This document shows, one piece after another, positions 1-64,000 of a DNA stretch of 64,000 nt. Under the pieces are notes generated by a model. It did no database searches and was not told where the DNA came from. It worked only from the letters and a program-made list of their open reading frames with translations. Position numbers and translations under genes: made by a program. The stretch is from assembly GCA_030698625.1 (NCBI GenBank), contig JAUYMS010000030.1:84016-148015 (forward strand), given 5' to 3'. The DNA comes from Candidatus Omnitrophota bacterium (GTDB lineage: Bacteria > Omnitrophota > Omnitrophia > Omnitrophales > Aquincolibacteriaceae). Numbering within the stretch: the stretch's first letter is position 1; each line of letters starts with the position of its first letter.

Positions 1-59
1 AATTTAGAGATAAAATTACTATAGATATGATATGAATAGCTATAACATAGGTGTTAAAT

Positions 60-88
60 TTGACAAATGATAAAAGTACATGTACGGT
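60..88 (+). promoter_or_regulatory. possible promoter and palindromic operator upstream of flp
   Basis: TTGACA lies at 60-65 and a weak -10 (TACGGT, 83-88) follows at 17 bp in a clearly AT-rich leader. The perfect 10-bp palindrome GTACATGTAC (76-85) overlaps the spacer and -10 and could be a regulator site. The -10 is poor, so the exact start point is uncertain. The first 162 bases otherwise hold no gene that I can see. Confidence 0.3.
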
Positions 89-162
89 TATATCAGATGT
101 CGCTAATTGATTCATTTTTGATGATTTAAAAAAGTACAACTAAACTAGGAGGGGATAAGGAG

Positions 163-354
163 ATGATTAGTAAATTCAGGAACCAGAAGGGACAGGGTTT
201 AGCTGAGTATGCGCTAATCTTGGCCTTGATCGCGATTGTTGTAGCTGCTGTTATTCCGCGTTTGGGCACAGCCATATCGAATGCATTTACCGGGGTTGCT
301 GACACGCTCGAAGGTGGCGGCGAAGGCGGCGGCGAAGGCGGCGGCGAAGGCTAA
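163..354 (+). CDS. flp: Flp/Fap-type pilin subunit of a Tad pilus
   Basis: Predicted 63-residue prepilin, the structural subunit of the Tad pilus. A short basic leader (MISKFRNQKG) precedes the Flp processing motif QGLAEYALIL; cleavage after the Gly would put Glu at +5, as in Flp pilins, followed by one hydrophobic helix. A strong AGGAGGGG (147-154) sits 8 nt before the ATG. The C-terminus is odd: it ends in a glycine-glutamate tail (GGGE repeated) encoded by 12-bp tandem repeats, unlike the usual short polar end of Flp pilins. It is the first gene of the Tad operon, with cpaB 53 bp downstream. The prepilin peptidase (TadV/CpaA) needed to mature it is not in this window. Confidence 0.9.
   Translation: MISKFRNQKGQGLAEYALILALIAIVVAAVIPRLGTAISNAFTGVADTLEGGGEGGGEGGGEG
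310..351 (+). repeat. 12-bp tandem repeat encoding the pilin tail
   Basis: About 3.5 copies of GAAGGYGGCGGC run in frame to the flp stop codon, encoding the Gly/Glu tail. Gain or loss of a unit would change the tail by four residues without breaking the frame. Confidence 0.85.
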
Positions 355-407
355 TTTTAGACTCACTAACCATCAACCTGCATCACTAACCCATAAAGGT
401 TGAGAGC

Positions 408-1190
408 ATGTTTCGAATGAATAGGTCGCTAGTCTTGGTCATAGCCGGTGTAAGTGGCTTGCTGGCTTTCGTCATCAGTCTGCGGCTAGTCAATACTCCG
501 AAGTACACAGTGCAGGACGACGTTGTCGTTGTCAGTGCTATTCGTGACATCGATGTCGGAGCCATCATCAAGAGTTCCGACATTGATCTGCTGCCTGCCA
601 AAGGAGCACTCAACCTCAAGGTCCACTACCGTAATGCTCAGGACGTCGTCGGTAAACTTACGCGTCGCCATATACTGAAGGGGGAGTACGTCAAGTCAAC
701 CGATATTTTAGCCGACGGCGACAACCTTGCAGCTCTCATTCCTTCCGGCTACCGTGCCCTTACGATTCCGGTCAACCTTCCCGCAAACCTGGTGGACATG
801 CTGCGTATCGGGAATCGCGTTGATGTCCTACTGACCTATGAGCTCCGGCCGGGCGAGATCAATAGTATTACGCTCGTAGAGAACGTGAGGGTGATCAGTG
901 TGTCAAAACCAAGTGATAGGGATGCGGCAGGGGGGATGAGGCAGATGCATATTACGGTCGCGGTCGTACCGGCAGGCGTTGAGACGTTGACTTATGCCAT
1001 GAAAAAGGGCTCTCTGAATGTGGCCGTCCGGCCGCTCACAGATGACGAACAGGAGCGCTTTTTTACGCTGAAAGAACTATTTTCCAAGGACGTCAAAGTT
1101 GAAGATCTCTTGGATCAGGGGCCTCGATTCCCCATGAATGAAATCGAGATTATCAAGGGCGTTCGCAAAGAGAAGTTTCAGTATTCATAA
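408..1190 (+). CDS. cpaB: Tad pilus assembly protein CpaB/RcpC
   Basis: Predicted 260-residue periplasmic pilus assembly protein, thought to work with the secretin. An N-terminal signal anchor (LVLVIAGVSGLLAFVISL, about residues 7-24) is followed by an SAF-type domain (VVVVSAIRDIDVGAIIKSSD, about 38-57) and the RcpC core containing LIPSGYRALTIPVN (about 110-123) and the VDVLLTY strand, ending with the usual ITVAVVPAGVETLTYA segment. Length is normal for CpaB. It lies between flp and the secretin gene, the standard Tad order. The assignment rests on this domain order and on context. Confidence 0.88.
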   Translation: MFRMNRSLVLVIAGVSGLLAFVISLRLVNTPKYTVQDDVVVVSAIRDIDVGAIIKSSDIDLLPAKGALNLKVHYRNAQDVVGKLTRRHILKGEYVKSTDILADGDNLAALIPSGYRALTIPVNLPANLVDMLRIGNRVDVLLTYELRPGEINSITLVENVRVISVSKPSDRDAAGGMRQMHITVAVVPAGVETLTYAMKKGSLNVAVRPLTDDEQERFFTLKELFSKDVKVEDLLDQGPRFPMNEIEIIKGVRKEKFQYS

Positions 1191-1217
1191 GACGGTTTAA
1201 AAAGGAAGGGTATCGCT

Positions 1218-2984
1218 ATGGGGCAAAAATGGGATATGAGGAACTGGCGATGGCAGAAGCATCATTTAACTGTCGCCGTCTTTGTCAGCATTCTTCTGGG
1301 CAGTTTGATGGTAGGAGCGCGCGCGGCCGCGCCCGTTACGAATCAGACGGCGGCTATGACGCAAGCGGCAAACACAAATCCGATCACACACAGTGCCGCT
1401 TTTTCGCGTGATGGCGGTACCACCAGTACCAAGGTTCTCGACAACGTGGCGCAGTCTTCATGGCTTAAGACCGTGGAAATGGAGCGCGGACACCTGTCGC
1501 TTGTTGAAGGCAGGTCGCATTTACTGCGCTTTGAAAGGCGGATAAGCCGCATTTCGGTTTCTGAACCGGCGGTGCTGGATTTTGTCATTCTGAGCCCGAA
1601 CGAGGTGTTGCTCAATGCCCGTAAGGAAGGGTCTCTCAATATTATCCTGTGGGATTATGAAAACAGCGTATCCGTGTTTGATATCAATGTTACGAAGGAT
1701 CCGAGTATTCTATTGGCCCTACTGCATCAAATAGACCCGAAGGGGAATTTCGAAATTTATCCCTCAAAGGATGTTTTTGTCATCAAAGGGGAAGTGGGAA
1801 GCGAGAAGCAAGCCAAAGAGATCGCGGAGGCCGCCAATGCCTTTGCGGAAGGCAGCGTAAGCCTTGTTCACGTAAAAGAGGCAAAGCAGATTTTGTTAAA
1901 GATCCGGTTTATTCAGGTGGATCTGTCGCAGAACTTCGACTTCGGCCTTGATCTTGAAGTTGATGCCTCCGGCAGGGACGGCACCGTGCTCCAGCGCTTT
2001 CTCCCAGGGAACACGACTGCTGCGTCCGCCGGTACGACCGGGGCCGATGCCACGTCATCGCTTACCGGTGATGTCGAGACGCTGGCGTTTGATATTTTTG
2101 ACCGTAACGACAGTGATCTTTATCAGATTTTCCTTTCACAGGGCAGTAGGAAGTTTCTTGGATTTATAAAGGCCCTGGAAAGCAAGGGCGTCACAAAAAC
2201 AATAGCCCGTCCGAACTTGCTGGCCACCGACGGCGTAGAAGCTACCTTTGTCGTGGGCGGTGAAGCTCCAGTTGTCGTGTCCAATGACAATCAGTCCTCC
2301 GTAGAGTACCGCGAATTGGGAACAAGGCTTACCTACAAGGCCGATATCATCGGGTCGAATAAGATCCGCCTGCAGGTGGAGCCCGAGGTAAGCGCTATCG
2401 ATGCTTCATTGGCCGTTTCGACCGCAACAATTCAGGCCCCCGGTTTTTCAACCACCAAGGTCAGCACAACCGTTGAACTCAATGCCGGTGAGACCTTTAT
2501 GATCGGCGGTTTGATTCAGCAGACTGAGACTGAAACCGATACAGGCGTGCCGGGCCTCAGAAGGCTCCCGTTTATCGGTAAGTTATTTCAGGACACCAAT
2601 CACGACTGGAAGGAAACGGAGCTCCTGATTATGGTAACCCCGATTATTGTAGAGCCGCGGCGTGAAGACCTGAGCGATGACCCGGCAACGCCGACGACGT
2701 TTTCTACAGCAACAGGTATGAGTCCGTTTCGTGTTCCCGACGAACGTTCCGACGCCATGCGTGAGTATATCCAGCGGTACTACAATTTTATGACGGGTCA
2801 GCAGTTGGAGCAAGATTCAAGTGCAGACGTTGGTGCGATTGAGATCAATGCTTCCGAAGACCTCAAAGCCCTTGAGAATATGGAAAAGCTGCTTGAGTGG
2901 GAAGAAGCTAAAGAGGTCACTGGGGTAACAGACACAACGGAAGAGATTGCACCGGAGGAGGAGCAACGTGGGCAAGCCGGTTGA
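1218..2984 (+). CDS. cpaC: Tad pilus secretin CpaC/RcpA
   Basis: Outer-membrane secretin of the Tad system, 588 residues, forming the channel for the pilus. After a signal peptide (hydrophobic at about residues 18-36, ending ARA) there is a pilus/T2SS N-domain (RISRISVSEPAVLDFVIL, about 108-125) and a BON-like segment. The C-terminal secretin domain carries GGEAPVVVS, VELNAGETFMIGGLIQ and GVPGLRRLPFIGKLF, typical of the family. A Glu-rich tail of about 60 residues follows. AAGGAAGGG precedes the ATG. The 3' end overlaps the cpaE start by 17 bp, so the two are probably translationally coupled. Confidence 0.92.
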   Translation: MGQKWDMRNWRWQKHHLTVAVFVSILLGSLMVGARAAAPVTNQTAAMTQAANTNPITHSAAFSRDGGTTSTKVLDNVAQSSWLKTVEMERGHLSLVEGRSHLLRFERRISRISVSEPAVLDFVILSPNEVLLNARKEGSLNIILWDYENSVSVFDINVTKDPSILLALLHQIDPKGNFEIYPSKDVFVIKGEVGSEKQAKEIAEAANAFAEGSVSLVHVKEAKQILLKIRFIQVDLSQNFDFGLDLEVDASGRDGTVLQRFLPGNTTAASAGTTGADATSSLTGDVETLAFDIFDRNDSDLYQIFLSQGSRKFLGFIKALESKGVTKTIARPNLLATDGVEATFVVGGEAPVVVSNDNQSSVEYRELGTRLTYKADIIGSNKIRLQVEPEVSAIDASLAVSTATIQAPGFSTTKVSTTVELNAGETFMIGGLIQQTETETDTGVPGLRRLPFIGKLFQDTNHDWKETELLIMVTPIIVEPRREDLSDDPATPTTFSTATGMSPFRVPDERSDAMREYIQRYYNFMTGQQLEQDSSADVGAIEINASEDLKALENMEKLLEWEEAKEVTGVTDTTEEIAPEEEQRGQAG

Positions 2985-4278
2985 TATCAAGATCGCGCTG
3001 ATTTCGAGTAATACCTCCTTCAACGAGGATTTGAAGAAGGCGCTTGACCAGGAATCAAGGGCTAAGAAGGACGAGACTTTCCACGTGAAAGAGTTTCATT
3101 CGGTTCCCACCATGGAAGAGGCCGTTATCCACTATTCGCCTCATATGGTGATCGTCAATATCGAGACCGACATGCGCAGCGATAAACTTTTCTTCCTGGA
3201 TCAGCTCAGCCGGATTGCCGGCAGGATTCCCGTCGTTGCGTCAGCCGCAGAAATGGACTCCGACCTTATTCTAAGCTGCCTCAAGAAGGGCACTCGCGAT
3301 TTCATCAAACAGCCGATCGACTCCATTGAAGTGCGCCAAATCATCAATCGCCTTCTTACGGATCTGCCTCAACTGGAAGAGGACCGGCAGCTTGCCGACA
3401 CTTTCAGTTTCTTTAGCTACAAAGGAGGAATTGGGACAACATTCCTTGCTGCCAACACAGCCGTAGCACTCGCGCAGATGACTGGCGCAAAAGTTCTCCT
3501 CTGGGATCTCGTGATGCAGAACGGCGACGTGCCGTTTTTCTTTGATTATGAGCCGTCCGCAACCATGATCGATCTATTGGAAAACATCGGCGCTATCGAC
3601 GGCCATTACTTGAAAGGGACATTGCCGACGCACTCGACCGGCGTGACCATTCTGGCCGGCCCCAAACGCCCGGAAGAGGCTGAAACGGTTCGCAACGATC
3701 AGATCCAAAACCTGCACGAGACTTTGCGCGAATACTACGACTACATCATCGTTGATTCCGGGCATACGCTGACGGACCCGGTTATTTCGGTTATGGACTA
3801 TGCGAAGAATATCCTTCTTATTACAGATCTCCATCTTCCCGTATTGAAGAACACGCTTCGCTGTCTCGACGTTTTTGAACGGCTCGGCTACGTGGAAGGA
3901 AAATTTAAGCTGCTGCTCAATCGTTACAACTCAAAGTATGAAAAGTTCGATTTGTCGAAGGCCTCAGAGATTTTGCGTTACCCGATTGCCTTTAGCGTCA
4001 TGAATGATTATGTCACCGCGTCGAGGTCCTTGAATGCCGGAATCCCCATTGCCGACCTCGATCGCGAATGCGGGCTTGCCAAACAGTTTACGCAGTTGGC
4101 CCAGCTCTTAGTTCGTGAGTTTATGCCGCTTGAAGAGAAACCCGCAAACTGGATGGAGCGTCTCAAACTCATGTTGCCGAACTTTGAGTCGTTGGTCTCG
4201 GCGCGCAAGGGCCCGCCGTCCAAGGGCGAGACCGTCAAAGGTAGCGCCGAGGAGAAAGAACAGAGCCATGCCGCTTAG
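2968..4278 (+). CDS. cpaE: Tad pilus localisation ATPase CpaE/TadZ
   Basis: ParA/MinD-like protein with an N-terminal receiver-like domain, which in Tad systems positions the pilus machine. I place the start at GTG 2968 because GGAGGAGG (2953-2960) is well spaced there; the protein is then 436 residues. The N-terminal third resembles a receiver fold ([14 protein letters not shown], then [20 protein letters not shown]). The ATPase domain begins with the deviant Walker A KGGIGTT (about residues 152-158) and continues with the switch-like [10 protein letters not shown]. It sits between the secretin and the CpaF ATPase as in other tad loci. A longer reading with a TTG start at 2947 is less likely. 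Confidence 0.88.
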
Positions 4279-5590
4279 TGACCACCTCAAAAAGCGCGGC
4301 GCCGGTGATGACGATAAGGCCTCGACGAAGAGCGGCAGTCACGAAGATAAACGCCGCAAGTTTCTGCAGGATGTAAAGATCCGGATGCATCGCAGCCTCA
4401 TTGATCGTCTCAATCTCGAGGCGCTTATGTCCCTGGATCCCGACCAGGCCCGCAGAGAGGTTGGTGACCTTGTCCGCCTGATTTTCAATGAAGAGAAAGT
4501 TGCCGTTACGCAGGCAGAGCGCGAAGATGTTATTCATGAAGTCGTCAATGAGACTTTCGGCCTGGGGCCCCTGGAACCGCTTCTAGCCGACAGTACGATC
4601 GATGAAATACTCGTCAACGGGGCAGACAGGGTCTATGTCGAGCGGTTGGGAAAGTTGACTCTGACCGACACGCGTTTTAAGGACAATGACCATCTTCGCC
4701 ATATTATTAATCGCATCGTTGCGAGGGTCGGACGGCGTATCGACGAATCGAGCCCTATGGTTGATGCGCGCCTTGCCGACGGGTCCCGTGTGAACGCAAT
4801 TATTCCGCCGTTGGCACTCGACGGGCCGGTGGTCTCGATCCGGCGCTTCAAGAAAATTCCCATGAAGCCCGCGGATCTTGTGGCGCGAAAATCAGCGAAT
4901 CAGGAGGTGGTTGATCTCCTGGAAGCAGCCGTCAACGCCAAGTTGAACATTTTGATCTCGGGGGGTACGGGAACCGGTAAAACGACACTCTTGAATATTC
5001 TCTCCTCCTTCATCCCTCACGATGAGCGCATTATTACCATTGAAGATGCCGCGGAGCTGCAGCTGCAGCAAGATCACGTTGTCCGTTTGGAAACGCGTCC
5101 GCCGAATCTTGAGGGTAGAGGGGAAGTGACGCAGCGTGATCTGTTGAAGAACGCACTACGCATGAGGCCCGATCGTATCGTGGTCGGCGAAGTCCGTGGT
5201 GAGGAGGCCCTTGATATGCTCCAGGCCATGAATACGGGTCATGAAGGTTCGATTACGACCGTCCATGCGAACACGCCGAGGGATGCCATCGGACGGCTCG
5301 AGACCATGGTCCTTATGGGCAACTCCAATCTTGTGCATCATGCCATTATCCGGCAGATTGCCTCCGCTTTTCACCTTATTATCCAAATTCGCCGCTATTC
5401 GGATGGTATTCGCCGTGTTGATACAATCTCGGAAGTGACGGGTATGGAGAACGATATTATCAGTCTGCAGCAAATCTTTTCATTCCATCAGACCGAGGTT
5501 ACACAAGAAGGCAAGGTTTTGGGCCAGTTTACCTTTCATAATATCCGTCCCAAGTTCTTGGATGTTGTAGCCTTTCGTAAGGCGGGTTAA
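4268..5590 (+). CDS. cpaF: Tad secretion ATPase CpaF/TadA
   Basis: Hexameric cytoplasmic ATPase powering pilus assembly. The start is ATG 4268, overlapping the cpaE stop and following GAGGAGAAAG; this gives 440 residues. Visible motifs are Walker [10 protein letters not shown] (about residue 235), the Asp box and Walker B region [12 protein letters not shown], and the His box [12 protein letters not shown]. The N-terminal region has the family motif [20 protein letters not shown]. Length and motifs match CpaF of the GspE/VirB11 superfamily. The reading frame is open far upstream, but that part lies inside cpaE and has no ribosome site. Confidence 0.95.
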
Positions 5591-5611
5591 TAAACTTCGA
5601 AAGGAGGTTCT

Positions 5612-6571
5612 ATGGTCCTTCTACTCTTTGCACTGCTCGTTTCCGTATTCATCGGCTCCGTGGTCTTTTTGCTGCTGGAAATGCTTATGACGGGAAGCCT
5701 GGATGAGACGAACAGTGTTCACTCGCGAGTCGAAGGGCTCGTTGTGCACCACAGTCACGCCGGTGTGCGCAAAGATGTCGGCTCACGGTTCCCAAAGTTT
5801 GGCAATGCCTTTGCGCGTCAGCGGCTAAGCGAAAGACTTACGCATCTCCTTAACTTTACCGGCTTAACCATGACGAGCGGACAGTTTGTCCTCATGGACG
5901 CGGTTTGGGGCATGCTCGTGCTTATCATCAGCCGAATAATGATGAATTCGAATATGCTGGCAATCGGCCTAAGCAGTGCGGCGATGTTTATTCCCTACTT
6001 CTTCTTAATTCTCAAGAAGCGACGCTACATCGAAAAATTCTCAACTAATTTTCCGGATGCGCTCCTTCTTATGAAAAGCAGTATTCGTGCCGGCCAAGGT
6101 GTTCAGACGGCTTTTCAGATGGTTGCCGAGGAGGGGCCCGAGCCGGTGGCGCGCGAATTCTCACAGGTGGTCCGTGAAATGGAACTGGGGTCTCATTTAA
6201 ACGAAGCTCTGAATGAACTTTATAAGCGCATCGGAACGATCGATCTGCGAATTTTTGTGCTCGGGATCTTTATTCAACATGAGGTAGGCGGAAACCTGGC
6301 GGAGTTGTTCGAGCATATTGAGAAGACCATTCGTGATCGCATGGCAACGATGCGCGAAATGAAGGCGTTGAGCGCGCAGGGAAAGATGTCAGGAATCGTG
6401 CTTATGGCGCTCCCGATAGCCCTTGCTCTGATGATGCTCTCGATGAACCCCGCCTACTTTGATCCATTGCTCAAGAGCCAGGTAGGTCAGAAGATTCTAT
6501 GGATATCTTTGGTGCTGCAAGGGATCGGTGCCTACATCATCAGGAAATTAACATACATCAAGATGGTTTGA
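5612..6571 (+). CDS. tadB: Tad inner-membrane platform protein TadB
   Basis: Type II secretion F-domain membrane protein, 319 residues, one of the two platform proteins of the Tad machine. One N-terminal transmembrane helix, two closely spaced helices in the middle (about residues 95-135), the cytoplasmic F domain (FPDALLLMKSSIRAGQGVQT, about 150-169), then two C-terminal helices with the typical KMSGIVLMALPIALALMM. AAGGAGG precedes the ATG. The pair tadB-tadC directly after cpaF is canonical. Confidence 0.92.
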   Translation: MVLLLFALLVSVFIGSVVFLLLEMLMTGSLDETNSVHSRVEGLVVHHSHAGVRKDVGSRFPKFGNAFARQRLSERLTHLLNFTGLTMTSGQFVLMDAVWGMLVLIISRIMMNSNMLAIGLSSAAMFIPYFFLILKKRRYIEKFSTNFPDALLLMKSSIRAGQGVQTAFQMVAEEGPEPVAREFSQVVREMELGSHLNEALNELYKRIGTIDLRIFVLGIFIQHEVGGNLAELFEHIEKTIRDRMATMREMKALSAQGKMSGIVLMALPIALALMMLSMNPAYFDPLLKSQVGQKILWISLVLQGIGAYIIRKLTYIKMV

Positions 6572-6587
6572 GGAAGGAGAACCAGGA

Positions 6588-7415
6588 GTGGCTATCGTTA
6601 TTGCCTTGATGTTTGCCGCAAGTTGGGGCCTTTTCGTGTGGTATTTCGCATCCACGATGCGCGACCGCCAAGTCTTAGAAGAGCGCTATAAGAAGCTTCA
6701 GCACACGGCGCTGCAGACGGAGATATCGAAGAAGCTCCTCCGATTGGATTTTTCCGGCAGTATACGAAAGATGGATCTTAAGTTGCGATTTGAACCGGCG
6801 CAGATTGTCACACTTTTTGTCACTTTTCTCATCGCAGCCTTTTATGTGCTCATCAACCCCGGTTTGCCCATAGTCAATCGTATTATTATAGTTACGGTCA
6901 TCCCCTTTATCACGGTGCGGTTTCTCACGTTGGCCCAGAAAAAAAGACGGCTTGCCGATATGCAGCTGGAGCTGCCGGGTGCGCTCGACCTTATCGTTGT
7001 CTGTCTCGAGTCGGGCTTGAGTATTAATGCGGCGATGCTGCGTGTAGCCAATGAAATGGAAGCAAGTCCGCTTGGAAAGGAACTCAGGCATACCTTTAAT
7101 GAAGTGAGTGCCGGCATTCCCACCGGAGATGCGCTTAAAGGTTTTGCGCGCCGAAGCGGACTTGAGGATCTGAAGACGATTGTGACATCCATTATTCAGT
7201 CGGAGAAGCTCGGCACGTCGATGGCGGCGACATTTCGCGTGCAGTCAGAGACGCTGAGGGAGAAGTATAAAATGCGGATGAAGGAAAAGATCAACAAGGT
7301 GCCGGTGAAGATTTTATTCCCGCTGGTGTTTTTCATTTTCCCGGCGCTTCTCGTGATTATTCTCGGTCCCGCGATTATCGGCATTATGACGCAGCTCGGC
7401 GGAAAGATAACTTAG
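6588..7415 (+). CDS. tadC: Tad inner-membrane platform protein TadC
   Basis: Second F-domain platform protein, 275 residues, starting at GTG 6588 after AGGAAGGAGA. It shares with TadB the pattern of N-terminal helix, paired central helices and the F-domain signature (LPGALDLIVVCLESGLSINA, about 129-148), plus a terminal helix pair (ILFPLVFFIFPALLVIILGP). Sixteen bases separate it from tadB. The pilus genes stop here: TadE/TadF pseudopilins, TadD and the TadV peptidase are not seen. Confidence 0.92.
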   Translation: MAIVIALMFAASWGLFVWYFASTMRDRQVLEERYKKLQHTALQTEISKKLLRLDFSGSIRKMDLKLRFEPAQIVTLFVTFLIAAFYVLINPGLPIVNRIIIVTVIPFITVRFLTLAQKKRRLADMQLELPGALDLIVVCLESGLSINAAMLRVANEMEASPLGKELRHTFNEVSAGIPTGDALKGFARRSGLEDLKTIVTSIIQSEKLGTSMAATFRVQSETLREKYKMRMKEKINKVPVKILFPLVFFIFPALLVIILGPAIIGIMTQLGGKIT

Positions 7416-7481
7416 TGTGGTGACGTCATTTTAGCGTAATGACGTAGCGGCCGATAATGATAGAAAGTGAAGGGGGAAAAT

Positions 7482-7844
7482 ATGGCTGGAAATAAGATAT
7501 TGGTTGTAGACGATGACCAGGATTTCGTACAACTTTTGGAGTTCGACCTGAAAAAAAAGGGCTACACGGTCGTCACCGCTCTCAACGGTGAAGAAGGGTT
7601 GGAAAAAGTGGCTCAAGAAAAACCGGAACTCATCATGTGCGATATTAAGATGCCCAAGATGGACGGTTACACATTTGTCCGCAGGCTCAAGAAAGAGCCG
7701 GAGACTAAAGACATCCCATTAATCATTTTAACTTCCTACGAACCCATGAAGGACATGTTCGAGCTTGAAGGGGTTAAAGATTACTTTGTGAAGTCGGTTA
7801 ACATGGACGGTCTATTCGAGACGATAGAGAAAAACCTGAAGTAG
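7482..7844 (+). CDS. single-domain response regulator (CheY-like receiver)
   Basis: Receiver domain with no output domain, 120 residues from the ATG at 7482, which lies just after GAAGGGGG. Key residues are visible: the acidic pocket VVDDD (9-12), phosphoacceptor Asp54 in LIMCDIKMPKMDG, the Thr/Ser of IILTS and the conserved Lys of YFVKS. It is followed 20 bp later by a histidine kinase, so a cognate pair is likely. Its position right after tadC suggests control of pilus activity or of a response to surface contact; that link is inference from position. Confidence 0.9.
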   Translation: MAGNKILVVDDDQDFVQLLEFDLKKKGYTVVTALNGEEGLEKVAQEKPELIMCDIKMPKMDGYTFVRRLKKEPETKDIPLIILTSYEPMKDMFELEGVKDYFVKSVNMDGLFETIEKNLK

Positions 7845-7864
7845 AGATCCGAAAGTAGAGCAGC

Positions 7865-10192
7865 ATGAGTACAGACACAGTTGAGTATTTACCTTTCCTC
7901 AAAGCCTTCTCCTTTAGCCTAAAACAGATCCGCCTCTATTCGGTCAAGCATCCCATCACCAAACAGACTATGATTAAACTGCAGGACGAAATGGCGAGTC
8001 TGTTTTCCGCCCGTGACCGGATTCAGATGGGCGCTGCGGGCCGGCGGCTGATTGTCGACGGCCAAATGATAGGTGATAAAGAAACAAGCATTAACGATGT
8101 GGCCAAAGATTTTGAACGCCTGGGCCTGGAAGGTATCAGCTTACATAAGGGAATTCATCTCGAAGAGCTAATCTCCCTGATTGAACTGCTTGCCAAGCGT
8201 CCCCGTGAAATAGAAAAAAAGGGCGGCTTCCGTACCCTTTTTGAAAAGAGCGTATTTCCTAACGTGAAGTTGACGCATGGGAAATTCGAACTTGTTGAAG
8301 ACGGTGAGGTGGTTAAACAGATAGATGAAGGGCGCGAGATATCCGGCGGCGGGGAGTCCTCAGGCGGCCAGGGCGGACCCAAATCGTTCGCTAGTATGGC
8401 CGAAATCATTCAGCGCATACGCGGAGGGGACCAGGGGCAGTCCGGCGGTGAGGGGGTGCTGGCCCTAGATGCCGAAAAGATAGTGCCGGAAATCGAAAAG
8501 AATGCCAAAGAAGTGGCCTCGCTTGCAGTCAAAGACGCTAAAGACGCAGCCCAACTGGAACACAGCGTGCGGAAAATCATCAAGCTTCTAATTGACGGAT
8601 TGGTGCCGTTTCTGGTCAAGCAGGGCAAGGACATCACGAAGGCGATGGACAAGCTGGCTAAGGAAATCGAAAATAGCGTCGAGCGAATGAAGAAGGGCGA
8701 AGACTTCGATGCGTTTCGTAAAAAGGTTCCAGATATATTCAAAGAAGGGAGTGACGAATTACGCGTTCAGATGATGATTTATAGTTATCAACAGTCACCG
8801 AAGGATTTAAAACCGTTACAAGCCATAGCTCGAAAACTCTTCAAGGATGGCCAGGTCCGAAAACGGTTGGAGCCGGAAGTCGCTCGTGAGCTTATTCACG
8901 TGGGACTCAGTCCCGATGCCGTTCGCGATATGTTTCTCCAGATTGAGCAGAAAGAGGCAAAGAAAAAAAAGCGCGTAACCGTTGATGCCGAAGAGCTTGC
9001 AGAACTTCGAATTAAGGCCGCCCAGTTTGATGTGGGCGAAGTCAGTGAGGGGTCGCTTGAAGTCAAAAAGCTCCGGGAAGAAAACAATAAGATTCGCCGT
9101 GAAAAGGCTTGCGTCGATACGGTCATTCGTAACCTGGGTGAGGGCTTGTTAGTGGTCGATGCGGAAGGTAAGGTCGTTCTCATGAACCCCGCCGCAGAGA
9201 GGCTTCTCAACGTCAAGCAGGGGGAAAAGGCCGGAAGGCATGTCCGAGAAGGCCTCAGCGAGGCGCACATGCTCGCAATGAGTTCGGGGAATCTCAAAGA
9301 CTTCTCCCAGTCGACCGAAAAGAAGACCGAGGTGATTGCTCTTAATGACGATACCCGAAAAGTGCTTCAGGCCAGTACGGCGGTGATCGAAAACGAAAAC
9401 GGTCAGACCGTCGGAATGGTTTCTGTGTTGAGTGACGTGACGCGTCAAAAAGACCTTGAGGAGTTAAAAGAAAAATTTGTCGCCAATGTGTCGCATGAAC
9501 TGAGAACACCTCTCGTTGCCATTCAGAAATCTCTGGCGCTGATTATCGAAGAGGAAGTGGGCGCCGTGAATCCAGAGCAGAAGAAATTCTTGACCATTGC
9601 CCACCGCAACATCGATCGGTTATCGCGTCTTATCAACAGCCTTTTGGATGTTTCCAAGCTTGAGGCGGGCAAGATGGCGCTGAGGCCGACGAAGTTTCCT
9701 GTGCGGGAACTGCTCCTTCAGACTCTAGCAACCATGGACACGTGGTTGAAGGACAAGAAGATCAAGGTTGAAACCCGGTTTTCGGCGGCGGATTTGGATG
9801 TGGAGGCGGATGCTGACAGAATTACGCAGATCGTTACCAATCTGCTGGGGAATGCGGTCAAATTCACGCCTGAGAACGGGACCATCACGGTGACGGCTGA
9901 AGCCGTTATCGACGCTGAGATCCCCGGGGGGAAGGCGATTGAAGTTGCTGTTTGCGACACGGGTATCGGCATTGCCGCAGACGATTTAACGAAAATATTT
10001 GATAAGTTTGTGCAGGTTGGCCTCGCGCAACCTTCAGGTGTATCGAGTTCCGGTCTGGGGCTGACGATTACTAAGGAAATCGTGGAGCTGCATAGCGGTA
10101 AAATCTGGGCGGAGAGTGAACTGAACAAGGGGAGTCGATTCGCGATCCGATTACCGGTGGCTTTTAATAAGCGCGAAAAGATTAAGGCCTAA
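7865..10192 (+). CDS. PAS-domain sensor histidine kinase
   Basis: Predicted soluble histidine kinase of 775 residues; I see no transmembrane segment. The N-terminal about 150 residues form an uncharacterised module (LYSVKHPITKQTMIKL, later GLEGISLHKGIHLEELISLI) of a kind found at the head of other signalling proteins. A Gly-rich linker (about 160-180), a long charged helical region and a coiled coil (about 385-420) follow. Then come a PAS domain (GEGLLVVDAEGKVVLMNPAA, about 423-442), HisKA with His544 in NVSHELRTPL, and the HATPase with NLLGNAVKFTP, DTGIGI and SSGLGLTI. Its stop overlaps the stop of the convergent epimerase gene by 3 bp. The signal is unknown. Confidence 0.9.
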   Translation: MSTDTVEYLPFLKAFSFSLKQIRLYSVKHPITKQTMIKLQDEMASLFSARDRIQMGAAGRRLIVDGQMIGDKETSINDVAKDFERLGLEGISLHKGIHLEELISLIELLAKRPREIEKKGGFRTLFEKSVFPNVKLTHGKFELVEDGEVVKQIDEGREISGGGESSGGQGGPKSFASMAEIIQRIRGGDQGQSGGEGVLALDAEKIVPEIEKNAKEVASLAVKDAKDAAQLEHSVRKIIKLLIDGLVPFLVKQGKDITKAMDKLAKEIENSVERMKKGEDFDAFRKKVPDIFKEGSDELRVQMMIYSYQQSPKDLKPLQAIARKLFKDGQVRKRLEPEVARELIHVGLSPDAVRDMFLQIEQKEAKKKKRVTVDAEELAELRIKAAQFDVGEVSEGSLEVKKLREENNKIRREKACVDTVIRNLGEGLLVVDAEGKVVLMNPAAERLLNVKQGEKAGRHVREGLSEAHMLAMSSGNLKDFSQSTEKKTEVIALNDDTRKVLQASTAVIENENGQTVGMVSVLSDVTRQKDLEELKEKFVANVSHELRTPLVAIQKSLALIIEEEVGAVNPEQKKFLTIAHRNIDRLSRLINSLLDVSKLEAGKMALRPTKFPVRELLLQTLATMDTWLKDKKIKVETRFSAADLDVEADADRITQIVTNLLGNAVKFTPENGTITVTAEAVIDAEIPGGKAIEVAVCDTGIGIAADDLTKIFDKFVQVGLAQPSGVSSSGLGLTITKEIVELHSGKIWAESELNKGSRFAIRLPVAFNKREKIKA

Positions 10193-11136
10193 AGAGCGGC
10201 GGGAATATCCAACCGCTTTGCGGTCGGCAGCAAGTAGTTCCTGACGTAGTCCAGAATGCCCTCACGCGTCGAATATTGAATCTTAAACCCCAAGCTTTTT
10301 TTTGTATGACTCATATCCGCTTCTGTGAAGTTCTGGTAAAAATTGTAGGGGTTGTCAAAAAAACACGGCTCATAAGTGGTGCCAAGGGCTTCATTGATGG
10401 CCTCGATCACTTCATTGAAACTCGTCGAAGCCCCTGTGCCGACATTGCACACCGTGTTTGAAGATGAGTCCCTCGCCTTGATCGTAGCTTCAACAATATC
10501 TTTAACGTAGACAAAGTCGCGCCTCTGCTCCCCGAACTTGAAAATTCTAGGCTGTTTGCCGGCCATCATCTGGAGGGCAAGCTGGTAAATCATGCTGGAG
10601 GCGGCTCCCTTAAAGGTCTCGCGCGGTCCAAACACGTTGAAATAACGCAAGCCCACTATCTTCAGCTTCCCTTCGTAAGTAAGGGCAAGATTTTCCATGG
10701 CCCATTTTGAAAATCCGTAGACGTTATTGGGCTTTCCCCCGTCGGCTTCCCGCATGGGGGTATCTTGGCTGCCATAGACGCCTGCCGATGAAGCGAAAAC
10801 AACATCTGCTTTTTTGGCAACAGCAAGGTTGAGGATGTTGCGAAAGCCCTCGACGTTGTCGAACATCATTTTTTTTTCGTCAAGGATGGTTGTATCCGTA
10901 ATTGAGGCAAGATGGAAGATGACATCAAAAGGCTTGTCGGCAACGGCTTCAAGCCAATCTCGCTCGGCAACATTGTAAGCAAGGACATCGCTCTGCGTCC
11001 CGAGCAGGTTCTTGAAGCTTGAACCGCGGAAGTCGTCAATGACCGTCAAACGCGCCTCGGGATAGCGCTTTTCCAGTTCAAACGTTAGATTTGACCCTAT
11101 AAATCCGGATCCGCCGGTGACCAGTACATTTTTCAT
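10189..11136 (-). CDS. hldD: NAD-dependent sugar epimerase, HldD-like (ADP-heptose 6-epimerase)
   Basis: Extended short-chain dehydrogenase of 315 residues. The NAD site is GGSGFIGSN (about 8-16), the catalytic region has SSAGVYGSQ and the YGFSK form of YxxxK. The motif YFNVFGPRE with KGAASS following, and the C-terminal FYQNFTEAD, resemble ADP-L-glycero-D-manno-heptose 6-epimerase more than UDP-glucose 4-epimerase. That would supply the inner-core heptose of lipopolysaccharide. The gene is alone on the minus strand and tail-to-tail with the kinase. A TTGCAA and TAGCAT pair 16 bp apart lies just before the ATG and would give a very short leader. Substrate specificity is inferred. Confidence 0.72.
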   Translation of the reverse strand: MKNVLVTGGSGFIGSNLTFELEKRYPEARLTVIDDFRGSSFKNLLGTQSDVLAYNVAERDWLEAVADKPFDVIFHLASITDTTILDEKKMMFDNVEGFRNILNLAVAKKADVVFASSAGVYGSQDTPMREADGGKPNNVYGFSKWAMENLALTYEGKLKIVGLRYFNVFGPRETFKGAASSMIYQLALQMMAGKQPRIFKFGEQRRDFVYVKDIVEATIKARDSSSNTVCNVGTGASTSFNEVIEAINEALGTTYEPCFFDNPYNFYQNFTEADMSHTKKSLGFKIQYSTREGILDYVRNYLLPTAKRLDIPAAL

Positions 11137-11226
11137 AAGTCGCTTATGCTATCGGATTTTCAAAAAATTGCAAGTTCGAGACGATGCCCTATGCCGCAAG
11201 GCTAGACGCTATAGACATTTACGAAA

Positions 11227-11547
11227 ATGCCGTTAATGGAAATAATGGTACGTAAAGGCAGTCTTATCGCACTTATCCTGGTGCTGCTCCTTGCCCTGGC
11301 CACGGTTCCCGAGGGGCATGCCGATAATATAGGAAGCATTGTCAAGGGAACAGGCCGTATCCTGATCTCGGCCCTTCAAATTCCCGCCAGTATTTTAGAA
11401 GACTCGGGCCGGGTGCTATTTCCGTTCGGAATAGTGACCGGAACACTCAAAGGGGCCGTTAAGATGCTGCTCGGTACGCTGCAAGGGGGGCTGGAAATCG
11501 CGCAAGGCGCCGCCCCCTACGCGAAGTATTTAGTATTCTTTATCTGA
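11227..11547 (+). CDS. small exported protein, possible distant TIGR04073 relative
   Basis: Small protein of up to 106 residues with a clear signal peptide (SLIALILVLLLALATVPEGHA). The mature part is about 70 residues of alternating hydrophobic and Gly-rich helices (ILISALQIPASILEDSGR, GTLKGAVKMLLGTLQGG). The spacing of these blocks resembles the protein at 23079-23420, which I assign to the TIGR04073 exosortase-associated family, but identity is low. The start is unclear: ATG 11227 and ATG 11248 are both possible and neither has a good ribosome site. The last 31 bp overlap the end of the convergent folK. Confidence 0.55.
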   Translation: MPLMEIMVRKGSLIALILVLLLALATVPEGHADNIGSIVKGTGRILISALQIPASILEDSGRVLFPFGIVTGTLKGAVKMLLGTLQGGLEIAQGAAPYAKYLVFFI

Positions 11548-11969
11548 GTTCCGTACGGACCGCAAGCATCCGCCAAATCGCGTAGTTTTTTGCCGGAGAT
11601 CTTATCTATATGATCGGGCGCAATCTCCGCAAAGGGAATAACGATAAACGGAGCGTCCTGCCAGCCGTCGCTTCCGATAATATCCAGGTCAATGGTTCTC
11701 GGAGAGAATTTGTTCTGCGGATCACGTTTGCGCCCCAGCGCGTCTTCGATTGTTTTTAGTTTTTTCTCCAACTCGACTTTGCTGAGGCCAAAATCAAGTT
11801 CAACGACAAAGTTCCAGAATTTGAAGTCCCCGGCCGGTCCTACCGGATTGGTTTCGTAAATTGACGACATGTTAGCAACGCGGAATCCCTGCTTAAGGAG
11901 CTCTATACAGGCCGGAACGTTTTTCTCGGGATCGATATTAGAACCGACGCTGACAAAGAAGGACGTCAT
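11517..11969 (-). CDS. folK: 6-hydroxymethyl-7,8-dihydropterin pyrophosphokinase
   Basis: HPPK transfers pyrophosphate from ATP to 6-hydroxymethyl-dihydropterin in folate synthesis. The 150-residue protein shows the N-terminal SVGSNIDPEKN, the central FWNFVVELDF and the signature RDPQNKFSPRTIDLDI, which holds the Mg2+-binding DLD. Length is normal. Its start overlaps the folB stop by 4 bp, so the two are one operon. folP is elsewhere in the window (35373). Confidence 0.93.
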   Translation of the reverse strand: MTSFFVSVGSNIDPEKNVPACIELLKQGFRVANMSSIYETNPVGPAGDFKFWNFVVELDFGLSKVELEKKLKTIEDALGRKRDPQNKFSPRTIDLDIIGSDGWQDAPFIVIPFAEIAPDHIDKISGKKLRDLADACGPYGTQIKNTKYFA

Positions 11970-12319
11970 CGTGCTTTTCGGAGGACTTCGATACCAACGT
12001 TCTTCGAGTGTCTTACCGCTCCGGGTTTCGAGACCCGGACAAAGACTTGTTTTAAACGAAACTCCTTGAGAAGGACGGCGGCAAGCTTTTCGGCGAGCGT
12101 TTCAATAAGGTGAAACCGGCTTTCCGAGACGAAGCCGAGCGTCCTCTTGGCGATCTTCTTGTAATCGACGGCATCACGGATATGGTCGCTTTTAGCGGCC
12201 TTTTTGACATTCGCCGGAAACTCGAGATCGACAAGGACCCGCTGGCGCTTTTTTCGCTCCCAGCCGAAGATGCCGATAATGCATTTCGCTTCTAATTGGT
12301 GAAGGAAGATCTTGTCCAT
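11966..12319 (-). CDS. folB: dihydroneopterin aldolase
   Basis: Converts dihydroneopterin to 6-hydroxymethyl-dihydropterin, the step before FolK. From the ATG at 12319 the protein has 117 residues, the usual length. It shows the N-terminal EAKCIIGIFGWERKKRQ, the catalytic Glu region RFHLIETLAE and the Lys of VRVSKPGAVRHSKNVGIEV. A longer reading to 12364 adds 15 residues without family similarity. A TAGTAT about 14 nt upstream of the ATG could be the -10, giving another short leader. Divergent from the methyltransferase gene at 12385. Confidence 0.9.
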   Translation of the reverse strand: MDKIFLHQLEAKCIIGIFGWERKKRQRVLVDLEFPANVKKAAKSDHIRDAVDYKKIAKRTLGFVSESRFHLIETLAEKLAAVLLKEFRLKQVFVRVSKPGAVRHSKNVGIEVLRKAR

Positions 12320-12348
12320 AAAGTAGGATGCGCATACTAGCATTTTTC

Positions 12349-12377
12349 TTGACCCCTTGTCCAATTCCCGCGATACT
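12349..12377 (+). promoter_or_regulatory. promoter of the RNA methyltransferase operon
   Basis: TTGACC (12349-12354) and GATACT (12372-12377) are 17 bp apart. The -10 ends only 7 nt before ATG 12385, so the transcript would start at or next to the start codon. No Shine-Dalgarno sequence is present. Confidence 0.45.
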
Positions 12378-12384
12378 AAAAAGC

Positions 12385-13461
12385 ATGTCTATAGAAGCGC
12401 AATATTCAGTGGAACAAGCAGTTGAGGAGAAGGTCGAACCCCTGTGTCCGGTTTTTGGCGTTTGCGGGGGATGCGCCTATCAGGACCTGCCGTACCCGCG
12501 GGAGCTTGCGCTCAAAAAGGAACAGCTCCTCGGAATCTTCAACCATGAGTTGGATCTCAAAGGGGTGGTCGTTGACGACGTCGCGGCCTCACCCGAGCCG
12601 TACCATTATCGCAACCGGCTCGATCTTACGCTGCTCCGTATCCGCAGCGGAGATATCTTTCTGGGGTTTCAGCCTGCCTACCATCGCAATGTCGTTCAGA
12701 TCGATTCCTGCGCCATTTCGCGGCCCGAGATTTCGGCCTTTCTGCCGGAGCTCAAGCGGCAGGGGATTGCAAAACTTCCGGACAATTACCGTACGGCAAA
12801 TTTGGTCGTGCGAACCGGCGATGACGGGCGCGTGGCCTGGGGAGGTATCGGGCGGCGATCCTGTCGGCTGAGCCCTGACGACTATTTCTGGACGGAAGTG
12901 AGGGGTAAAAGAATTTTCTACTCACTGGACACTTTTTTCCAAGCGAACCTGGCAATCTTACCGGCCGTGCTGAGCACCCTGGATCGTTTGATTGGGCCCG
13001 CCGAAGACGCGACTTTCTTCGACCTGTACGCCGGAGTCGGGCTTTTTGCCGTCGGCTTATCGGATAAGTTTTCACGCGTAATTATGATTGAAGAGAGCTC
13101 TTCGTCGGTGGACGTGGCCCGTTATAACCTGGAATATCATCAATTGAAGCATGTGGAACTAATCGAGGGCCGCATTGAGGACACCGTCGATCGTGCGCTG
13201 CAGGCTGCCGCCGGCACGAGACGCATCGGCATCGTCGACCCGCCGAGGCGGGGCCTGTCTGCGACGGCGCGTAACTCCCTGAAGGCGATGACGGATTTTG
13301 AACAGCTCTATTATCTTTCCTGTAATCCGGAATCCCTTGCGCGCGACTTAAAGGAGTTTGTCCGTTCCGGCTGGGTTTTGGAACGCATCGTTCCCTTTGA
13401 CTTTTTCCCTAAAACCAAACATCTCGAGACACTCGTGAAGCTGTGCCACCAAGAGTCATGA
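12385..13461 (+). CDS. RNA (uracil-5-)-methyltransferase, RlmD/TrmA family
   Basis: SAM-dependent m5U methyltransferase for rRNA or tRNA, 358 residues from ATG 12385. An Fe-S cysteine cluster of the RlmD type is visible (CPVFGVCGGC, with a later Cys in QIDSCAIS). Then DTFFQANLAIL, the SAM site DLYAGVGLFAVG, the DPPRRGL motif and the catalytic Cys in YYLSCNPESLARDL. It is shorter than E. coli RlmD because the N-terminal TRAM domain is absent. The target, 23S rRNA or tRNA position 54, cannot be told from sequence. It heads a run of four overlapping genes. Confidence 0.88.
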   Translation: MSIEAQYSVEQAVEEKVEPLCPVFGVCGGCAYQDLPYPRELALKKEQLLGIFNHELDLKGVVVDDVAASPEPYHYRNRLDLTLLRIRSGDIFLGFQPAYHRNVVQIDSCAISRPEISAFLPELKRQGIAKLPDNYRTANLVVRTGDDGRVAWGGIGRRSCRLSPDDYFWTEVRGKRIFYSLDTFFQANLAILPAVLSTLDRLIGPAEDATFFDLYAGVGLFAVGLSDKFSRVIMIEESSSSVDVARYNLEYHQLKHVELIEGRIEDTVDRALQAAAGTRRIGIVDPPRRGLSATARNSLKAMTDFEQLYYLSCNPESLARDLKEFVRSGWVLERIVPFDFFPKTKHLETLVKLCHQES

Positions 13462-14039
13462 CCCTGCAAACCGCAGATCCCTTACCGCATTTAAGCGAAC
13501 TCTTTGATCTCAGTACGCCGGTTGAATTGGAAATCGGTTGCGGGAAAGGCAAATTTATTCTGGAGAGAGCCGAAGAGCATCCGGACATCAATTTTCTGGC
13601 TGTTGACCGCATCCATAAGTGGATGAATGTAGGCCTGCGGAAACTTGAGCGGCGCGCACTCCCAAATGTGAAATTCCTCAGGGCAGAAGCACGGCAACTT
13701 TTGGAAGAATCGATTCCTCCCGCGAGCCTTTCGGTATGCCATATCTATTTCCCCGACCCCTGGCCGAAGCGCCGCCACCGGAGGAGACGCCTAGTCAACG
13801 AAGAGCTGCTCACGATGGTTCACGGCAGGCTGCGTCAAGACGGCCTCCTGGAAATCGTTACCGATTTTGACGACTACTTTGAGGAGATACGCGCTGCGGT
13901 ACTCCGGGTCGAGCCGGCATGGTCTTCTTTTCGTGAAAGCACGGGTGAGCGTTTATTCGAAGCGCACTTAAAAACCAATTACGAGCGAAAGTACGAAATT
14001 GACGGCCGAAGAATTTTCTATATGGAGTTGAAAAAATGA
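13458..14039 (+). CDS. trmB: tRNA (guanine-N7-)-methyltransferase
   Basis: Makes m7G46 in tRNA. ATG 13458 overlaps the preceding stop as ATGA; the protein is 193 residues. Motifs: SAM site LEIGCGKGKFILERA, the PDIN-FLAVDRI strand and the TrmB signature IYFPDPWPKRRHRRRR followed by TDFDDYFEEI. The C-terminal TNYERKYEIDGR matches the family TNFErk pattern. It is shorter than E. coli TrmB at the N-terminus only. Confidence 0.94.
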   Translation: MTLQTADPLPHLSELFDLSTPVELEIGCGKGKFILERAEEHPDINFLAVDRIHKWMNVGLRKLERRALPNVKFLRAEARQLLEESIPPASLSVCHIYFPDPWPKRRHRRRRLVNEELLTMVHGRLRQDGLLEIVTDFDDYFEEIRAAVLRVEPAWSSFRESTGERLFEAHLKTNYERKYEIDGRRIFYMELKK

Positions 14040-14764
14040 GAATAGCGCATGCTTTAGCCGTGGGCGGTATCGATTCACGGCGAAAATGCGAAGTGCATGT
14101 CCTGAACGGAGCTGTCTGCGTCAACGGGGAGGTAGTGAAGGATCTGGGGCGCCAGGTTTGCCCGGAGGAGGATAGCATTACCTTCCGCGGCAAACGTATT
14201 GAGTTTAAACAATACGTTTACCTTATGATGCATAAGCTGGCTGGCTACACGACGACGGCAGCCGACCCTCATAATAAGCAGACTGTCTATGATTTGCTGC
14301 CGCGGCATCTTGTGCGCGCGTCGAGCCAGACGAGTTCGTCAAAGACGCGGGTCTTTCCGGTCGGGCGTCTGGATCGTGATTCCACAGGATTGCTCCTGTT
14401 TACCAATGACGGGAATTTGGTGCATAAGCTCACGCATCCTCGTTACGGAGTCTCTAAGATGTATTTGGTGAAGCTCGACCGCCGTTTTGAGGTCGACGAT
14501 CAAGTGAAATTGAAACACGGGGTACGCCTTTATGACGGCCGGGCCAAAGCTCAGAGCCTCAAAGTGGTGTCGCCCCGGACGGTGCGCGTGATGATACGCG
14601 AGGGCAGGAACCGTCAGGTGCGCCGCATGTTTCAAAAACTCGAGTATGAAGTCGTTCGCCTTGCGCGTGTCGGATTCGGGCCGATCTCGCTCGGAGTGCT
14701 TCCCCCGGGGCAGACGCGATGGCTGAGCGCAGCTGAAATCAAATCCCTAAAAGAGGCTGTGTGA
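14036..14764 (+). CDS. pseudouridine synthase, RsuA/RluB family
   Basis: Isomerises a uridine in rRNA to pseudouridine. The 242-residue protein has an N-terminal S4 RNA-binding domain (about 1-48) and the RsuA catalytic domain with Asp in PVGRLDRDSTGLLLFTNDG (about 103-121), plus the family ending REGRNRQVRRMF. The S4 domain and length fit RluB (23S) or RsuA (16S); RluB seems more likely but is not settled. ATGA overlap with trmB. Confidence 0.9.
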   Translation: MRIAHALAVGGIDSRRKCEVHVLNGAVCVNGEVVKDLGRQVCPEEDSITFRGKRIEFKQYVYLMMHKLAGYTTTAADPHNKQTVYDLLPRHLVRASSQTSSSKTRVFPVGRLDRDSTGLLLFTNDGNLVHKLTHPRYGVSKMYLVKLDRRFEVDDQVKLKHGVRLYDGRAKAQSLKVVSPRTVRVMIREGRNRQVRRMFQKLEYEVVRLARVGFGPISLGVLPPGQTRWLSAAEIKSLKEAV

Positions 14765-16314
14765 ACCGCTCGAGCGCCCTTAAGGTGATCGTGGGGGTGG
14801 GTCTCGCGACGCTTATGTTACTCCTCGCTTTTTTGCCGCGCTCGCTGAAAGCCGACCAAGTGCAGCCCTTACACGGGGGAATCTTCGTCGGTGATCTGAC
14901 GGTGCCTGAGGACGGTTTTAGTACCGGCGAACCGCTTTCGCTCGATGAAGTCACGCGCTTAGCTCTCGCCGAGAATCTCGATATGCGCATCGCGCGCTTG
15001 ACGCGCGAATCCAAGCATCATGACCGTTCCATCGCCATGGCCATTTATGATACCGAGATTGCCATGGCAGGGACCTACTTACACGATGAAGCAAAGCAGT
15101 CGAACAGTGTCTTCGGGAACAGAGAAATCGACGGGGATGTCTCAATTTCCGTTTCAAAGGAAATTCCGCTCGGAACCAATCTGGGCGTTGATCTTATCAG
15201 TGAGCGGCACTCCACGGCCTCGACGTTTAGTTCGTTAAGCCGAAACTACGAAAGCCTGGCGAAATTTACCGTCAAACAGCCTCTCCTTAAAAATTTCTTC
15301 GGATGGATTGACCGTGCCGAACTCAGACAGGTGAGGCTCGACATAAAACAGTTCGATTACGATACGCTCGATGAGATTGAAGCGACGCTGGCAGAGATTC
15401 GCTCGCAATATTGGGATTTGAAATTCGCGCATGAGAATCTTTTGACTCGGAGGAAGGCTCTTCGGAAAGCACAGAACTTCCTTTCAATTACGCGTGAAAA
15501 ACTGGATATAGGCCTTACCGAAAAACCCGATGTTTATGCTGCAGAAGCGAATGTCAGGCAGCGCGTGCTTGATGTTCTTGAGGCGACGCACACTCTTTTT
15601 TCGGCATCATACGCTCTCAAAGTGAACTTGAGAATGCCGGAGGTTGAGCTGATCTTGCCGGCGGATGCCCCCGTCTTTGAACCGCTTGATATTGATTATA
15701 GCGAAGCGCTGGACCTCGCGCTGGAATCTCGACTTGATCTTAAGAAAAAGGAATTGGAGATCGAAAATCAGGAAACCGAGGTCAAGATTCGCAAACAGGA
15801 GAAATGGCCGGACCTCGACTTCGAGGGGAGTCTCGGTTCGCAGGCCCTGGAGCGCGAATTGGGCCCGAGTCAGACGAAAGTCTTTGACTGGGAGAACCTC
15901 CAGTATTACGCTGCCTTTAAGCTTAGCTCGCCGCTGGAAAATCGTGAGGCGAGGCACGCGGCAACTCAGGCCGAACTCGAACTCCAGAAGGTGAAACGCG
16001 AGCGGGAAAAACTTCGCATGATCGTGGGCATGGAAATTGATGAGAGCTGGCGCAATCTGCAGCTTACTGCCAATCGCGTACGTCAGACACGCGAAATCGA
16101 AAGGCTTCAACGCCAAAAATTGGAAGAGGAAGAAAAAAATTTCAACCGCGGGCGCTCGGATTCAAAAGCCATTATTGATTTTCAGGAGGATGTTATCGAT
16201 GCCGAAACCGAGGCGATCAGTGGTCTGGTGGATTACATGAAAGCCGTTGACGGATATTATCGAAGTGCAAACAGGCTGCTTGAATACGCCGATGTGTCCA
16301 AGGAGCATCTTTGA
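14761..16314 (+). CDS. TolC-family outer-membrane efflux protein
   Basis: Predicted outer-membrane channel subunit, 517 residues, starting at GTG 14761, which overlaps the previous stop by 4 bp. A signal peptide (VGLATLMLLLAFLPRSLKA) is followed by two long helical repeats rich in heptads (about residues 190-280 and 390-505), typical of the trimeric TolC barrel. LSLDEVTRLALAENLDMRIA near the N-terminus is the family's first repeat. No inner-membrane pump or adaptor is next to it, so the exported substrate is unknown. Confidence 0.82.
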   Translation: MNRSSALKVIVGVGLATLMLLLAFLPRSLKADQVQPLHGGIFVGDLTVPEDGFSTGEPLSLDEVTRLALAENLDMRIARLTRESKHHDRSIAMAIYDTEIAMAGTYLHDEAKQSNSVFGNREIDGDVSISVSKEIPLGTNLGVDLISERHSTASTFSSLSRNYESLAKFTVKQPLLKNFFGWIDRAELRQVRLDIKQFDYDTLDEIEATLAEIRSQYWDLKFAHENLLTRRKALRKAQNFLSITREKLDIGLTEKPDVYAAEANVRQRVLDVLEATHTLFSASYALKVNLRMPEVELILPADAPVFEPLDIDYSEALDLALESRLDLKKKELEIENQETEVKIRKQEKWPDLDFEGSLGSQALERELGPSQTKVFDWENLQYYAAFKLSSPLENREARHAATQAELELQKVKREREKLRMIVGMEIDESWRNLQLTANRVRQTREIERLQRQKLEEEEKNFNRGRSDSKAIIDFQEDVIDAETEAISGLVDYMKAVDGYYRSANRLLEYADVSKEHL

Positions 16315-17465
16315 AAATCCTGCGCACCCTTGGTGTCATGACTTTGACGATCTGGTTTTCGATCTTTTCCGTCGATGAATCCGCCCATATATTCATGGCC
16401 GCGGCGTCAGCTGCCGAAGCGGAATCCGCGGAATTTATACCGATCACCAAGGCGCCGATCTTTCCGAAGAAGGGGAAGTGGCTTAATGCGAAGCGTCTCG
16501 GTAAAGACGTGTTTAAGGGTAAATTAACGCTTCTTTATTTTTGGGATTACACCTCGGTCAATTGCATAAGGGAACTGGGAGACCTCAAACGGTGGTTTGA
16601 CCGTTACCATGCCTACGGCCTTGAGGTGATTCTGATTCATGCTCCCGAATTTGAATTTGCTGGTAACAAGAAACATCTCAAACGCGCACTTGAGCGCATG
16701 AATATTACGTTTCCGGTTTTTTTGGACAATGGTTTTGAGATGTGGGAAGAATATGCGATTCGTTCCTGGCCGACCAAGAATTTGGTGAACCGGGAGGGAT
16801 TGATTGTTCATACGCAGGTCGGCGAGGGTAAAAACTTGGAGTTCGAGAAGCTCATACGTAAGGAACTCGAAGTGTTTAGGCCGCAGGCAGTGCTGCCGGG
16901 CGGGGTTCTTGAAACCGAATCGGATGACTTTAGCGCTTGGGATTGCGGCGAGATGAGTCTGGAAACCTATGTCGGATATAAGCGGGCTAGCTGGTGGGGG
17001 ATCGAGGTCATCAATAAGCCGAACTTACTTCCCGATGAGACCTCTGTTTTCCGTGATCGCGGCGAGCGTATGGACAGGGGGTTTTTTCTAGAGGGAACCT
17101 GGACGAACCATGAGGATTACTTTGAGCATGCCCGAACCATTGACGATTATGCCGACTATCTAGGGTTTATGTACCGCGGCACTGAGATGTACGCCGTGAT
17201 TAGCATGATGCAGAAATCAAAAGAGACGCGGATTTATGTGTCTCGTGACGATGAGCCGGTGCCTGCGCTCCGCCGGGGAGTCGATCTGCTTGTCGACGAG
17301 AGCGGAAGCACTTATCTTTCCCTCGAAGAGCCGCGGCTCTATTACATTATTGCGAACGAAGACGAGTCGACCCACGAAATCAAATTTGCCGTAAAAGCAA
17401 AAGGGGTCGCTTTTTATGTCTTTTCGTTTTCAAATCGTTGCTTGAGCGATTTTGACCACTTATAG
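16311..17465 (+). CDS. exported thioredoxin-fold protein, DipZ-like C-terminal module
   Basis: 384 residues with a signal peptide (to about residue 35). The first domain is a TlpA/ResA-like thioredoxin fold: LTLLYFWDYTSVNCIRELGD aligns with the active-site strand and helix of DipZ-type proteins, but the first Cys is Ser, leaving SVNC (about 83-86). The cis-Pro loop (IRSWPTKNLVN) is kept. The second half (GTWTNHEDYFEHA to KGVAFYVFSF) resembles the carbohydrate-binding-like domain at the C-terminus of DipZ. With one Cys it is unlikely to be a normal dithiol oxidoreductase. Overlaps the TolC gene by 4 bp and the convergent small gene by 6 bp. Confidence 0.72.
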   Translation: MKILRTLGVMTLTIWFSIFSVDESAHIFMAAASAAEAESAEFIPITKAPIFPKKGKWLNAKRLGKDVFKGKLTLLYFWDYTSVNCIRELGDLKRWFDRYHAYGLEVILIHAPEFEFAGNKKHLKRALERMNITFPVFLDNGFEMWEEYAIRSWPTKNLVNREGLIVHTQVGEGKNLEFEKLIRKELEVFRPQAVLPGGVLETESDDFSAWDCGEMSLETYVGYKRASWWGIEVINKPNLLPDETSVFRDRGERMDRGFFLEGTWTNHEDYFEHARTIDDYADYLGFMYRGTEMYAVISMMQKSKETRIYVSRDDEPVPALRRGVDLLVDESGSTYLSLEEPRLYYIIANEDESTHEIKFAVKAKGVAFYVFSFSNRCLSDFDHL

Positions 17466-17711
17466 CTGCACTTCCCGGCTTTCTGTGCATGTCCCTTTCG
17501 AATAAAGCAGCAGGCATTCGTGAATGCCTTCCCCCGGAAAGATCAGGACAAGCCGTTTGTCTTGTTGCACCGCAGGCAAGCTGTGCAGCCGGTCGAATAC
17601 GATCTTTTTATCTCGAAGTGATTGAATCAGCATGAGCCGTTTTTCACTGCCGCATCCGGTTTCCAACTCCAGGTAATCGTCTAAGATGTTCTCACCAGCT
17701 TTCATATTCAT
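17460..17711 (-). CDS. small hypothetical protein
   Basis: 83 residues, cytoplasmic by appearance, acidic N-terminal part (GENILDDYLELE) and one Cys pair near the end. I do not recognise the family. Support for a real gene is an AGGAGG about 12 nt before the ATG at 17711 and a neat tail-to-tail overlap with the gene on the plus strand. Phrases such as KRLVLIFPGEGIHECLLLY suggest a small beta-rich fold. Confidence 0.5.
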   Translation of the reverse strand: MNMKAGENILDDYLELETGCGSEKRLMLIQSLRDKKIVFDRLHSLPAVQQDKRLVLIFPGEGIHECLLLYSKGTCTESREVQL

Positions 17712-17856
17712 CTTGTTAGTGATCCTCCTATTTTTTGAACTGAGGCGTTAGAGTAGAACCAGACGCCGTCCTATGGAAGCAGATTCCGCCGCCACTCCGC
17801 CCCGTATATTTCAGCAGTAGATTAAAATCTACTATTAGAAGGACCCTCCTCTATCA

Positions 17857-18200
17857 CGCGCTGCGAGGTGAAAACAAGGCTGTCCGAAACGCTACGGATT
17901 TCTCGGCCTATCCTGCTCATCAAAGTCTTGCCGAAAACCGGTGACTTTGATATTCGCCGATACGGCCAGAGAAATTCTCCGCATGTTTCTGACAGCCTTG
18001 TTTTCACCTCGTTAGCCTGGGGCGCTTGAGGCAAAAGGAAGGACGGGCAGGGAATACTCCGGAAAAACAATTGGCGCTGTTTGCGGAGACGAGGTGATGA
18101 ATTTTTGGGGCGGTAGTCCCAAAAATTAACTCCGAGCGCAGCAGCGCGTTTTGGAGGAGTGTTTCCTGGCCGTTCTTCCTTGGTGTTTTGGGCCGAGTGC
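17857..18200. repeat. palindromic repeat element, copy 1 (A and B hairpins)
   Basis: A non-coding element filling most of the 512-bp gap before queF. Palindrome A spans 17864-18011: its outer 27 bp pair with one mismatch, a weaker middle follows, and ATCAAAGTC/GACTTTGAT closes the centre. Palindrome B spans 18038-18179 with arms around GGAAGGACGG and a centre AATTTTTGGGG / CCCAAAAATT. A degenerate A half-arm (18186-18200) follows and runs into the queF promoter. Related copies lie at 28866-29388 (opposite orientation) and 60324-60678. No transposase is present. Confidence 0.85.
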
Positions 18201-18215
18201 AGGGCATGATATAAT
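18188..18215 (+). promoter_or_regulatory. extended -10 promoter of queF, near-leaderless
   Basis: TGaTATAAT (18207-18215) is a perfect extended -10, with a weak TTGGGC (18188-18193) 16 bp upstream. The -10 ends 8 nt before ATG 18224, so transcription would begin about 2 nt before the start codon. No Shine-Dalgarno sequence fits. Confidence 0.6.
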
Positions 18216-18223
18216 GCGCGCCT

Positions 18224-18616
18224 ATGGCGAGCCGACCCTCAAAGAAACTGGACGTATTCAAAAATCCGTATGCAAAGCGTGATTATGATATCCGCTTTGA
18301 ATGCCCGGAGTTTACGTGCCTTTGCCCTCGCACCGGACAACCCGATTTCGCCACCATCCGAATCTGCTATGTCCCCGATAAGTTATGCGTTGAGTTAAAG
18401 AGCCTTAAGCTTTATCTCTGGAGTTACCGCAACGAGGGGGCTTTCCATGAGGCTGTGACCAACAAGATTCTTGACGACCTTGTCCGGGCCACGCGGCCGA
18501 GGGAAATGACCGTAGAAGGGGATTTTTATGTGCGCGGAGGCATTCACACTGTCGTTAAGGCCGAGCATCAAAAGTCGCGGGGATCTAAGCGGTTGCTCAA
18601 AAGACGCCGTGGCTGA
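18224..18616 (+). CDS. queF: NADPH-dependent preQ0 reductase
   Basis: Reduces the nitrile of 7-cyano-7-deazaguanine to preQ1 for queuosine synthesis. The 130-residue protein is of the short, unimodular type. The active-site motif [13 protein letters not shown] holds the nucleophilic Cys34 and Asp41, and [20 protein letters not shown] is the substrate and NADPH-binding segment. No other queuosine genes are in the window. It stands directly after repeat copy 1 and has its own promoter with almost no leader. Confidence 0.95.
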
Positions 18617-18623
18617 TCGTAGT

Positions 18624-19169
18624 GTGCCGTGGCCGGTATGGACGGCGCTTACGGTTTTCCTGATCTTTGGATGTGCCGATGACTTGTCGGCCGCATACAG
18701 ACCCGGGACTTGTCGCGAGGCGCTAAAACAAAAATCCTCATCAGGTATTGCACGCAGTGCGAAAGAGGACTCGTTCGGTAAGGTCAATCTCCAGCCGCCC
18801 TATGGATCGTTTCCTGCCGACGTGGACAAGATTACGTGGTGGAGCAAATACAAGAGGCGCTTCAAGGAATGGGGCCACCCTGATCTCGAGGCTGCATGGA
18901 TCAATCCCAAAGGCGAAGAAGTGGCAAGGCGGAAATTTCGCGGCGAAAAATGCCGGCTCGCAGAGACATCCATCAGAGGAGAAGACCAACCGGACGGCCG
19001 TTTTGTTGACGGTGTATGGGTTGTTGAAGTCTCGTGCGGCAGTGCCGTTCTGGACCGGCAGAGTTTTGTAGTGCATGGCCTGACGAAGACGCTGCGGGGG
19101 ACGGATGCTCCCGGGTCTGACGATTCGGAACCGGCCACGATATGGGCTCGAGATGCCTTAAATGAATAG
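18624..19169 (+). CDS. hypothetical exported protein
   Basis: About 181 residues from GTG 18624, 8 bp after queF; GTG 18609 is another possible start. A short hydrophobic segment (WTALTVFLIFGCA) ends in Cys and could be a signal peptide or lipoprotein signal, though the lipobox is imperfect. The mature part has paired Trp (ITWWSKYKRRF) and a beta-rich stretch (VDGVWVVEVSCG, RQSFVVHG) that may be an Ig-like fold. I do not recognise the family. It overlaps the deacylase gene by 8 bp and is probably cotranscribed with it. Confidence 0.6.
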   Translation: MPWPVWTALTVFLIFGCADDLSAAYRPGTCREALKQKSSSGIARSAKEDSFGKVNLQPPYGSFPADVDKITWWSKYKRRFKEWGHPDLEAAWINPKGEEVARRKFRGEKCRLAETSIRGEDQPDGRFVDGVWVVEVSCGSAVLDRQSFVVHGLTKTLRGTDAPGSDDSEPATIWARDALNE

Positions 19170-20814
19170 ACGTATCCTGCCACTGATTTTTTTCTGCCTG
19201 ATTTCCCTCACGAGCGGCATGAGCCGCCTCTCGGCCGAAGGGCCCGAATTCGATTACCTCATTGACAACGCCATGATTTATGACGGCCAGTCCAATCGAG
19301 CCATGGAGGGGTCTATTGCTATTGCCAACGACAGGATTGTCGGTGTCGGGGTCTATGAAGACAATCAGGCCCGGGAAATAATTGATGCCGAAGGGCTTGT
19401 CGCAGCGCCGGGATTTATTGATGCCCACACGCATTCAGATTTTAACCCGATCGTTTATCCGAATCTGCCCAACAAACTCATGCAGGGAGTGACGACAGAA
19501 ATCGTCGGGAACTGCGGGATGTCGGCTGCCCCCATCGCCGGTCCGCACGTAGAGCACATCGCGGGTATCTGGGCGCGCGAAGGAGTTATCTTGCCTGAAG
19601 CGCGCGATTGGCCTGAATATCGGGATTATCAGCATGCACTTGAACGAAAGGGGCTGACTACAAACATGGCCGCTCTTGTAGGGCACGGCAATTTGCGTTC
19701 GGCGGTTCTTGGTTTTGCGTCCAGAGCGGCAAATGCGGACGAACTGGGCCGAATGAAGGAAATGCTGGCGACGGCCATGCATGACGGAGCGTTCGGTGTT
19801 TCATTCGGCCTGGTTTATATGCCGGGTGTTTTCGCCAATGAAGAGGAAATCACAGAGCTTTGCAAAACGGCGGCTCAATATGACCGTATCTGCGCGTTTC
19901 ACATGCGCAGTGAAAGTTCGAACCTTGTCGAGGCCGTCAGAGAAGTCATTAGCGTGGCTCAAAAGACCGGTGCCAGGATTCAGATCTCCCACCTGAAGGC
20001 GGCCGGAAAATCCAACTGGGGAAAAATTCACGAGGTCTTCGAACTCATTGAAGGTGCCCGAGAAGAGGGACTTAAAATCTACGCGGACGTCTATCCGTAT
20101 GAGGCCAGTTTTGCGGAGTTGGGGGTGCAGTTGCCCGATGATTTATACGAAACGGAGTTTCGCGTCGCAATTCTGCGCGATCCTTCGCGCCGGGAAGCCT
20201 TGCTCGAAAGGCTGAGAGCCTATTATAAGGATAAAGATTGGAATGCCGTGAGGATCGCCTCCGTTGAACATGTCGATTACCAGGGAATGGCCGGTAAGGC
20301 TTTGCAGCAGGCTGCCGAGGAAAAGGGTAAGGACCCCGTGACATTCCTTGTCGATCTTCTTGCGGACACTGCCTTTGAGGTCAGTGCCTTTTCCTTTTCT
20401 CAGTCGACGCGTGTCGTTGGAAACGTCTTGTCGAAACCCTATGTCCTAGTGGGATCCGACAGCATCGCCGACGACAGCCGGTTTCCGCACCCCCGTGCCT
20501 ATGGGACTTTTCCCGTTGCGTTTGCTATGCTCACTCAGGCTAGCGATCCCCGTGAAATAGGAGATTCTATTGCCCGGTTGACGTCTCGCCCGGCGGAACA
20601 TTTCGGCCTTGCTATGCGCGGCCGTATTGCGCCCGGTTATCATGCTGATTTGATTCTTTTTGATCCCGCACGGTTTAGGGCACGAGCCAGTTACACGGAG
20701 CCCAAGGTTCTAAGTCAAGGTGTGGCGTGGGTTTTTGTCAACGGCGAGGCGGTTGTGCGCGAAGGCCGTTACGACGGGGCCAAGAAGGGGCATTTCCTGT
20801 CTCGCGGTGCCTAA
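19162..20814 (+). CDS. N-acyl-D-amino-acid deacylase (amidohydrolase), exported
   Basis: Metal-dependent amidohydrolase of 550 residues, probably periplasmic because of the N-terminal signal peptide (LPLIFFCLISLTSGMSRLSA). Metal and substrate motifs of the D-aminoacylase family are present: GFIDAHTHSDFNP (about 93-105), the metal-bridging Cys in EIVGNCGMS, HMRSESS, QISHLKAAGKSNWG and the catalytic Asp in VGSDSIADD. The C-terminal beta domain with YHADLILFDPARF is typical. Likely acts on N-acyl-D-amino acids or dipeptides, perhaps from peptidoglycan turnover; the exact substrate is open. Confidence 0.87.
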   Translation: MNRRILPLIFFCLISLTSGMSRLSAEGPEFDYLIDNAMIYDGQSNRAMEGSIAIANDRIVGVGVYEDNQAREIIDAEGLVAAPGFIDAHTHSDFNPIVYPNLPNKLMQGVTTEIVGNCGMSAAPIAGPHVEHIAGIWAREGVILPEARDWPEYRDYQHALERKGLTTNMAALVGHGNLRSAVLGFASRAANADELGRMKEMLATAMHDGAFGVSFGLVYMPGVFANEEEITELCKTAAQYDRICAFHMRSESSNLVEAVREVISVAQKTGARIQISHLKAAGKSNWGKIHEVFELIEGAREEGLKIYADVYPYEASFAELGVQLPDDLYETEFRVAILRDPSRREALLERLRAYYKDKDWNAVRIASVEHVDYQGMAGKALQQAAEEKGKDPVTFLVDLLADTAFEVSAFSFSQSTRVVGNVLSKPYVLVGSDSIADDSRFPHPRAYGTFPVAFAMLTQASDPREIGDSIARLTSRPAEHFGLAMRGRIAPGYHADLILFDPARFRARASYTEPKVLSQGVAWVFVNGEAVVREGRYDGAKKGHFLSRGA

Positions 20815-20821
20815 ATATATC

Positions 20822-20830
20822 TGCTATACT
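20822..20830 (+). promoter_or_regulatory. extended -10 upstream of tpx
   Basis: TGcTATACT at 20822-20830 lies 35 nt before the tpx ATG. No good -35 is seen, as expected for an extended -10 site. Confidence 0.5.
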
Positions 20831-20865
20831 AAAAAACCAATAAGATCGAACTTTAGGAGGTAATA

Positions 20866-21393
20866 ATGTCGGATGTAGAGAGAAAAGGTGTGATTACGTT
20901 TAAGGGGGGTCCGCTAACTTTGATAGGACCCGAGCTGAAAGTCGGAAAACCCGCTCCCGATTTTAAATTGCTTGCCAATGATCTGAGTGAGGTATCACTG
21001 GCGGCTTCGAAAGGAAAAACGCGTCTTATCAGCGTGGTCCCGTCCTTGGATACTCCGGTTTGCGACGAACAGACCAAGCGTTTTAATAAGGAAGCGGCCA
21101 AGTTGCCTGGCGGTGTTGTTGTGCTGACCGTCAGTGCGGATCTTCCCTTCGCGCAAGCGCGTTGGTGTGGTGTTGCTCAAGCCACAAAGATTCAGAGTCT
21201 TTCGGACCACCGCGATGTCGCCTTCGGCAAGGCGTACGGCGTTTTGATTAAAGAACTGAGGTTGCTTGCACGCGCTGTTTTTGTTGTCGGTCCCGATAAC
21301 AAAATTCAGTACGCGGAGTACGTCAAAGAGGTCACGCAGCATCCGAATTACGACAAGGTCCTGAGCGCTTTGGGTGTCGGCGCAAGTGTCTAG
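20866..21393 (+). CDS. tpx: thiol peroxidase
   Basis: Atypical 2-Cys peroxiredoxin reducing hydroperoxides with thioredoxin. The 175-residue protein has peroxidatic Cys66 in PSLDTPVCDEQTKRFN and resolving Cys101 in ARWCGVAQATK, about the spacing of E. coli Tpx. TAGGAGG sits 7 nt before the ATG. A monocistronic unit is likely, with its own extended -10 promoter and a stem-loop downstream. Confidence 0.95.
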   Translation: MSDVERKGVITFKGGPLTLIGPELKVGKPAPDFKLLANDLSEVSLAASKGKTRLISVVPSLDTPVCDEQTKRFNKEAAKLPGGVVVLTVSADLPFAQARWCGVAQATKIQSLSDHRDVAFGKAYGVLIKELRLLARAVFVVGPDNKIQYAEYVKEVTQHPNYDKVLSALGVGASV

Positions 21394-21410
21394 ATTCCTT
21401 TAAGCTGTTT

Positions 21411-21443
21411 CGTCCGGCGTCACGGTCCTTGTGACGCCGGACG
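21411..21443. terminator. perfect 13-bp stem-loop after tpx
   Basis: CGTCCGGCGTCAC pairs exactly with GTGACGCCGGACG around a 7-nt loop, 17 bp after the tpx stop. There is no T-run on either strand, so it may act as an mRNA 3' end stabiliser or a weak terminator. Confidence 0.55.
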
Positions 21444-21468
21444 AGACTCCTAATCACTTCGTGAAAAG

Positions 21469-22269
21469 GTGACAAATCCCCGCACAGCATTTTTGTTATT
21501 TTTCCTTTCCCCCCTGCTTAACCCCTTTGCTTTTTCTGCAGAACCTCAACTGACGGATACAATCGCCTATGATCGTGCGATTCAACTTAAAGCTGAGGGG
21601 CAGTTTCTGGAGTCTGAACGTATGTTTTATCGTGCCATTGAGCTGAAACCGGATAATCCCTATTACCATTTTGAACTCTCCAATCTTTATGCGCTGCGCT
21701 ATGACTTGTTGAAGCAGCCGTCTCTGGATGCCGACGGCAAACAGCTGATGGAATCTTCAGCCCGGGAACTGGAGCAGGCGAGTATGATGCATCCTTCATT
21801 TTTGGAAGCCCATTACAACCTGGGCGTAGTTTATCGCCGGCTCGGTGAGTTTGAAAAGGCGCGCGAAGAATTCAAACAGGTCTTGGTCTTAGACCCCACC
21901 CTGGCCGGGCCTTACATGCAAATGGGTGAGATCTATGAGACGCAGGGGTTTTTTGATGAAGCCAGAGACATGTATCTAAAGGCCCGCGACTTGGATTATC
22001 ACAATCCGGATATTCACGGTGCCATCGAGGAGCTGACGGAGCACAAAGAGATCTTTAAGCAGCGCCAACGGACTCGCGATGCGGCCTCAGACTGGGGCCG
22101 CCGTTCCCGCGGTTTTGAATACTCGCCGAACAGCCAAGCGAATCAATATGGCAACGAACAATATGGGTCCTCGTCTCAGGGGCAGAGCATCCAGGCGGCC
22201 GCGCCCTACATCGGCATGATGCTTGTGCAGGAGTTTATGCGACTGCGTGAACGGATGAAGGGGGAATAG
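21469..22269 (+). CDS. exported TPR-repeat protein
   Basis: 266 residues from GTG 21469 with a signal peptide (AFLLFFLSPLLNPFAFSA). It has at least three tetratricopeptide repeats (AIQLKAEGQFLESERMFYRA, AHYNLGVVYRRLGEFEKARE, AGPYMQMGEIYETQGFFDEA) and a Gln/Ser-rich low-complexity C-terminal region (about 205-245). Probably a periplasmic scaffold for protein interaction; no specific role can be assigned. The following HAD gene starts 2 bp after its stop. Confidence 0.75.
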   Translation: MTNPRTAFLLFFLSPLLNPFAFSAEPQLTDTIAYDRAIQLKAEGQFLESERMFYRAIELKPDNPYYHFELSNLYALRYDLLKQPSLDADGKQLMESSARELEQASMMHPSFLEAHYNLGVVYRRLGEFEKAREEFKQVLVLDPTLAGPYMQMGEIYETQGFFDEARDMYLKARDLDYHNPDIHGAIEELTEHKEIFKQRQRTRDAASDWGRRSRGFEYSPNSQANQYGNEQYGSSSQGQSIQAAAPYIGMMLVQEFMRLRERMKGE

Positions 22270-22271
22270 TT

Positions 22272-22985
22272 TTGCTCGATTCTTATGAAGCGGTGTTTTT
22301 TGATGCGGGGGGAACCTTGTTTCATCCGTATCCCTCGGTGGGCGAAATCTATCAACGGATCGCTGCTGCCTACGGCTGTAAGGCGAATGCAAATGAACTG
22401 GAAATCCGCTTTCGTGACGCGTGGCTCTCCCGAGACGGCATGACCTCTCTTGCCAGCCACGCCAGTGAGAAAGTGGAACGGGATTGGTGGCATGAACTGG
22501 TGAGTGAAGTATTTTCCGAAATCGGGGGGATCAGCGATTTCGAGGAATTCTTTACGGAGCTATATGATATTTTCGCGCATGCCGGATCCTGGCGGCTTTA
22601 TGAGGATGTCACCGAAGTGCTCGCAGATCTAAAGCGGCGCGGTAAGCGCCTGGGAATTGTCTCGAACTGGGATTCGAGGCTTTTTGGGTTATGTAAAGGA
22701 CTGGGAGTGGACGGCCATTTTGACTTTATTATTGCCTCAGCCGTCTTCGGGGCTTCCAAACCCAATCCTAAAATATTCGAAGAGGCTGTGAAACTCTCCG
22801 GGGTATCTCCGGAGCATGCCGTCCATGTGGGGGATAGCTACCAGGATGATGTCGTCGGCGCCCGTCGTGCCGGTATCGGCGCCGTCCTTATCGATCGTAG
22901 CGACGCCGGTCGCCACGATCGTCAAGAGGTTTCCCGCGATGTCCCCCTGATTCATGACCTGCGCCAACTGATTGCCCAGTCTTAA
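22272..22985 (+). CDS. HAD-superfamily hydrolase (subfamily IA)
   Basis: Predicted phosphatase of 237 residues starting at TTG 22272. The four HAD motifs are visible: AVFFDAGGTLFHP (the second Asp of the DxD motif is Gly here, as in REG-2-like members), IVSNWDS, the Lys of GASKPNPKIF and HVGDSYQDDVVGA. A cap domain lies between motifs one and two. Substrate is unknown. The TTG start has no good ribosome site, and coupling to the TPR gene just upstream is likely. Confidence 0.82.
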   Translation: MLDSYEAVFFDAGGTLFHPYPSVGEIYQRIAAAYGCKANANELEIRFRDAWLSRDGMTSLASHASEKVERDWWHELVSEVFSEIGGISDFEEFFTELYDIFAHAGSWRLYEDVTEVLADLKRRGKRLGIVSNWDSRLFGLCKGLGVDGHFDFIIASAVFGASKPNPKIFEEAVKLSGVSPEHAVHVGDSYQDDVVGARRAGIGAVLIDRSDAGRHDRQEVSRDVPLIHDLRQLIAQS

Positions 22986-22991
22986 GCCAGT

Positions 22992-23013
22992 CTTAAGCCA
23001 GCCTTAAGTTTTT
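22992..23013 (+). terminator. CTTAAG-based hairpin with T-run
   Basis: CTTAAG occurs three times at 22981, 22992 and 23003 as part of an 11-bp direct repeat that begins inside the HAD stop codon. The second and third copies can form a 6-bp stem with loop CCAGC followed directly by TTTTT, resembling a weak intrinsic terminator. Confidence 0.45.
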
Positions 23014-23078
23014 GCCTTTTTTTGCCGTATGCTTCTGCTAACGGGAATGATTATTTCTTGAAACCAAGGGAGGTGTCT

Positions 23079-23420
23079 ATGAAACGCTTATTAATTCTTG
23101 TGTTTGGTCTGATGTTAGTGCTGTCCGCACCGGTTTTTGCCGGTACGATTGAAGACAATGCGGCTTCAGCGGATTACGTGATAAAGGCGCCCGCAATGGT
23201 CCTTCGCGGCTTGGCTAATATTGCATTATCGCCAGTCGAAGTTGTCCATCATACTTACAAAGGGACGATGGACGGAGCTCCTCTAGTCGGTACCCTCGAA
23301 GGCGCGGGAACCGGCATCGTGTGGGGGCTGGACAGGGCCGGACGCGGCATTTGGGATGTGCTTACGGCGCTTTTCCCCAACTATAACGGGGCGCCGACCA
23401 CCCATGAATTAGAGATATAG
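23079..23420 (+). CDS. TIGR04073-type exosortase-associated small exported protein
   Basis: 113 residues from ATG 23079, after AGGGAGGTG. A signal peptide (LLILVFGLMLVLSAPVFA) is followed by a mature domain with RGLANIALSPVEVVHH, a GTLEGAGTGIVWGLDRAGRG block and an ending near FPNYNGAP. This pattern fits the TIGR04073 family of small proteins seen in PEP-CTERM/exosortase organisms; the biochemical role is unknown. No exosortase gene is in this window. A strong intrinsic terminator follows. See also the weaker relative at 11227. Confidence 0.72.
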   Translation: MKRLLILVFGLMLVLSAPVFAGTIEDNAASADYVIKAPAMVLRGLANIALSPVEVVHHTYKGTMDGAPLVGTLEGAGTGIVWGLDRAGRGIWDVLTALFPNYNGAPTTHELEI

Positions 23421-23448
23421 ATTTTAGTATTTAGTGAGTTATCTCCTT

Positions 23449-23481
23449 AAGGGGCAGTGCGTTAAGCACTGCCCCTTTTTT
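23449..23481 (+). terminator. intrinsic terminator
   Basis: AAGGGGCAGTGC pairs perfectly with GCACTGCCCCTT around loop GTTAA, followed by a run of Ts. It ends the TIGR04073 gene 28 bp after the stop. Confidence 0.92.
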
Positions 23482-23550
23482 GTTGAATCTACTGTGCCCT
23501 TAAGATAGACTGCTTATTCGGATATTATTCTTCTAAAAAGAGGTATCACC

Positions 23551-24366
23551 ATGACAGAGACGGCCACTATGACGGAATCCCAGCCATTCACATCTGATCT
23601 TCTTAAGGGCAAAAAAGGCCTTGTCCTGGGGGTCGCCAACAAGCGCAGTATCGCTTGGGGCATCTCGCAGGCACTCGCCAATCACGGGGCACAGCTTGCT
23701 TTTACTTATCAGGGCGAGCGCCTCAAAGACAGCGTTGAGCAGTTGACCGCAACCCTTCCGCATCCGGCACCGCTTTACGCCTGTGATGTCACCAACGACG
23801 AAGACATCCAAACCGTTTTTAAGAAGCTGGATGAAGACTTCGGGTCGATTCAATTCCTGATTCATTGCATTGCTTTTGCCAAGAAAGAGGAGCTGACGGG
23901 CCGAACGGTCGATACGTCTCGCGACGGTTTTCATCTTGCCATGGACGTAAGTGCCTACTCGCTTCTGGCTCTGACCAAAGCGGCCGAACCGCTCTTGGAA
24001 AAAGAGGGGGGAAGCGTGGTCGCGTTGACTTACCTCGGCTCTGAAAAAGTAATCCCGAATTACAATGTGATGGGGCTTGCGAAGGCCGGCTTGGAGTCGG
24101 GCATTCGCTACCTGGCTTCGGATTTGGGTAAGAAGAATATTCGTGTTAACGGCGTCTCGGCGGGGCCTGTGAGCACGCTTGCCGCGCGAGGTATTTCCGG
24201 TTTCACGACCATGCTCGAGAGCCATCGGGGTCGTGCCGCTCTCGGGCGTAATGTCGAAATCGCGGAAGTCGCGAACACGGCACTTTTTCTTGCAAGCCCG
24301 CTGTCGAGCGGCATCACAGGCGAAATCCTCTATGTTGATTGCGGCTACCGCATTATGGGAGCCTGA
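23551..24366 (+). CDS. fabI: enoyl-[acyl-carrier-protein] reductase (NADH)
   Basis: Catalyses the last reduction of fatty-acid elongation. The 271-residue short-chain dehydrogenase has the FabI-type cofactor motif GVANKRSIAWGIS, the HCIAFAKKEEL stretch and the catalytic Tyr-x6-Lys in YNVMGLAKAG, preceded by the first Tyr of LTYLGSE. Length is usual apart from an about 18-residue N-terminal extension; ATG 23569 is an alternative start. AGAGG lies 7 nt before ATG 23551. The family is the triclosan target. Confidence 0.95.
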   Translation: MTETATMTESQPFTSDLLKGKKGLVLGVANKRSIAWGISQALANHGAQLAFTYQGERLKDSVEQLTATLPHPAPLYACDVTNDEDIQTVFKKLDEDFGSIQFLIHCIAFAKKEELTGRTVDTSRDGFHLAMDVSAYSLLALTKAAEPLLEKEGGSVVALTYLGSEKVIPNYNVMGLAKAGLESGIRYLASDLGKKNIRVNGVSAGPVSTLAARGISGFTTMLESHRGRAALGRNVEIAEVANTALFLASPLSSGITGEILYVDCGYRIMGA

Positions 24367-24384
24367 TCTTTTAGATCCACTACC

Positions 24385-24993
24385 GTGAACTCGAAGAATA
24401 TCCTCGTCCTCGATCTCGAAACACAGAAATCCTTCAAGGAAGTCGGTAAGGCGAACCTTGCCAAGCTGAAGGTTTCTGTCGTTGGTGTTTATGATTACGC
24501 GATCGACGAGTACCTGATCTATGAGGAAAGGGATATTATGGCGCTTGAGAAGCGAATGCAGGACATCGATCTTCTGATAGGTTTCAACATTCGCCGCTTC
24601 GATATGCCGGTCCTGCAGCCTTATTTGTTTAAAGCGGTGGAAGAGATTCCGGTGCTGGATCTTCTGGAGGATGTCGAGAGGGAACGGGGCCATCGCGCCA
24701 GCCTAGACAGTATTGCCGGACCCACATTAAAAAAGCATAAATCCGGTCACGGTGCCGACGCCCTCATCCTGTATCAGCAAAACAAGATGGAGGAGTTGAA
24801 GCGGTATTGTCTAGATGATGTTCGCCTCACCAAAGAGGTCTACGAGTTTGGGGTTCGCGAGGGAAAGATATTCTTCACCTCAAGCTGGGACTATAAGACC
24901 TACGATATCCCAGTATCGTGGGCAAAAACGAGCGAGGAACTGATCCGGCGCTCAGACCGACGCGAATCTAGTTTTCCTTCCAGCTTATTCTAA
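24385..24993 (+). CDS. predicted DEDD 3'-5' exonuclease (RNase H fold)
   Basis: 202 residues from GTG 24385. It shows the DEDD exonuclease pattern: DLET (10-13), GFNIRRFDMP (about 71-80) and the ExoIII-like RYCLDDVRLT (about 143-152). Closest in shape to the small YprB/RNase_H_2-type exonuclease domain proteins. The C-terminal about 40 residues are basic and Ser-rich. Start choice is uncertain because no ribosome site is evident. Likely acts on nucleic acid ends; no specific pathway can be assigned. Confidence 0.7.
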   Translation: MNSKNILVLDLETQKSFKEVGKANLAKLKVSVVGVYDYAIDEYLIYEERDIMALEKRMQDIDLLIGFNIRRFDMPVLQPYLFKAVEEIPVLDLLEDVERERGHRASLDSIAGPTLKKHKSGHGADALILYQQNKMEELKRYCLDDVRLTKEVYEFGVREGKIFFTSSWDYKTYDIPVSWAKTSEELIRRSDRRESSFPSSLF

Positions 24994-25028
24994 GCGGCTG
25001 CAGGTCCTTATGACTTATCACTTTTAAT

Positions 25029-26225
25029 ATGAGCCACGTCAAAACACCTATTTATATGGATCATCATGCGACGACACCGGTAGATCCCCGGGTGGTCGCA
25101 GTGATGCTTCCATGTTTTTCCGAAGAGTTCGGCAATGCTTCCAGCCGCTCTCATGCATTTGGATTGAGAGCCGAAGAGCTCGTGGATGAGGCGCGCGGCC
25201 AAGTCGCGGAATTCGTGGGGGCTCGAAAACAGGAAATCATATTTACCAGCGGTGCCACGGAATCGAATAACTTGGCGATTAAGGGGGTCTGGGAAAGCTA
25301 CCGTTCGAAGGGCGGCCACATTATTACGCAGGTTACGGAGCATAAGGCGGTGCTCGACACCTGCAAGTACCTCGAGTCTCAGGGGGCTCAGGTTACCTAT
25401 CTTCCGGTGGACAAGACGGGAACCGTCAGCATCGATGATGTGAAGTCTGCTCTGCGGCCGGAGACCGTGTTGATTTCGATTATGTTTGCCAATAACGAAA
25501 TCGGGACGCTGCAACCCATACGTGAACTCGGAAAATTGGCCAAGGAACACGGCATTGTTTTTCACGTCGACGGAGTTCAAGCGACCGGGAAATTGCCTTT
25601 GAATATGAACGAATACGGCATTGACCTTTTTTCTTTTTCGGCGCATAAGATGTACGGCCCGAAGGGAATCGGGGCGCTTTACGTTAGGCGCAATGATCCG
25701 TATGTGCGGCTTTCTCCTATGATGCGGGGCGGCGGACATGAACGGGGAATTCGTTCGGGTACTTTGAATGTGCCCGGTATTGTCGGTTTGGGAAAGGCTT
25801 GCAGTGTTGCCAGCACCGAAATGTCTGAAGAGGTATCTCGCGTAAAGTCTTTGCGGGATCGCCTCGAACAGGGTCTGAAAAGCGGTTTGGAAGACGTTTT
25901 TCTCAACGGTCATCCGACGGAGCGCATTCCCAATAACCTCAACGTGAGTTTTGCGGGAGTTGATGCGGAGTCGCTCTTGTCGGGACTGACTGATGACATG
26001 GCTGTCTCATCTTCATCGGCGTGTTCATCGGGCGGGCTCGAGCCGTCCTATGTGCTGAAGGCTGTTGGAACGCGGCCGGACTTGCTGCACACGGCTATCC
26101 GTTTCGGGCTGGGGAGATTCAATACGGCCGAGGAAGTCGACTATGTGATAGATCGCGTCATCAGCGTGGTCAGGAAATTGCGTGCGGTATCACCGTTTTA
26201 TGGGGATTCCGCCAAGAATAAGTAA
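25029..26225 (+). CDS. cysteine desulfurase (NifS/IscS family)
   Basis: PLP enzyme releasing sulfur from cysteine for Fe-S clusters and thio-modifications. The 398-residue protein starts with IYMDHHATTPVDPRV. The PLP lysine is in FSFSAHKMYGPKG (about 205) and the active-site Cys lies in the long loop SSSSACSSGGLEPSYVL (about 327), a group I feature. HVDGVQATGK holds the PLP-binding Asp and Gln. It is followed 28 bp later by an A-type Fe-S carrier, so a role in cluster assembly is likely. A scaffold (IscU/NifU) is not next to it. Confidence 0.92.
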   Translation: MSHVKTPIYMDHHATTPVDPRVVAVMLPCFSEEFGNASSRSHAFGLRAEELVDEARGQVAEFVGARKQEIIFTSGATESNNLAIKGVWESYRSKGGHIITQVTEHKAVLDTCKYLESQGAQVTYLPVDKTGTVSIDDVKSALRPETVLISIMFANNEIGTLQPIRELGKLAKEHGIVFHVDGVQATGKLPLNMNEYGIDLFSFSAHKMYGPKGIGALYVRRNDPYVRLSPMMRGGGHERGIRSGTLNVPGIVGLGKACSVASTEMSEEVSRVKSLRDRLEQGLKSGLEDVFLNGHPTERIPNNLNVSFAGVDAESLLSGLTDDMAVSSSSACSSGGLEPSYVLKAVGTRPDLLHTAIRFGLGRFNTAEEVDYVIDRVISVVRKLRAVSPFYGDSAKNK

Positions 26226-26253
26226 AAGTATTTCACAGGGAGGTGATTGAATC

Positions 26254-26577
26254 ATGACAACGTTAACACCGGCAGCAGTAGAAGAAGTCAAAAGGATGAT
26301 TGCTAAAGAAGAACCTCGCGAAGGCTTGGGGCTGCGACTGAGTGTCAAAGGCGGCGGATGTTCGGGGCTTTCCTATGCCATGAACTATGACCTCAAGAAG
26401 GACGGCGATCATCAGTATGATTTTGAGTCTCTGGCCGTTTATGTGGATCCCAAGAGCCATCTGTATTTAAAAGGGGTGACCTTGGACTACAGCGATACCT
26501 TACAGCAGAAGGGCTTCCAGTTCGTCAACCCAAATGCCAATAAGACTTGCGGCTGCGGGGAATCCTTCTCTATTTAG
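26254..26577 (+). CDS. iscA: A-type iron-sulfur carrier (IscA/ErpA family)
   Basis: 107-residue carrier that receives and delivers Fe-S clusters. The three conserved cysteines are visible: Cys36 in GGGCSGLSY and Cys99 and Cys101 in KTCGCGESF. GGGAGGTG precedes the ATG. It lies between the cysteine desulfurase and an Hsp70-like gene, the arrangement of a shortened isc operon. Whether it corresponds to IscA, ErpA or SufA cannot be told. Confidence 0.93.
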   Translation: MTTLTPAAVEEVKRMIAKEEPREGLGLRLSVKGGGCSGLSYAMNYDLKKDGDHQYDFESLAVYVDPKSHLYLKGVTLDYSDTLQQKGFQFVNPNANKTCGCGESFSI

Positions 26578-26600
26578 AGATCAGATGGGGAGGGCCGCGC

Positions 26601-27767
26601 ATGGCGCGCTCTGTAGGCATTGATTTTGGTACTACTTATTGTGCGGCGGCATTGGGAGGTGCGGACGCTGTCGAAGAAATGCTGCCTGTCCCCGGTGATA
26701 CGAGCGGGCGCGGTGTCTTTCCTTCAGTGATCGCATTTCCGCCCGAAAGCTCGCCGGTTTTCGGTTGGGATGCCCTTACGTGGCAGGAGCGCGATGCCTC
26801 ACGCTGTGTTGTCTCAATAAAACGTGCGATTTCGAAGGGCCGCGGTCACTCCTCTTTCGATACGCATAGCGCTGCGGGGCTATCGCAGGAAGCTGTCGAC
26901 GGTGAAATGCCGTTTCTCGCCGTCGGGGGAGCGTTGAAATCCCCCGGTGAAATTACAGCACTGCTCCTGAAAGAAATTCACCGTCGCGCCGAGACATTTT
27001 GCGAAACGCGGATTTCCCAGGCGGTCATCGGGTCCTCACCCGCTTGGGACGCAGAAACACGCAACTGCATTTTGAAAGCAGCCGAGGAGGCAGGTTTCTC
27101 TGAGATAAGGCTCGTCGAAGAAAGCAAACTTGTGTTGGCTGCTTACCTCCAGCGGGACCGCGCGTGGAGAAGACTGGCCATATGTGATTTTGGCAGCGGT
27201 CATTTTGGATTTTCTGTTTTTGAGCGTGCAAATCCCGAGACGGATATCATGACACTCAGGCCGGTTGTGGACTCTGCCGATGCCGAGATTGCCGGCGATG
27301 AAATTAACGGAATGATTGCACGGTATTTGATCGAGCAGATCCGAGCGGAAACAGCCACTGACATTTCCAAGGATGCGGAGCTGATGAGTCAGCTCTTGCG
27401 CGAAGTCGAAAAGGCGAAGTGTGCGGTTTCCCATCGGGGATCCTATGATATGAGCATTCGTGATAAGGAGAAAGGATTTCACTATTCCCGTGCTGTTTCC
27501 AGGTTCGAAGTCGCCGAATATGCCGGAACGATCCTGGGCGGCGTGGCCGACTCCTGCCAAAAAGCCTTGCGTCAGGCCACTTTCAGGGTAGATGATATCG
27601 ATACGGTGATACTCGTCGGAGGCGTAAGCCGCATGCCTCTGGTGCGAACTTTAGTAGAGAATGTTTTTCACAAAGACGTCTTTTGCGATTGGAATCCGGA
27701 CATTGCGGTTGCCCTGGGCGCTGCCCGAGTGGCGGGTCGAGTGTTTGCAAAGGATGCGGATGCGTAG
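26601..27767 (+). CDS. Hsp70/actin-like ATPase without substrate-binding domain
   Basis: 388 residues from ATG 26601, covering only the Hsp70 nucleotide-binding domain. Phosphate 1 motif VGIDFGTTYCAAAL, phosphate 2 region LAICDFGSGHFGFSV, the adenosine motif VILVGGVSRMPLVRTL and the ending DIAVALGAARVAG are present. The connecting region AVIGSSPAWDAETRN differs from the usual VPAYF motif. There is no DLLLLD-type linker and no beta-sandwich or lid domain. Given the neighbours (desulfurase and A-type carrier) it may stand in for HscA, but without a peptide-binding domain it cannot work in the same way. Confidence 0.78.
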   Translation: MARSVGIDFGTTYCAAALGGADAVEEMLPVPGDTSGRGVFPSVIAFPPESSPVFGWDALTWQERDASRCVVSIKRAISKGRGHSSFDTHSAAGLSQEAVDGEMPFLAVGGALKSPGEITALLLKEIHRRAETFCETRISQAVIGSSPAWDAETRNCILKAAEEAGFSEIRLVEESKLVLAAYLQRDRAWRRLAICDFGSGHFGFSVFERANPETDIMTLRPVVDSADAEIAGDEINGMIARYLIEQIRAETATDISKDAELMSQLLREVEKAKCAVSHRGSYDMSIRDKEKGFHYSRAVSRFEVAEYAGTILGGVADSCQKALRQATFRVDDIDTVILVGGVSRMPLVRTLVENVFHKDVFCDWNPDIAVALGAARVAGRVFAKDADA

Positions 27768-27773
27768 GATCAA

Positions 27774-28856
27774 ATGAAAATTTTAAGACGCTATATTTTA
27801 CAGGAACTGTGGCTGCCATTTATCCTGTCCCTCCTGACGCTGAATTTTATTTTTATGGCGGGTTATTTAGTTCGAGCGGCGAATTTCATCATCGGCCGCG
27901 GCGTTCCCATAACCGATACGTTCTACGTAATCCTTCTCGCCTTTCCGGACATGATCAGCTATACCGTTCCGATGAGTCTTTTGATGGGGGTCATGATTGT
28001 TTACGGGAACCTGTCACAACACAATGAGATTCGTGCGGTGAAGGCCTCAGGTGTCCATCCGATGCAGATTATTGCGCCTTCGCTCGTGGTCGGACTTATC
28101 TTAAGTTTTTTCATGTTCGTGTTTAATGATCAAGTTGCAAATAATTCAAGCTTTGAGCTCCGAAAAAACATGAAGCGAATGCTCATCAAGCACCCCAAGG
28201 CACTCATCGAACCGGGACGCTTCGTGAAGATCAGTAATAATATAATCTTTCTGGCCAAGCAGATTACGGATGACTCCCTGCGGGATATTGTTGCTTATGA
28301 AGTCGGCGAGGAGGACAAACCCATCCGCACTATTTTGGCAGCGAGCGGGGAGATTGTCTCGGATCCCGAGCACGGGTCCATGCAGGTTCGCTTATACAAC
28401 GGAAGCATTTCTGACGCGGAGGAAAAGGGGGTGCAGGCGATTCAATTTCAATCGTACGAATTTCCCACTATCGGCCAGGAAGATGTGAGTAAGATGCATA
28501 AGAAAATGCGGGAATATAGTTTAGCTGAACTGCTCATGCTGCCCCGGAATCCTAAGTTCCCAAAGGAAGAGCGCGTGGACGTGCGGACGGCTTTTCATCA
28601 ACGGATTGCTTTTTCGATGGCATGCTTTATGTTTGCGTTTATCGGAATTCCCACTGCAATTTTGGTCAGGCGCGGTGAGATCGTCGCCGGCTTTGCCATT
28701 TCAATGGCAGCGGCGTGTCTTTACTACGTGCTGTTTGCGGGGGCCAAGACCTTGGCTATCCGAGGGGTTCTGCCGCCCCCAATGGCACTCTGGATGCCTA
28801 ATATCCTCCTGTTCGTGATCGGCGGCTATTTTCTGAGGCGATCCTTCGTCAACTAG
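27774..28856 (+). CDS. LPS export permease LptF/LptG family
   Basis: Inner-membrane permease of the Lpt ABC exporter that moves lipopolysaccharide to the outer membrane. The 360-residue protein has the N-terminal MKILRRYILQELWLPF, three helices, a large periplasmic domain (about 130-270) and three C-terminal helices, the standard YjgP/YjgQ layout. ALPS-like segment PDMISYTVPMSLLMG is the coupling region. Which of LptF or LptG it is cannot be decided, and the partner is not here. The stop is followed within 10 bp by repeat copy 2. Confidence 0.85.
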   Translation: MKILRRYILQELWLPFILSLLTLNFIFMAGYLVRAANFIIGRGVPITDTFYVILLAFPDMISYTVPMSLLMGVMIVYGNLSQHNEIRAVKASGVHPMQIIAPSLVVGLILSFFMFVFNDQVANNSSFELRKNMKRMLIKHPKALIEPGRFVKISNNIIFLAKQITDDSLRDIVAYEVGEEDKPIRTILAASGEIVSDPEHGSMQVRLYNGSISDAEEKGVQAIQFQSYEFPTIGQEDVSKMHKKMREYSLAELLMLPRNPKFPKEERVDVRTAFHQRIAFSMACFMFAFIGIPTAILVRRGEIVAGFAISMAAACLYYVLFAGAKTLAIRGVLPPPMALWMPNILLFVIGGYFLRRSFVN

Positions 28857-28865
28857 CGATTTAAG

Positions 28866-29388
28866 ACCCGCTGATACGGCCAGGGAATACTCCTCCAAAA
28901 CGCGCTGCTGCTCGGAGTTAATTTTTGGGACTGTCGCCCCAAAAATTTATCACCTCGCCTCCGCAAACAGCGCTAATTGTTTTTCCGGAGTATTCCCTGC
29001 CCGCCCTTCGTTATGCGCCAGGCGCCCCAACAACCCGAGAGATAAAAACAAGTCTGTCAGAAACGCTCCGCAAGGACGGCCACTAAACACTCCTCCAAAA
29101 CGCGCTGCTGCGATCGGAGTTAATTTTTGGGACTGCCGCCCCCAAAATTTATCACCTCGTCTCCGCAAACAGCGCTAATTGTTTTTTCGGAGTATTCCCT
29201 GTCCGCCCTTCGTTATACTCCAAGTGCGCCAACGCCCGAGAGATGAAAGCAAGGCTGTCAGAAACATGCGGAGGATTTCTCTGGCCGTATCAGCAATTAT
29301 CAAAGTCACCGGTTTTCGGCAAGACTTTGATGGACAGGATATGCCAAGAAATCCGGAGCGTTTCGGACAGACTTGCTTTCAGCTCGCG
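28866..29388. repeat. palindromic repeat element, copy 2 (compound, inverted)
   Basis: Opposite orientation to copies 1 and 3 and more complex. An 18-bp fragment identical to the inside of palindrome A (28866-28883) runs into a B palindrome (28877-29010), then an A half-arm (29037-29066), a second B palindrome (29075-29212) and a complete A palindrome (29240-29385). In A the arms read GAAAGCAAG and CTTGCTTTC, where copy 1 has an A-T pair at the central G-C. The array fills the 573-bp gap between lptF/G and the convergent HAD gene. Confidence 0.85.
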
Positions 29389-29429
29389 TAAACGTAAGGG
29401 GTGGTTGCTTCGGGTCGCCGGAGGGTTAG

Positions 29430-30461
29430 CTAGCGAATTTTTCTTCCGAGTATGAGCGGGATAAGGTCGCTCGGTTTCTTCAGAATGAAATCGGGATTGG
29501 CTTTCTTGATTTCTCGTGTGGTGTGTTTTGCGTCGGGCGAAAGCCAAGGGTAGGAAACGGAGTCTATCCGAATATCTTTTTTCGCCTTATGAACGGTCAG
29601 GATGTCATCGGGAAGGTCGCCGATATAAAGAAATCGCTTATCCGCGCCGAGCTTACGCGCCGTTTCAAGTACGGAAAACGGATGCGGTTTGCGAAGCGAT
29701 TGTTTCTGGTCCCTCTCAGCGTCTTTGACCTCATCCATTGTTGTCATTTCATCAAATAGATTAAAAATTCCGAAATGTTTTAGGGAGTACTCGGCTTCGA
29801 AGTGAGACCGGCCGGTTGTAATGCCGAGGCTCAGGCCGAGGTCCTTGAGTTTCATGAGTCCGGTTTTTTTGAAGGCGAGGCGTTCCTTGAGAATCAACCC
29901 CCGCTTTTTCCAGTACATGGATTCCCGGTCTTCGCGCGCCATGAATAGGTCACGCCCCAAATAGACTTCCTGAAAGATTCGCGAGATCTTCTCGATCATG
30001 ACAAAAGGAGGACGTCCCAGCAGTTTGACTATCCCGGTTACGCGCAGCGGCTGTTCCTTCACTTTGCGTGCAAATTTCTTGAGATCGATCTGTTGTTTTA
30101 GCGAGAGGATCGTGCGATTCTTGACCGGCAAGGTTAGGAGATAGACGAGTATTCCGTAACAGCAATCCCAATCATCGTTAAAGCCCCCAAGGAGCTTGAA
30201 GAAGTTTACGTCCTTGGGGCTCAGCAGGGCCGGCCTCATTTTTTTTGGAGCCGGGGTGAACAGGGGGACCTTACCGTGACTCAGATATGTTTCAACGGTC
30301 CAGCGGACGGTGTCAAGGTAAGAGCGACTCGTGTTGATGAGGACATTATCGATGTCGAAAATGACCGCATCGTAGAGAGGTTGCTTCCGCCGTCTTCCCG
30401 CCGTTTTCTTGGGGATTTCTTTCTTTTTTCCCATAAATAATAAGTTTATGGAGTTTCCCAT
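29430..30461 (-). CDS. HAD-superfamily protein, TIGR01548-like
   Basis: Up to 343 residues with a basic N-terminal extension (KKKEIPKKTAGRRRKQ). Motif one is VIFDIDNVLINTSRSYLDTV, where the conserved SRSY resembles the TIGR01548 HAD subfamily; motif two is LGITTGRSHFEA, motif three the Lys of LRKPHPFSV, and motif four is YIGDLPDDILT. A long insertion between motif one and two (about 70-190) forms a large cap. Starts at 30461 or 30434 are both possible; neither has a clear ribosome site. Substrate unknown, phosphatase activity likely. Divergent from ilvD. Confidence 0.72.
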   Translation of the reverse strand: MGNSINLLFMGKKKEIPKKTAGRRRKQPLYDAVIFDIDNVLINTSRSYLDTVRWTVETYLSHGKVPLFTPAPKKMRPALLSPKDVNFFKLLGGFNDDWDCCYGILVYLLTLPVKNRTILSLKQQIDLKKFARKVKEQPLRVTGIVKLLGRPPFVMIEKISRIFQEVYLGRDLFMAREDRESMYWKKRGLILKERLAFKKTGLMKLKDLGLSLGITTGRSHFEAEYSLKHFGIFNLFDEMTTMDEVKDAERDQKQSLRKPHPFSVLETARKLGADKRFLYIGDLPDDILTVHKAKKDIRIDSVSYPWLSPDAKHTTREIKKANPDFILKKPSDLIPLILGRKIR

Positions 30462-30519
30462 CCTATGTAAAGCTTCATTTGCGGAGAGATGAATGGGGGT
30501 GCGTAGCCGGGGACATTTA

Positions 30520-30528
30520 TGTTATAAT
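30520..30528 (+). promoter_or_regulatory. extended -10 promoter of ilvD, near-leaderless
   Basis: TGtTATAAT is a perfect extended -10 whose last base is 8 nt before ATG 30537, the same spacing as at queF. No -35 and no Shine-Dalgarno sequence are seen. The predicted transcript starts about 2 nt before the ATG, which leaves no room for an attenuator or leader peptide. Confidence 0.6.
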
Positions 30529-30536
30529 TCGCGGCC

Positions 30537-32204
30537 ATGAAACTCAATAAGCGCAGCGCTATTATTACCGAAGGTCCCTCCCGAGCCCCGGCCCGTGCCA
30601 TGCTTAAGGCTACCGGTTTGAGTGATGAGGATATCTCGCGGCCGATGGTGGGTATCGCCAACACCTGGATTGAGACCATGCCCTGTAATTTTCACCTGCG
30701 CCGTCTCGCAGAGAAGGTCAAGGAAGGCGTTCGTGCGGCAGGAGGAACACCCATAGAGTTTAATACGGTCGCCATTTCGGACGGGATTACGATGGGCACC
30801 GAGGGGATGAAAACCTCGCTTGTCAGCCGCGAAGTTGTCGCGGATTCCATAGAACTTGTTGCTCGCGGTCATTATTTTGATGCCATTGTTGCCATCTCGG
30901 GTTGTGATAAGACGATACCGGGTACGGTTATGGCACTGGCGCGTGTCGACGTGCCGTCGCTTATGTTATATGGGGGTTCCATTGATCCGGGATCTTATGA
31001 AAAACATGATGTGACGATTCAGGATGTCTTTGAAGCGGTTGGCCGCCATGCGGCCGGTACGATGACGGAGGCACAATTATGTCAATTGGAATCCGTTGCC
31101 TGCCCGAATGCGGGGGCATGCGGCGGCCAGTTTACGGCCAACACGATGTCGACAGCTTTTGCACTCATGGGCATTTCTCCCATTTGGATGAATGAGATCC
31201 CCGCAATGCATGCGAAGAAAGACGAAGCCTGCGTAGAGGCCGGGAAATTGGTGATGGAACTATTAAAACAAGACTTGAAGCCATCCGCAATCATCACGAA
31301 AAAATCAATCGAAAACGCAATTGCGGCAGTTGCGATGACGGGGGGGTCTACGAATTCGGTGCTCCATTTCCTTGCGATTGCCCACGAAGTCGGGGTAAAG
31401 TTGTCTATTTCAGATTTCGATAAGATCAGTTCCCGGACGCCGCTGCTCGGCGACCTGAAACCCGGCGGACGGTTTGTCGCGAATGATCTTTATGCGGCCG
31501 GAGGTTTTCGCCTGGTGGCCAAGCGGCTACTCGATGCCGGACTTCTCCACCGCGATTGTCCGACAGTCAGCGGCCGCACGATTGCCGAGGAAGCGGCGGA
31601 TGCCTCCGAGACGCCGGCGCAGGAAGTCCTGCGTCCCTTATCGAATCCTCTGAAAGAGACCGGAGGACTTGTGATTTTGAAGGGCAATCTTGCGGCCGAA
31701 GGGTGCGTCTTAAAGGTTGCCGGAGAAAATCGGCTGAATTTCAAAGGTCCCGCGCGCGTTTTCGATTCCGAAGAAAAGGCGTTTGAGGCGGTCAAACAGC
31801 AAAAAATCAAAGTCGGAGAAGTTGTCGTGATCCGTTATGAAGGCCCAAAAGGCGGGCCGGGGATGCGCGAAATGCTGGGTGTGACGGCAGCCCTTGTCGG
31901 CGAAGGCCTCGGGGAATCGGTGGCATTGATTACCGACGGGCGGTTTTCAGGTGCAACGCACGGACTCATGATCGGTCATGTTGCGCCGGAGGCGGCCAAC
32001 AAAGGGCCGATCGCCATTATCAAAAATGGTGACCTGATTTCCATCGATATTCCCAAGCGGCGCCTCGACGTGTGCCTTACGAAAAAAGAAATTACCGCCA
32101 GACTGAAGAAATGGAAGGCCCCCAAGCCCAGGTACAAAACCGGCGTCATGGCCAAGTATGCGCGTCTTGTCTCATCGTCTTCAAAAGGCGCTGTAACGCA
32201 ATAG
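30537..32204 (+). CDS. ilvD: dihydroxy-acid dehydratase
   Basis: Fe-S dehydratase making the 2-keto acids of valine, leucine and isoleucine synthesis. The 555-residue protein has the three cluster cysteines in METMPCNFH-like [19 protein letters not shown] and [14 protein letters not shown], and the C-terminal motif [10 protein letters not shown]. Length is standard. No other branched-chain genes are in the window. The near-leaderless start excludes classical attenuation. The downstream tRNA begins 18 bp after the stop and could be on the same transcript. Confidence 0.95.
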
Positions 32205-32222
32205 TGCTCCAGAGGTATATAG

Positions 32223-32295
32223 GGCGGAGTAGCTCAGTTGGTAGAGCAGAGGACTCATAAGCCTCGCGTCGGCGGTTCAATTCCGCCCTCCGCCA
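32223..32295 (+). tRNA. tRNA with CAT anticodon, probably tRNA-Met (elongator)
   Basis: A 73-nt cloverleaf: acceptor GGCGGAG/CTCCGCC, D arm GCTC/GAGC with AGTTGGTA loop, anticodon loop CTCATAA, variable GCGTC, T arm GGCGG/CCGCC with TTCAATT, discriminator A. The 3' CCA is not encoded. The last anticodon-stem pair (31-39) is A-G, a mismatch. CAT could also be isoleucine tRNA after lysidine modification by TilS, whose gene starts 8 bp downstream; however the acceptor G4 and G5 do not match the C4/C5 that E. coli TilS prefers, so methionine is more likely. Confidence 0.9.
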
Positions 32296-32303
32296 CTTCA
32301 CTT

Positions 32304-33326
32304 ATGTCAGCAAAGTCAGCTCCCTCAAAACTCAACGAGCGTTTCATGGCAAGTCTCGAAGAGCAGGGGCTCGTCTCACATAAACGGAAGGTCTTTGTCG
32401 CCTGTTCGGGAGGTCCGGATTCCGTCGCTCTTCTGCATCTGCTGCGCTCCCTTGGCGATCCCTGGAAGCTCAAACTGGGAATCCTTCACCTAAATCACGG
32501 CCTAAGGGGAGCCGAATCCGATCGGGAACAGAAATTTGTGGCGCAATTGGCTCGCGCTGCCGGGATTCCTTTTTATACCGCAAAGAAGAAAATCCGCAGG
32601 CGGACAGGAAATCGGAGTTTGTCCTTGGAAGAGAGTGCGCGAAACGTGCGCTATGATTTCTTTACGCGCGTTGCGAAGAAACACCGCATTCCCGTCATTG
32701 CCTTGGCGCATAATCAGGATGATCAGGCGGAGACGATGCTCATGCGAATTTTACAGGGGACTGGATTGCGAGGGCTTTCAGGGATTAGGCCCGTCGTGAC
32801 TCATCGCGGAATTCGTTTTGTGCGCCCCTTACTCAACTTTACGAAGAAGGAAGTTTTGGGCTATTTGCGATCTGAGAAGGTTCGATTTTGCATCGATTCC
32901 AGCAACAGGTCGAAGAAGTTTCTCCGCAATCGCATTCGGTTGGATCTCCTGCCCCATCTTTCCCGGGAGTACAACCCGCGCGTCACCCAAGCCCTGGCGC
33001 GCATTCCTGCAATCGTCAGGGGAGAAAATGAGGTCCTCGAAGCCGTTGATCGCGCCGCTTGGAGGCGTGTCGTGCTAAGCCGGCGCGGGGGTTCTCTCTA
33101 CCTCGATCGACAGGCTCTTTTGAAGTTTCCGGCAGCCGTGCAGTTCCGCATTGTTAACCGGGCCCTCCAGAAAATCGACCCCCGAAGTGGCTTAAATTAT
33201 CAGGTTTGGCAAGGCTTTCAAGGCCATTTAACCCGCCCGCGCAGTCGATCCTCTTTCCCCCGAGACATTGATATCTCCATAAATCCTTTAAGCATAAGAG
33301 TTTATAAGAGGTTCGGACGTCCGTAA
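32304..33326 (+). CDS. tilS: tRNA(Ile)-lysidine synthase
   Basis: Converts C34 of the CAU-anticodon isoleucine tRNA to lysidine. From ATG 32304 the protein has 340 residues with the PP-loop SGGPDS (35-40), the HLNHGLRGAESDRE stretch and the LAHNQDDQAETMLMR motif that marks TilS. The C-terminal domain is short. There is no Shine-Dalgarno sequence, and the ATG lies 8 nt after a tRNA gene, so tRNA processing would leave an almost leaderless messenger. An upstream reading from 32238 is only the tRNA translated. Confidence 0.93.
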   Translation: MSAKSAPSKLNERFMASLEEQGLVSHKRKVFVACSGGPDSVALLHLLRSLGDPWKLKLGILHLNHGLRGAESDREQKFVAQLARAAGIPFYTAKKKIRRRTGNRSLSLEESARNVRYDFFTRVAKKHRIPVIALAHNQDDQAETMLMRILQGTGLRGLSGIRPVVTHRGIRFVRPLLNFTKKEVLGYLRSEKVRFCIDSSNRSKKFLRNRIRLDLLPHLSREYNPRVTQALARIPAIVRGENEVLEAVDRAAWRRVVLSRRGGSLYLDRQALLKFPAAVQFRIVNRALQKIDPRSGLNYQVWQGFQGHLTRPRSRSSFPRDIDISINPLSIRVYKRFGRP

Positions 33327-33332
33327 AGAAAT

Positions 33333-33361
33333 TTGCTATGAATTCGATGCCATGATATGAT
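33333..33361 (+). promoter_or_regulatory. probable ftsH promoter
   Basis: TTGCTA (33333-33338), 17 bp, TATGAT (33356-33361), with TG one base before the -10. It lies in the 81-bp gap between tilS and ftsH and would give an about 40-nt leader. Confidence 0.5.
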
Positions 33362-33407
33362 GTATGGCTGTTCCATAGACCTGTCAATAGGATGATAAGT
33401 TTAAATC

Positions 33408-35318
33408 ATGACTGAATTTAAGAAAAATAATCCTTTGCTGCCCGATAGTGCCCGGCCGCCCCGCAAGGGCCTGGACCCGGAGAGAAAGCGCTTAGTCTTG
33501 CTCTTTCTCATCCCGCTCGTCTTCTTTCTCGTGCTGCAGCTGTTTATCTTTCCCGGTTTTGAGATCCAACAGATTTCGTATTCCGAGTTTTTTCAAAGTG
33601 TCCTCGAAAATTCTCAGACAGGGGACATCGTCTCGATAGAGTTGGCTGAGGATATTGTTCGCGGCAAACTAAAAAACGGGGCTTATTTTCAGGTGCATGT
33701 GCCGATGAGCGATCCCGAACTCATCCCACTCCTTCGTGCCAATATCCCGAGCTTTACCATCAACCGCCCGCAGGTTTTCTGGCGTAACTTGGTTTACTCA
33801 GTTGCCCCCGTATTACTCCTCATTGGATTCTTCTGGTTTTTTGTCTATCGCGGCGCACAGCAGGGAGCCGGAAAGATATTTTCATTCGGGAAATCACGGG
33901 CAAAATTGAACACGGGTGAGAACAAGGAAAAAATAACCTTTAAAAATGTCGCGGGGGTTGAGGAGGCCAAAGAGGACCTTCAAGAGATCATTGAATTTCT
34001 CAGAGACCCGTCACGTTTTAAGAAACTGGGCGGACGTATTCCGAAAGGCGTTCTGCTGATGGGGCCCCCGGGTACCGGAAAAACATTGCTGGCCAAAGCG
34101 GTTGCGGGGGAAGCGGATGTTCCGTTTTTCTCGATCAGTGGTTCGGATTTTGTCGAGATGTTTGTCGGCGTGGGTGCGGCGCGCGTGCGCGACTTGTTCG
34201 AGCAAGGAAAGAAAGCAGCCAAGACAGGCGGTCGGGGAGCCATTCTGTTTATCGACGAGATTGATGCCGTAGGGCGGCAGCGTTTTTCGGGAATAGGCGG
34301 CGGTCACGATGAACGTGAACAGACACTTAACGCTCTTCTTGTTGAGATGGACGGTTTTGACACGCATGCCGGTGTTATCATTATCGCTTCGACAAACCGT
34401 CCGGATGTTTTGGATCCTGCGCTTCTCAGGCCGGGGCGGTTCGACCGGCAGGTGGTTATCGAGAGACCCGATATCCTGGGACGCGAGGAGATCATGAAAG
34501 TGCATATCAAAGAGGTTACGACCGACGCTGATTGCGACCTCAAAAAGGTAGCACAGCAGACCCCCGGTTTCTCCGGCGCCGATCTTGCGAACCTCATCAA
34601 TGAGGCGGCACTTTTGGCGGCCAGCCGCAACAAAGAAGCGGTGACGCAGTTGGAGCTGGAGGAATCCATCGAACGAGTGATGGTGGGCCGGGAACGCAAG
34701 AGCCGTGTGATATCAAAGCGGGAGAAGGAAATCAAGGCAGTTCACGAGTCGGGGCATGCTCTGATAGCCTTGCTTCTGCCCGGTGCGGATCCCGTGCATA
34801 AAGTGTCGATCATTCCAAGAGGCTATGGCGTCGGAGGATACACCCTGCAGTTGCCGGAAGAAGATCGCCAGCTGATCACTGAGCGCGAGATTCTTGACCG
34901 TATTACGGTTCTGCTCGGAGGCCGTGTCGCTGAAGAAACCTATTTCAAAGAGGTGACTTCGGGAGCACAGGATGATCTTGAGAAAGCGACGCAATATGCA
35001 CAGATGATGGTGTGCGAACTCGGTATGAGCCAGAAAATGGGACATTTGACATTCGGAAAGAAAGATCGCCAGGTCTTTCTCGGGCGGGACATGATGCGCG
35101 AAAGGGATTATTCGGAGCAGACCGCTATCCTGATCGACCAGGAAGTACGCCGGATTATTGACGAGTGTTATACCCGTGCGCAGGAGCTTTTAACCGCTCA
35201 TATAGACAATCTGAAGAGCTTGTCGGCGCGGGTGTTGGAAAAAGAAGTCTTGGGCGCCAGTGAAATTATAGAGGCAGCAGCTTTGAACGGAGCCCCACCG
35301 AAGCAGCAAGATTCCTAG
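33408..35318 (+). CDS. ftsH: ATP-dependent zinc metalloprotease FtsH
   Basis: Membrane-anchored AAA+ protease for quality control of membrane and short-lived proteins. 636 residues: an N-terminal helix ([20 protein letters not shown]), an about 90-residue periplasmic domain, a second helix ([17 protein letters not shown]), then the AAA domain with Walker A GPPGTGKT, Walker [12 protein letters not shown], pore FVGVGA and [23 protein letters not shown]. The zinc site is HESGH, with the third ligand in [12 protein letters not shown] normal, complete FtsH. The ribosome site is weak. Confidence 0.97.
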
Positions 35319-35372
35319 CAGTAAGCTTCCGCATAGAGCCGTTAACTCGTTTCAACGCAAAGGGCCTGCGAC

Positions 35373-36227
35373 GTGATTTGGAAAATTCGCGGAAAAGAAG
35401 TTCCCCTTGATAAAACCCTCCTCGTGGGGGTCCTGAACCTAACCCCGGATTCTTTTTCAGATGGCGGCGACCTTTTAGACCCTGCCCGTGCCGTTGCCAG
35501 AGCCGGCGAACTCATTGAAGCCGGAGCCGACATCCTGGACGTCGGGGCCGAGTCGACAAGACCGGGAGCCGATCCCGTCTCGAGTGACGATGAACTGCTG
35601 CGACTTCTTCCCGTGTTACAAGCCCTCTGTAAACATTATTCCGTTCCCCTTTCAGTTGATACCACTAAACCCGAAGTGGCGTACGTGTGCCTGCAGGAAG
35701 GCGCTCATATCATTAATGATGTCAGCGGGAGCGGATCACAATTCGACGTGAGTATGGCCCACATGGCGCGCGACTTCGGAGCGGGTCTGATCATGATGCA
35801 TCGGCGAGGTACCGCGGAAACAATGCAATCTCTTACAGCGTATGACGATGTCATTGCTGAGGTTGTGACAGAACTCAGAGACGGCGTCGATCAAGCGCTG
35901 TCGACAGGGCTGGACAAAAGCAGCGTGGTCATCGATCCGGGGCTGGGTTTTGCCAAGACTGCGGAGCAGAATTTGCAGATATTGCGTAATATCGAAAGGT
36001 TTAATATCTTAGATCTTCCCGTTATGATCGGCCCTTCCAGAAAATCTTTTCTTGGTACCGTTACGGGCCGTGAAGTTCATGGCCGGGAGTATGCAACGGC
36101 CGCAGTTGTCGCTTACGCGGTTATGAAACGTATTCCCTTGGTCCGTGTTCATCAAGTCGGTGCAATGCGAGATGTCGTCAAAATTATTCAAGCCATTGAA
36201 GGAGAAAAATATGTCAGGACATTCTAA
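35373..36227 (+). CDS. folP: dihydropteroate synthase
   Basis: Joins p-aminobenzoate to hydroxymethyl-dihydropterin pyrophosphate, the product of FolK. 284 residues from GTG 35373, preceded by AAAGGG at good distance. Family motifs are [42 protein letters not shown] in place of the more usual MHMxG, and the ending GPSRKSFLG and [10 protein letters not shown]. The sulfonamide target family. It overlaps yebC by 17 bp. Confidence 0.95.
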
Positions 36228-36957
36228 ATGGGCGAGTATTAAACATAAAAAAGGGGCGGTGGATGCGAAGCGCGGTAAGGTTTTCACTAAGATCATTCGC
36301 GAACTGACGGCGGCGGCTAAAATGGGCGGCGGGGATCCGGACACCAATCCGCGCTTGAGGACGGCGATTCAAACAGCCAAGGCCGCAAACATGCCGGCAG
36401 AGAATATCGAGCGCGGCATCAAAAAGGGGACAGGGGAGCTTGAAGGAGTCACTTTCGAGGAAGTCTCGTATGAGGGCTACGGACCTCAGGGCGTTGCCGT
36501 CTTGGTTAAATGTCTTACCGACAATAAAAACCGATCGGCCGCCGAGATTCGCTCTATCTTTAATAAGACAGACGGCTCTATGGCCGGGGCCGGGTCGGTC
36601 GCTTGGCTTTTCGAGAAAAAGGGATTTATTGTTGTTGCCAAAGACAAGGCGACCGAAGAACAGTTGATGGAGGTTGCGGTTGGCGCCGGTGCGGAGGATC
36701 TCGGTGCTGACGGGAGTGCCTTTGAAATTATGACTCCGCCGCACGATTTTGAGGCCGTGCGTGAGGCCATGGAAAAAGCGAATATCCCGATGCTGTCGGC
36801 TGAAGTGACGATGATCCCAAAGACAGAGGTTTCCGTAACCGCCAACAGTGCCCGCAATGTGATCAAACTCATCGAAACTCTGGAAGACCACGACGACGTG
36901 CAGAATGTTTATTCGAACTGTGATATTCCCGAAGAAGTCATGAAAGAGGTATCGTGA
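36211..36957 (+). CDS. yebC: YebC/PmpR family protein (TACO1 family)
   Basis: 248-residue protein of the family described as transcriptional regulators and, more recently, as helpers of translation through difficult sequences. From ATG 36211 (GGAGAAAA upstream) it begins [20 protein letters not shown], the family signature, and contains [20 protein letters not shown] and the [11 protein letters not shown] block. Position immediately before ruvC, as in many bacteria. No start at 36145, which falls inside folP. Confidence 0.96.
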
Positions 36958-37527
36958 ATGCGAATTCTCGGTGTGGATCCCGGATCCTGGCGCACCGGGG
37001 TGGGGGTTATTGAGATACACGCGGGCCAGTACCAGTTGGTTCACGTTGAAGTCGTCAAGATCGCTCAGGGGCTCGCCATTCCCAAGCGCCTGGAGAGGAT
37101 TCACGAAGGCTTGGGCGAAGTGATTCGGCGATTTTCGCCTGATATTATGGCTTTGGAGAGCGTTTTTTTTGGTAAGGATATCAGGGCGCTTGTGCGAATC
37201 GGAGAAGCGCGTGCCGCGGCAATGCTTGCAGCTTCCGAGCAAGATGTTCCCGTGGTAGAATATGCACCCGCGAAGGTGAAGCAGTCGATATCGGGATCCG
37301 GCCGTGCCAGCAAAGAGCAGATGCAATACATGGTAAAGAGTTTGTTGAAGCTTCAGTCGGCGCCGCCCTCTGACGGGGCCGACGCGTTAGCGGTCGCGAT
37401 TTGCCACGCACACTCAAATAGGGCGAAGCAGTCGATTACCGAAGCTCAAAAGAAATTGCAGGCCATTCTCGGCAAAAAGAGGAAAAGAAAGAAAGATGTA
37501 TCATTATCTTACCGGAAATCTGGTTGA
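36958..37527 (+). CDS. ruvC: Holliday junction endonuclease RuvC
   Basis: Resolves Holliday junctions after RuvAB branch migration. 189 residues, starting right after the yebC stop with GAGG upstream. The catalytic acids are seen in RILGVDPGSWRTG (Asp7), ALESVFFGKD and DGADALAVAICHAH. The C-terminus is extended by about 25 basic residues (GKKRKRKKD) in the region that overlaps ruvA by 32 bp. Confidence 0.95.
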   Translation: MRILGVDPGSWRTGVGVIEIHAGQYQLVHVEVVKIAQGLAIPKRLERIHEGLGEVIRRFSPDIMALESVFFGKDIRALVRIGEARAAAMLAASEQDVPVVEYAPAKVKQSISGSGRASKEQMQYMVKSLLKLQSAPPSDGADALAVAICHAHSNRAKQSITEAQKKLQAILGKKRKRKKDVSLSYRKSG

Positions 37528-38098
37528 GAAATCGCCCACGGCCGTCGTCATCGACGTAGGCGGTGTCGGTTATCAGGTGCATATACCCGTCTCCACGTAT
37601 ACGGCATTGCCGCCGCTTGGCGAATCGGTTCAAATACTGACCCATTTTCTGGTGCGCGAAGACGCACAGGCCTTATACGGATTTTTGACCGACGAGGAGA
37701 GATCTCTCTTCCGTCTTCTTATTTCCGTTTCGGGTATCGGCCCGAAAGTGGCCATGACCGCGCTTTCCGGGATTCCCATTGCCGAGCTCAAGCGGGCGAT
37801 TGTAAACGGCGCGTTGCCGGTACTGACTGCGATTGGCGGCGTCGGACGCAAAACGGCGGAACGAATTATCGTGGAACTTAGGGAAAAGATTGTTCTAGAA
37901 AAGCACTGCGCCGGCGAAGGGGCTGTGTCGGTCGTTTCAGCGGACGAACAATTAGTAGAGGATTCTGTGCAAGCCCTCGTTTCTCTGGGGTATCGCAAAC
38001 CCGAAGCCAAGAATGCCATCGAGAAGGCCCTAAAAGACCCGGTTCAAGCGAAGGGGTCGGTGGAAGATTTGATCAGGGCGTCGCTCAAAAATCTTTAA
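37496..38098 (+). CDS. ruvA: Holliday junction helicase subunit RuvA
   Basis: DNA-binding subunit of the RuvAB branch-migration motor. 200 residues with the N-terminal OB domain (YHYLTGNLVEKSPTAVVIDV), two helix-hairpin-helix motifs (ISVSGIGPKVAM, LTAIGGVGRKTAERII) and the C-terminal domain that binds RuvB (ALVSLGYRKPEAKNAI). Length is normal. It starts inside the ruvC 3' end, so translation is coupled. Confidence 0.96.
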   Translation: MYHYLTGNLVEKSPTAVVIDVGGVGYQVHIPVSTYTALPPLGESVQILTHFLVREDAQALYGFLTDEERSLFRLLISVSGIGPKVAMTALSGIPIAELKRAIVNGALPVLTAIGGVGRKTAERIIVELREKIVLEKHCAGEGAVSVVSADEQLVEDSVQALVSLGYRKPEAKNAIEKALKDPVQAKGSVEDLIRASLKNL

Positions 38099-38116
38099 AT
38101 CGGAAGGGACTTATTT

Positions 38117-38551
38117 ATGACGCAGAGATATCGTGCTCACAACTCCAGAAGATTTCCTAGGCTGCAGGCGTCCTATTTGGTAAAGGTCATGCGTCTTGAC
38201 GACTTCGAACCGCTCGCCGTGGCCAATACCAAGGATCTGAGTCTCGGCGGCGTCAGGTTTTCAACGCGTGCACCGCTCGAAGAGGGATCTCTTGTCAGAA
38301 TAACTGTCTTGCTCCCTACCGAATTACAGGAAGTTTCCGCCATTGCACGTGTTTTAAAGAGCCGTCCGGCTCAGGGTAAAGACTACTCGACGGTCATTTT
38401 ACAATTCGTGGAGATGGCCAATGAGGATCAAAAGCTTCTTAAAGACCTTATCTTTAGGCTCCTCGGAACGCGAGAGGCAAAACATCTTTTCGATGAAGAA
38501 GAAATTGTGACACGTATTGTGGGTGAAGAATCCGTGAAGGAATCGGCTTAA
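38117..38551 (+). CDS. PilZ-domain protein
   Basis: 144-residue protein made of one PilZ domain, a receptor for cyclic di-GMP. Both binding motifs are present: the Arg box RRFPRL (about 11-16) and DLSLGGVRF (about 41-49), matching the D/NxSxxG pattern. An about 50-residue helical tail ends in acidic residues. GGAAGGG precedes the ATG, and its stop overlaps the ruvB start as TAATG. A second-messenger receptor between two branch-migration genes is unusual. A diverged GGDEF protein is at 58207; no other cyclic di-GMP gene is seen. Confidence 0.88.
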
Positions 38552-39570
38552 TGAGTGAAGAGCGAATGCTGAGTCAGGAATTGCGTCCGGAGGATACGGA
38601 GATTGACGCGAGCCTCCGGCCCGCACATCTTACCGATTTCGTGGGCCAGAAAAAACTCAAGGACAACCTTCTCATTTACATTGAGGCGGCGAGGCAGCGC
38701 AAAGAACCGCTTGACCATGTCCTGTTCTTCGGCCCGCCGGGGTTGGGTAAAACGACGCTCGCTCATATCGTTGCCCGTGAGATGGGCGCCAATATCCGCA
38801 CGACGTCGGGACCGGTACTGGACAGGCCGGGAGACCTGGCCGGAGTCCTCACGAATTTGGAGCCCGGGGATGTCCTCTTCATTGACGAAATACACCGAAT
38901 CTCCCACGTTGTCGAAGAATATCTGTACCCGGCCATGGAGGACTATTGCATCGATATCATGATCGACAAAGGCCCCAATGCCCGCTCGATCAAGATTGAT
39001 ATCCCGCCGTTTACGCTCGTGGGTGCGACAACGCGCAGCGGCTTGCTGACATCTCCTCTGCGTGCGCGTTTCGGCATCGTGGAACGGCTCAACTATTATG
39101 CCGACGATGAACTGACTCAGGTGATTCGCCGATCGAGCCAGATCCTAAAAATCGAAATCGATGAAAAAGGGGCTCGCGAGATTGCTTCGCGTTCCCGCGG
39201 CACGCCGCGCATTGCCAATCGGCTCTTGCGTCGAGTGCGAGACTATGCTCAGGTGAAAGCAGACGGCAAAGTGACCGCGGAGGTGGCCGACCAGGGTCTC
39301 CTCATGCTGGAGGTCGACAGCCAAGGACTGGATCCCATGGACACGCGGATTTTGCAGTACATCTTGAATGAATGCGAAGGCGGTCCCGTGGGAGTTTCCA
39401 CGCTTGCGGTCGGTGTCGGCGAATCGGCCGAAACGATCGAAGAGATTTACGAACCGTATCTCATTCAGCGGGGGTTTTTAAAGCGGACCTCGTCCGGGCG
39501 CGTACTGACGCGCCGTGCGTACGCGCACTTTGATCACAAACCGCCGCCTCACTTTGCGGATTTGTTTTAA
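38551..39570 (+). CDS. ruvB: Holliday junction helicase motor RuvB
   Basis: AAA+ ATPase driving branch migration. 339 residues: [19 protein letters not shown], Walker [14 protein letters not shown], Walker [11 protein letters not shown], sensor region [20 protein letters not shown] and the C-terminal winged helix ending [13 protein letters not shown] standard RuvB. It starts on the stop codon of the PilZ gene and ends on the start of cdaA, both TAATG junctions. Confidence 0.97.
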
Positions 39571-40382
39571 TGGAGTTTTTTTCGGCGATTTGGAGACCTA
39601 TTGTAGAGATCCTTCTGATTTGGGGGCTCCTTTTCTACCTGATTCGCTTCTTTCAAGGCACCCGCGCGATGCAGGTGTTGCTCGGGCTTATGATTCTGGC
39701 CGCGTTATTCAACTTTGCCAAGTGGCTTGATCTGAATACCGTCAACTGGGTGCTGACGAAACTCTTTGCCGTTGGTGTCGTGGCGATCCTGATCATCTTT
39801 CAGCCTGAGTTGCGGCGCGCGCTGGCACGAATCGGGCAGAATACCTTTCGGGGCAGTTTCCTGCGCAAAGGCGGTACGGTCGACGAGTTGGTGAAAGCTT
39901 GTGACCACCTATCGCGCAATCATGTCGGGGCCCTCATTGCGATCGAACGCGATGTCGGTTTAAAGAACTATATTGAAAGCGGCATCATGTTGGATGCCAA
40001 GATCAGCGCGGAACTGCTCATCACCCTATTTTCTCCGAACACCATTACCCATGACGGGGGTGTGATTGTGGTCAATGACCGCATCGCCTCATGCGGATCT
40101 CTGTTCCCCCTCAGTCAGAATATGGATTTGGCCCGTTCATTTGGGACGCGTCACCGTGCCGCCGTGGGCCTCACTGAAGAAACGGATACCGTCTGTGTCA
40201 TTGTCTCCGAAGAGAGCGGAGCCATTGCGGTTTCGGTTTACGGAAAACTTACCCGTGGTCTTGATCCCGAAGGCCTGAAGAGAGTTTTGCTCAGCCTTTT
40301 TCGTCCTTCGGAGAATCGCCAAACCCTGCGCGAATTCATTTCGAAAAACTGGAAAGTTTTTAAGGAGAAGAGCACATCATGA
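39570..40382 (+). CDS. cdaA: diadenylate cyclase CdaA-like (DAC domain)
   Basis: Membrane enzyme making cyclic di-AMP from ATP. 270 residues with three N-terminal helices and a DAC domain. The catalytic loop reads THDGGVIVVND where most DAC enzymes have DGA, so the Ala is Gly; the second motif GTRHRAAVGL is intact. Operon with a YbbR-domain gene whose ATG overlaps its stop, as CdaA-CdaR in Firmicutes. Activity is likely but the DGG change should be borne in mind. Confidence 0.88.
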   Translation: MEFFSAIWRPIVEILLIWGLLFYLIRFFQGTRAMQVLLGLMILAALFNFAKWLDLNTVNWVLTKLFAVGVVAILIIFQPELRRALARIGQNTFRGSFLRKGGTVDELVKACDHLSRNHVGALIAIERDVGLKNYIESGIMLDAKISAELLITLFSPNTITHDGGVIVVNDRIASCGSLFPLSQNMDLARSFGTRHRAAVGLTEETDTVCVIVSEESGAIAVSVYGKLTRGLDPEGLKRVLLSLFRPSENRQTLREFISKNWKVFKEKSTS

Positions 40383-41308
40383 TCCGTTGGTTAGCGCGCG
40401 ACACCGGCATGAAGCTTATCTCGCTTATTCTTGCCGTCGGCCTCTGGTATTACGCTGTCGGTGAAGAAGGTATTGAGCTTACCCGGGCCGTTCCTCTCGT
40501 TATCGAGATAGAAAACGAGCAGATGAGTCTTCTGAAGACATCGGTCGATGTGGTGAAGGTGACCTTCGCGGTTCCGCGCACGCACCTGTCCAAGCTTGCT
40601 AACGAAGAACTGCGGGCCGTGCATCGCATCGGGCCGGATGTTAAGAGTGCGGGAGATTATTCCTTTCGTTTAAACCCAAGTGCGATCAAGTTACCGTCAC
40701 CTGCCATACGTGTGACCAAAATCGACCCTGAGGACATACGGGTTGTCCTGGACGAGCTAATTTTGAAGAAGCTTGAGGTGAGGCCCGCATTTCTCGGGAA
40801 ACCCGCTTTTGGTTATGAGGTGACCCGCGACGAAATAGAACTGGACCCGAATGCTGTTTTGGTTGAAGGACCCAAGCAAGAGGTGGACCGCTTGAGTGCC
40901 GTTACAACCGAAGCTATGGACCTGGTGGGGCGTATCCGGTCTTTTCGGCGTACGGTTGAGTTGGATTTGCCGCCTACCGTAAAACCGCTTAGCGAAGCCC
41001 TGATTGATGTCTTTGTCCCCATTCATGAAGAGTTCGACGAAAAAGGGTTCACGGAGATCCCGGTCAAGGTGCTTGCACCGCCGGATAAAAAGATCGATGT
41101 TAAAATCGAGCCGCCGCAAGTCTCGTTTGTGTTGAAGGGCTCACGCCGAAAACTGGAGAAAATGACGGTTGAGGAGATTAAGGCATACCTTGATATCACG
41201 GGCTTGGACGTCGGAGAACATGATGTCGCCGTCCAGGTACTCTTACCTGAAGACGTAAGCTTGGTCGACGCATCCAAGGTAAAGGTCAAAGTAAAAATTA
41301 AGAAATAA
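40379..41308 (+). CDS. YbbR-domain protein, CdaR-like regulator
   Basis: 309 residues: an N-terminal anchor (MKLISLILAVGLWYYAVGEE) and three or more YbbR repeats of about 75 residues facing the periplasm. In Firmicutes the equivalent CdaR regulates the cyclase CdaA. ATGA overlap with cdaA supports the same pairing here. No catalytic motif. Confidence 0.85.
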   Translation: MIRWLARDTGMKLISLILAVGLWYYAVGEEGIELTRAVPLVIEIENEQMSLLKTSVDVVKVTFAVPRTHLSKLANEELRAVHRIGPDVKSAGDYSFRLNPSAIKLPSPAIRVTKIDPEDIRVVLDELILKKLEVRPAFLGKPAFGYEVTRDEIELDPNAVLVEGPKQEVDRLSAVTTEAMDLVGRIRSFRRTVELDLPPTVKPLSEALIDVFVPIHEEFDEKGFTEIPVKVLAPPDKKIDVKIEPPQVSFVLKGSRRKLEKMTVEEIKAYLDITGLDVGEHDVAVQVLLPEDVSLVDASKVKVKVKIKK

Positions 41309-41318
41309 GGTATAGGAT

Positions 41319-42089
41319 ATGAATGCCTTTAGAAACGTGAAGCTCGGTATTAATATTGACCATATTGCGACGTTACGTCAGGCTCGCCTGGGCGATTTCC
41401 CTAAGCCTTGGATGGCGGCCCGTGCCGCGGAGTTGGGCGGAGCCGACGGGATTACCGTCCATCTCAGGGAGGATCGCCGTCATATCCAGGATTTTGATTT
41501 GCGGCAGATCAAACGAGTCATTAACGTTCCCATGAATTTGGAAATGGCTCTGAGCGCCGACATTATTAAGATCGCTTTGTGGCTGCAGCCCGAGAAGGTC
41601 TGTATTGTGCCGGAAAAAAGGCGCGAACTTACAACCGAAGGCGGGCTCAATGTCATAGGTGCCCAAAAGGCCCTTCGGCGTGCGATTCCGCAGTTTCAAG
41701 AAAAGGGAATCGAAGTAAGCCTTTTTATAGATCCCGTGCGCCGGCAGATCGAAGCGGCCCACCGTTTAGGCGTCGAGGCCGTGGAGTTACACACGGGAAC
41801 TTACGCAAACGCAAAGGGAGAGCGCAGAAAGCGGGAGCTTCGCCGCATCACGCACAGCGCGCAACTTGCACATAAACTCGGCTTAAAGGTTCACGCCGGG
41901 CATGGCCTGGATTATCAAAATGTCAGGGCCATTGCGTTTATTCCGGCCGTCCAAGAACTCAATATCGGTCATTCAATTATCGGCCATTCTGTTTTTGTGG
42001 GGCTCAAGAGTGCTGTGCGCGAAATGAAGCGTCGTGTTACTGATTCGCGCAAGAGCCCCCGAGGCAGTTCTCCCAAAAGCTCCCGATGA
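41319..42089 (+). CDS. pdxJ: pyridoxine 5'-phosphate synthase
   Basis: Condenses 1-deoxyxylulose 5-phosphate with 3-amino-2-oxopropyl phosphate to form vitamin B6. 256 residues with the family start LGINIDHIATLRQAR, the active-site GGADGITVHLREDRRHI, MNLEMAL and the ending HAGHGLDYQN ... ELNIGHSIIGH. A basic Ser-rich tail (about 20 residues) is extra. No acpS follows, although pdxJ-acpS pairing is common elsewhere. Confidence 0.95.
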   Translation: MNAFRNVKLGINIDHIATLRQARLGDFPKPWMAARAAELGGADGITVHLREDRRHIQDFDLRQIKRVINVPMNLEMALSADIIKIALWLQPEKVCIVPEKRRELTTEGGLNVIGAQKALRRAIPQFQEKGIEVSLFIDPVRRQIEAAHRLGVEAVELHTGTYANAKGERRKRELRRITHSAQLAHKLGLKVHAGHGLDYQNVRAIAFIPAVQELNIGHSIIGHSVFVGLKSAVREMKRRVTDSRKSPRGSSPKSSR

Positions 42090-42949
42090 ATGCTCGCCGT
42101 CGCTTCCGGGTCCGCCTGAAGAAACGTTCGTCAAAATCTCACAAGGGTGATTATGGACGGGTCTTTATCCTGGCAGGATCCAAAGGACTTGCGGGTGCGG
42201 CGCACCTTGCGGGGATGGGCGCGTTACGCTCGGGAGCGGGCTTAGTGACGGTCGGCGTGCCTGAAAAAATCTACGGTGTGGTAGCCCGGCGTGAAGCCGA
42301 GGTCATGGTAAAACCCTTTGCGTCCACGGCAAATGGGAGTCTTTCGCTCAAGGCACTTCCGGACATTCGACGTTTTCTGAAGACTCAGGACGTATGCGGC
42401 TTAGGGCCCGGATTATCTCAGCATCCCCAGACTCAGAAGCTGATTCGCGACCTCGTTTCAAAAGCCGAAGGTCCTATTGTTATTGATGCGGATGGCCTGA
42501 ATGCCTTCCGCGGACATGAAGGCGCGCTGAAGAAGCATCGCAGGCCGTTGATATTGACGCCTCATCCGGGTGAGTTTCAAAGGCTTTTCGGCGGCAAAGT
42601 TTCGCATGATGATGCCGGGCGAAAAAAACAGGCGGGCGGCATCGCGAAGCAGTTCGGAGTCGTCATGATCCTTAAAGGACACAGGACCGTGGTCGCGGCC
42701 CCCGACGGCAAGATTTATCGAAATACTACCGGGAATCCCGGCATGGCAACGGGCGGCACAGGCGATGTTCTGACAGGCGTTGTGGCCGCTCTCCTGGGGC
42801 AGGGACTAAAGCCTTTTGAGGCTGCCTGTGCGGGGGTCTATATCCACGGTCTTGCAGGGGATCTTGCGGCTAAAAAGGTGGGCCAGTTAAGTTTAACAGC
42901 GGGCGATATTATTCAATATCTGCCCGCCGCTATTCGTAAAGCCGTTTAA
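42086..42949 (+). CDS. nnrD: ADP-dependent NAD(P)H-hydrate dehydratase
   Basis: Repairs damaged NAD(P)H hydrates using ADP. The 287-residue protein holds only the dehydratase (YjeF C-terminal) domain; the NnrE epimerase domain is absent. Motifs: HKGDYGRVFILAGSKGLAGA, GLGPGLSQ, VIDADGLNAF, LTPHPGEFQRLFG and NPGMATGGTGDVLTG. ATGA overlap with pdxJ. It ends 2 bp before the end of the convergent hppA. Confidence 0.92.
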   Translation: MNARRRFRVRLKKRSSKSHKGDYGRVFILAGSKGLAGAAHLAGMGALRSGAGLVTVGVPEKIYGVVARREAEVMVKPFASTANGSLSLKALPDIRRFLKTQDVCGLGPGLSQHPQTQKLIRDLVSKAEGPIVIDADGLNAFRGHEGALKKHRRPLILTPHPGEFQRLFGGKVSHDDAGRKKQAGGIAKQFGVVMILKGHRTVVAAPDGKIYRNTTGNPGMATGGTGDVLTGVVAALLGQGLKPFEAACAGVYIHGLAGDLAAKKVGQLSLTAGDIIQYLPAAIRKAV

Positions 42950-42951
42950 AT

Positions 42952-45051
42952 TTAGAAGAGTGAGTTGTTGAGTACGAAGGACGCAAGGACGATCGCGACC
43001 ATCGACATCAATTTAAGCAGGATGTTAATTGATGGACCTGAGGTATCTTTAAAGGGGTCGCCGACGGTATCTCCGACGATGGCGGCCTTATGGGCATCAG
43101 AACCCTTTCCGCCGTGGTGCCCCTCTTCGATATATTTCTTGGCGTTATCCCACGCCCCGCCGCTGGCAGCCATCATAATGGCCAGCACAAAGCCGGTCAC
43201 AAGTGCGCCGAGCAGTAACCCCATTTCCGCTTCGACACCCATGAGCCAGCCGATAATTCCCGGTGCGACGAGCGCAAGGACCGCCGCTGAGATCATTTCC
43301 TTTTGAGCGGCCTGAGTCACGATCTGCACGCACTGTGCGTATTCGGGTTTGGCGGTTCCTTCGAGCAAGCCTTTAATCTCTCTGAATTGGCGGCGTACTT
43401 CGTGGACGACCTTGGCGGCCGAGCGTCCGACCGCGTTCATAGTCAGCGCGCAGAAGACAAAGGGGAGCATCGCGCCGATAAAGAGACCGATAATGAATTG
43501 GGGGCTCGTGACCGAGAGGTTTATGGAGCCTCCGAGTTTGATGATCAAATCCTTGTAAGCGACGATGAGGACGAGAGCGGTTAGAGCCGCCGAACCAATG
43601 GCGAATCCCTTACCCGTGGCAGCCGTTGTGTTCCCAAGACTATCAAGGGCGTCGGTTCTCTGGCGGACCTCCGGGGCGAGTCCTGCCATCTGGGCATTTC
43701 CGCCCGCATTGTCGGCGATCGGACCGTAGGCGTCTGAGGCCAGGGTAATACTCAGCGTCGATAAAAGGCCGACGCTTGCAATAGCAACCCCATAGATACC
43801 CTGTTCAAACTGCTGAAAACCCCCGGCAAAATAATAGGACGCCAGTACGGCTCCCGATACGAATATGACGGGCAGAGCCGTTGCCATCATGCCGACGCCT
43901 ATTCCTGAAATGATGACCGTTGCGGGTCCTGTTAGCGCTGATTCTGCGATGGCTCTGGTCGGTTTGTAAGATGTGGACGTGTAGTATTCCGTCGCAAAAC
44001 TGATGAGAACACCGGCGACGAGACCCGAGACGATCGATAAGAAGATACCGCTGTGATCGCCTCCGAAAACCCAACGCACCAAAAAGTAAGAAAATACGAC
44101 CACAAGGATACTGGAAACGATGACTCCTTTGCGCAAAGCAGACAAGAGTGTCTCTTGGCTGGCGTTTTCGCCGCAGCGCACGAAGAAGAACCCGACCATC
44201 GATGCAAGGACCCCGCTCGCTGCAATCCCTAGTGGGAGCAGCATTCCATGAAAACCAAATCCCGCGCTCGCCGCTAGGGCCATGGCGGCAATGAGGGAAC
44301 CCACGTAAGACTCGAACAGATCGGCTCCCATACCTGCGCAGTCGCCGACACAGTCGCCTACGTTATCGGCAATGACGGCGGGGTTACGGGGATCGTCTTC
44401 CGGAATCCCTGCCTCTATTTTACCGACGAGGTCGGCTCCGACGTCTGCTGCCTTTGTGAAAATACCGCCTCCGACACGCGCGAAAAGGGCCTGTGCACTT
44501 GCGCCCACTCCGAAGGGGAGGATGGTCTGAGAAATAAGGGCGAGTTGGTCCTGGTTCTGGTATTCGGCACTATGAGCAAAGAAATAACGCAGTGCGAAGA
44601 ACCATGCCGTCACATAAAGGATCCCGAGCCCCACGACGACAAACCCCATCACCGCACCGCCCGAAAAGGCAACGCGAAGGGCTTTATTCAGACTCGATAT
44701 AGCCGCCTGAGAAGTGCGGCTGCTCGCATGCGTGGCGATGGTCATGCCGATATATCCGGCAACCGCCGAAAACAGACCGCCGATGAGGAAGGCAAAGGGG
44801 ATAAAGATGAGAAAATACCCCTGTATTGAGAGGACGATTAGAAAAATGAAGATAACCAGGAAGAAAATAGAAACGCCCAGATACTGCTGCCTGAGATAGG
44901 CAGCTGCGCCCTCTCGAACGGCCTCGGCAATTTCGACCATCCGGCTATTTCCGTCGGGTTGTTTAAGAACGAGAACGGCCAAATAAGCGGAAAATGCAAG
45001 TGCTAAGAAAGATCCTAGAATACCCATCCATGCAAGGTAGTCCGAAGACAT
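42952..45051 (-). CDS. hppA: membrane-bound ion-translocating pyrophosphatase
   Basis: Pumps H+ or Na+ across the membrane by hydrolysing pyrophosphate. 699 residues, about 16 helices. Substrate-site motifs include ADVGADLVGKIEAGIPEDD, DNVGDCVGDCAGMGADLFES, and GDTVGDPFKDTSGPSIN near the end. GNTTAATGKGFAIGSAAL has Ala where K+-independent enzymes have Lys, so it should need K+. Whether H+ or Na+ is moved cannot be read safely. AAGGAGG lies before the ATG. Divergent from lemA across a 194-bp gap. Confidence 0.95.
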   Translation of the reverse strand: MSSDYLAWMGILGSFLALAFSAYLAVLVLKQPDGNSRMVEIAEAVREGAAAYLRQQYLGVSIFFLVIFIFLIVLSIQGYFLIFIPFAFLIGGLFSAVAGYIGMTIATHASSRTSQAAISSLNKALRVAFSGGAVMGFVVVGLGILYVTAWFFALRYFFAHSAEYQNQDQLALISQTILPFGVGASAQALFARVGGGIFTKAADVGADLVGKIEAGIPEDDPRNPAVIADNVGDCVGDCAGMGADLFESYVGSLIAAMALAASAGFGFHGMLLPLGIAASGVLASMVGFFFVRCGENASQETLLSALRKGVIVSSILVVVFSYFLVRWVFGGDHSGIFLSIVSGLVAGVLISFATEYYTSTSYKPTRAIAESALTGPATVIISGIGVGMMATALPVIFVSGAVLASYYFAGGFQQFEQGIYGVAIASVGLLSTLSITLASDAYGPIADNAGGNAQMAGLAPEVRQRTDALDSLGNTTAATGKGFAIGSAALTALVLIVAYKDLIIKLGGSINLSVTSPQFIIGLFIGAMLPFVFCALTMNAVGRSAAKVVHEVRRQFREIKGLLEGTAKPEYAQCVQIVTQAAQKEMISAAVLALVAPGIIGWLMGVEAEMGLLLGALVTGFVLAIMMAASGGAWDNAKKYIEEGHHGGKGSDAHKAAIVGDTVGDPFKDTSGPSINILLKLMSMVAIVLASFVLNNSLF

Positions 45052-45195
45052 ACTGCGCCTCCTTGTTATTTATTGCGTGTATAGCCTGCCAGACTGGAAT
45101 TATCGGCCTGAGTGCCGTATTTCTCAACCCCTTATTTCATAGAAATTTGCGACATTGTGGCCGAGTTAATTCAATCCTGCAAGACTCCCTGATTT

Positions 45196-45204
45196 TGGTA
45201 TAAT
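45196..45204 (+). promoter_or_regulatory. extended -10 promoter of the lemA operon
   Basis: TGgTATAAT lies 41 nt before the lemA ATG, with a proper AAGGAAAGGG ribosome site between. No -35 is seen. The rest of the 194-bp hppA-lemA gap holds the divergent hppA leader. Confidence 0.55.
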
Positions 45205-45245
45205 AAACCCTCTTATATGCAACCCAAGGAAAGGGACTCTCTGTT

Positions 45246-45842
45246 ATGACCAAAAATGTCAAAATCACGCTTATCGCTATTGCCGCGATTGTCCTATTCT
45301 TCTTTATGACCTTTGGCGGGGTCTATAACAAGCTGGTCACGGCCGAAGAGGGTGTTACCAGCGCTTGGTCCCAGGTTGAAAACGTCTATCAGCGCCGTGC
45401 GGACCTTGTACCGAACCTTGTGGAAACCGTGAAGGGGTATGCGGCCCACGAACGCGAGACTCTCCAGGGGGTTGTTGATGCCCGCTCGAAGATATCGCAA
45501 ATGAACGTCTCCGCCGATGTTATTAGAGACCCCAACATGTTGGCCCAGTTTCAACAGGCGCAAGGCGCTCTGTCGTCAGCGCTGAGCCGTCTTATGGTCG
45601 TCGTTGAGCGTTATCCCGACCTAAAGGCGAGTCAAAACTTTTTGGCTCTCCAGACACAGCTTGAAGGGACCGAAAACCGGATTACGGTTGAGCGCAAGCG
45701 GTTCAACGATGCTGCACGCGAATTTAATACGCTGCGGCGTGTTTTTCCCAATGTGTTTATCGCGCGCATGATGGGGTTTGGCGAGAAGGCCTACTTTACG
45801 GCTACTGAAGGTGCTGCACAAGTACCGACTGTTCAATTCTAA
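45246..45842 (+). CDS. lemA: LemA family protein
   Basis: 198 residues with one N-terminal transmembrane helix (ITLIAIAAIVLFFFMTFGG) and a helical bundle outside. The family motif WSQVENVYQRRADLVPNLVETVKG (given here as two parts, about residues 40-63) and the RFNDAAREFN segment are clear. Function in the family is poorly known. It commonly precedes TPM-domain genes, as here, 3 bp upstream of the next gene. Confidence 0.93.
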   Translation: MTKNVKITLIAIAAIVLFFFMTFGGVYNKLVTAEEGVTSAWSQVENVYQRRADLVPNLVETVKGYAAHERETLQGVVDARSKISQMNVSADVIRDPNMLAQFQQAQGALSSALSRLMVVVERYPDLKASQNFLALQTQLEGTENRITVERKRFNDAAREFNTLRRVFPNVFIARMMGFGEKAYFTATEGAAQVPTVQF

Positions 45843-45845
45843 CCG

Positions 45846-46709
45846 ATGAAGTCTTGGAGCCGCGTCTGCTTCTTGCTCGGCATTTTGATGGCGGCGGTTC
45901 ATTCTCCCCTGAGTGCTCTGGACGTTCCGGAGCGCCCCAGAGGGTATGTCACCGACAAAGCCGGGGTGCTTTCAACAGGTGCACGGTTGAAGCTCGAAGC
46001 GTTATTAGGCAGTTACGAAGCCGAAACTACGAATCAGGTGGTTGTGGCGATCTTTGACAGCTTGGAAGGCGGCTCTATCGAGGATTTTTCAATTCGGCTC
46101 GCCGAGAAATGGAAGGCGGGGCAGAAGGGCCGCGGTAACGGCGTGATCTTTCTTAGTTTTATCGAAGACCGCAAGATGCGCATCGAGGTCGGTTACGGGC
46201 TCGAGGGAGCATTGCCCGACGCCCTGGCAGGTCAGATCGTTCAGACGCGCGTTGCCCCATTATTTAAAAAGGGTGATTACGAAGCCGGAATCCTGTTTGG
46301 GGTGGCTGCGATTATCGGGGCGACAAAGGGAGAGTATGACGGTACGGGCAGTCATCCTGTAACGGCCGGGCCGCGTGAGTTGACGCCGCAAGAACAGGAG
46401 ATGCTCAGAAGGCAGGGAGAAGCTCTCGCTAAATTAATCTTCTTTGCCGCTCTCGTTTTATTCGTTATTGATTTTTTTCGCTATCGCAGTTATGTCGGTC
46501 AGCATGAGCTCTACAAGGGTCGCTATACCTTTTGGGAGTGGTGGTTCCGTTTCGCCATACTGCTTTTTGTGTTGAGCATGCTTTTCCGCATTCTTTTTTA
46601 TGTCATGTTGTTTTCCCGCGGCGGTTATTACGGAGGCCGCGGCGGTTCCGGCGGATTCCGCGGCGGCGGCGGCGGATTCGGCGGCGGCGGGGCGAGCGGG
46701 AGTTGGTGA
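45846..46709 (+). CDS. TPM-domain membrane protein (YgcG-like)
   Basis: 287 residues: signal peptide, an exported TPM domain (VTDKAGVLS, TTNQVVVAIFDSLEGG, RGNGVIFLSFIEDRKMRIEV, GYGLEGALPD), two transmembrane helices (about 200-218 and 235-257) and a Gly-rich tail (GGGGGFGGGGASGSW). This layout is typical of proteins encoded beside lemA. TPM domains are linked to phosphatase-like activity or to photosystem repair in plants; here the role is unknown. Confidence 0.85.
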   Translation: MKSWSRVCFLLGILMAAVHSPLSALDVPERPRGYVTDKAGVLSTGARLKLEALLGSYEAETTNQVVVAIFDSLEGGSIEDFSIRLAEKWKAGQKGRGNGVIFLSFIEDRKMRIEVGYGLEGALPDALAGQIVQTRVAPLFKKGDYEAGILFGVAAIIGATKGEYDGTGSHPVTAGPRELTPQEQEMLRRQGEALAKLIFFAALVLFVIDFFRYRSYVGQHELYKGRYTFWEWWFRFAILLFVLSMLFRILFYVMLFSRGGYYGGRGGSGGFRGGGGGFGGGGASGSW

Positions 46710-46712
46710 ACT

Positions 46713-47168
46713 ATGAAAATCGAACGTAGTAAAAACCCGATATTGTTTTTTTCGCAGAACGAAAAGAAACAGATCGTCGCGGCCGTTCAAGAGGCTGAGA
46801 AGCATACTTCAGGAGAAATTCGCGTTCACTTGGAACGCAAGGCGGGTGCCGATATCATCGGCCATGCGCGGCGGCAGTTCGAACGTCTCGGCATGACGCA
46901 GACCGAAAACCGTAACGGAGTGCTCCTGTTTATGGGGGTGAAGAGCCGCCGGTTTGCCATCCTCGGCGATCAGGGCATTAACGAAAAGGTTCCGGCAGGA
47001 TTCTGGGATGAAATGGTCGAACGGATGGTCATGCACTTCAAACAGGATCGGTTTGCGGACGGAATCTCCGAAGCGGTGCTCGCAATCGGCCGGAAGCTCG
47101 GCGAGTATTTTCCTTATGAACGCTCTGATATCAATGAATTGCCCGACGAAATTTCCTATTCCCTGTAA
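46713..47168 (+). CDS. TPM-domain protein, short soluble form
   Basis: 151 residues, no signal peptide, a TPM domain related to the one upstream: HTSGEIRVHLERKAG, TENRNGVLLFMGVKSRRFAI and LGDQGINEKV. The C-terminal part is amphipathic. Three bases from the preceding gene, and the third member of a lemA-TPM-TPM operon. Confidence 0.82.
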   Translation: MKIERSKNPILFFSQNEKKQIVAAVQEAEKHTSGEIRVHLERKAGADIIGHARRQFERLGMTQTENRNGVLLFMGVKSRRFAILGDQGINEKVPAGFWDEMVERMVMHFKQDRFADGISEAVLAIGRKLGEYFPYERSDINELPDEISYSL

Positions 47169-47196
47169 CCCTCGTGTCGCCAAAGGAGAGATGACG

Positions 47197-47346
47197 ATGA
47201 ATGTGAAGGCCCGGTTTTTTATCAGCTCGGCAATGTTAATCGCGGTGTTTATGGTCGTTGCCGGTTGCGGTGAAACGGTTCGCGGAATCGGTAGAGACGC
47301 GTCGCGCATCGGTCACGGCGTCAAGACGGTCTTTATCAGCGACTAA
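47197..47346 (+). CDS. entericidin-like small lipoprotein
   Basis: 49 residues from ATG 47197, with AAAGGAGAG at good distance; ATG 47191 would be too close to it. A lipoprotein signal ends in VVAGC, and the mature peptide CGETVRGIGRDASRIGHG resembles entericidin EcnA/EcnB (TRGxGxDI pattern). In enterobacteria these form a toxin-antidote pair under osmotic and stationary-phase control; only one copy is here. Confidence 0.72.
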   Translation: MNVKARFFISSAMLIAVFMVVAGCGETVRGIGRDASRIGHGVKTVFISD

Positions 47347-47378
47347 GCCGGCTTGTCGATTCGGTTTGCCGCCTGATT

Positions 47379-49073
47379 ATGAATTCACTTACCTTAATCC
47401 TTGCTGTCCTTGTCATTTTTGCCCTCGGCTATCGGTTCTACGGCGGGTTTCTTTCCAAGCTGTATGAATTGGATCCGAGCAGGGACACGCCCGCACATAC
47501 GCGCAGTGACGGAGTCGATTTTGTTCCCGCCAGAAACTGGTGGGTTCTTTTCGGACATCACTTTTCGTCAATCTGCGGTGCGGGTCCCATCGTCGGCCCG
47601 GTGCTTGCGTGCGCTTACTGGGGTTGGGGGGTATCTCTTGTCTGGGTTGTTGTCGGCGTGGTGTGGATGGGTGCGGTAAGCGACTTTTCGGCGCTCGTCA
47701 TTAGCATTCGTTCCAAAGGGGAGTCGATTTCCAACATCTCCGGAGCGGAGATTTCTCCCCGGGCACGTATGGCCTTTGCCATATTCTTGTGGATCTCGCT
47801 GATTCTGGTAATCGCTGTCTTTGCAATTTTTGCGGCAAAAACTTTCATTCAAGAACCGGATGCGGTCGTGCCCTCAGTGGGTTTGATTCCCACAGCCCTT
47901 CTCATCGGGTGGCTGCTTTACAGCAAAAAGATGGCCGATGTTCCTGCAACGCTTATCGGACTAGTTATCCTGGGCGTTCTTCTTTATTTGGGAACGGTTT
48001 TTGAGCTTCGCATGCCGTCAGCCGGCGCCGAGTCCTCAATAGCTTTTTTTAACGCGCAAAACAACTGGATTCTCTTATTGCTAGCCTATTGTTTTATTGC
48101 GTCGGTGGTTCCGGTTCAGAAACTCTTGCAGCCCCGTGATTACATGGCGAGTTTCATTCTCTTCGCCCTTATCGGTATCGGCGTTGCCAGCGTTGTGGTC
48201 GTGCACCCGGTCATTCGGCAACCCGGATATCGCGGCTTTACACCGGCTGATTGGCCCGAGGCGGGGCCGCTTTGGCCGATGCTTTTCGTGACCATTGCCT
48301 GCGGGGCGATATCGGGTTTTCATGCCCTGGTTTCTTCCGGGACGACCTGCAAGCAGCTCTCTTCAGAGGGGCATGCCTGCCGCATCGGCTACGGTGGCAT
48401 GCTCGTTGAGGCGCTCGTTGCCGTCCTCGTCATCATTTCTGTCACGGCGGGTTTAACGCATACAGAATTAACGGGCTTTCTCGGGAAAGGCGGGCCGATT
48501 GCGGCTTTTGGGCATGGTTACGGCGCGATCTCAGAATGGCTTCTAGGCGGCTATGGCCGGTCCTTTGCGATTCTGGCCTTAAATGCGTTTATACTAACGA
48601 CTCTGGATACGGCGACCCGCATTACCCGCTACATCACGGCAGAGTTGTTCGGGATTAAGAATATTTATCTTGCGGCCTTGATTGCCGTTTCGGCCAGCGG
48701 GCTCCTCGCGTTAAGCGGCAGTTGGACGCTGCTGTGGCCGGCCTTTGGCGCGGCGAATCAACTCATCGCAGGGATCACTCTTTTGGTCGCCAGTTGCTGG
48801 CTGCTCAATCGCGGACGCAACTTTAAGGTAACCTTAATCCCGTCCCTTCTAATGCTCGTGACGACTGTGGCAGCTTTTGGATGGCAGATAGCCGGTGCGG
48901 TGGGCCGGCGCAGTCCTGCAGGCGATTGGAATCCGGACTGGGCGATTGCCGTCATTGAGGCGGTTCTCATTGTGATTGCTGCGGTGATTCTTGCGGAGGC
49001 TGTGCAGGTTTTTCGCGGCGGAAGATCTAAGATAGCGACTTCAACCTATGGAGGAGGTAACTCCGATGTTTGA
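47379..49073 (+). CDS. cstA: carbon starvation protein CstA family (peptide/pyruvate transporter)
   Basis: Membrane transporter of 564 residues with about 15 helices, shorter than E. coli CstA (701) because the C-terminal part is reduced. Family motifs: DGVDFVPARNWWVLFGHHFSSICGAGPIVGPVLA region (about 43-76), ISNISGAEIS, VSSGTTCKQLSSE and LDTATRITRYI. Likely imports peptides or pyruvate when carbon is short. The 3' end overlaps mscS by 8 bp. Confidence 0.92.
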   Translation: MNSLTLILAVLVIFALGYRFYGGFLSKLYELDPSRDTPAHTRSDGVDFVPARNWWVLFGHHFSSICGAGPIVGPVLACAYWGWGVSLVWVVVGVVWMGAVSDFSALVISIRSKGESISNISGAEISPRARMAFAIFLWISLILVIAVFAIFAAKTFIQEPDAVVPSVGLIPTALLIGWLLYSKKMADVPATLIGLVILGVLLYLGTVFELRMPSAGAESSIAFFNAQNNWILLLLAYCFIASVVPVQKLLQPRDYMASFILFALIGIGVASVVVVHPVIRQPGYRGFTPADWPEAGPLWPMLFVTIACGAISGFHALVSSGTTCKQLSSEGHACRIGYGGMLVEALVAVLVIISVTAGLTHTELTGFLGKGGPIAAFGHGYGAISEWLLGGYGRSFAILALNAFILTTLDTATRITRYITAELFGIKNIYLAALIAVSASGLLALSGSWTLLWPAFGAANQLIAGITLLVASCWLLNRGRNFKVTLIPSLLMLVTTVAAFGWQIAGAVGRRSPAGDWNPDWAIAVIEAVLIVIAAVILAEAVQVFRGGRSKIATSTYGGGNSDV

Positions 49074-50130
49074 TCAATTCCCGGCACTTCAACAGGGGTA
49101 TCTTGGCAATACCCTACAGGCTTATTTAACCTCCCTCATCTTTTTCGTAGCGGCGGTATTTGGGCTTATTGTTATTGAAAAGATTATACTTTCAAATCTG
49201 AAGAAGCTTACGGAAAAGACCGCGACACATCTTGATGACGTTGTCTTCGGGATTCTCGATAAGATGATCGTACCGCTGCTTTACGTCGGAGCATTTTATT
49301 TTGCGTTGAAGCAACTCGTGCTGCCCGAGGCAATTGATAAGGTCGTAACGGGTTTTACGGTGATCGTCCTGATCGTCCAGCTTTCGCGCATGGCGATTGC
49401 GATCATTTCTCGCCTCTTTGAATATATCTGGTCGCGCTCCGAATCCGGTCAGACGGGCCTCGGCGTGACGAAGAGCGTCATGACGATCGTTCGCGTGGTG
49501 GTCTGGGGCATTGCGGCTGTATTCGCGCTGGATAATCTTGGGTTCAATGTCTCGGCCGTAGTCGCGGGTCTCGGTATCGGCGGTGTCGCGGTCGCTTTGG
49601 CGGCTCAGAACATCCTCGGGGACCTATTTAATTACTTCGTGATTTTTTTCGACAAACCTTTCGAAGACGGTGACTTCATTATTCTGGGTGAGTATCTGGG
49701 CGTCATTGAGCACGTAGGAATTAAGTCGACCCGCATTCGTTCGCTCGGCGGAGAACAAATCGTCATTTCGAACTCGGATTTGACCTCGAGCCGATTGCGC
49801 AACTATAAGCGGATGGAACGCCGCCGCGTTCTCTTCAAGCTGGGCGTGATTTACCAGACGTCGCTCGAGAAGATTAAGAGGATACCCGTCATTGTGAAAG
49901 AGGTGGTTGCGAGCGTAGAAAATACGGCGTTTGATCGCGCCCATTTTGCCTCATTCGGAGATTTTAGCCTCAATCTCGAAATCGTTTATTACGTGCTCAG
50001 CGGGGATTATAATCTGTATATGAGCGTTCAGCAGGATATCAACTTTCGCATCAAAGAAGCGTTTGAAAAGGAAGGAATCGAGTTTGCGTATCCGACACAG
50101 TTGGTCTACATGGATAAAGTCCAGTCATAA
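49066..50130 (+). CDS. small-conductance mechanosensitive channel (MscS family)
   Basis: 354 residues from ATG 49066, with GGAGG upstream. Four N-terminal helices, the pore-lining helix with VSAVVAGLGIGGVAVALAAQ and NILGDLFNYFVIFFDKPFE, then the beta domain (GDFIILGEYLGVIEHVGIKS) and the GEQIVISNSDLTSSRLRNY segment. Opens under hypo-osmotic shock. Its neighbours downstream make trehalose, an osmolyte, so a shared theme of osmotic stress is plausible. Confidence 0.93.
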   Translation: MFDQFPALQQGYLGNTLQAYLTSLIFFVAAVFGLIVIEKIILSNLKKLTEKTATHLDDVVFGILDKMIVPLLYVGAFYFALKQLVLPEAIDKVVTGFTVIVLIVQLSRMAIAIISRLFEYIWSRSESGQTGLGVTKSVMTIVRVVVWGIAAVFALDNLGFNVSAVVAGLGIGGVAVALAAQNILGDLFNYFVIFFDKPFEDGDFIILGEYLGVIEHVGIKSTRIRSLGGEQIVISNSDLTSSRLRNYKRMERRRVLFKLGVIYQTSLEKIKRIPVIVKEVVASVENTAFDRAHFASFGDFSLNLEIVYYVLSGDYNLYMSVQQDINFRIKEAFEKEGIEFAYPTQLVYMDKVQS

Positions 50131-50971
50131 TTTACCGCTGATCCTCGCGATATTGACTATCGCTCTGTCTCCGCCGGTTCTCTATGCCGGTGAGGTCTTC
50201 CTGAACAACGGCGACCGTATTACCGGAGAGCTTATCCATTTGAATGAACGGGATTATATCGTCAAGACGCAAGGTGTGGGGATTGTGCAGATCGCTCGTG
50301 ATACCGTGAAGGAAATCAAGGGTGCCGAGATCGAAGCGGGTTATTCCCAGACCAGCGGAAATACAAAGACACGGGATATCAGCGGGCGAATCTTTGTGAA
50401 TCGCAAGGTCGAGAAGAAAAATGAGATTACCGCGGAAGCAAAGAGCATATATGCGGGCCGCGACCGCAAAATGATCACGCAGAAACATTACGCAATGGCG
50501 CGTTACGCGTACAGTTTCGGCGAGAGTAAGAAGTGGTATAACTTTTATAAAACGGAAGGCGCTCACGACCGGTTCGCCAATATTGATTATCGCGTAATCC
50601 CCTCGACGGGCCTGGGCTATTGGTTTTCGGATGCCGACTCCTTCAAAGCCTTGACCGAAGTGGGTGTCGGATTTGCGCACACGAAATTCCGCGATGACAC
50701 CGAAGATAAAGACGAGCTCGTGCTGGTTCCCCGCTTGTATCTCGAAAAAAGACTTATCGGGGAGTCGAGGGTCAGCCAAGATATTTTTGCTTATCCGGAG
50801 ATTACGGACTTTGGAGCCTTTCGTCTGCACTCGGAAACCCGTCTTGATAACCCGATTAATGATTACCTGAAACTGCGCCTTAGTCTTATTGATGATTACA
50901 ATACCGACCCCGGTGACGACGTAAGACGTAACGATCTGCGGCTTGAGTCCTCCGTAGCGGTCTCTTTCTAA
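50084..50971 (+). CDS. DUF481/YdiY-like outer-membrane protein
   Basis: About 295 residues from TTG 50084, chosen because AAAGGAAGGA (50067-50076) is 7 nt upstream; the frame is also open from TTG 50063. Signal peptide (LILAILTIALSPPVLYA), then a YdiY-type N-terminal beta stretch (VFLNNGDRITGELIHLNERD) and a DUF481 barrel with GYSQTSGNTKTRDISG, repeated antiparallel strands and a C-terminal Phe (SSVAVSF), the outer-membrane signature. Overlaps mscS by about 47 bp. Function unknown. Confidence 0.8.
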   Translation: MRIRHSWSTWIKSSHNLPLILAILTIALSPPVLYAGEVFLNNGDRITGELIHLNERDYIVKTQGVGIVQIARDTVKEIKGAEIEAGYSQTSGNTKTRDISGRIFVNRKVEKKNEITAEAKSIYAGRDRKMITQKHYAMARYAYSFGESKKWYNFYKTEGAHDRFANIDYRVIPSTGLGYWFSDADSFKALTEVGVGFAHTKFRDDTEDKDELVLVPRLYLEKRLIGESRVSQDIFAYPEITDFGAFRLHSETRLDNPINDYLKLRLSLIDDYNTDPGDDVRRNDLRLESSVAVSF

Positions 50972-50973
50972 AT

Positions 50974-51510
50974 ATGGATATGCAGGAGTCATGGGAGAAA
51001 GCATTGCGGCACACAGAGGTGATTCGGCCCCGGATTCAACCGCTCTTGTCTTCTGAGGTGACGCCGCTGCCTTATGTCTTTCTGTCGGAGTCTCTCGGAG
51101 ACGTTGCGAATACGGTGGTGCGCAAGGGCAAGGTCCTTGTCGAGAAACCCACTCTCATCCTGCCGCCGAACACACCGGAGCTGAACGGCTTTTCGGCCGA
51201 TGACGAGCCGTCTTTTCGCGCTGACATCATGATGAATTTTCTTCTGGTTCGGGGTATCCGCTTTCCCTCGATGAAGTTTAATAACATTACGGATTCGGTG
51301 GGGATCTTTGACGGCAGGCTCCAAAAGGCCATTGACTATTACACCGATTTGCTGCAGAAAGAGGAGAACGTGACGGCAGGGCTGGTCATGGGGCGTGAAG
51401 ACGTCTGGCCGTTTTCGATTCTTATATTTGTCGGCGCACAGATGGTGCGGTCTGCCGACGGTGATATTCGAAAACTTCTCGAAGAGTATCATAAAAGGAA
51501 AGATGAGTGA
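50974..51510 (+). CDS. hypothetical protein
   Basis: 178 residues, soluble, 2 bp after the DUF481 gene and overlapping treY by 8 bp. I do not recognise the family. Visible parts: LLSSEVTPLPYVFLSESLGD, LVEKPTLILPPNTPELNGF, a Met-rich FRADIMMNFLLVRGIRFPSMKFNN and VMGREDVWPFSILIFVGAQM. No signal peptide or membrane helix is obvious. Its tight packing with treY suggests a real gene in the trehalose operon. Confidence 0.65.
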   Translation: MDMQESWEKALRHTEVIRPRIQPLLSSEVTPLPYVFLSESLGDVANTVVRKGKVLVEKPTLILPPNTPELNGFSADDEPSFRADIMMNFLLVRGIRFPSMKFNNITDSVGIFDGRLQKAIDYYTDLLQKEENVTAGLVMGREDVWPFSILIFVGAQMVRSADGDIRKLLEEYHKRKDE

Positions 51511-54500
51511 TCTTACGGACACGGACGTGAAAGTGGAAGGACAGGAGGTCGAGGAGATCCGCGCTTTTATTCGGCGTAAGGTCAAGGATCTGGTTGTGCC
51601 GGCCTCGGTCTATCGCGTGCAGCTTAATAAAGACTTTGGTTTTAAGAAGGCCCGAGACCTTGTTCCCGCGCTGAGTGAAATGGGTGTGGATGCCTTGTAT
51701 TGCTCACCGTACTTTCAGGCCGAAAAGGGAAGCGCGCACGGCTACAACATCATCGATTGCAATGCGATAAATTGTGAGCTCGGATCCGAACTGGATTTTT
51801 CGAATTTCTGTGACGCCCTCAAGCGGCACGGCTTGAAGCAAATCCTGGATGTCGTCCCGAATCACATGGGGATTACGGGGGACAACAAGCTCTGGAAAGA
51901 TGTGCTCGAAAACGGACCGAGTTCGGTTTATGCCCACTTCTTTGATATCGACTGGTCCCCCATGAAAAAGGAATTGCAGGATAAAGTACTGCTGCCGATC
52001 CTGGGAGATTCTTACGGGCGCGTGCTTGAAAATCAGGAAATCAAGCTTGTCTACGATTGCGGGGAGTTTACCGTTCGGTACTGGGATCATCATCTTCCCG
52101 TTGCCCCCCGGACATACTCGTTGATTCTGGAATTTGGCCTCGAGAAATTGAAGCAGGAACTCGGCGAGGACAGCCCGGAGCTTGCGGAATATCTCAGCGT
52201 TATTACGGCTTTTCGGAATCTGCCTGCACGGACTGAAAAGAATGCCGGCCGGATCCGCGAGAGGCATAGGGAAAGAGAGGTGAGCAAAAATCGTTTGGCG
52301 GACTTGGCCAAGCGTTCGCGCGCCGTCAAAGAGTTTATCGAGTCGCGAGTTTCACTTTTTAACGGGAATAAGGGGGATGCCAGGAGCTTTGATGTGTTAG
52401 ACCAGCTCTTGGCCGAGCAGGGCTACCGCCTCGCTTTCTGGCGCGTTGCCAGCGAAGAAATAAACTACCGCAGATTTTTTGATGTCAATGATCTGGCGGC
52501 AATCTGCATCGAACATGAAGATGTATTCGAGTATCATCACAGACTTGTGTTTCGCTGGATCGCAGAGGGCAAGATACAGGGCCTGCGCGTAGACCACCCG
52601 GACGGCCTGTACGACCCGCCTGACTATTTCCGCCGGCTGCAGGAACGGTATCTTTTGGAATCCCTCTGCGAGGGGATCGAGCAGAATGATCCGAAGCGTG
52701 AGCGCTTTGCGGCAAATCTGCGCCCCGTGTTGAAAGAGGAGGAGTTCCTGACTTGCAAGCCGCTCTACGTTGTTGTCGAAAAGATCCTGGACCGGCGCGA
52801 ATCTCTGCCTGAAGACTGGAACGTGCACGGCACGGTGGGTTACGATTTTTTGAACGCCTTGAACGGCATCTTCGTGGACTCCCGTCATGAGCGGCCCTTT
52901 GACGCTATCTATGGCAAGTTTGTGGGAAGGAGACTTGACTTTGATTTTCTTGCGCATGAAAAAAAGAAGTTCTTTGCCCTTGTCCATATGGCGAGTGAAC
53001 TCAACAATCTGGGGCGGCGTCTTAACCTGATCTCCGAGAAGAACCGTCACTACCGTGATTTTACGTTAAACAGTCTGGTCGTTGCGATTCGTGAGGTTAT
53101 CGCAGCCTTTCCCGTATACCGAACTTATATTTCCCCGTTGGCGGCAGAGGTCTCAGCGCGCGACGAAAGGTATATCCGTATGGCGATTGAGAAGGCGAGG
53201 AAAAAGGCGCCGGCATTACCGAGCGCAATTTTTGAGTTTCTTCAGGATATTTTATTACTCAAAGTGATGCCGAGGATTGACCCCGAAGAAAAGATAGCCC
53301 TCCGCAATTTTATTTTGAGATTTCAGCAACTGACAGGCCCGATCACGGCCAAAGGCGTCGAAGATACGTCTTTTTATATCTACAATCGATTATTGTCTTT
53401 AAATGAAGTGGGAGGTTATCCCACTCACTTTGGGTGCACGGCCGAGGAGTTCCACCAGGAAAACATGCATCGCAATGCGCGCTGGCCGGCCGGGTTCATC
53501 ACGACATCGACGCACGATACGAAACGCAGCGAAGATGTCCGGATGAGAATCAACGTACTCAGCGAAATGCCTAAGGAGTGGGAAGAGTGCGTCCAGAAAT
53601 GGGCGGCTGAAAACGAACACCTTAAAACGAAACTGAACGAGGTCCTTCAGCCCGACCGGAACACCGAGTATTTCATTTATCAAACGCTCGTGGGTGTGTG
53701 GCCGGATGAGGAAATTGGCGAGCGGGGCGCCGCCGTTTTTGCCGAGCGCCTGTGCGCCTATTTCCAGAAGGCGAACCGCGAGGCCAAAACCGAGACAAAC
53801 TGGGTGAATCCGAATGAGGTCTATGAAAGCGCCGTTAAGAAATTTGTATGCGGCGTTCTTGAGAGGACGCCTAAGAATCGTTTCCCGCAAAGCTTTTTGG
53901 AGTTTGAAAAAAAGGTGGCTGTTTTCGGGAAATGGAATTCACTCGGGGCCCTTGTCTTGAAGTTGGGTTCCCCGGGAGTCCTGGATACCTATCAGGGAAC
54001 GGAGCTGTGGAATTATAGATTAGTGGACCCCGACAATCGTGAACCGGTTGATTTTAACCGGATTCGGAATCTTCACGCGGACGTTTTGAGCCAGACGAGC
54101 GGCGGAAAGGGCAGGGCCGTGGTGGAAACCTGGTTTCGTTCGCCCGAAGATGCGAGGATAAAGCTGGTCGTCTTTTCCGAGGGGCTGCGCCTGCGCCGCT
54201 CCCACCCCGAACTTTTTGTCGGGGGCGAGTATATCCCTCTAAAAGTGACGGGGGAGGCCGCTCGCCATGTCGTGGCTTTTTTACGCCGGTCGGGATCAAA
54301 ACTGGCTATTGCGGTGACCGGGCGATTTTATAGCCAACTGCCCTCACTCCGTGATGGTTTTCCGCTCGGCAAGAAAACTTGGGGAGATACAAAAGTGATG
54401 TTCCCTAAGGATATTGAACTGCCGCCGACTTTTCGAGACATTTTAACGCATCAAGAGATAGCTTCCGAAAAGGATTTCTTGCCTGTGGCCGGTCTATTTG

Positions 54501-54535
54501 AAAAACTACCTTTCGCCCTTCTCTTCCATGACTAG
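51503..54535 (+). CDS. treY: maltooligosyl trehalose synthase
   Basis: GH13 enzyme turning the reducing end of maltodextrins into a trehalosyl group. 1010 residues from ATG 51503 (AAAAGGAAAG upstream), longer than most TreY (700-930). Catalytic motifs: ILDVVPNHMGITGD (about 118), GLRVDHPDGLYDP (about 360), VVVEKILDRRESLPEDW (about 425) and TTSTHDTKRSEDVRMR (about 670). The extra length includes a helical insertion (about 250-300). Overlaps the unknown gene upstream and treZ downstream. Confidence 0.94.
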   Translation: MSDLTDTDVKVEGQEVEEIRAFIRRKVKDLVVPASVYRVQLNKDFGFKKARDLVPALSEMGVDALYCSPYFQAEKGSAHGYNIIDCNAINCELGSELDFSNFCDALKRHGLKQILDVVPNHMGITGDNKLWKDVLENGPSSVYAHFFDIDWSPMKKELQDKVLLPILGDSYGRVLENQEIKLVYDCGEFTVRYWDHHLPVAPRTYSLILEFGLEKLKQELGEDSPELAEYLSVITAFRNLPARTEKNAGRIRERHREREVSKNRLADLAKRSRAVKEFIESRVSLFNGNKGDARSFDVLDQLLAEQGYRLAFWRVASEEINYRRFFDVNDLAAICIEHEDVFEYHHRLVFRWIAEGKIQGLRVDHPDGLYDPPDYFRRLQERYLLESLCEGIEQNDPKRERFAANLRPVLKEEEFLTCKPLYVVVEKILDRRESLPEDWNVHGTVGYDFLNALNGIFVDSRHERPFDAIYGKFVGRRLDFDFLAHEKKKFFALVHMASELNNLGRRLNLISEKNRHYRDFTLNSLVVAIREVIAAFPVYRTYISPLAAEVSARDERYIRMAIEKARKKAPALPSAIFEFLQDILLLKVMPRIDPEEKIALRNFILRFQQLTGPITAKGVEDTSFYIYNRLLSLNEVGGYPTHFGCTAEEFHQENMHRNARWPAGFITTSTHDTKRSEDVRMRINVLSEMPKEWEECVQKWAAENEHLKTKLNEVLQPDRNTEYFIYQTLVGVWPDEEIGERGAAVFAERLCAYFQKANREAKTETNWVNPNEVYESAVKKFVCGVLERTPKNRFPQSFLEFEKKVAVFGKWNSLGALVLKLGSPGVLDTYQGTELWNYRLVDPDNREPVDFNRIRNLHADVLSQTSGGKGRAVVETWFRSPEDARIKLVVFSEGLRLRRSHPELFVGGEYIPLKVTGEAARHVVAFLRRSGSKLAIAVTGRFYSQLPSLRDGFPLGKKTWGDTKVMFPKDIELPPTFRDILTHQEIASEKDFLPVAGLFEKLPFALLFHD

Positions 54536-56354
54536 AACCGACATGTGGGAAATGCAATTCGGAGCAACGCGCGGAAATTTTTGCGTCTGGGCGCCGCGGG
54601 TATCACGGATGGATGTAAAGATTTTGAAGCACGGCGGCGTATATCCGATGAAAAGAGACGCTGAAGGTAATTTCTCCGTGTTTGTCGACAAAGCACGGCC
54701 CGGGGACCGCTATTATTATGTGATCGACGGCAACCGTGAAAGGCCGGATCCGGTCTCTGCTTTTCAGCCGGACGGTGTTCATGGCCCTTCCGAGATTGTT
54801 GATCACGCGGCCTACCGGTGGAGCGATGCGCGGTGGAAGGGATTGGGGCTCAGTGATTATATATTCTATGAATTGCATGTGGGCACGTTCACGCCCGCCG
54901 GGACCTTTGATGCGGTCATCCGGAAGCTGCCTTATCTGGGGAAATTGGGTATCACTTGTATCGAATTAATGCCCGTGGCGCAGTTTCCCGGAGCGCGGAA
55001 CTGGGGTTATGACGGCGTCGGGCTTTATGCCGTGCAGAATACTTATGGCGGACCTGACGGATTGCGCCGTCTGGTCGATGCCTGCCACCGGCAGGGGCTG
55101 GCTGTGTGTCTTGACGTTGTCTACAATCACCTCGGTCCCGAGGGCAATTATCTGCACGATTATGGTCCCTATTTCACGAACCGATATCACAATTCGTGGG
55201 GTGACGCGGTCAACTTTGACGGGGCAGACAGTGATCCAGTGCGCCGTTTCTTTATCGATAACGCCCTGTTCTGGGTGACGCACTACCATATCGATTGTCT
55301 GCGTCTTGATGCAGTACACGGAATCTACGACTTCGGCGCGACCCACATTCTGGAGGAATTGCAGCGGGCGGTGCAGGAGCAGGCGGGGCGTCTGCGGCGG
55401 AAGGTTGTTGTTGTGGCTGAGAGCGATCTGAATGACAGCCGCATCATTCGTCCCGTAAAGGCCGGAGGGTTCGGCCTGGATACCCAGTGGAGTGATGATT
55501 TCCATCATGCCGTTCATGTCACGCTAACCGGAGAAAAGAACGGTTATTACGAGGATTTTTCGGGGCTTACCGATATCGTTAAATCCCTGCGCAATGCCTT
55601 CGTCTATGACGGTCGATACTCGGTGTCCAGGGTACGAACCCACGGTAATTCAACTCACGGAATACCGGCCGAAAAGTTTGTCATCTGCACTCAGAATCAT
55701 GACCAGATAGGAAACCGTGCCTTTGGCGACCGCTTGTCGCAAACCCTCACTTTCGCGGAACAAAAAATGATAGCGGGCCTCCTGCTGTTTTCGCCGTATC
55801 TGCCGCTGCTGTTTATGGGAGAGGAGTACGGAGAGCCGGCCCCGTTTCAATATTTTGTCGATCACGGCGATAAGGATTTAGTGGAGGCGGTCAGAAACGG
55901 CAGGAAAAAGGATTTTGAAGCCTTCGGTTGGGATAAAATTCCCGACCCAAAGTCTAAAGCCACTTATGATAAGTCCAAATTGAATTGGAAGCTCGTCTCG
56001 AAGGGCCCCCATAAACATCTCCTGAATTTTTACGGTGACATGCTGGCTTTGCGGAAGAAATTCAAAATCGGTTCGAACCGGAACAGAAAGCAATTGCAGG
56101 TTGAATGTTCGGACAAAACGCAATGCCTTGCGGTAGGGTATCGGGAAGGGGCCAAGTCCGCCCCCTTCGCAATATTTTCGTTTTCGGATAAGCCGGTTAC
56201 CTTGAAATTACCGCTCGGCAGGAAGGCCTTTGATCCTGTGATCTATTCAGACGAAACGCGTTATGGAGGCAAGTCAAAAAATAAGCTAAAATGCCGTGCC
56301 GGCGAAATGACTTTGGCGCCGAAGAGTGCGGTGGTCGGCAGCGCCCGGCCTTAA
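54528..56354 (+). CDS. treZ: malto-oligosyltrehalose trehalohydrolase
   Basis: Releases trehalose from the TreY product. 608 residues from ATG 54528, overlapping the treY stop. An N-terminal CBM48-like domain (GATRGNFCVWAPRVSRMDVK) precedes the GH13 barrel with CLDVVYNHLGPEGNY, the nucleophile in LRLDAVHGIYD (about 260), acid in VVVAESDLND (about 297) and QNHDQIGNRAFGDR (about 390). A complete TreYZ pathway with treY; the debranching enzyme TreX is not in the window. Confidence 0.94.
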   Translation: MTRTDMWEMQFGATRGNFCVWAPRVSRMDVKILKHGGVYPMKRDAEGNFSVFVDKARPGDRYYYVIDGNRERPDPVSAFQPDGVHGPSEIVDHAAYRWSDARWKGLGLSDYIFYELHVGTFTPAGTFDAVIRKLPYLGKLGITCIELMPVAQFPGARNWGYDGVGLYAVQNTYGGPDGLRRLVDACHRQGLAVCLDVVYNHLGPEGNYLHDYGPYFTNRYHNSWGDAVNFDGADSDPVRRFFIDNALFWVTHYHIDCLRLDAVHGIYDFGATHILEELQRAVQEQAGRLRRKVVVVAESDLNDSRIIRPVKAGGFGLDTQWSDDFHHAVHVTLTGEKNGYYEDFSGLTDIVKSLRNAFVYDGRYSVSRVRTHGNSTHGIPAEKFVICTQNHDQIGNRAFGDRLSQTLTFAEQKMIAGLLLFSPYLPLLFMGEEYGEPAPFQYFVDHGDKDLVEAVRNGRKKDFEAFGWDKIPDPKSKATYDKSKLNWKLVSKGPHKHLLNFYGDMLALRKKFKIGSNRNRKQLQVECSDKTQCLAVGYREGAKSAPFAIFSFSDKPVTLKLPLGRKAFDPVIYSDETRYGGKSKNKLKCRAGEMTLAPKSAVVGSARP

Positions 56355-58205
56355 ATGATGAGAAAGACGGTTGCAATGAAATCGAACGGAAGCTATGAGC
56401 AGTTCACGGAGAAGGTGACGCAAAAACAATGGGATCGCATCGGTCTCGGCCGGCGGGCCGGTGTGGCCGTGCCCCTGTTCTCACTTTATTCCCGCCGCAG
56501 TGTTGGCATCGGAGAGATTCCCGATCTTAAAATCCTGGTGGATTGGTGCGTGAAAACGCAGATGAGCATCCTTCAGCTTTTGCCCATGAACGATGTCGGC
56601 TTTAACTTCCTGCCCTATGACAGCCAGAGTACGTTTGCGCTGGAACCCATGTACTTGTCTCTTGAAGAGATCCGGGGCGTCAAAGCCGCGGCCTATAAAG
56701 AGGATCTCGGGCGGCTGCACCGTGAATTTCCCACGGGGCAGGAGCGCATTAATTACGGCATTAAAGCCGCAAAGTTGGAGCTTCTGCTGCGCATGTATCA
56801 CGCCTGCGCCGCAAATTTGCCGAAGGCCTTCGAAGAGTTTGTGGAAACAACACGTTTCTGGCTGGATGATTATGCCGCCTACAAGGTGGCTAAAGAGGTC
56901 TTTAAAAATGCGGGGTGGCATGATTGGCCCGAGGCCCTTCGCAACTGTGACTCGAAAGCTGTCGAAGACTTGAGGCTGGAGAATGCGGAGGCAGTGCGCT
57001 ATCAAAAGTGGTTACAGTGGCAGCTCTATGAGCAATTTAAAGATCTGAGGAGCTATGCGGCCCGGGAAGGTGTTTTCTTTATGGGGGACATGCCGTTTCT
57101 CGTCTCCGGTGACAGTGCCGATGTTTGGGCGAATCAGGCGTACTTTAATCTCGATGCGGCTTCGGGCGCACCCCCGGACGACTCTTTTGCCGGCGGACAG
57201 CGCTGGGGAATGCCCCCCTACAACTGGCAGCGCGTTGCCGAACATGATTATGACTATCTTCGCGAGAAGCTCCGGTACGCAGAGCACTTTTACGACATGT
57301 TTCGGATCGATCATGCCGTCGGAGTCTTCCGGCTATGGACTATCCCCGGTGCGGAACCGATAGAAACGGCAGGGATAAACGGCAATTTTGAGCCCGCTGA
57401 CGAGAGTCAGTGGGAAGATCACGGGAGAAAGTTGCTGTCATTCATGATCGAGCACTCTAAAATGTTACCGTGCGCTGAGGATCTCGGCACGGTGCCGGAA
57501 TGTTCTTACCGTGTTTTGGAAGAATACGGTATTCCGGGGATAGACGTGCAGCGTTGGCTGCGCAAGTGGGGTGAGAGTTATGATTTCAAGGACCCGGCCG
57601 AATACCGGAAGAACTCGATCGTGGCTATTTCGACACACGATATGAGCCCGTTGGCGGCTTGGTGGCGGTATGAGGCCGGTACCGTGGACCGGATGATTTT
57701 CGAGCGGGCATGCGGGCGGTGCGGCATTGCTTTTGAGGACGTCCTGAGCGACCTCTTTGACACCGAGTCTTCTCATTACGGCCGGCTGCGCTGGAAGCCG
57801 GAGATGGATCATGAGGACAAACTCCTTCAGTGCGTCGGCAGTTCCAAAGAAGGCGCCGGGATCGTGCTGGATCTCTATCGGGGGTCCTTCGACGAGAAAC
57901 AGAAATTTCTTCATTACATAGGACTCAATGACGAAAATGAAGATGGATGGTCGAACGAGCTTGCCCGTGCTGCCCTGAAAAGGGCGAGTGAAGCAGCTTC
58001 AGTATTCTGTATTCAGCTGTTGCAGGATTGGCTTGTTCTCGATAACGTATTTGAGGGTGATCCCTGGAAGTGGCGTGTTAACATTCCCGCGACTCTCGGC
58101 CCCGACAACTGGTCGATCGTGATGCCCTTTGCTTTGGACGACCTAGCGGGTTTTAAGGCCACGCGGGAAATTCGAAGAATTCACGAAGAGACCGACAGGC
58201 ATTGA
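56355..58205 (+). CDS. malQ: 4-alpha-glucanotransferase
   Basis: GH77 amylomaltase, 616 residues, immediately after treZ (ATG 56355; ATG 56376 is an alternative). Motifs: RRSVGIGEIPDLKILVDWCV, SFAGGQRWGMPPYNW, nucleophile in MFRIDHAVGVFRLW (about 320), acid in CAEDLGTVPE (about 374) and ISTHDMSPLAAWW (about 428). It reshuffles short glucans and so feeds TreY with chains of suitable length. Confidence 0.93.
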   Translation: MMRKTVAMKSNGSYEQFTEKVTQKQWDRIGLGRRAGVAVPLFSLYSRRSVGIGEIPDLKILVDWCVKTQMSILQLLPMNDVGFNFLPYDSQSTFALEPMYLSLEEIRGVKAAAYKEDLGRLHREFPTGQERINYGIKAAKLELLLRMYHACAANLPKAFEEFVETTRFWLDDYAAYKVAKEVFKNAGWHDWPEALRNCDSKAVEDLRLENAEAVRYQKWLQWQLYEQFKDLRSYAAREGVFFMGDMPFLVSGDSADVWANQAYFNLDAASGAPPDDSFAGGQRWGMPPYNWQRVAEHDYDYLREKLRYAEHFYDMFRIDHAVGVFRLWTIPGAEPIETAGINGNFEPADESQWEDHGRKLLSFMIEHSKMLPCAEDLGTVPECSYRVLEEYGIPGIDVQRWLRKWGESYDFKDPAEYRKNSIVAISTHDMSPLAAWWRYEAGTVDRMIFERACGRCGIAFEDVLSDLFDTESSHYGRLRWKPEMDHEDKLLQCVGSSKEGAGIVLDLYRGSFDEKQKFLHYIGLNDENEDGWSNELARAALKRASEAASVFCIQLLQDWLVLDNVFEGDPWKWRVNIPATLGPDNWSIVMPFALDDLAGFKATREIRRIHEETDRH

Positions 58206-58206
58206 T

Positions 58207-59178
58207 ATGATTGATTCGATACGCATACTCCTCAGATCTCGCGACCCAGCCTTGCGGAAAAACCTCACCGGATGGTTTTCCGGCGAGGAGTACCAATGGA
58301 CTGAGGTGTCCACGGGGGATGAGATGAAACGCGCTCTCAAGGAGCGATTTTATCACGTTATTATCATCGACGCGGAGGCGGTGCCTGAGGGCGTGGAAGG
58401 ATGTGCCCGGAACCTTGAAGAATCTTATAAGGAGACGCCGGCGATAGTCGTCGCTCCGTCAGGAGTTGTAACAGAAAGCACTTTCGAGTCCCTTGCCGCG
58501 AGTTCGTTTTCATTCTTAGAAAAGCCCCTTAAGGAGGGCCCGGCCCGTGTCTGTATTGCCCAGGCGATACGGACTCAGAAACTCGTGTCCGAGAATCGTA
58601 AGATCCGTATGCAGCTCGAAGAGTTGAGTCTCAAGGATCCTTTTACTGAGACCTATAATGCGCACTATCTGGCCGAACGCTTGCCTGCAGAATTTAAGAG
58701 GGCAGAAAGATACGTTTACCCCTTGTCCCTGCTATTAATGGAAGTCTCTTCTATCAAGGAGCTGAGCAGGTCTCACAGCCGGGCTTTCTCGAACCGGATT
58801 CTGCGGGAGTTCTCGGGGTTTCTCATCCGCTTTGCGCGTGCTAACGACGTGATCATTCGCACCGGAGACGAAGAGTTTCTGGCGCTTCTTCCGGACACTC
58901 AGAAAAAGGGGGCGGTTGTCTTCGGGCTTAGGTTGCGGGATGCCGTCAAGGGTACGGCCTTTGCGGCCGACGGCGAGCAAATCAAGCTGAGCATAAGTCT
59001 CGGTTTGGCGAATTTTCCGGAGGACGGTGTTAAGAACGAAGCCAATCTCCTCGACTTGGCGCATCGGGCATTACATAAAGCTAAGGACGCGGGCGAGAAT
59101 GAACTGTTTGCGTTTAAGGGGATCTCCAAGGAAGACATTGCGAGTATCGTTAAACGGGTCGAGAAGGAGGAGCCATAG
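58207..59178 (+). CDS. response regulator with diverged GGDEF domain
   Basis: 323 residues: an N-terminal receiver (HVIIIDAEAVPEG, Asp about 52; conserved Lys in FLEKPLKEG), a short coiled linker and a GGDEF domain (LSLKDPFTETYNAHYLAERL onward). The signature is RTGDEEFLALLP, so the motif reads GDEEF rather than GGDEF, and the I-site is not clear. Diguanylate cyclase activity is doubtful; a GTP- or c-di-GMP-sensing role is possible. It lies 1 bp after malQ. Confidence 0.82.
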   Translation: MIDSIRILLRSRDPALRKNLTGWFSGEEYQWTEVSTGDEMKRALKERFYHVIIIDAEAVPEGVEGCARNLEESYKETPAIVVAPSGVVTESTFESLAASSFSFLEKPLKEGPARVCIAQAIRTQKLVSENRKIRMQLEELSLKDPFTETYNAHYLAERLPAEFKRAERYVYPLSLLLMEVSSIKELSRSHSRAFSNRILREFSGFLIRFARANDVIIRTGDEEFLALLPDTQKKGAVVFGLRLRDAVKGTAFAADGEQIKLSISLGLANFPEDGVKNEANLLDLAHRALHKAKDAGENELFAFKGISKEDIASIVKRVEKEEP

Positions 59179-59841
59179 GTGAATAAACGTTATCTTATCG
59201 GCGGCGCACTCGTCGTTCTTACTATAGTAGGCGTGGTCCTCTTCCTTAAGAAGCAGCCCGCGATGGAGGCGATCGCCGGTGCGAATTATTCGGCGGCGAA
59301 ATCCATCGGCCGCCAGGGTGCCCTCATTCATATGCTGGAATTCAGCGATTTTCAGTGCCCCGCCTGCCGTGCCGCGCAGCCGACCGTCAAAGAAGCCGTT
59401 CGGCTGTATGGAAACGATATGCGGGTGGATTTTCGCCATTATCCGCTGAGCGGACACAAATGGTCGGCGCTTGCACATCAGTCTGCCGAGTGTGCCGCGA
59501 AGCAATACCGTTTCTGGGGCTATCATGACCGTCTCTTCGATGATCAAGCGCTCTGGTCTAAGTCAGACGACCCGACGGCGATATTCCTGGGTTACGCCAA
59601 AGCCATGGGCTTGGATCTCGAAGGTTTTGCTCAGTGTCTGGCCGATGAGACCGTACGCGATAGCATTCTGGAGGAAAAAGCGCAGGGCAATGACCTGAAG
59701 GTAAGTTCGACGCCGACCTTCTTCGTCAATGGCGAGCGCTTTGTGGGCCATATTGAGCTTAAAGAAAAGGGGATGCCCTTTATTCGAAAGAAACTGGGAT
59801 TGCCTGATCTGAAACCGGAAGAAAGCGTTGCCGCGAATTAA
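59179..59841 (+). CDS. DsbA-like periplasmic thiol oxidoreductase
   Basis: 220 residues from GTG 59179, with AAGGAGG upstream. An N-terminal anchor (LIGGALVVLTIVGVVLFL) holds a DsbA/BdbD-like thioredoxin domain outside the membrane. Active site FSDFQCPACRAAQP (CPAC, about 57-60), cis-Pro loop SSTPTFFVNGERFVG. Likely forms or isomerises disulfides in exported proteins. It overlaps the MauE-like gene by 14 bp. Confidence 0.9.
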   Translation: MNKRYLIGGALVVLTIVGVVLFLKKQPAMEAIAGANYSAAKSIGRQGALIHMLEFSDFQCPACRAAQPTVKEAVRLYGNDMRVDFRHYPLSGHKWSALAHQSAECAAKQYRFWGYHDRLFDDQALWSKSDDPTAIFLGYAKAMGLDLEGFAQCLADETVRDSILEEKAQGNDLKVSSTPTFFVNGERFVGHIELKEKGMPFIRKKLGLPDLKPEESVAAN

Positions 59842-60316
59842 ATTCTTTTTTATCCTTAGCCGGAACGCCCCTTTTCTTTGGTTCCTGGCGCGCGTGTTTG
59901 TCGGGTTAGTTTACGCTTACGCGGGTTTTTCTAAACTCATGGAGCCGGTAGAGAATTTTCGCGGAGCGATCACGCAGTTCGAAGTTCTCCCCATGCCGAT
60001 CATTCCGATGGTGGCGCATGTCCTGCCGTGGGTGGAGCTCATTGTCGGGATTTTTCTCATCCTGGGTTATGCGCCGCGCTTGAGTGCCGCCGGCCTGGCC
60101 GTGCTCTCCGGTATGTTTTTGGTCGTGCTTGGAACGAGCAAGTTCGTCGTCGGTTCTTTTGGGCTTACCTGCGGTTGCTTCGGTGAGCGCGGCATTCAAC
60201 TTAGTTTTACCCAGATCTTTCTGCTCGATATCTTCGATTTCTGCCTAGCCTGGGGCATCTACCGCCGCAAGGACCATCTGTGGAGTCTGGGTGGTCTCCT
60301 CGGTCGCGCCCGCTAA
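59828..60316 (+). CDS. MauE/DoxX-like membrane protein
   Basis: 162 residues from TTG 59828, four transmembrane helices. The conserved FVGLVYAYAGFSKLMEPVENF start and the paired-Cys LTCGCFGE near the third helix match the MauE family. Such proteins are paired with periplasmic thioredoxin-like partners and are thought to pass redox equivalents across the membrane, in the way VKOR or DsbB does. The overlap with the DsbA-like gene supports that. Repeat copy 3 begins 7 bp after its stop. Confidence 0.85.
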   Translation: MPRIKFFFILSRNAPFLWFLARVFVGLVYAYAGFSKLMEPVENFRGAITQFEVLPMPIIPMVAHVLPWVELIVGIFLILGYAPRLSAAGLAVLSGMFLVVLGTSKFVVGSFGLTCGCFGERGIQLSFTQIFLLDIFDFCLAWGIYRRKDHLWSLGGLLGRAR

Positions 60317-60323
60317 CGGCGCG

Positions 60324-60678
60324 CGAGGCGAAAACCAGGCTGTCGGAAACGCTTCGGATTTCTTGGCCTATCCTGCCCATCAAAGTCTTGCTGAAAACCG
60401 GTGACTTTGATACCCGCTGATACGGCCAGAGAACTCCTCTGCATGTTTCTGACAGCCTGGTTTTCACCTCTCGGGCATGCGATGCTTGGGGCAAGAGACA
60501 GGACGGACAGGGAATACTCCGGAAAAACAATCAGCGCTTCTTGCGGAGACGAGGTGATAAATTTTTGGGGCGACAGTCCCAAAAATTAACTCCGAGCGCA
60601 GCAGCGCGTTTTGGAGGAGTGTTTCCTGGCCGTGCTTCGTTGGCGTTTCGGACCGACTTGTTTTCATCTCGCAGCGCG
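60324..60678. repeat. palindromic repeat element, copy 3 (most complete)
   Basis: Palindrome A at 60324-60471 and palindrome B at 60497-60640, followed by an A half-arm at 60645-60678 that is 31 of 34 identical, in inverted orientation, to the left end of copy 1 (17857-17890). The element therefore has inverted ends. Arms of A read AAAACCAGG and CCTGGTTTT where copy 1 has AAAACAAGG and CCTTGTTTT, a paired change. It starts 7 bp after the mauE-like stop. Confidence 0.87.
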
Positions 60679-60930
60679 TCCTAGTAGCTTCCTATACAAC
60701 ATGTCTTTAAGTCGAGACTTGACCCCTTGGTAGTTATGGTAGGTATTATAGGTATGTCTTGGTAAGTGGCGGATATATAGCGATTTATGGAGATCCTTGT
60801 TGCATTTTGAGGGGACCTATAGTAGTCTTTTATAAAGGATGTAGTTAGTTGTTAGGCGATATGAGTCCATGCTTAACAACACAAGATGGGGCGCAATTTA
60901 GTATTTCGTGAGTCTGCGAAGGAGCGACTG
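60679..60930 (+). promoter_or_regulatory. AT-rich leader with possible promoter before the dockerin-like gene
   Basis: A gene-free 250-bp stretch clearly richer in A and T than its surroundings, resembling the leader before flp. TTGAGG (60807-60812) and TATAAA (60831-60836) with 18 bp between could be a promoter. TTGACC at 60719 has no good partner. Short repeats of TGGTA and GGTAT occur at about 60730-60770. No reading frame of note. Confidence 0.35.
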
Positions 60931-62301
60931 ATGAAGCAGGGTATTACACTATCGGTTCTGTTCGTATTCGTGATTACTCTCATCACGCCGCCATCCGTCT
61001 ACGCGGACCACTCTTATCAGAAGGCCGATTTTTCCGAAATATATACCCGCGTCAAAGATGCCCTCGTTCAATCCGAAGAAGCAGATACTGAGCAAGAGCA
61101 GCAGGTCCCGCAATCGACCGCCCAATTCAATCCGCTCTCCCCAGTCGATGTCGAAAAGGATGCTTCTGAGGAACTCACTCGGGAGGAGGCGAAGGAAATC
61201 GCCGGCCTTTTTCAGGAGCTTCAATCTAGGGTGAACGAAACAAATAGTGTGTCTGCTTTATCGGCGAGTGTCAGCAGCTATGACAGCGTCCAAAAGAATG
61301 TGGAGGCTGTGCTCAATGTCGCCCTTGCGCTGAAGGGCGATTTTGATAACGACGGGCAGGTTACAGCCAGGGACGAAATGATGCGCCGAGAATATGATAC
61401 CTGGGAGATTAATGTAAGCGGGGACGTGAATGGCGACGGCGTGGTTGACGCGACGGATGTATATAAGCTCCGAGAACGCGAGAGCTCGGATGGCGACAGT
61501 TTTATTTATCAATCGTTCGGCAACGCCCTTGAAGGGCGAGTAGCCAACTCGTACGCGGCGTCTGTGTCGGTTCAAAACGACGTTGCTTTGTCCCCGGTTT
61601 CGGTAGAAAACAAAAAACTCGAAAAGTGGATGAGGAAAGCCATCGATGAGAGCCTCACCTGGATCGAGCTCGTGTATAACAAGCCGAAGGTCAATGGCGG
61701 TGCAGGGAGTGAGGTTACCCATGCTCCGAACGACATAACCGCGGATGAGCCGGCTCCAAGCGGTAGAGAGGTCATTGATTTCTTGCGGAGACTACTGCAC
61801 AGGGTCCAGCAGGCGGCCGATGCTGCCCGTGATGGCCACTTTTCGGACCAAGTGCGCGACAGGGCAGCCCCGAGCGGCGGCGATGCCGCGGACCACGATC
61901 TGACGCAGGTAGGCTTGCTGCCGAGTCAAATCCTGGCAGCGCTCACGAGCGGAGGCGAGGTTGACAGGTTTGCCGTGGTGCCGAGTCCGGTGACGGCCAA
62001 GAAGACTTTTGATGAGTTGAACCCGCTGATGAAGGCGATGTTCGCCAGCATGAGTCTCCATGACAATCTTGCCGTGGAGCGCTATGTTGAGGCTAACCGG
62101 CAGCGGGTAGAAGCCCTGATGGCCAAGGTGCAGGACGCTCAAGATAAGGGCAGGAAAGTCGTATTTTATAAGAGGGAAAGGGACGGAGACTACTCCATTG
62201 TCAGCTCGGTCCTGCATGAAGTGGTCTTACAAGCGATGTCTATTACCGGAGGCGACATGTACGTGGCATTCTTACCGGCGGTTAAAACGTCAGAAACATA
62301 A
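60931..62301 (+). CDS. exported protein with dockerin-like calcium-binding repeats
   Basis: 456 residues from ATG 60931, with GAAGGAG upstream. Signal peptide (LSVLFVFVITLITPPSVYA). Two F-hand motifs lie in the middle: GDFDNDGQVTARDE (about 136-149) and GDVNGDGVVDATDVYKLRE (about 163-181), the dockerin type I pattern with Ca2+ ligands at the usual Asp/Asn positions. The rest is charged, helical and of no family I know. Dockerins usually sit at a terminus, so the internal place is odd. No cohesin is seen nearby. Directly upstream of a LytS-type kinase. Confidence 0.68.
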   Translation: MKQGITLSVLFVFVITLITPPSVYADHSYQKADFSEIYTRVKDALVQSEEADTEQEQQVPQSTAQFNPLSPVDVEKDASEELTREEAKEIAGLFQELQSRVNETNSVSALSASVSSYDSVQKNVEAVLNVALALKGDFDNDGQVTARDEMMRREYDTWEINVSGDVNGDGVVDATDVYKLRERESSDGDSFIYQSFGNALEGRVANSYAASVSVQNDVALSPVSVENKKLEKWMRKAIDESLTWIELVYNKPKVNGGAGSEVTHAPNDITADEPAPSGREVIDFLRRLLHRVQQAADAARDGHFSDQVRDRAAPSGGDAADHDLTQVGLLPSQILAALTSGGEVDRFAVVPSPVTAKKTFDELNPLMKAMFASMSLHDNLAVERYVEANRQRVEALMAKVQDAQDKGRKVVFYKRERDGDYSIVSSVLHEVVLQAMSITGGDMYVAFLPAVKTSET

Positions 62302-62305
62302 TTAA

Positions 62306-63880
62306 TTGCCCCCTTTCCGTTTCATCCTCCCGTCTCTACTTGCTTTTCTCCTCGTTTCAGTTTGTCCGTTAGTCTCCGCGGCCTCCGTTAAGGAAGATGC
62401 GCTCGCGAAGTACGGGCGGGTCGTCGCCCTTGCCGAGGAGCTCAATGTCTACCGTGAAGACATCATGGACGTCATCCCCAAGATCGAATTGGCCGGTAAG
62501 GCTCTCCTGGAAAATAACTTTGAACAGGCAGACCGTGTCATGGATGAGGCCTTGATAGACCTGGCCTTCATTGAATCCCGACGGCCGACGGAACTGCAGA
62601 AGGCCGTTAAGCTGGAATGGCTTGAGCTCTACCGCGAAGTCATTCAAAAATACGCGATTCTGGCGCTTCTCGCGTACCTTTTTGTGCGGTTGCCCTATTT
62701 CCGCCGTATGCTCCTAGCTGAGCGCCTCACCCCTATGGGGAAGATTTACCTGCTCTTGCTTATCTCAAGTGCCTCCATCTTCTTTTCCTTCTTTGATCTG
62801 TCGCGCTACGGGGAGTCGGCCTGGGCGTTTCTGGATGTGCAGGTCGTGTTTCTCGGTATTATGGGGATGATCGGCGGTTTCTGGCCGGGGCTTTTATGCG
62901 GTATTGTGGTCGGCGTTTTCCGGCTCATTTTAAAGCCGGAGGCGCTTGTGTATTTTTATGTCGCTGTCGGCTGCGGTGTGGCCGCAGGCGTTTTCTCAAC
63001 GCGGATTAAGTCTTTTACGGCCATGGGCAAGACAGCCCTCTTGGGCGGCCTTCTGATCGGCGCGGCGCACGGGGTTGCGGTTTATTTGCCGCTTGCGAAA
63101 TACCTTCCACCGATGTTTGTTGCCGCGAGCATTGCCTTTTTGGCCTTTTCAGAGGGGTTCGCGATTTTTCTATTCCTGGCCGTTGTTTCCGGTGTGCTCA
63201 GAGATGTGCGCCAGCGCGAAAGGGAAAAAGAGTATCTAAAAACCCGGTTTCTCTTCCTGCAGGCGCAGATCAATCCGCACTTTCTCTATAATGCCCTCAA
63301 CACCATCTCGGCCGTCTGTAACCGCGAAAAGGCCGAGGGGGCTCAGAAGCTGGTTTTGCGTCTGTCGGACTTTTACCGGCGGGCTCTCAAGCGGGCTGAC
63401 GAAAAGGTGACTTTCAGGGAGGAAATCGCCTATATCGATTCCTACCTGGAAATCGAAAAAGCGCGCTATCAGAATCTGCTTACTATAAAGAAGGATTTGA
63501 ATCTTTCGGAAGAACTCTGGAATGTCAGGATTCCCATTTTGATTCTGCAGCCCCTTATAGAAAATGCCATCAAGCACGGCATTCGCAAGCGAGAGGAGGG
63601 CGGTACTCTTACGATACGCGGGTTCGAAGAAGAGGGTGCGCTGATGGTTGAAGTCATCGATGACGGGGCAGGGATGCCGCCACGCATCTTGCATGGGCTC
63701 TTCAGGAAAAAGGAAGAGCCCGCAGACGACGCTGAGAGCACCGGCCTCGGCGTGCAGAATATCCACGAGCGCTTGCAGCTTCTCTACGGAGCGGCCTATG
63801 GGTTACAATACAAAAGCGAACCCGATAAGGGTACGACGGTCACGGTGAGGATTCCGGTAGGGAACGGGAAGGGCAAGTAA
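62306..63880 (+). CDS. LytS-type sensor histidine kinase
   Basis: 524 residues from TTG 62306, 4 bp after the previous gene. Signal peptide or first helix, an about 75-residue exported segment, a 5TM-5TMR_LYT-type membrane sensor (about 145-305; GIMGMIGGFWPGLLCGIVVG), then the His kinase box QAQINPHFLYNALNTISAV (His about 325) and an HATPase with PLIENAIKHGIRKREEGG, DDGAGMP and STGLGVQNIHERL. Works with the LytTR-type regulator that begins 3 bp later. The extra N-terminal exported segment may bind a ligand such as the dockerin-like protein; that is speculation. Confidence 0.9.
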   Translation: MPPFRFILPSLLAFLLVSVCPLVSAASVKEDALAKYGRVVALAEELNVYREDIMDVIPKIELAGKALLENNFEQADRVMDEALIDLAFIESRRPTELQKAVKLEWLELYREVIQKYAILALLAYLFVRLPYFRRMLLAERLTPMGKIYLLLLISSASIFFSFFDLSRYGESAWAFLDVQVVFLGIMGMIGGFWPGLLCGIVVGVFRLILKPEALVYFYVAVGCGVAAGVFSTRIKSFTAMGKTALLGGLLIGAAHGVAVYLPLAKYLPPMFVAASIAFLAFSEGFAIFLFLAVVSGVLRDVRQREREKEYLKTRFLFLQAQINPHFLYNALNTISAVCNREKAEGAQKLVLRLSDFYRRALKRADEKVTFREEIAYIDSYLEIEKARYQNLLTIKKDLNLSEELWNVRIPILILQPLIENAIKHGIRKREEGGTLTIRGFEEEGALMVEVIDDGAGMPPRILHGLFRKKEEPADDAESTGLGVQNIHERLQLLYGAAYGLQYKSEPDKGTTVTVRIPVGNGKGK

Positions 63881-63883
63881 GTT

Positions 63884-64000
63884 ATGTCGGCGATGATTCG
63901 AACCATGATTATCGATGATGAGCCCTTGGCGCGCGAAGAGCTCACGCGCCTGGTTCAGGAGGAAAAGGAATTCGAAGTGGCGGACGAAGCCGGAACGGGC
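63884..64000 (+). CDS. response regulator of the LytR/AlgR type (start only)
   Basis: The first 39 codons of a receiver domain: MIIDDEPLAREELTRLV with the acidic pair, cut by the window end. The position right after a LytS-type kinase and the DEPLAREEL wording fit a LytTR-family regulator, but the output domain is outside. ATG 63893 is another possible start. Confidence 0.8.
   Translation, partial: MSAMIRTMIIDDEPLAREELTRLVQEEKEFEVADEAGTG

Follow-up and report, generated by a model that had tools for sequence, protein, structure and literature searches.

A lineage-restricted family of mosaic palindromic elements in an Omnitrophota genome with paired base changes in its hairpin arms

Three copies of a palindromic element located in a 64,000-nucleotide stretch of DNA from a Candidatus Omnitrophota bacterium (hereafter the window) are members of a new family of mosaic palindromic, MITE/BIME-like repeats that is restricted to one lineage. 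The paired base changes in palindrome A, one of the two hairpin-forming units of the element, are genuine. We consider it probable that the elements are lineage-specific, non-autonomous mobile palindromes of the MITE/BIME-like kind and that the arms of A are kept complementary mainly via template switching. Paired base changes are usually read as strong evidence for a functional RNA. Here, a third homologous arm serves as a built-in control and, together with an inverted spacer, suggests that covariation can come from DNA replication alone, a reason for care when RNAs in repeats are inferred from covariation. As far as we found in the literature, these are the first MITE/BIME-like palindromes described from Omnitrophota.

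Results

The window is part of contig C48 of a host genome of 3.52 Mb (50 contigs, 95%-complete). RuvB encoded in the window shares 72-79% identity with several Candidatus Omnitrophota genomes, which makes the host an Omnitrophota MAG. All three copies of the element given in the preliminary description, each built of a palindrome A (148 bp) and a palindrome B (about 139 bp), were recovered. Copy 1 lies on the plus strand and consists of an A unit at 17864-18011 (148 bp; arms 17864-17884 and 17991-18011), a B unit at 18039-18177 (139 bp) and a decayed third arm (a<) at 18178-18200, which was identified by eye through comparison with the a< arms elsewhere in the family. Copy 3, also on the plus strand, carries its A unit at 60324-60471, its B unit at 60499-60637 and a third arm at 60651-60670 that is homologous to the A arms and lacks the column-13 change common to both of them. 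Copy 2 is inverted and contains one A unit (29239-29386, minus strand) but two B units on the same strand, the first at 29072-29210 and the second at 28872-29008, with the third arm (29039-29058, minus strand) situated between them. The second B unit belongs to a tandem duplication of arm, linker and B (28866-29075) with a spacing of ~200 bp. At the far end of copy 2 a b arm is fused to a fragment of the A core (GATACGGCC), which points to recombination of modules at microhomology. Both base pairs reported to differ between the window copies were confirmed: copy 1 has A-T at each of them, whereas copy 3 has C-G at pair 17876/17999 (alignment columns 13/137) and copy 2 has G-C at pair 17874/18001 (columns 11/139). 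These pairs had been called adjacent, but pair 17875/18000 intervenes; it changed from C-G to G-C in the genomic copy C50a. Genomic copies are labelled by contig (e.g. C50a, C43b), and W1, W2 and W3 denote window copies 1, 2 and 3.

Searches of the host genome with DNA and covariance models placed the family at ~24 loci, including the three window copies; the absence of further copies, which the preliminary description had named as counterevidence, thus does not hold. These loci comprise 18 complete A units and ~15 B units that are complete or nearly so, with fragments besides. Since contigs C8, C13, C28, C37 and C43 end within the repeat, the real copy number is probably above this figure. 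Among 57 other genomes of the phylum, a set of relatives without members of the same genus, there was neither a convincing DNA match nor a match to the A covariance model. A 26-base match in a genome of the same class (G047) apparently falls within coding sequence and looks like chance. In a 384-genome sample of the phylum only the window's own genome matched, a weak comparison in which just two candidates per genome were scored. The exact A core was absent from 85,000 species genomes, and no copy was found in phages and plasmids. Viral 17-mer matches were rejected as homologues because the palindrome does not continue, and the B pattern had no viral matches.

When the arms were parsed across all loci and their flanks, the canonical order of modules was a> b> [a> A a<] linker [b> B b<] a<. 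Within this first composite family, C21, C41 and C48b all follow the order a> b> [A] linker [B] a<, and their a-b arms at both ends form terminal inverted repeats. Around the hairpin cores A and B the arm modules (a ~20-30 bp, b ~25 bp) occur repeatedly, both directly oriented and inverted, and the left arm of A has two inverse partners, the right arm of the same unit and the a< arm at the end of the element; the b arm behaves likewise. Full copies span ~420-535 bp and the family overall ~150-530 bp, with tandem, truncated and rearranged variants such as W2 described above and C26a, in which a b arm replaces the A core. In the B unit of C26c (L073:2556-2697) the apical hairpin is wholly exchanged for another perfect hairpin (CCATGCACTTTCGTTGAAAGTGCATGG). 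No target duplication was detected in 14 copies of the first composite family, the longest flank match averaging 4.4 bp compared to 4.6 bp in mismatched controls. Palindromes of the form GGGACAGTCCC...CCAGGG adjoin two copies (L077 and L074 flanks) and are perhaps another dispersed repeat.

Four A units (C43a, C43b, C50a and C50b) have flanks unlike those of the first composite family. Two copies of a second composite palindrome, which carries an A unit, were delimited (L081:2459-2952 and L085:2484-2860, ends approximate). The one that contains C43b is ~490 bp long, has terminal inverted repeats that measure 76 bp, match at 89% and have the tip TGGGTG, and is flanked by the 7-bp target duplication TTAGCGG, while the C50a composite has the TGGGTG tip as well and a 7-bp target duplication CAGCGAA. 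Terminal inverted repeats of 76 bp combined with 7-bp target duplications are the anatomy of a MITE. The 95%-complete genome contained no transposase with the element's ends and no solo b arms; b arms and TGGGTG ends were confined to the loci of the family, and no autonomous partner was found. Two Y1_Tnp genes are present in the host genome, neither of them inside an A/B locus, and the flanking repeat of the inspected one (L125) differs from A and B; a RAYT-mobilised REP was rejected as a description of the element, this gene carrying its own, different repeat. That repeat, AACATGTCTTTAAGTCGAGACTTGACCCC, is inverted on both sides of the Y1_Tnp (RAYT-like) gene G000:C33:42703 (L125, ~1372-1406 and ~2437-2466), and the two likely represent a REP/RAYT pair in Omnitrophota. 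A single copy of AACATGTCTTTAAGTCGAGACTTGACCCC occurs in the window (60698-60726), beside element copy 3.

The elements are intergenic, often situated beyond stop codons, and contain no gene. At the 18 loci for which both neighbours are known, the flanking genes were convergent in eight, tandem in nine and divergent in one, compared to seven convergent, 43 tandem and seven divergent among the 57 gene pairs of the window. The difference in convergent placement (8/18 vs 7/57, Fisher p = 0.006, from crude gene calls and hand classification) fits insertions tolerated where promoters are spared. ORFs over A in C43a, C50a and C13b are apparently upstream extensions of the next gene, and a protein-coding repeat (RPE-like insertion in genes) was rejected. 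The same applies to an intrinsic terminator or promoter element, for which no signal beyond shuffles was obtained. Against Rfam, the window at gathering scores yielded one tRNA only, and five loci gave no match up to E = 0.5.

Folding of both units is far stronger than chance would give: of six strands tested as RNA, the B minus strand had a z-score of -5.5 and the other five had scores of -9 to -13. In A, 12 of 55 pairs (29 cells) were changed on both sides, compared to 4.8 +/- 1.3 and 7.1 +/- 2.1 in shuffles (0/500) and to 2-6 pairs when partners were slid as a control. The signal in B was weaker (4 pairs vs 1.0 in shuffles, 3/500). Covariation in A is almost wholly confined to the outer arms, the inner helices being nearly invariant. 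The independent drift of arms that the preliminary description had named as counterevidence applies in part: the outermost six columns (2-7) mostly drift, whereas columns 8-21 co-vary, with 1.28 own-arm mismatches per 14 columns compared to 3.32 when each arm is matched with one from another copy (permutation p < 5e-5).

The A shuffles leave the relatedness between copies in place and the A tree is poorly resolved, so weight was put on single-copy changes and close pairs. C50b and C43b show two interior differences and two fully compensated pairs, while C43b and C50a show five interior differences and three compensated pairs (columns 10, 12 and 17), without one-sided change in columns 8-21. 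Double changes found in a single copy were those in C50a (columns 10 and 12), C50b (column 14), C43b (column 17) and W3 (column 13). The double changes include transversions (C-G to G-C, A-T to C-G) and runs of neighbouring pairs, and G-U accounted for only 2 of 36 derived states in the outer A arms on the plus strand. Between copies, 305 differences were one-sided and 293 both-sided, with a divergence of 0.22 in the arms vs 0.10 in the interior.

Comparison with the third homologous arm gave summed mismatches of 15 for A-left/A-right, 26 for A-left/a' and 27 for A-right/a'. In all comparable units, with the exception of C26c, the A arms were closer to each other than to the third arm. Changes common to both A arms only were present in W3 (column 13), W2 (column 11) and C48b (columns 13 and 16). 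The A spacer of C50c has been flipped with respect to the linker and left flank of that copy.

Discussion

The preliminary description had offered selection on the hairpin and conversion between its arms side by side. Arm-to-arm copying is favoured over selection by the different state of the third arm, by double transversions and neighbouring runs with few G-U pairs, and by the flipped spacer of C50c. Template switching between the arms of inverted repeats yields both arm homogenisation and spacer inversion (PMC8604942), and it has been proposed as the origin of compensatory changes in RNA hairpins (PMC8794818). The copies, whose number, dispersal and mosaic structure were observed directly, would have been spread by a putative transposase acting in trans. 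Imperfect inverted repeats would then be mended from each other by template switching in replication (quasipalindrome correction), a process by which a mutation in one arm would be carried over to its partner and the spacer would occasionally be flipped. Exonucleases I and VII are known to suppress quasipalindrome mutation. Because the arms are twice as divergent as the interior, arm correction alone is insufficient and either a constraint on the interior or faster mutation of the arms is needed; the conserved A interior may reflect some sequence constraint, perhaps as the place where the mobilising enzyme binds.

A possible but rather unlikely alternative is that the A hairpin is selected as a structure, as single-stranded DNA read by an HUH-type or other recombinase in the manner of REPINs or IS200/IS605 ends, with the recognition site in the interior and the arm sequence free as long as pairing is kept. 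An interior that is conserved between arms that vary and yet pair would be expected from this, as would the strong folding of both strands; the genome has two Y1_Tnp genes, REPINs have been reported with compensatory changes, and the first composite family lacks target duplications, as an HUH-type mechanism predicts. However, the inspected Y1_Tnp gene is flanked by a repeat other than A or B, double transversions and neighbouring runs occur without intermediates, and about half of the between-copy differences are one-sided, which indicates that pairing is not strictly needed. It is unlikely, too, that A is a structure-recognised mobile module in the two composite elements, with a recombinase reading the conserved interior and selection asking only that the fast-changing arms pair; if true, such a module would turn the pattern of REPINs and MITEs around. 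The notion that the elements encode a structured RNA (a small RNA, 3'-UTR stabiliser or terminator), with A and B as selected RNA stems, appears improbable. Many copies do lie directly after stop codons, and the plus strand of B keeps G-U pairs (12 wobble states vs 2 on the other strand, p = 0.013), a bias that falls to 8 vs 2 (p = 0.11) when only derived states are counted. The bias in the outer arms of A is opposite (2 vs 10), however, and since the two point to opposite strands they are a poor fit to one structured RNA, which we regard as unlikely. Further points against it are copies in either orientation relative to neighbouring genes, promoters not above chance and terminators no commoner than in shuffles, the absence of an Rfam match, and an apical region with a one-base deletion and other small indels. 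Very improbable is a mosaic of inherited repeats whose covariation goes back to common descent of a small number of arm alleles that recombination moved between copies, without ongoing correction. The double changes at columns 18 and 20 are common to C41, C48b and C50c, which also share a linker, and the retained relatedness in the shuffles and the poorly resolved tree leave room for such ancestry, but several double changes are confined to one copy (C50a, C50b, C43b, W3) and slid partners reduce the 12 pairs to 2-6.

The elements resemble several known systems, and the earlier statement that no named family has this form holds for the sequence only, the kind being well known from MITEs, BIMEs, REPINs and ERIC-like dispersed palindromes. 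Like the bacterial MITEs Correia, ERIC, Chunjie and QMITE (PMC10969869), the element is short, gene-free and intergenic, has terminal inverted repeats, folds into stem-loops and occurs in size and truncation variants, and two copies of the second family have target duplications of 7 bp; full copies also lie within the MITE size limit (no gene, < ~600 bp). It differs from them in that no parental insertion sequence was found, the first composite family is without target duplications, variation lies in the arms and conservation in the interior, and each element contains several nested palindromes. Like BIMEs it is intergenic and a mosaic whose palindromic units alternate in orientation, but its units measure 139-148 bp in ~20 copies, compared to 20-40 bp for REP sequences (PMC3733652) present in > 100 copies. 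A survey of 40 bacterial genomes by Cozzuto et al. 2008 found 67 of 92 stem-loop repeat families to be new (PMC2267715); compared by description, these too are intergenic repeat families with a common secondary structure. REPINs resemble the element as dispersed, mobile hairpins, and compensatory changes affecting both sides are reported for them as well (PMC3116915), so the compensatory pattern is not unprecedented. In REPINs, however, it is the spacer that varies between conserved ends, the opposite of the divergence found here (arms 0.22 vs interior 0.10), and the element differs from REP-RAYT systems in having no RAYT link, the inspected Y1_Tnp gene being flanked by a different repeat. What is unusual in this family is the combination of variable paired ends around a conserved interior with a third arm that serves as a control.

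Follow-up and report, generated by a model that had tools for sequence, protein, structure and literature searches.

A Lineage-Specific Mosaic Family of Long Hairpin Repeats in the Genome of an Omnitrophota Bacterium

Copies of the Repeat and Their Modular Anatomy

The window, the 64,000-nucleotide stretch of DNA analyzed here, contains three copies of a repeat built from two distinct imperfect palindromes, module A (approximately 149 nt, with arms a and a') and module B (approximately 147 nt, with arms b and b'). Half-arms of 23-35 nt derived from these modules, a from A and b from B, are also found alone at the borders of the elements. The modules of the three copies are located as follows:

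17863..18011, + strand: copy 1, module A (arms a and a'), folding as one long hairpin
18035..18181, + strand: copy 1, module B (arms b and b')
18182..18203, + strand: copy 1, terminal half-arm a' shortened to a stub, followed by TATAAT and a QueF-like gene
29239..29387, - strand: copy 2, module A
29072..29210, - strand: copy 2, first module B
29038..29071, - strand: copy 2, half-arm a' separating its B modules
28876..29010, - strand: copy 2, second module B (tandem a'-B unit)
60324..60470, + strand: copy 3, module A, which begins about 8 bases past the stop codon of a MauE-like gene
60499..60636, + strand: copy 3, module B
60643..60678, + strand: copy 3, terminal half-arm a' (the 34-bp inverted end, 31/34 to 17857-17890 inverted)

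Across the genome, the commonest composite consists of A, a linker of 20-odd nt, B, and a'. A and B in this fixed order and with the conserved linker are present at about 11 loci, and A is found without B at seven. The fullest copies (L005, L010, and L011) have the structure a b [A] [B] a', with approximately 55-60 bp of a and b sequence inverted across the whole element. Other arrangements include copy 2, where the terminal a' runs on into the second B as a tandem a'-B duplication, and locus L017, where B lies inverted beside A. A third composite type is formed by A without B within CTCCGAATACCTCACGG / AGAGGTATTCGGAG arms together with a further hairpin; by eye, this additional inverted-arm set was observed at L018, L019, L022, and L023, and a search with one of its flanks detected related sequence at contig C43 only (C43:111281-111730 and C43:19352-19602).

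Individual modules have also been remodeled. At L007:1498-1671 (- strand), the tip hairpin of B has been swapped for an unrelated perfect hairpin, CATGCACTTTC...GAAAGTGCATG, while the remainder of the module is little changed. One reverse-strand frame of A is stop-free in L022, L023, and L024 (RLSETCGG...MGRIGQEIRSVS...), so that reading can continue from the element into the gene downstream, possibly extending the N terminus of its product.

Distribution of the Family in the Host Genome and Its Relatives

The assembly holding the window, from an uncultured bacterium, comprises 3.52 Mb in 50 contigs and is 95% complete, and the closest relatives of its IlvD protein belong to Candidatus Omnitrophota (78%, 76%, 76%, and 73%). 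Searching this genome with a 344-base query recovered approximately 24 separate loci of the repeat family, and covariance models of A and B identified 20 A and 17 B modules, every one of them at these loci, with no decayed additional copies elsewhere in the genome. Five contigs (C8, C13, C28, C37, and C43) break inside copies, as expected for repeats in a short-read assembly. The ends of C8 and C37 lie in a near-identical stretch of B, and a missing gene could therefore hide at such contig joins.

The family was absent from 57 relatives, 26 of them of the same family, searched by BLAST and covariance model, and from 284 relatives examined by pattern search, and no related copies were detected in plasmids, viral contigs, or GTDB contigs. 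A single candidate in a genome of the same class, G047, matches 26 bp of the B core at 25/26 positions (L033:1142-1167); this match falls where a glycosyltransferase-like reading frame starts and is probably a coincidence. A search of the open literature turned up no account of palindromic repeats interspersed in Omnitrophota genomes. The dispersal of the copies among unrelated neighbors, together with their absence from the 57 relatives, argues for amplification within the lineage.

Every copy is intergenic, overlapping neighboring genes by at most about 14 bases according to simple gene calls, and the hairpin often starts less than 20 bases from a stop codon. Seven of the 11 A+B composites lie between convergent genes, compared with two of 19 gaps in the window (Fisher p = 0.004), a comparison in which the baseline of 19 gaps is small and manual correction was applied to the neighboring gene calls at L011, L022, L023, and L024. 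The copies survive mainly beside the 3' ends of genes.

The Inverted Ends as Instances of a Shared Arm

The original prediction described an end-inverted element of 340-355 bp, and the match on which it was founded was reproduced: in an ungapped comparison, the reverse complement of 60645-60678 in copy 3 equals 17857-17890 in copy 1 at 31 of 34 bases. Under BLAST against the whole 3.5-Mb genome the match is longer, covering 36 bp at 92% identity with E = 1.7e-7, and it is therefore not due to chance. The recurrence of this arm within palindrome A of copy 3, where it forms the inner right arm, was likewise recovered, as an inverted pair at 60319-60350 / 60445-60476 (88%), placing arm a at both the left and the right ends of the palindrome. 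The repeat also contains no gene, as had been stated.

The inverted ends of the proposed element thus stand, but its size with defined 34-bp ends does not, since the outer limits vary from copy to copy and A and B are separable. The terminal a' is present in about 10 of the 16 B modules in the genome with a readable right flank. Nor does the left end of A mark the outer boundary of the fullest copies, where an extra a and b lie further left; outer a or b arms are found on this side in a minority of copies. The approximately 55-60 bp of inverted a and b sequence at the ends of these copies indicates that the 34-bp "terminus" represents a single occurrence of a shared arm, used both inside and outside the element, and not a fixed transposon end.

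Folding and Covariation of the Hairpins

Modules A and B each fold as one long hairpin, with energies well below those of shuffled sequences (z = -11.9 for copy 1 and -9.1 for copy 3). Among the 47 pairs of A, eight had changed on both sides, compared with 3.6 after shuffling (22 cells versus 5.9), and among the 50 pairs of B the corresponding figures were six and 2.0 (8 cells versus 2.2); the covarying cells come in part from a few subfamilies whose related copies have changes in common, so that not all are independent events. Sliding the partners by 1-3 columns lowered pairing from 97% to less than 52%. The outer arm of A is complementary to its own partner at 12.7 of 14 positions and to the arms of other copies at 10.7, and none of 10,000 permutations was as good. 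Pairing is kept while the sequence changes.

These changes are unevenly distributed. Between copies, identity is 78% in the outer arms of A and 90-91% in its core, which comprises the inner part and the tip, while B has values of 86% in the outer arms, 95% in the inner part, and 88% in the tip. That the arms of A (78%) are less conserved than its core (90%) is the opposite of what sequence-specific recognition of terminal repeats would predict. The arms and their covariation are more readily explained by a hairpin that acts as a folded unit than by a transposase that recognizes a fixed sequence of 34 bp.

Covariation of this kind could also arise by mutation, if one arm were rewritten from the other by hairpin-templated correction, through template switching or the repair of a folded strand, with no selection acting on pairing. 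The perfect copy-specific outer arms of L004, L018, and L023 are consistent with such a process, as is the lack of strand bias in A described below. However, mismatches and bulges within A are constant and have been retained in all copies, and correction of this type would account for the covariation while leaving the dispersal of the family unexplained; we regard it as very unlikely to be the main explanation.

The one-sided departures from pairing bear on whether the hairpins function as RNA. On the written strand of B, G-U exceeds A-C in 20 versus 4 cells and in 12 versus 3 pairs (the latter with p = 0.035), which suggests, if weakly, that B could function as RNA in this orientation, whereas the same departures in A show no strand bias (9 G-U versus 15 A-C cells). 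Together with the position of the composites at convergent 3' ends, the lean in B would suit elements kept in transcribed 3' regions for termination or mRNA stability and mobile only in the distant past. Such an RNA-level role as the basis of the family is nevertheless improbable, given the absence of the bias in A, the absence of the family from all relatives tested, and the occurrence of copies in both orientations beside varied neighbors. There is also no corresponding Rfam family: the window yields a tRNA alone, and copy 1 has no match at E < 1.

Mobility, Partner Genes, and Target Sites

The lack of a visible target-site duplication, pointed out in the original prediction, agrees with the flanks of 16 copies, where the longest direct match averaged 4.31 nt between a copy's own flanks and 4.01 nt between mismatched flanks, a weak comparison since the ends are uncertain. 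The only gene pair tried as an empty site, the FIST-LeuC gap around L018, does not have a conserved gene order in relatives, and no empty site was observed.

A non-autonomous element moved by a transposase encoded elsewhere had been proposed. The first part of this proposal is borne out by dispersed, gene-free, end-inverted, non-autonomous repeats at approximately 24 loci; the second is not, as no transposase gene flanked by the 34-bp ends was found in the genome. Allowing up to three mismatches, the genome-wide arm search detected no gene bounded by a or b arms, the matches being confined to known copies apart from one with three mismatches, which is the rate observed for control patterns.

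The two Y1 transposase genes of the genome were considered as RAYT-like partners and rejected, neither of them being accompanied by a or b arms. One, at L031:1474-2460, encodes a C-terminal DnaA-like domain and is bounded by a 30-bp inverted repeat, GGGGTCAAGTCTCGACTTGA (L031:1376-1405 and 2435-2464), which differs from the a and b arms. This repeat has 13 exact copies in the genome, including one at 60698-60727 of the window, about 28 bases to the right of copy 3. The gene and its repeat constitute a separate system of the REP/TIR type, with no evidence that it moves A or B, and show that such systems are present in this genome. The family is probably mobile in trans, as its dispersal suggests.

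A reading of the repeat as a MITE is partly supported. Under this explanation, A and B would constitute one classical MITE, or else two separate MITE families that frequently move jointly, cut and pasted by a DDE transposase, located elsewhere or lost, that recognizes the inverted ends. The long inverted a and b ends of L005, L010, and L011 would be expected of such elements, as would non-coding, dispersed copies and the amplification of A+B as a unit; the contig ends inside copies, moreover, mean that some of the sequence around them is unassembled. Against this, no target-site duplication signal and no gene bounded by the arms were found, the ends differ from copy to copy, and the arms are less conserved than the core and covary within copies. 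We therefore consider the MITE explanation a possible but rather doubtful one.

Comparison with Known Repeat Systems

MITEs, as reviewed, have terminal inverted repeats, TA ends, and target-site duplications (PMC2229807). With RUP, Nezha, and Correia/NEMIS elements, the present family shares the absence of genes, inverted ends, and a strong hairpin, and its copies are non-coding, multiple, and dispersed; unlike them, it has no target-site duplication signal, no TA ends, no constant outer inverted repeats, and no autonomous IS with matching ends that could be found.

REPINs are inverted doublets that form hairpins with compensatory changes and are tied to RAYT genes (PMC3116915), and some Y1 genes are flanked by long terminal inverted repeats forming moderately abundant families (PMC3733652). 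As in REPIN/RAYT (TnpA-REP) systems, an inverted doublet here forms one long hairpin with compensatory arm changes, there is no target-site duplication signal, and movement in trans is proposed. However, REPINs combine conserved ends with a variable spacer, whereas a conserved core is combined with variable arms in this family; no RAYT is linked to the arms, and the Y1 gene of the genome itself has a different end sequence.

REPs adjoin the 3' ends of convergent and unidirectional genes (PMC3733652). BIMEs, the mosaics of REP or PU units, resemble the present repeats in their inverted arms in alternating orientation, solo arms, and intergenic location near gene 3' ends. They differ in unit length, with REPs of 20-40 nt instead of hairpins of approximately 150 nt with conserved cores, and in number, with hundreds of copies compared with about 24 loci; no GTAG or CGTC tag was recognized here by eye. 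A modular build and an excess between convergent genes characterize BOX elements (PMC3049150), and those of Streptococcus pneumoniae are, like this family, composite, hairpin-forming, and dispersed, with no proven transposase. Their module lengths and order are unrelated, and no tandem array resembling boxB occurs here except for the single a'-B duplication of copy 2.

The family thus shares most with BIME, REPIN, and BOX repeats, from which it differs by its long hairpins, conserved core, and covarying arms, and its resemblance to known mosaic palindromic repeats is closer than that to a simple mobile element bounded by 34-base ends.

Proposed Nature of the Family and Its Significance

The explanation we favor, with a probability of roughly 0.55, is a species-restricted, non-autonomous family of the BIME/BOX/REPIN type, made of composite palindromes, in which the folded hairpin rather than a 34-bp terminal sequence is maintained. 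Its working units would be the hairpins A and B (approximately 150 nt each) and the half-arms derived from them, joined as mosaics such as a-b-A-B-a'. The copies probably spread in trans to intergenic sites in the past, perhaps through an enzyme that acted on the single-stranded hairpin, as has been proposed for HUH/Y1 transposases with REPs, and the mosaics could have arisen by recombination between shared arms or by insertion into them. Counting against this explanation are Y1 genes without a or b arms, a modest copy number, and conservation of the core instead of the ends seen in REPINs. A more novel reading is a mobile hairpin of another kind, moved by an enzyme that has so far not been linked with repeats of this sort, in which the conserved core and not the ends would be recognized, the arms would be free to change if they pair, and mosaics would form via the shared arms; this we consider unlikely.

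The repeats represent a real, lineage-specific family of mosaic hairpins, and they serve as a warning that inverted ends alone are insufficient for calling an element a MITE. With a single genome supplying 20 A and 17 B hairpins that covary, the family provides convenient material for examining whether recognition of a mobile repeat depends on its structure or on the sequence of its ends.
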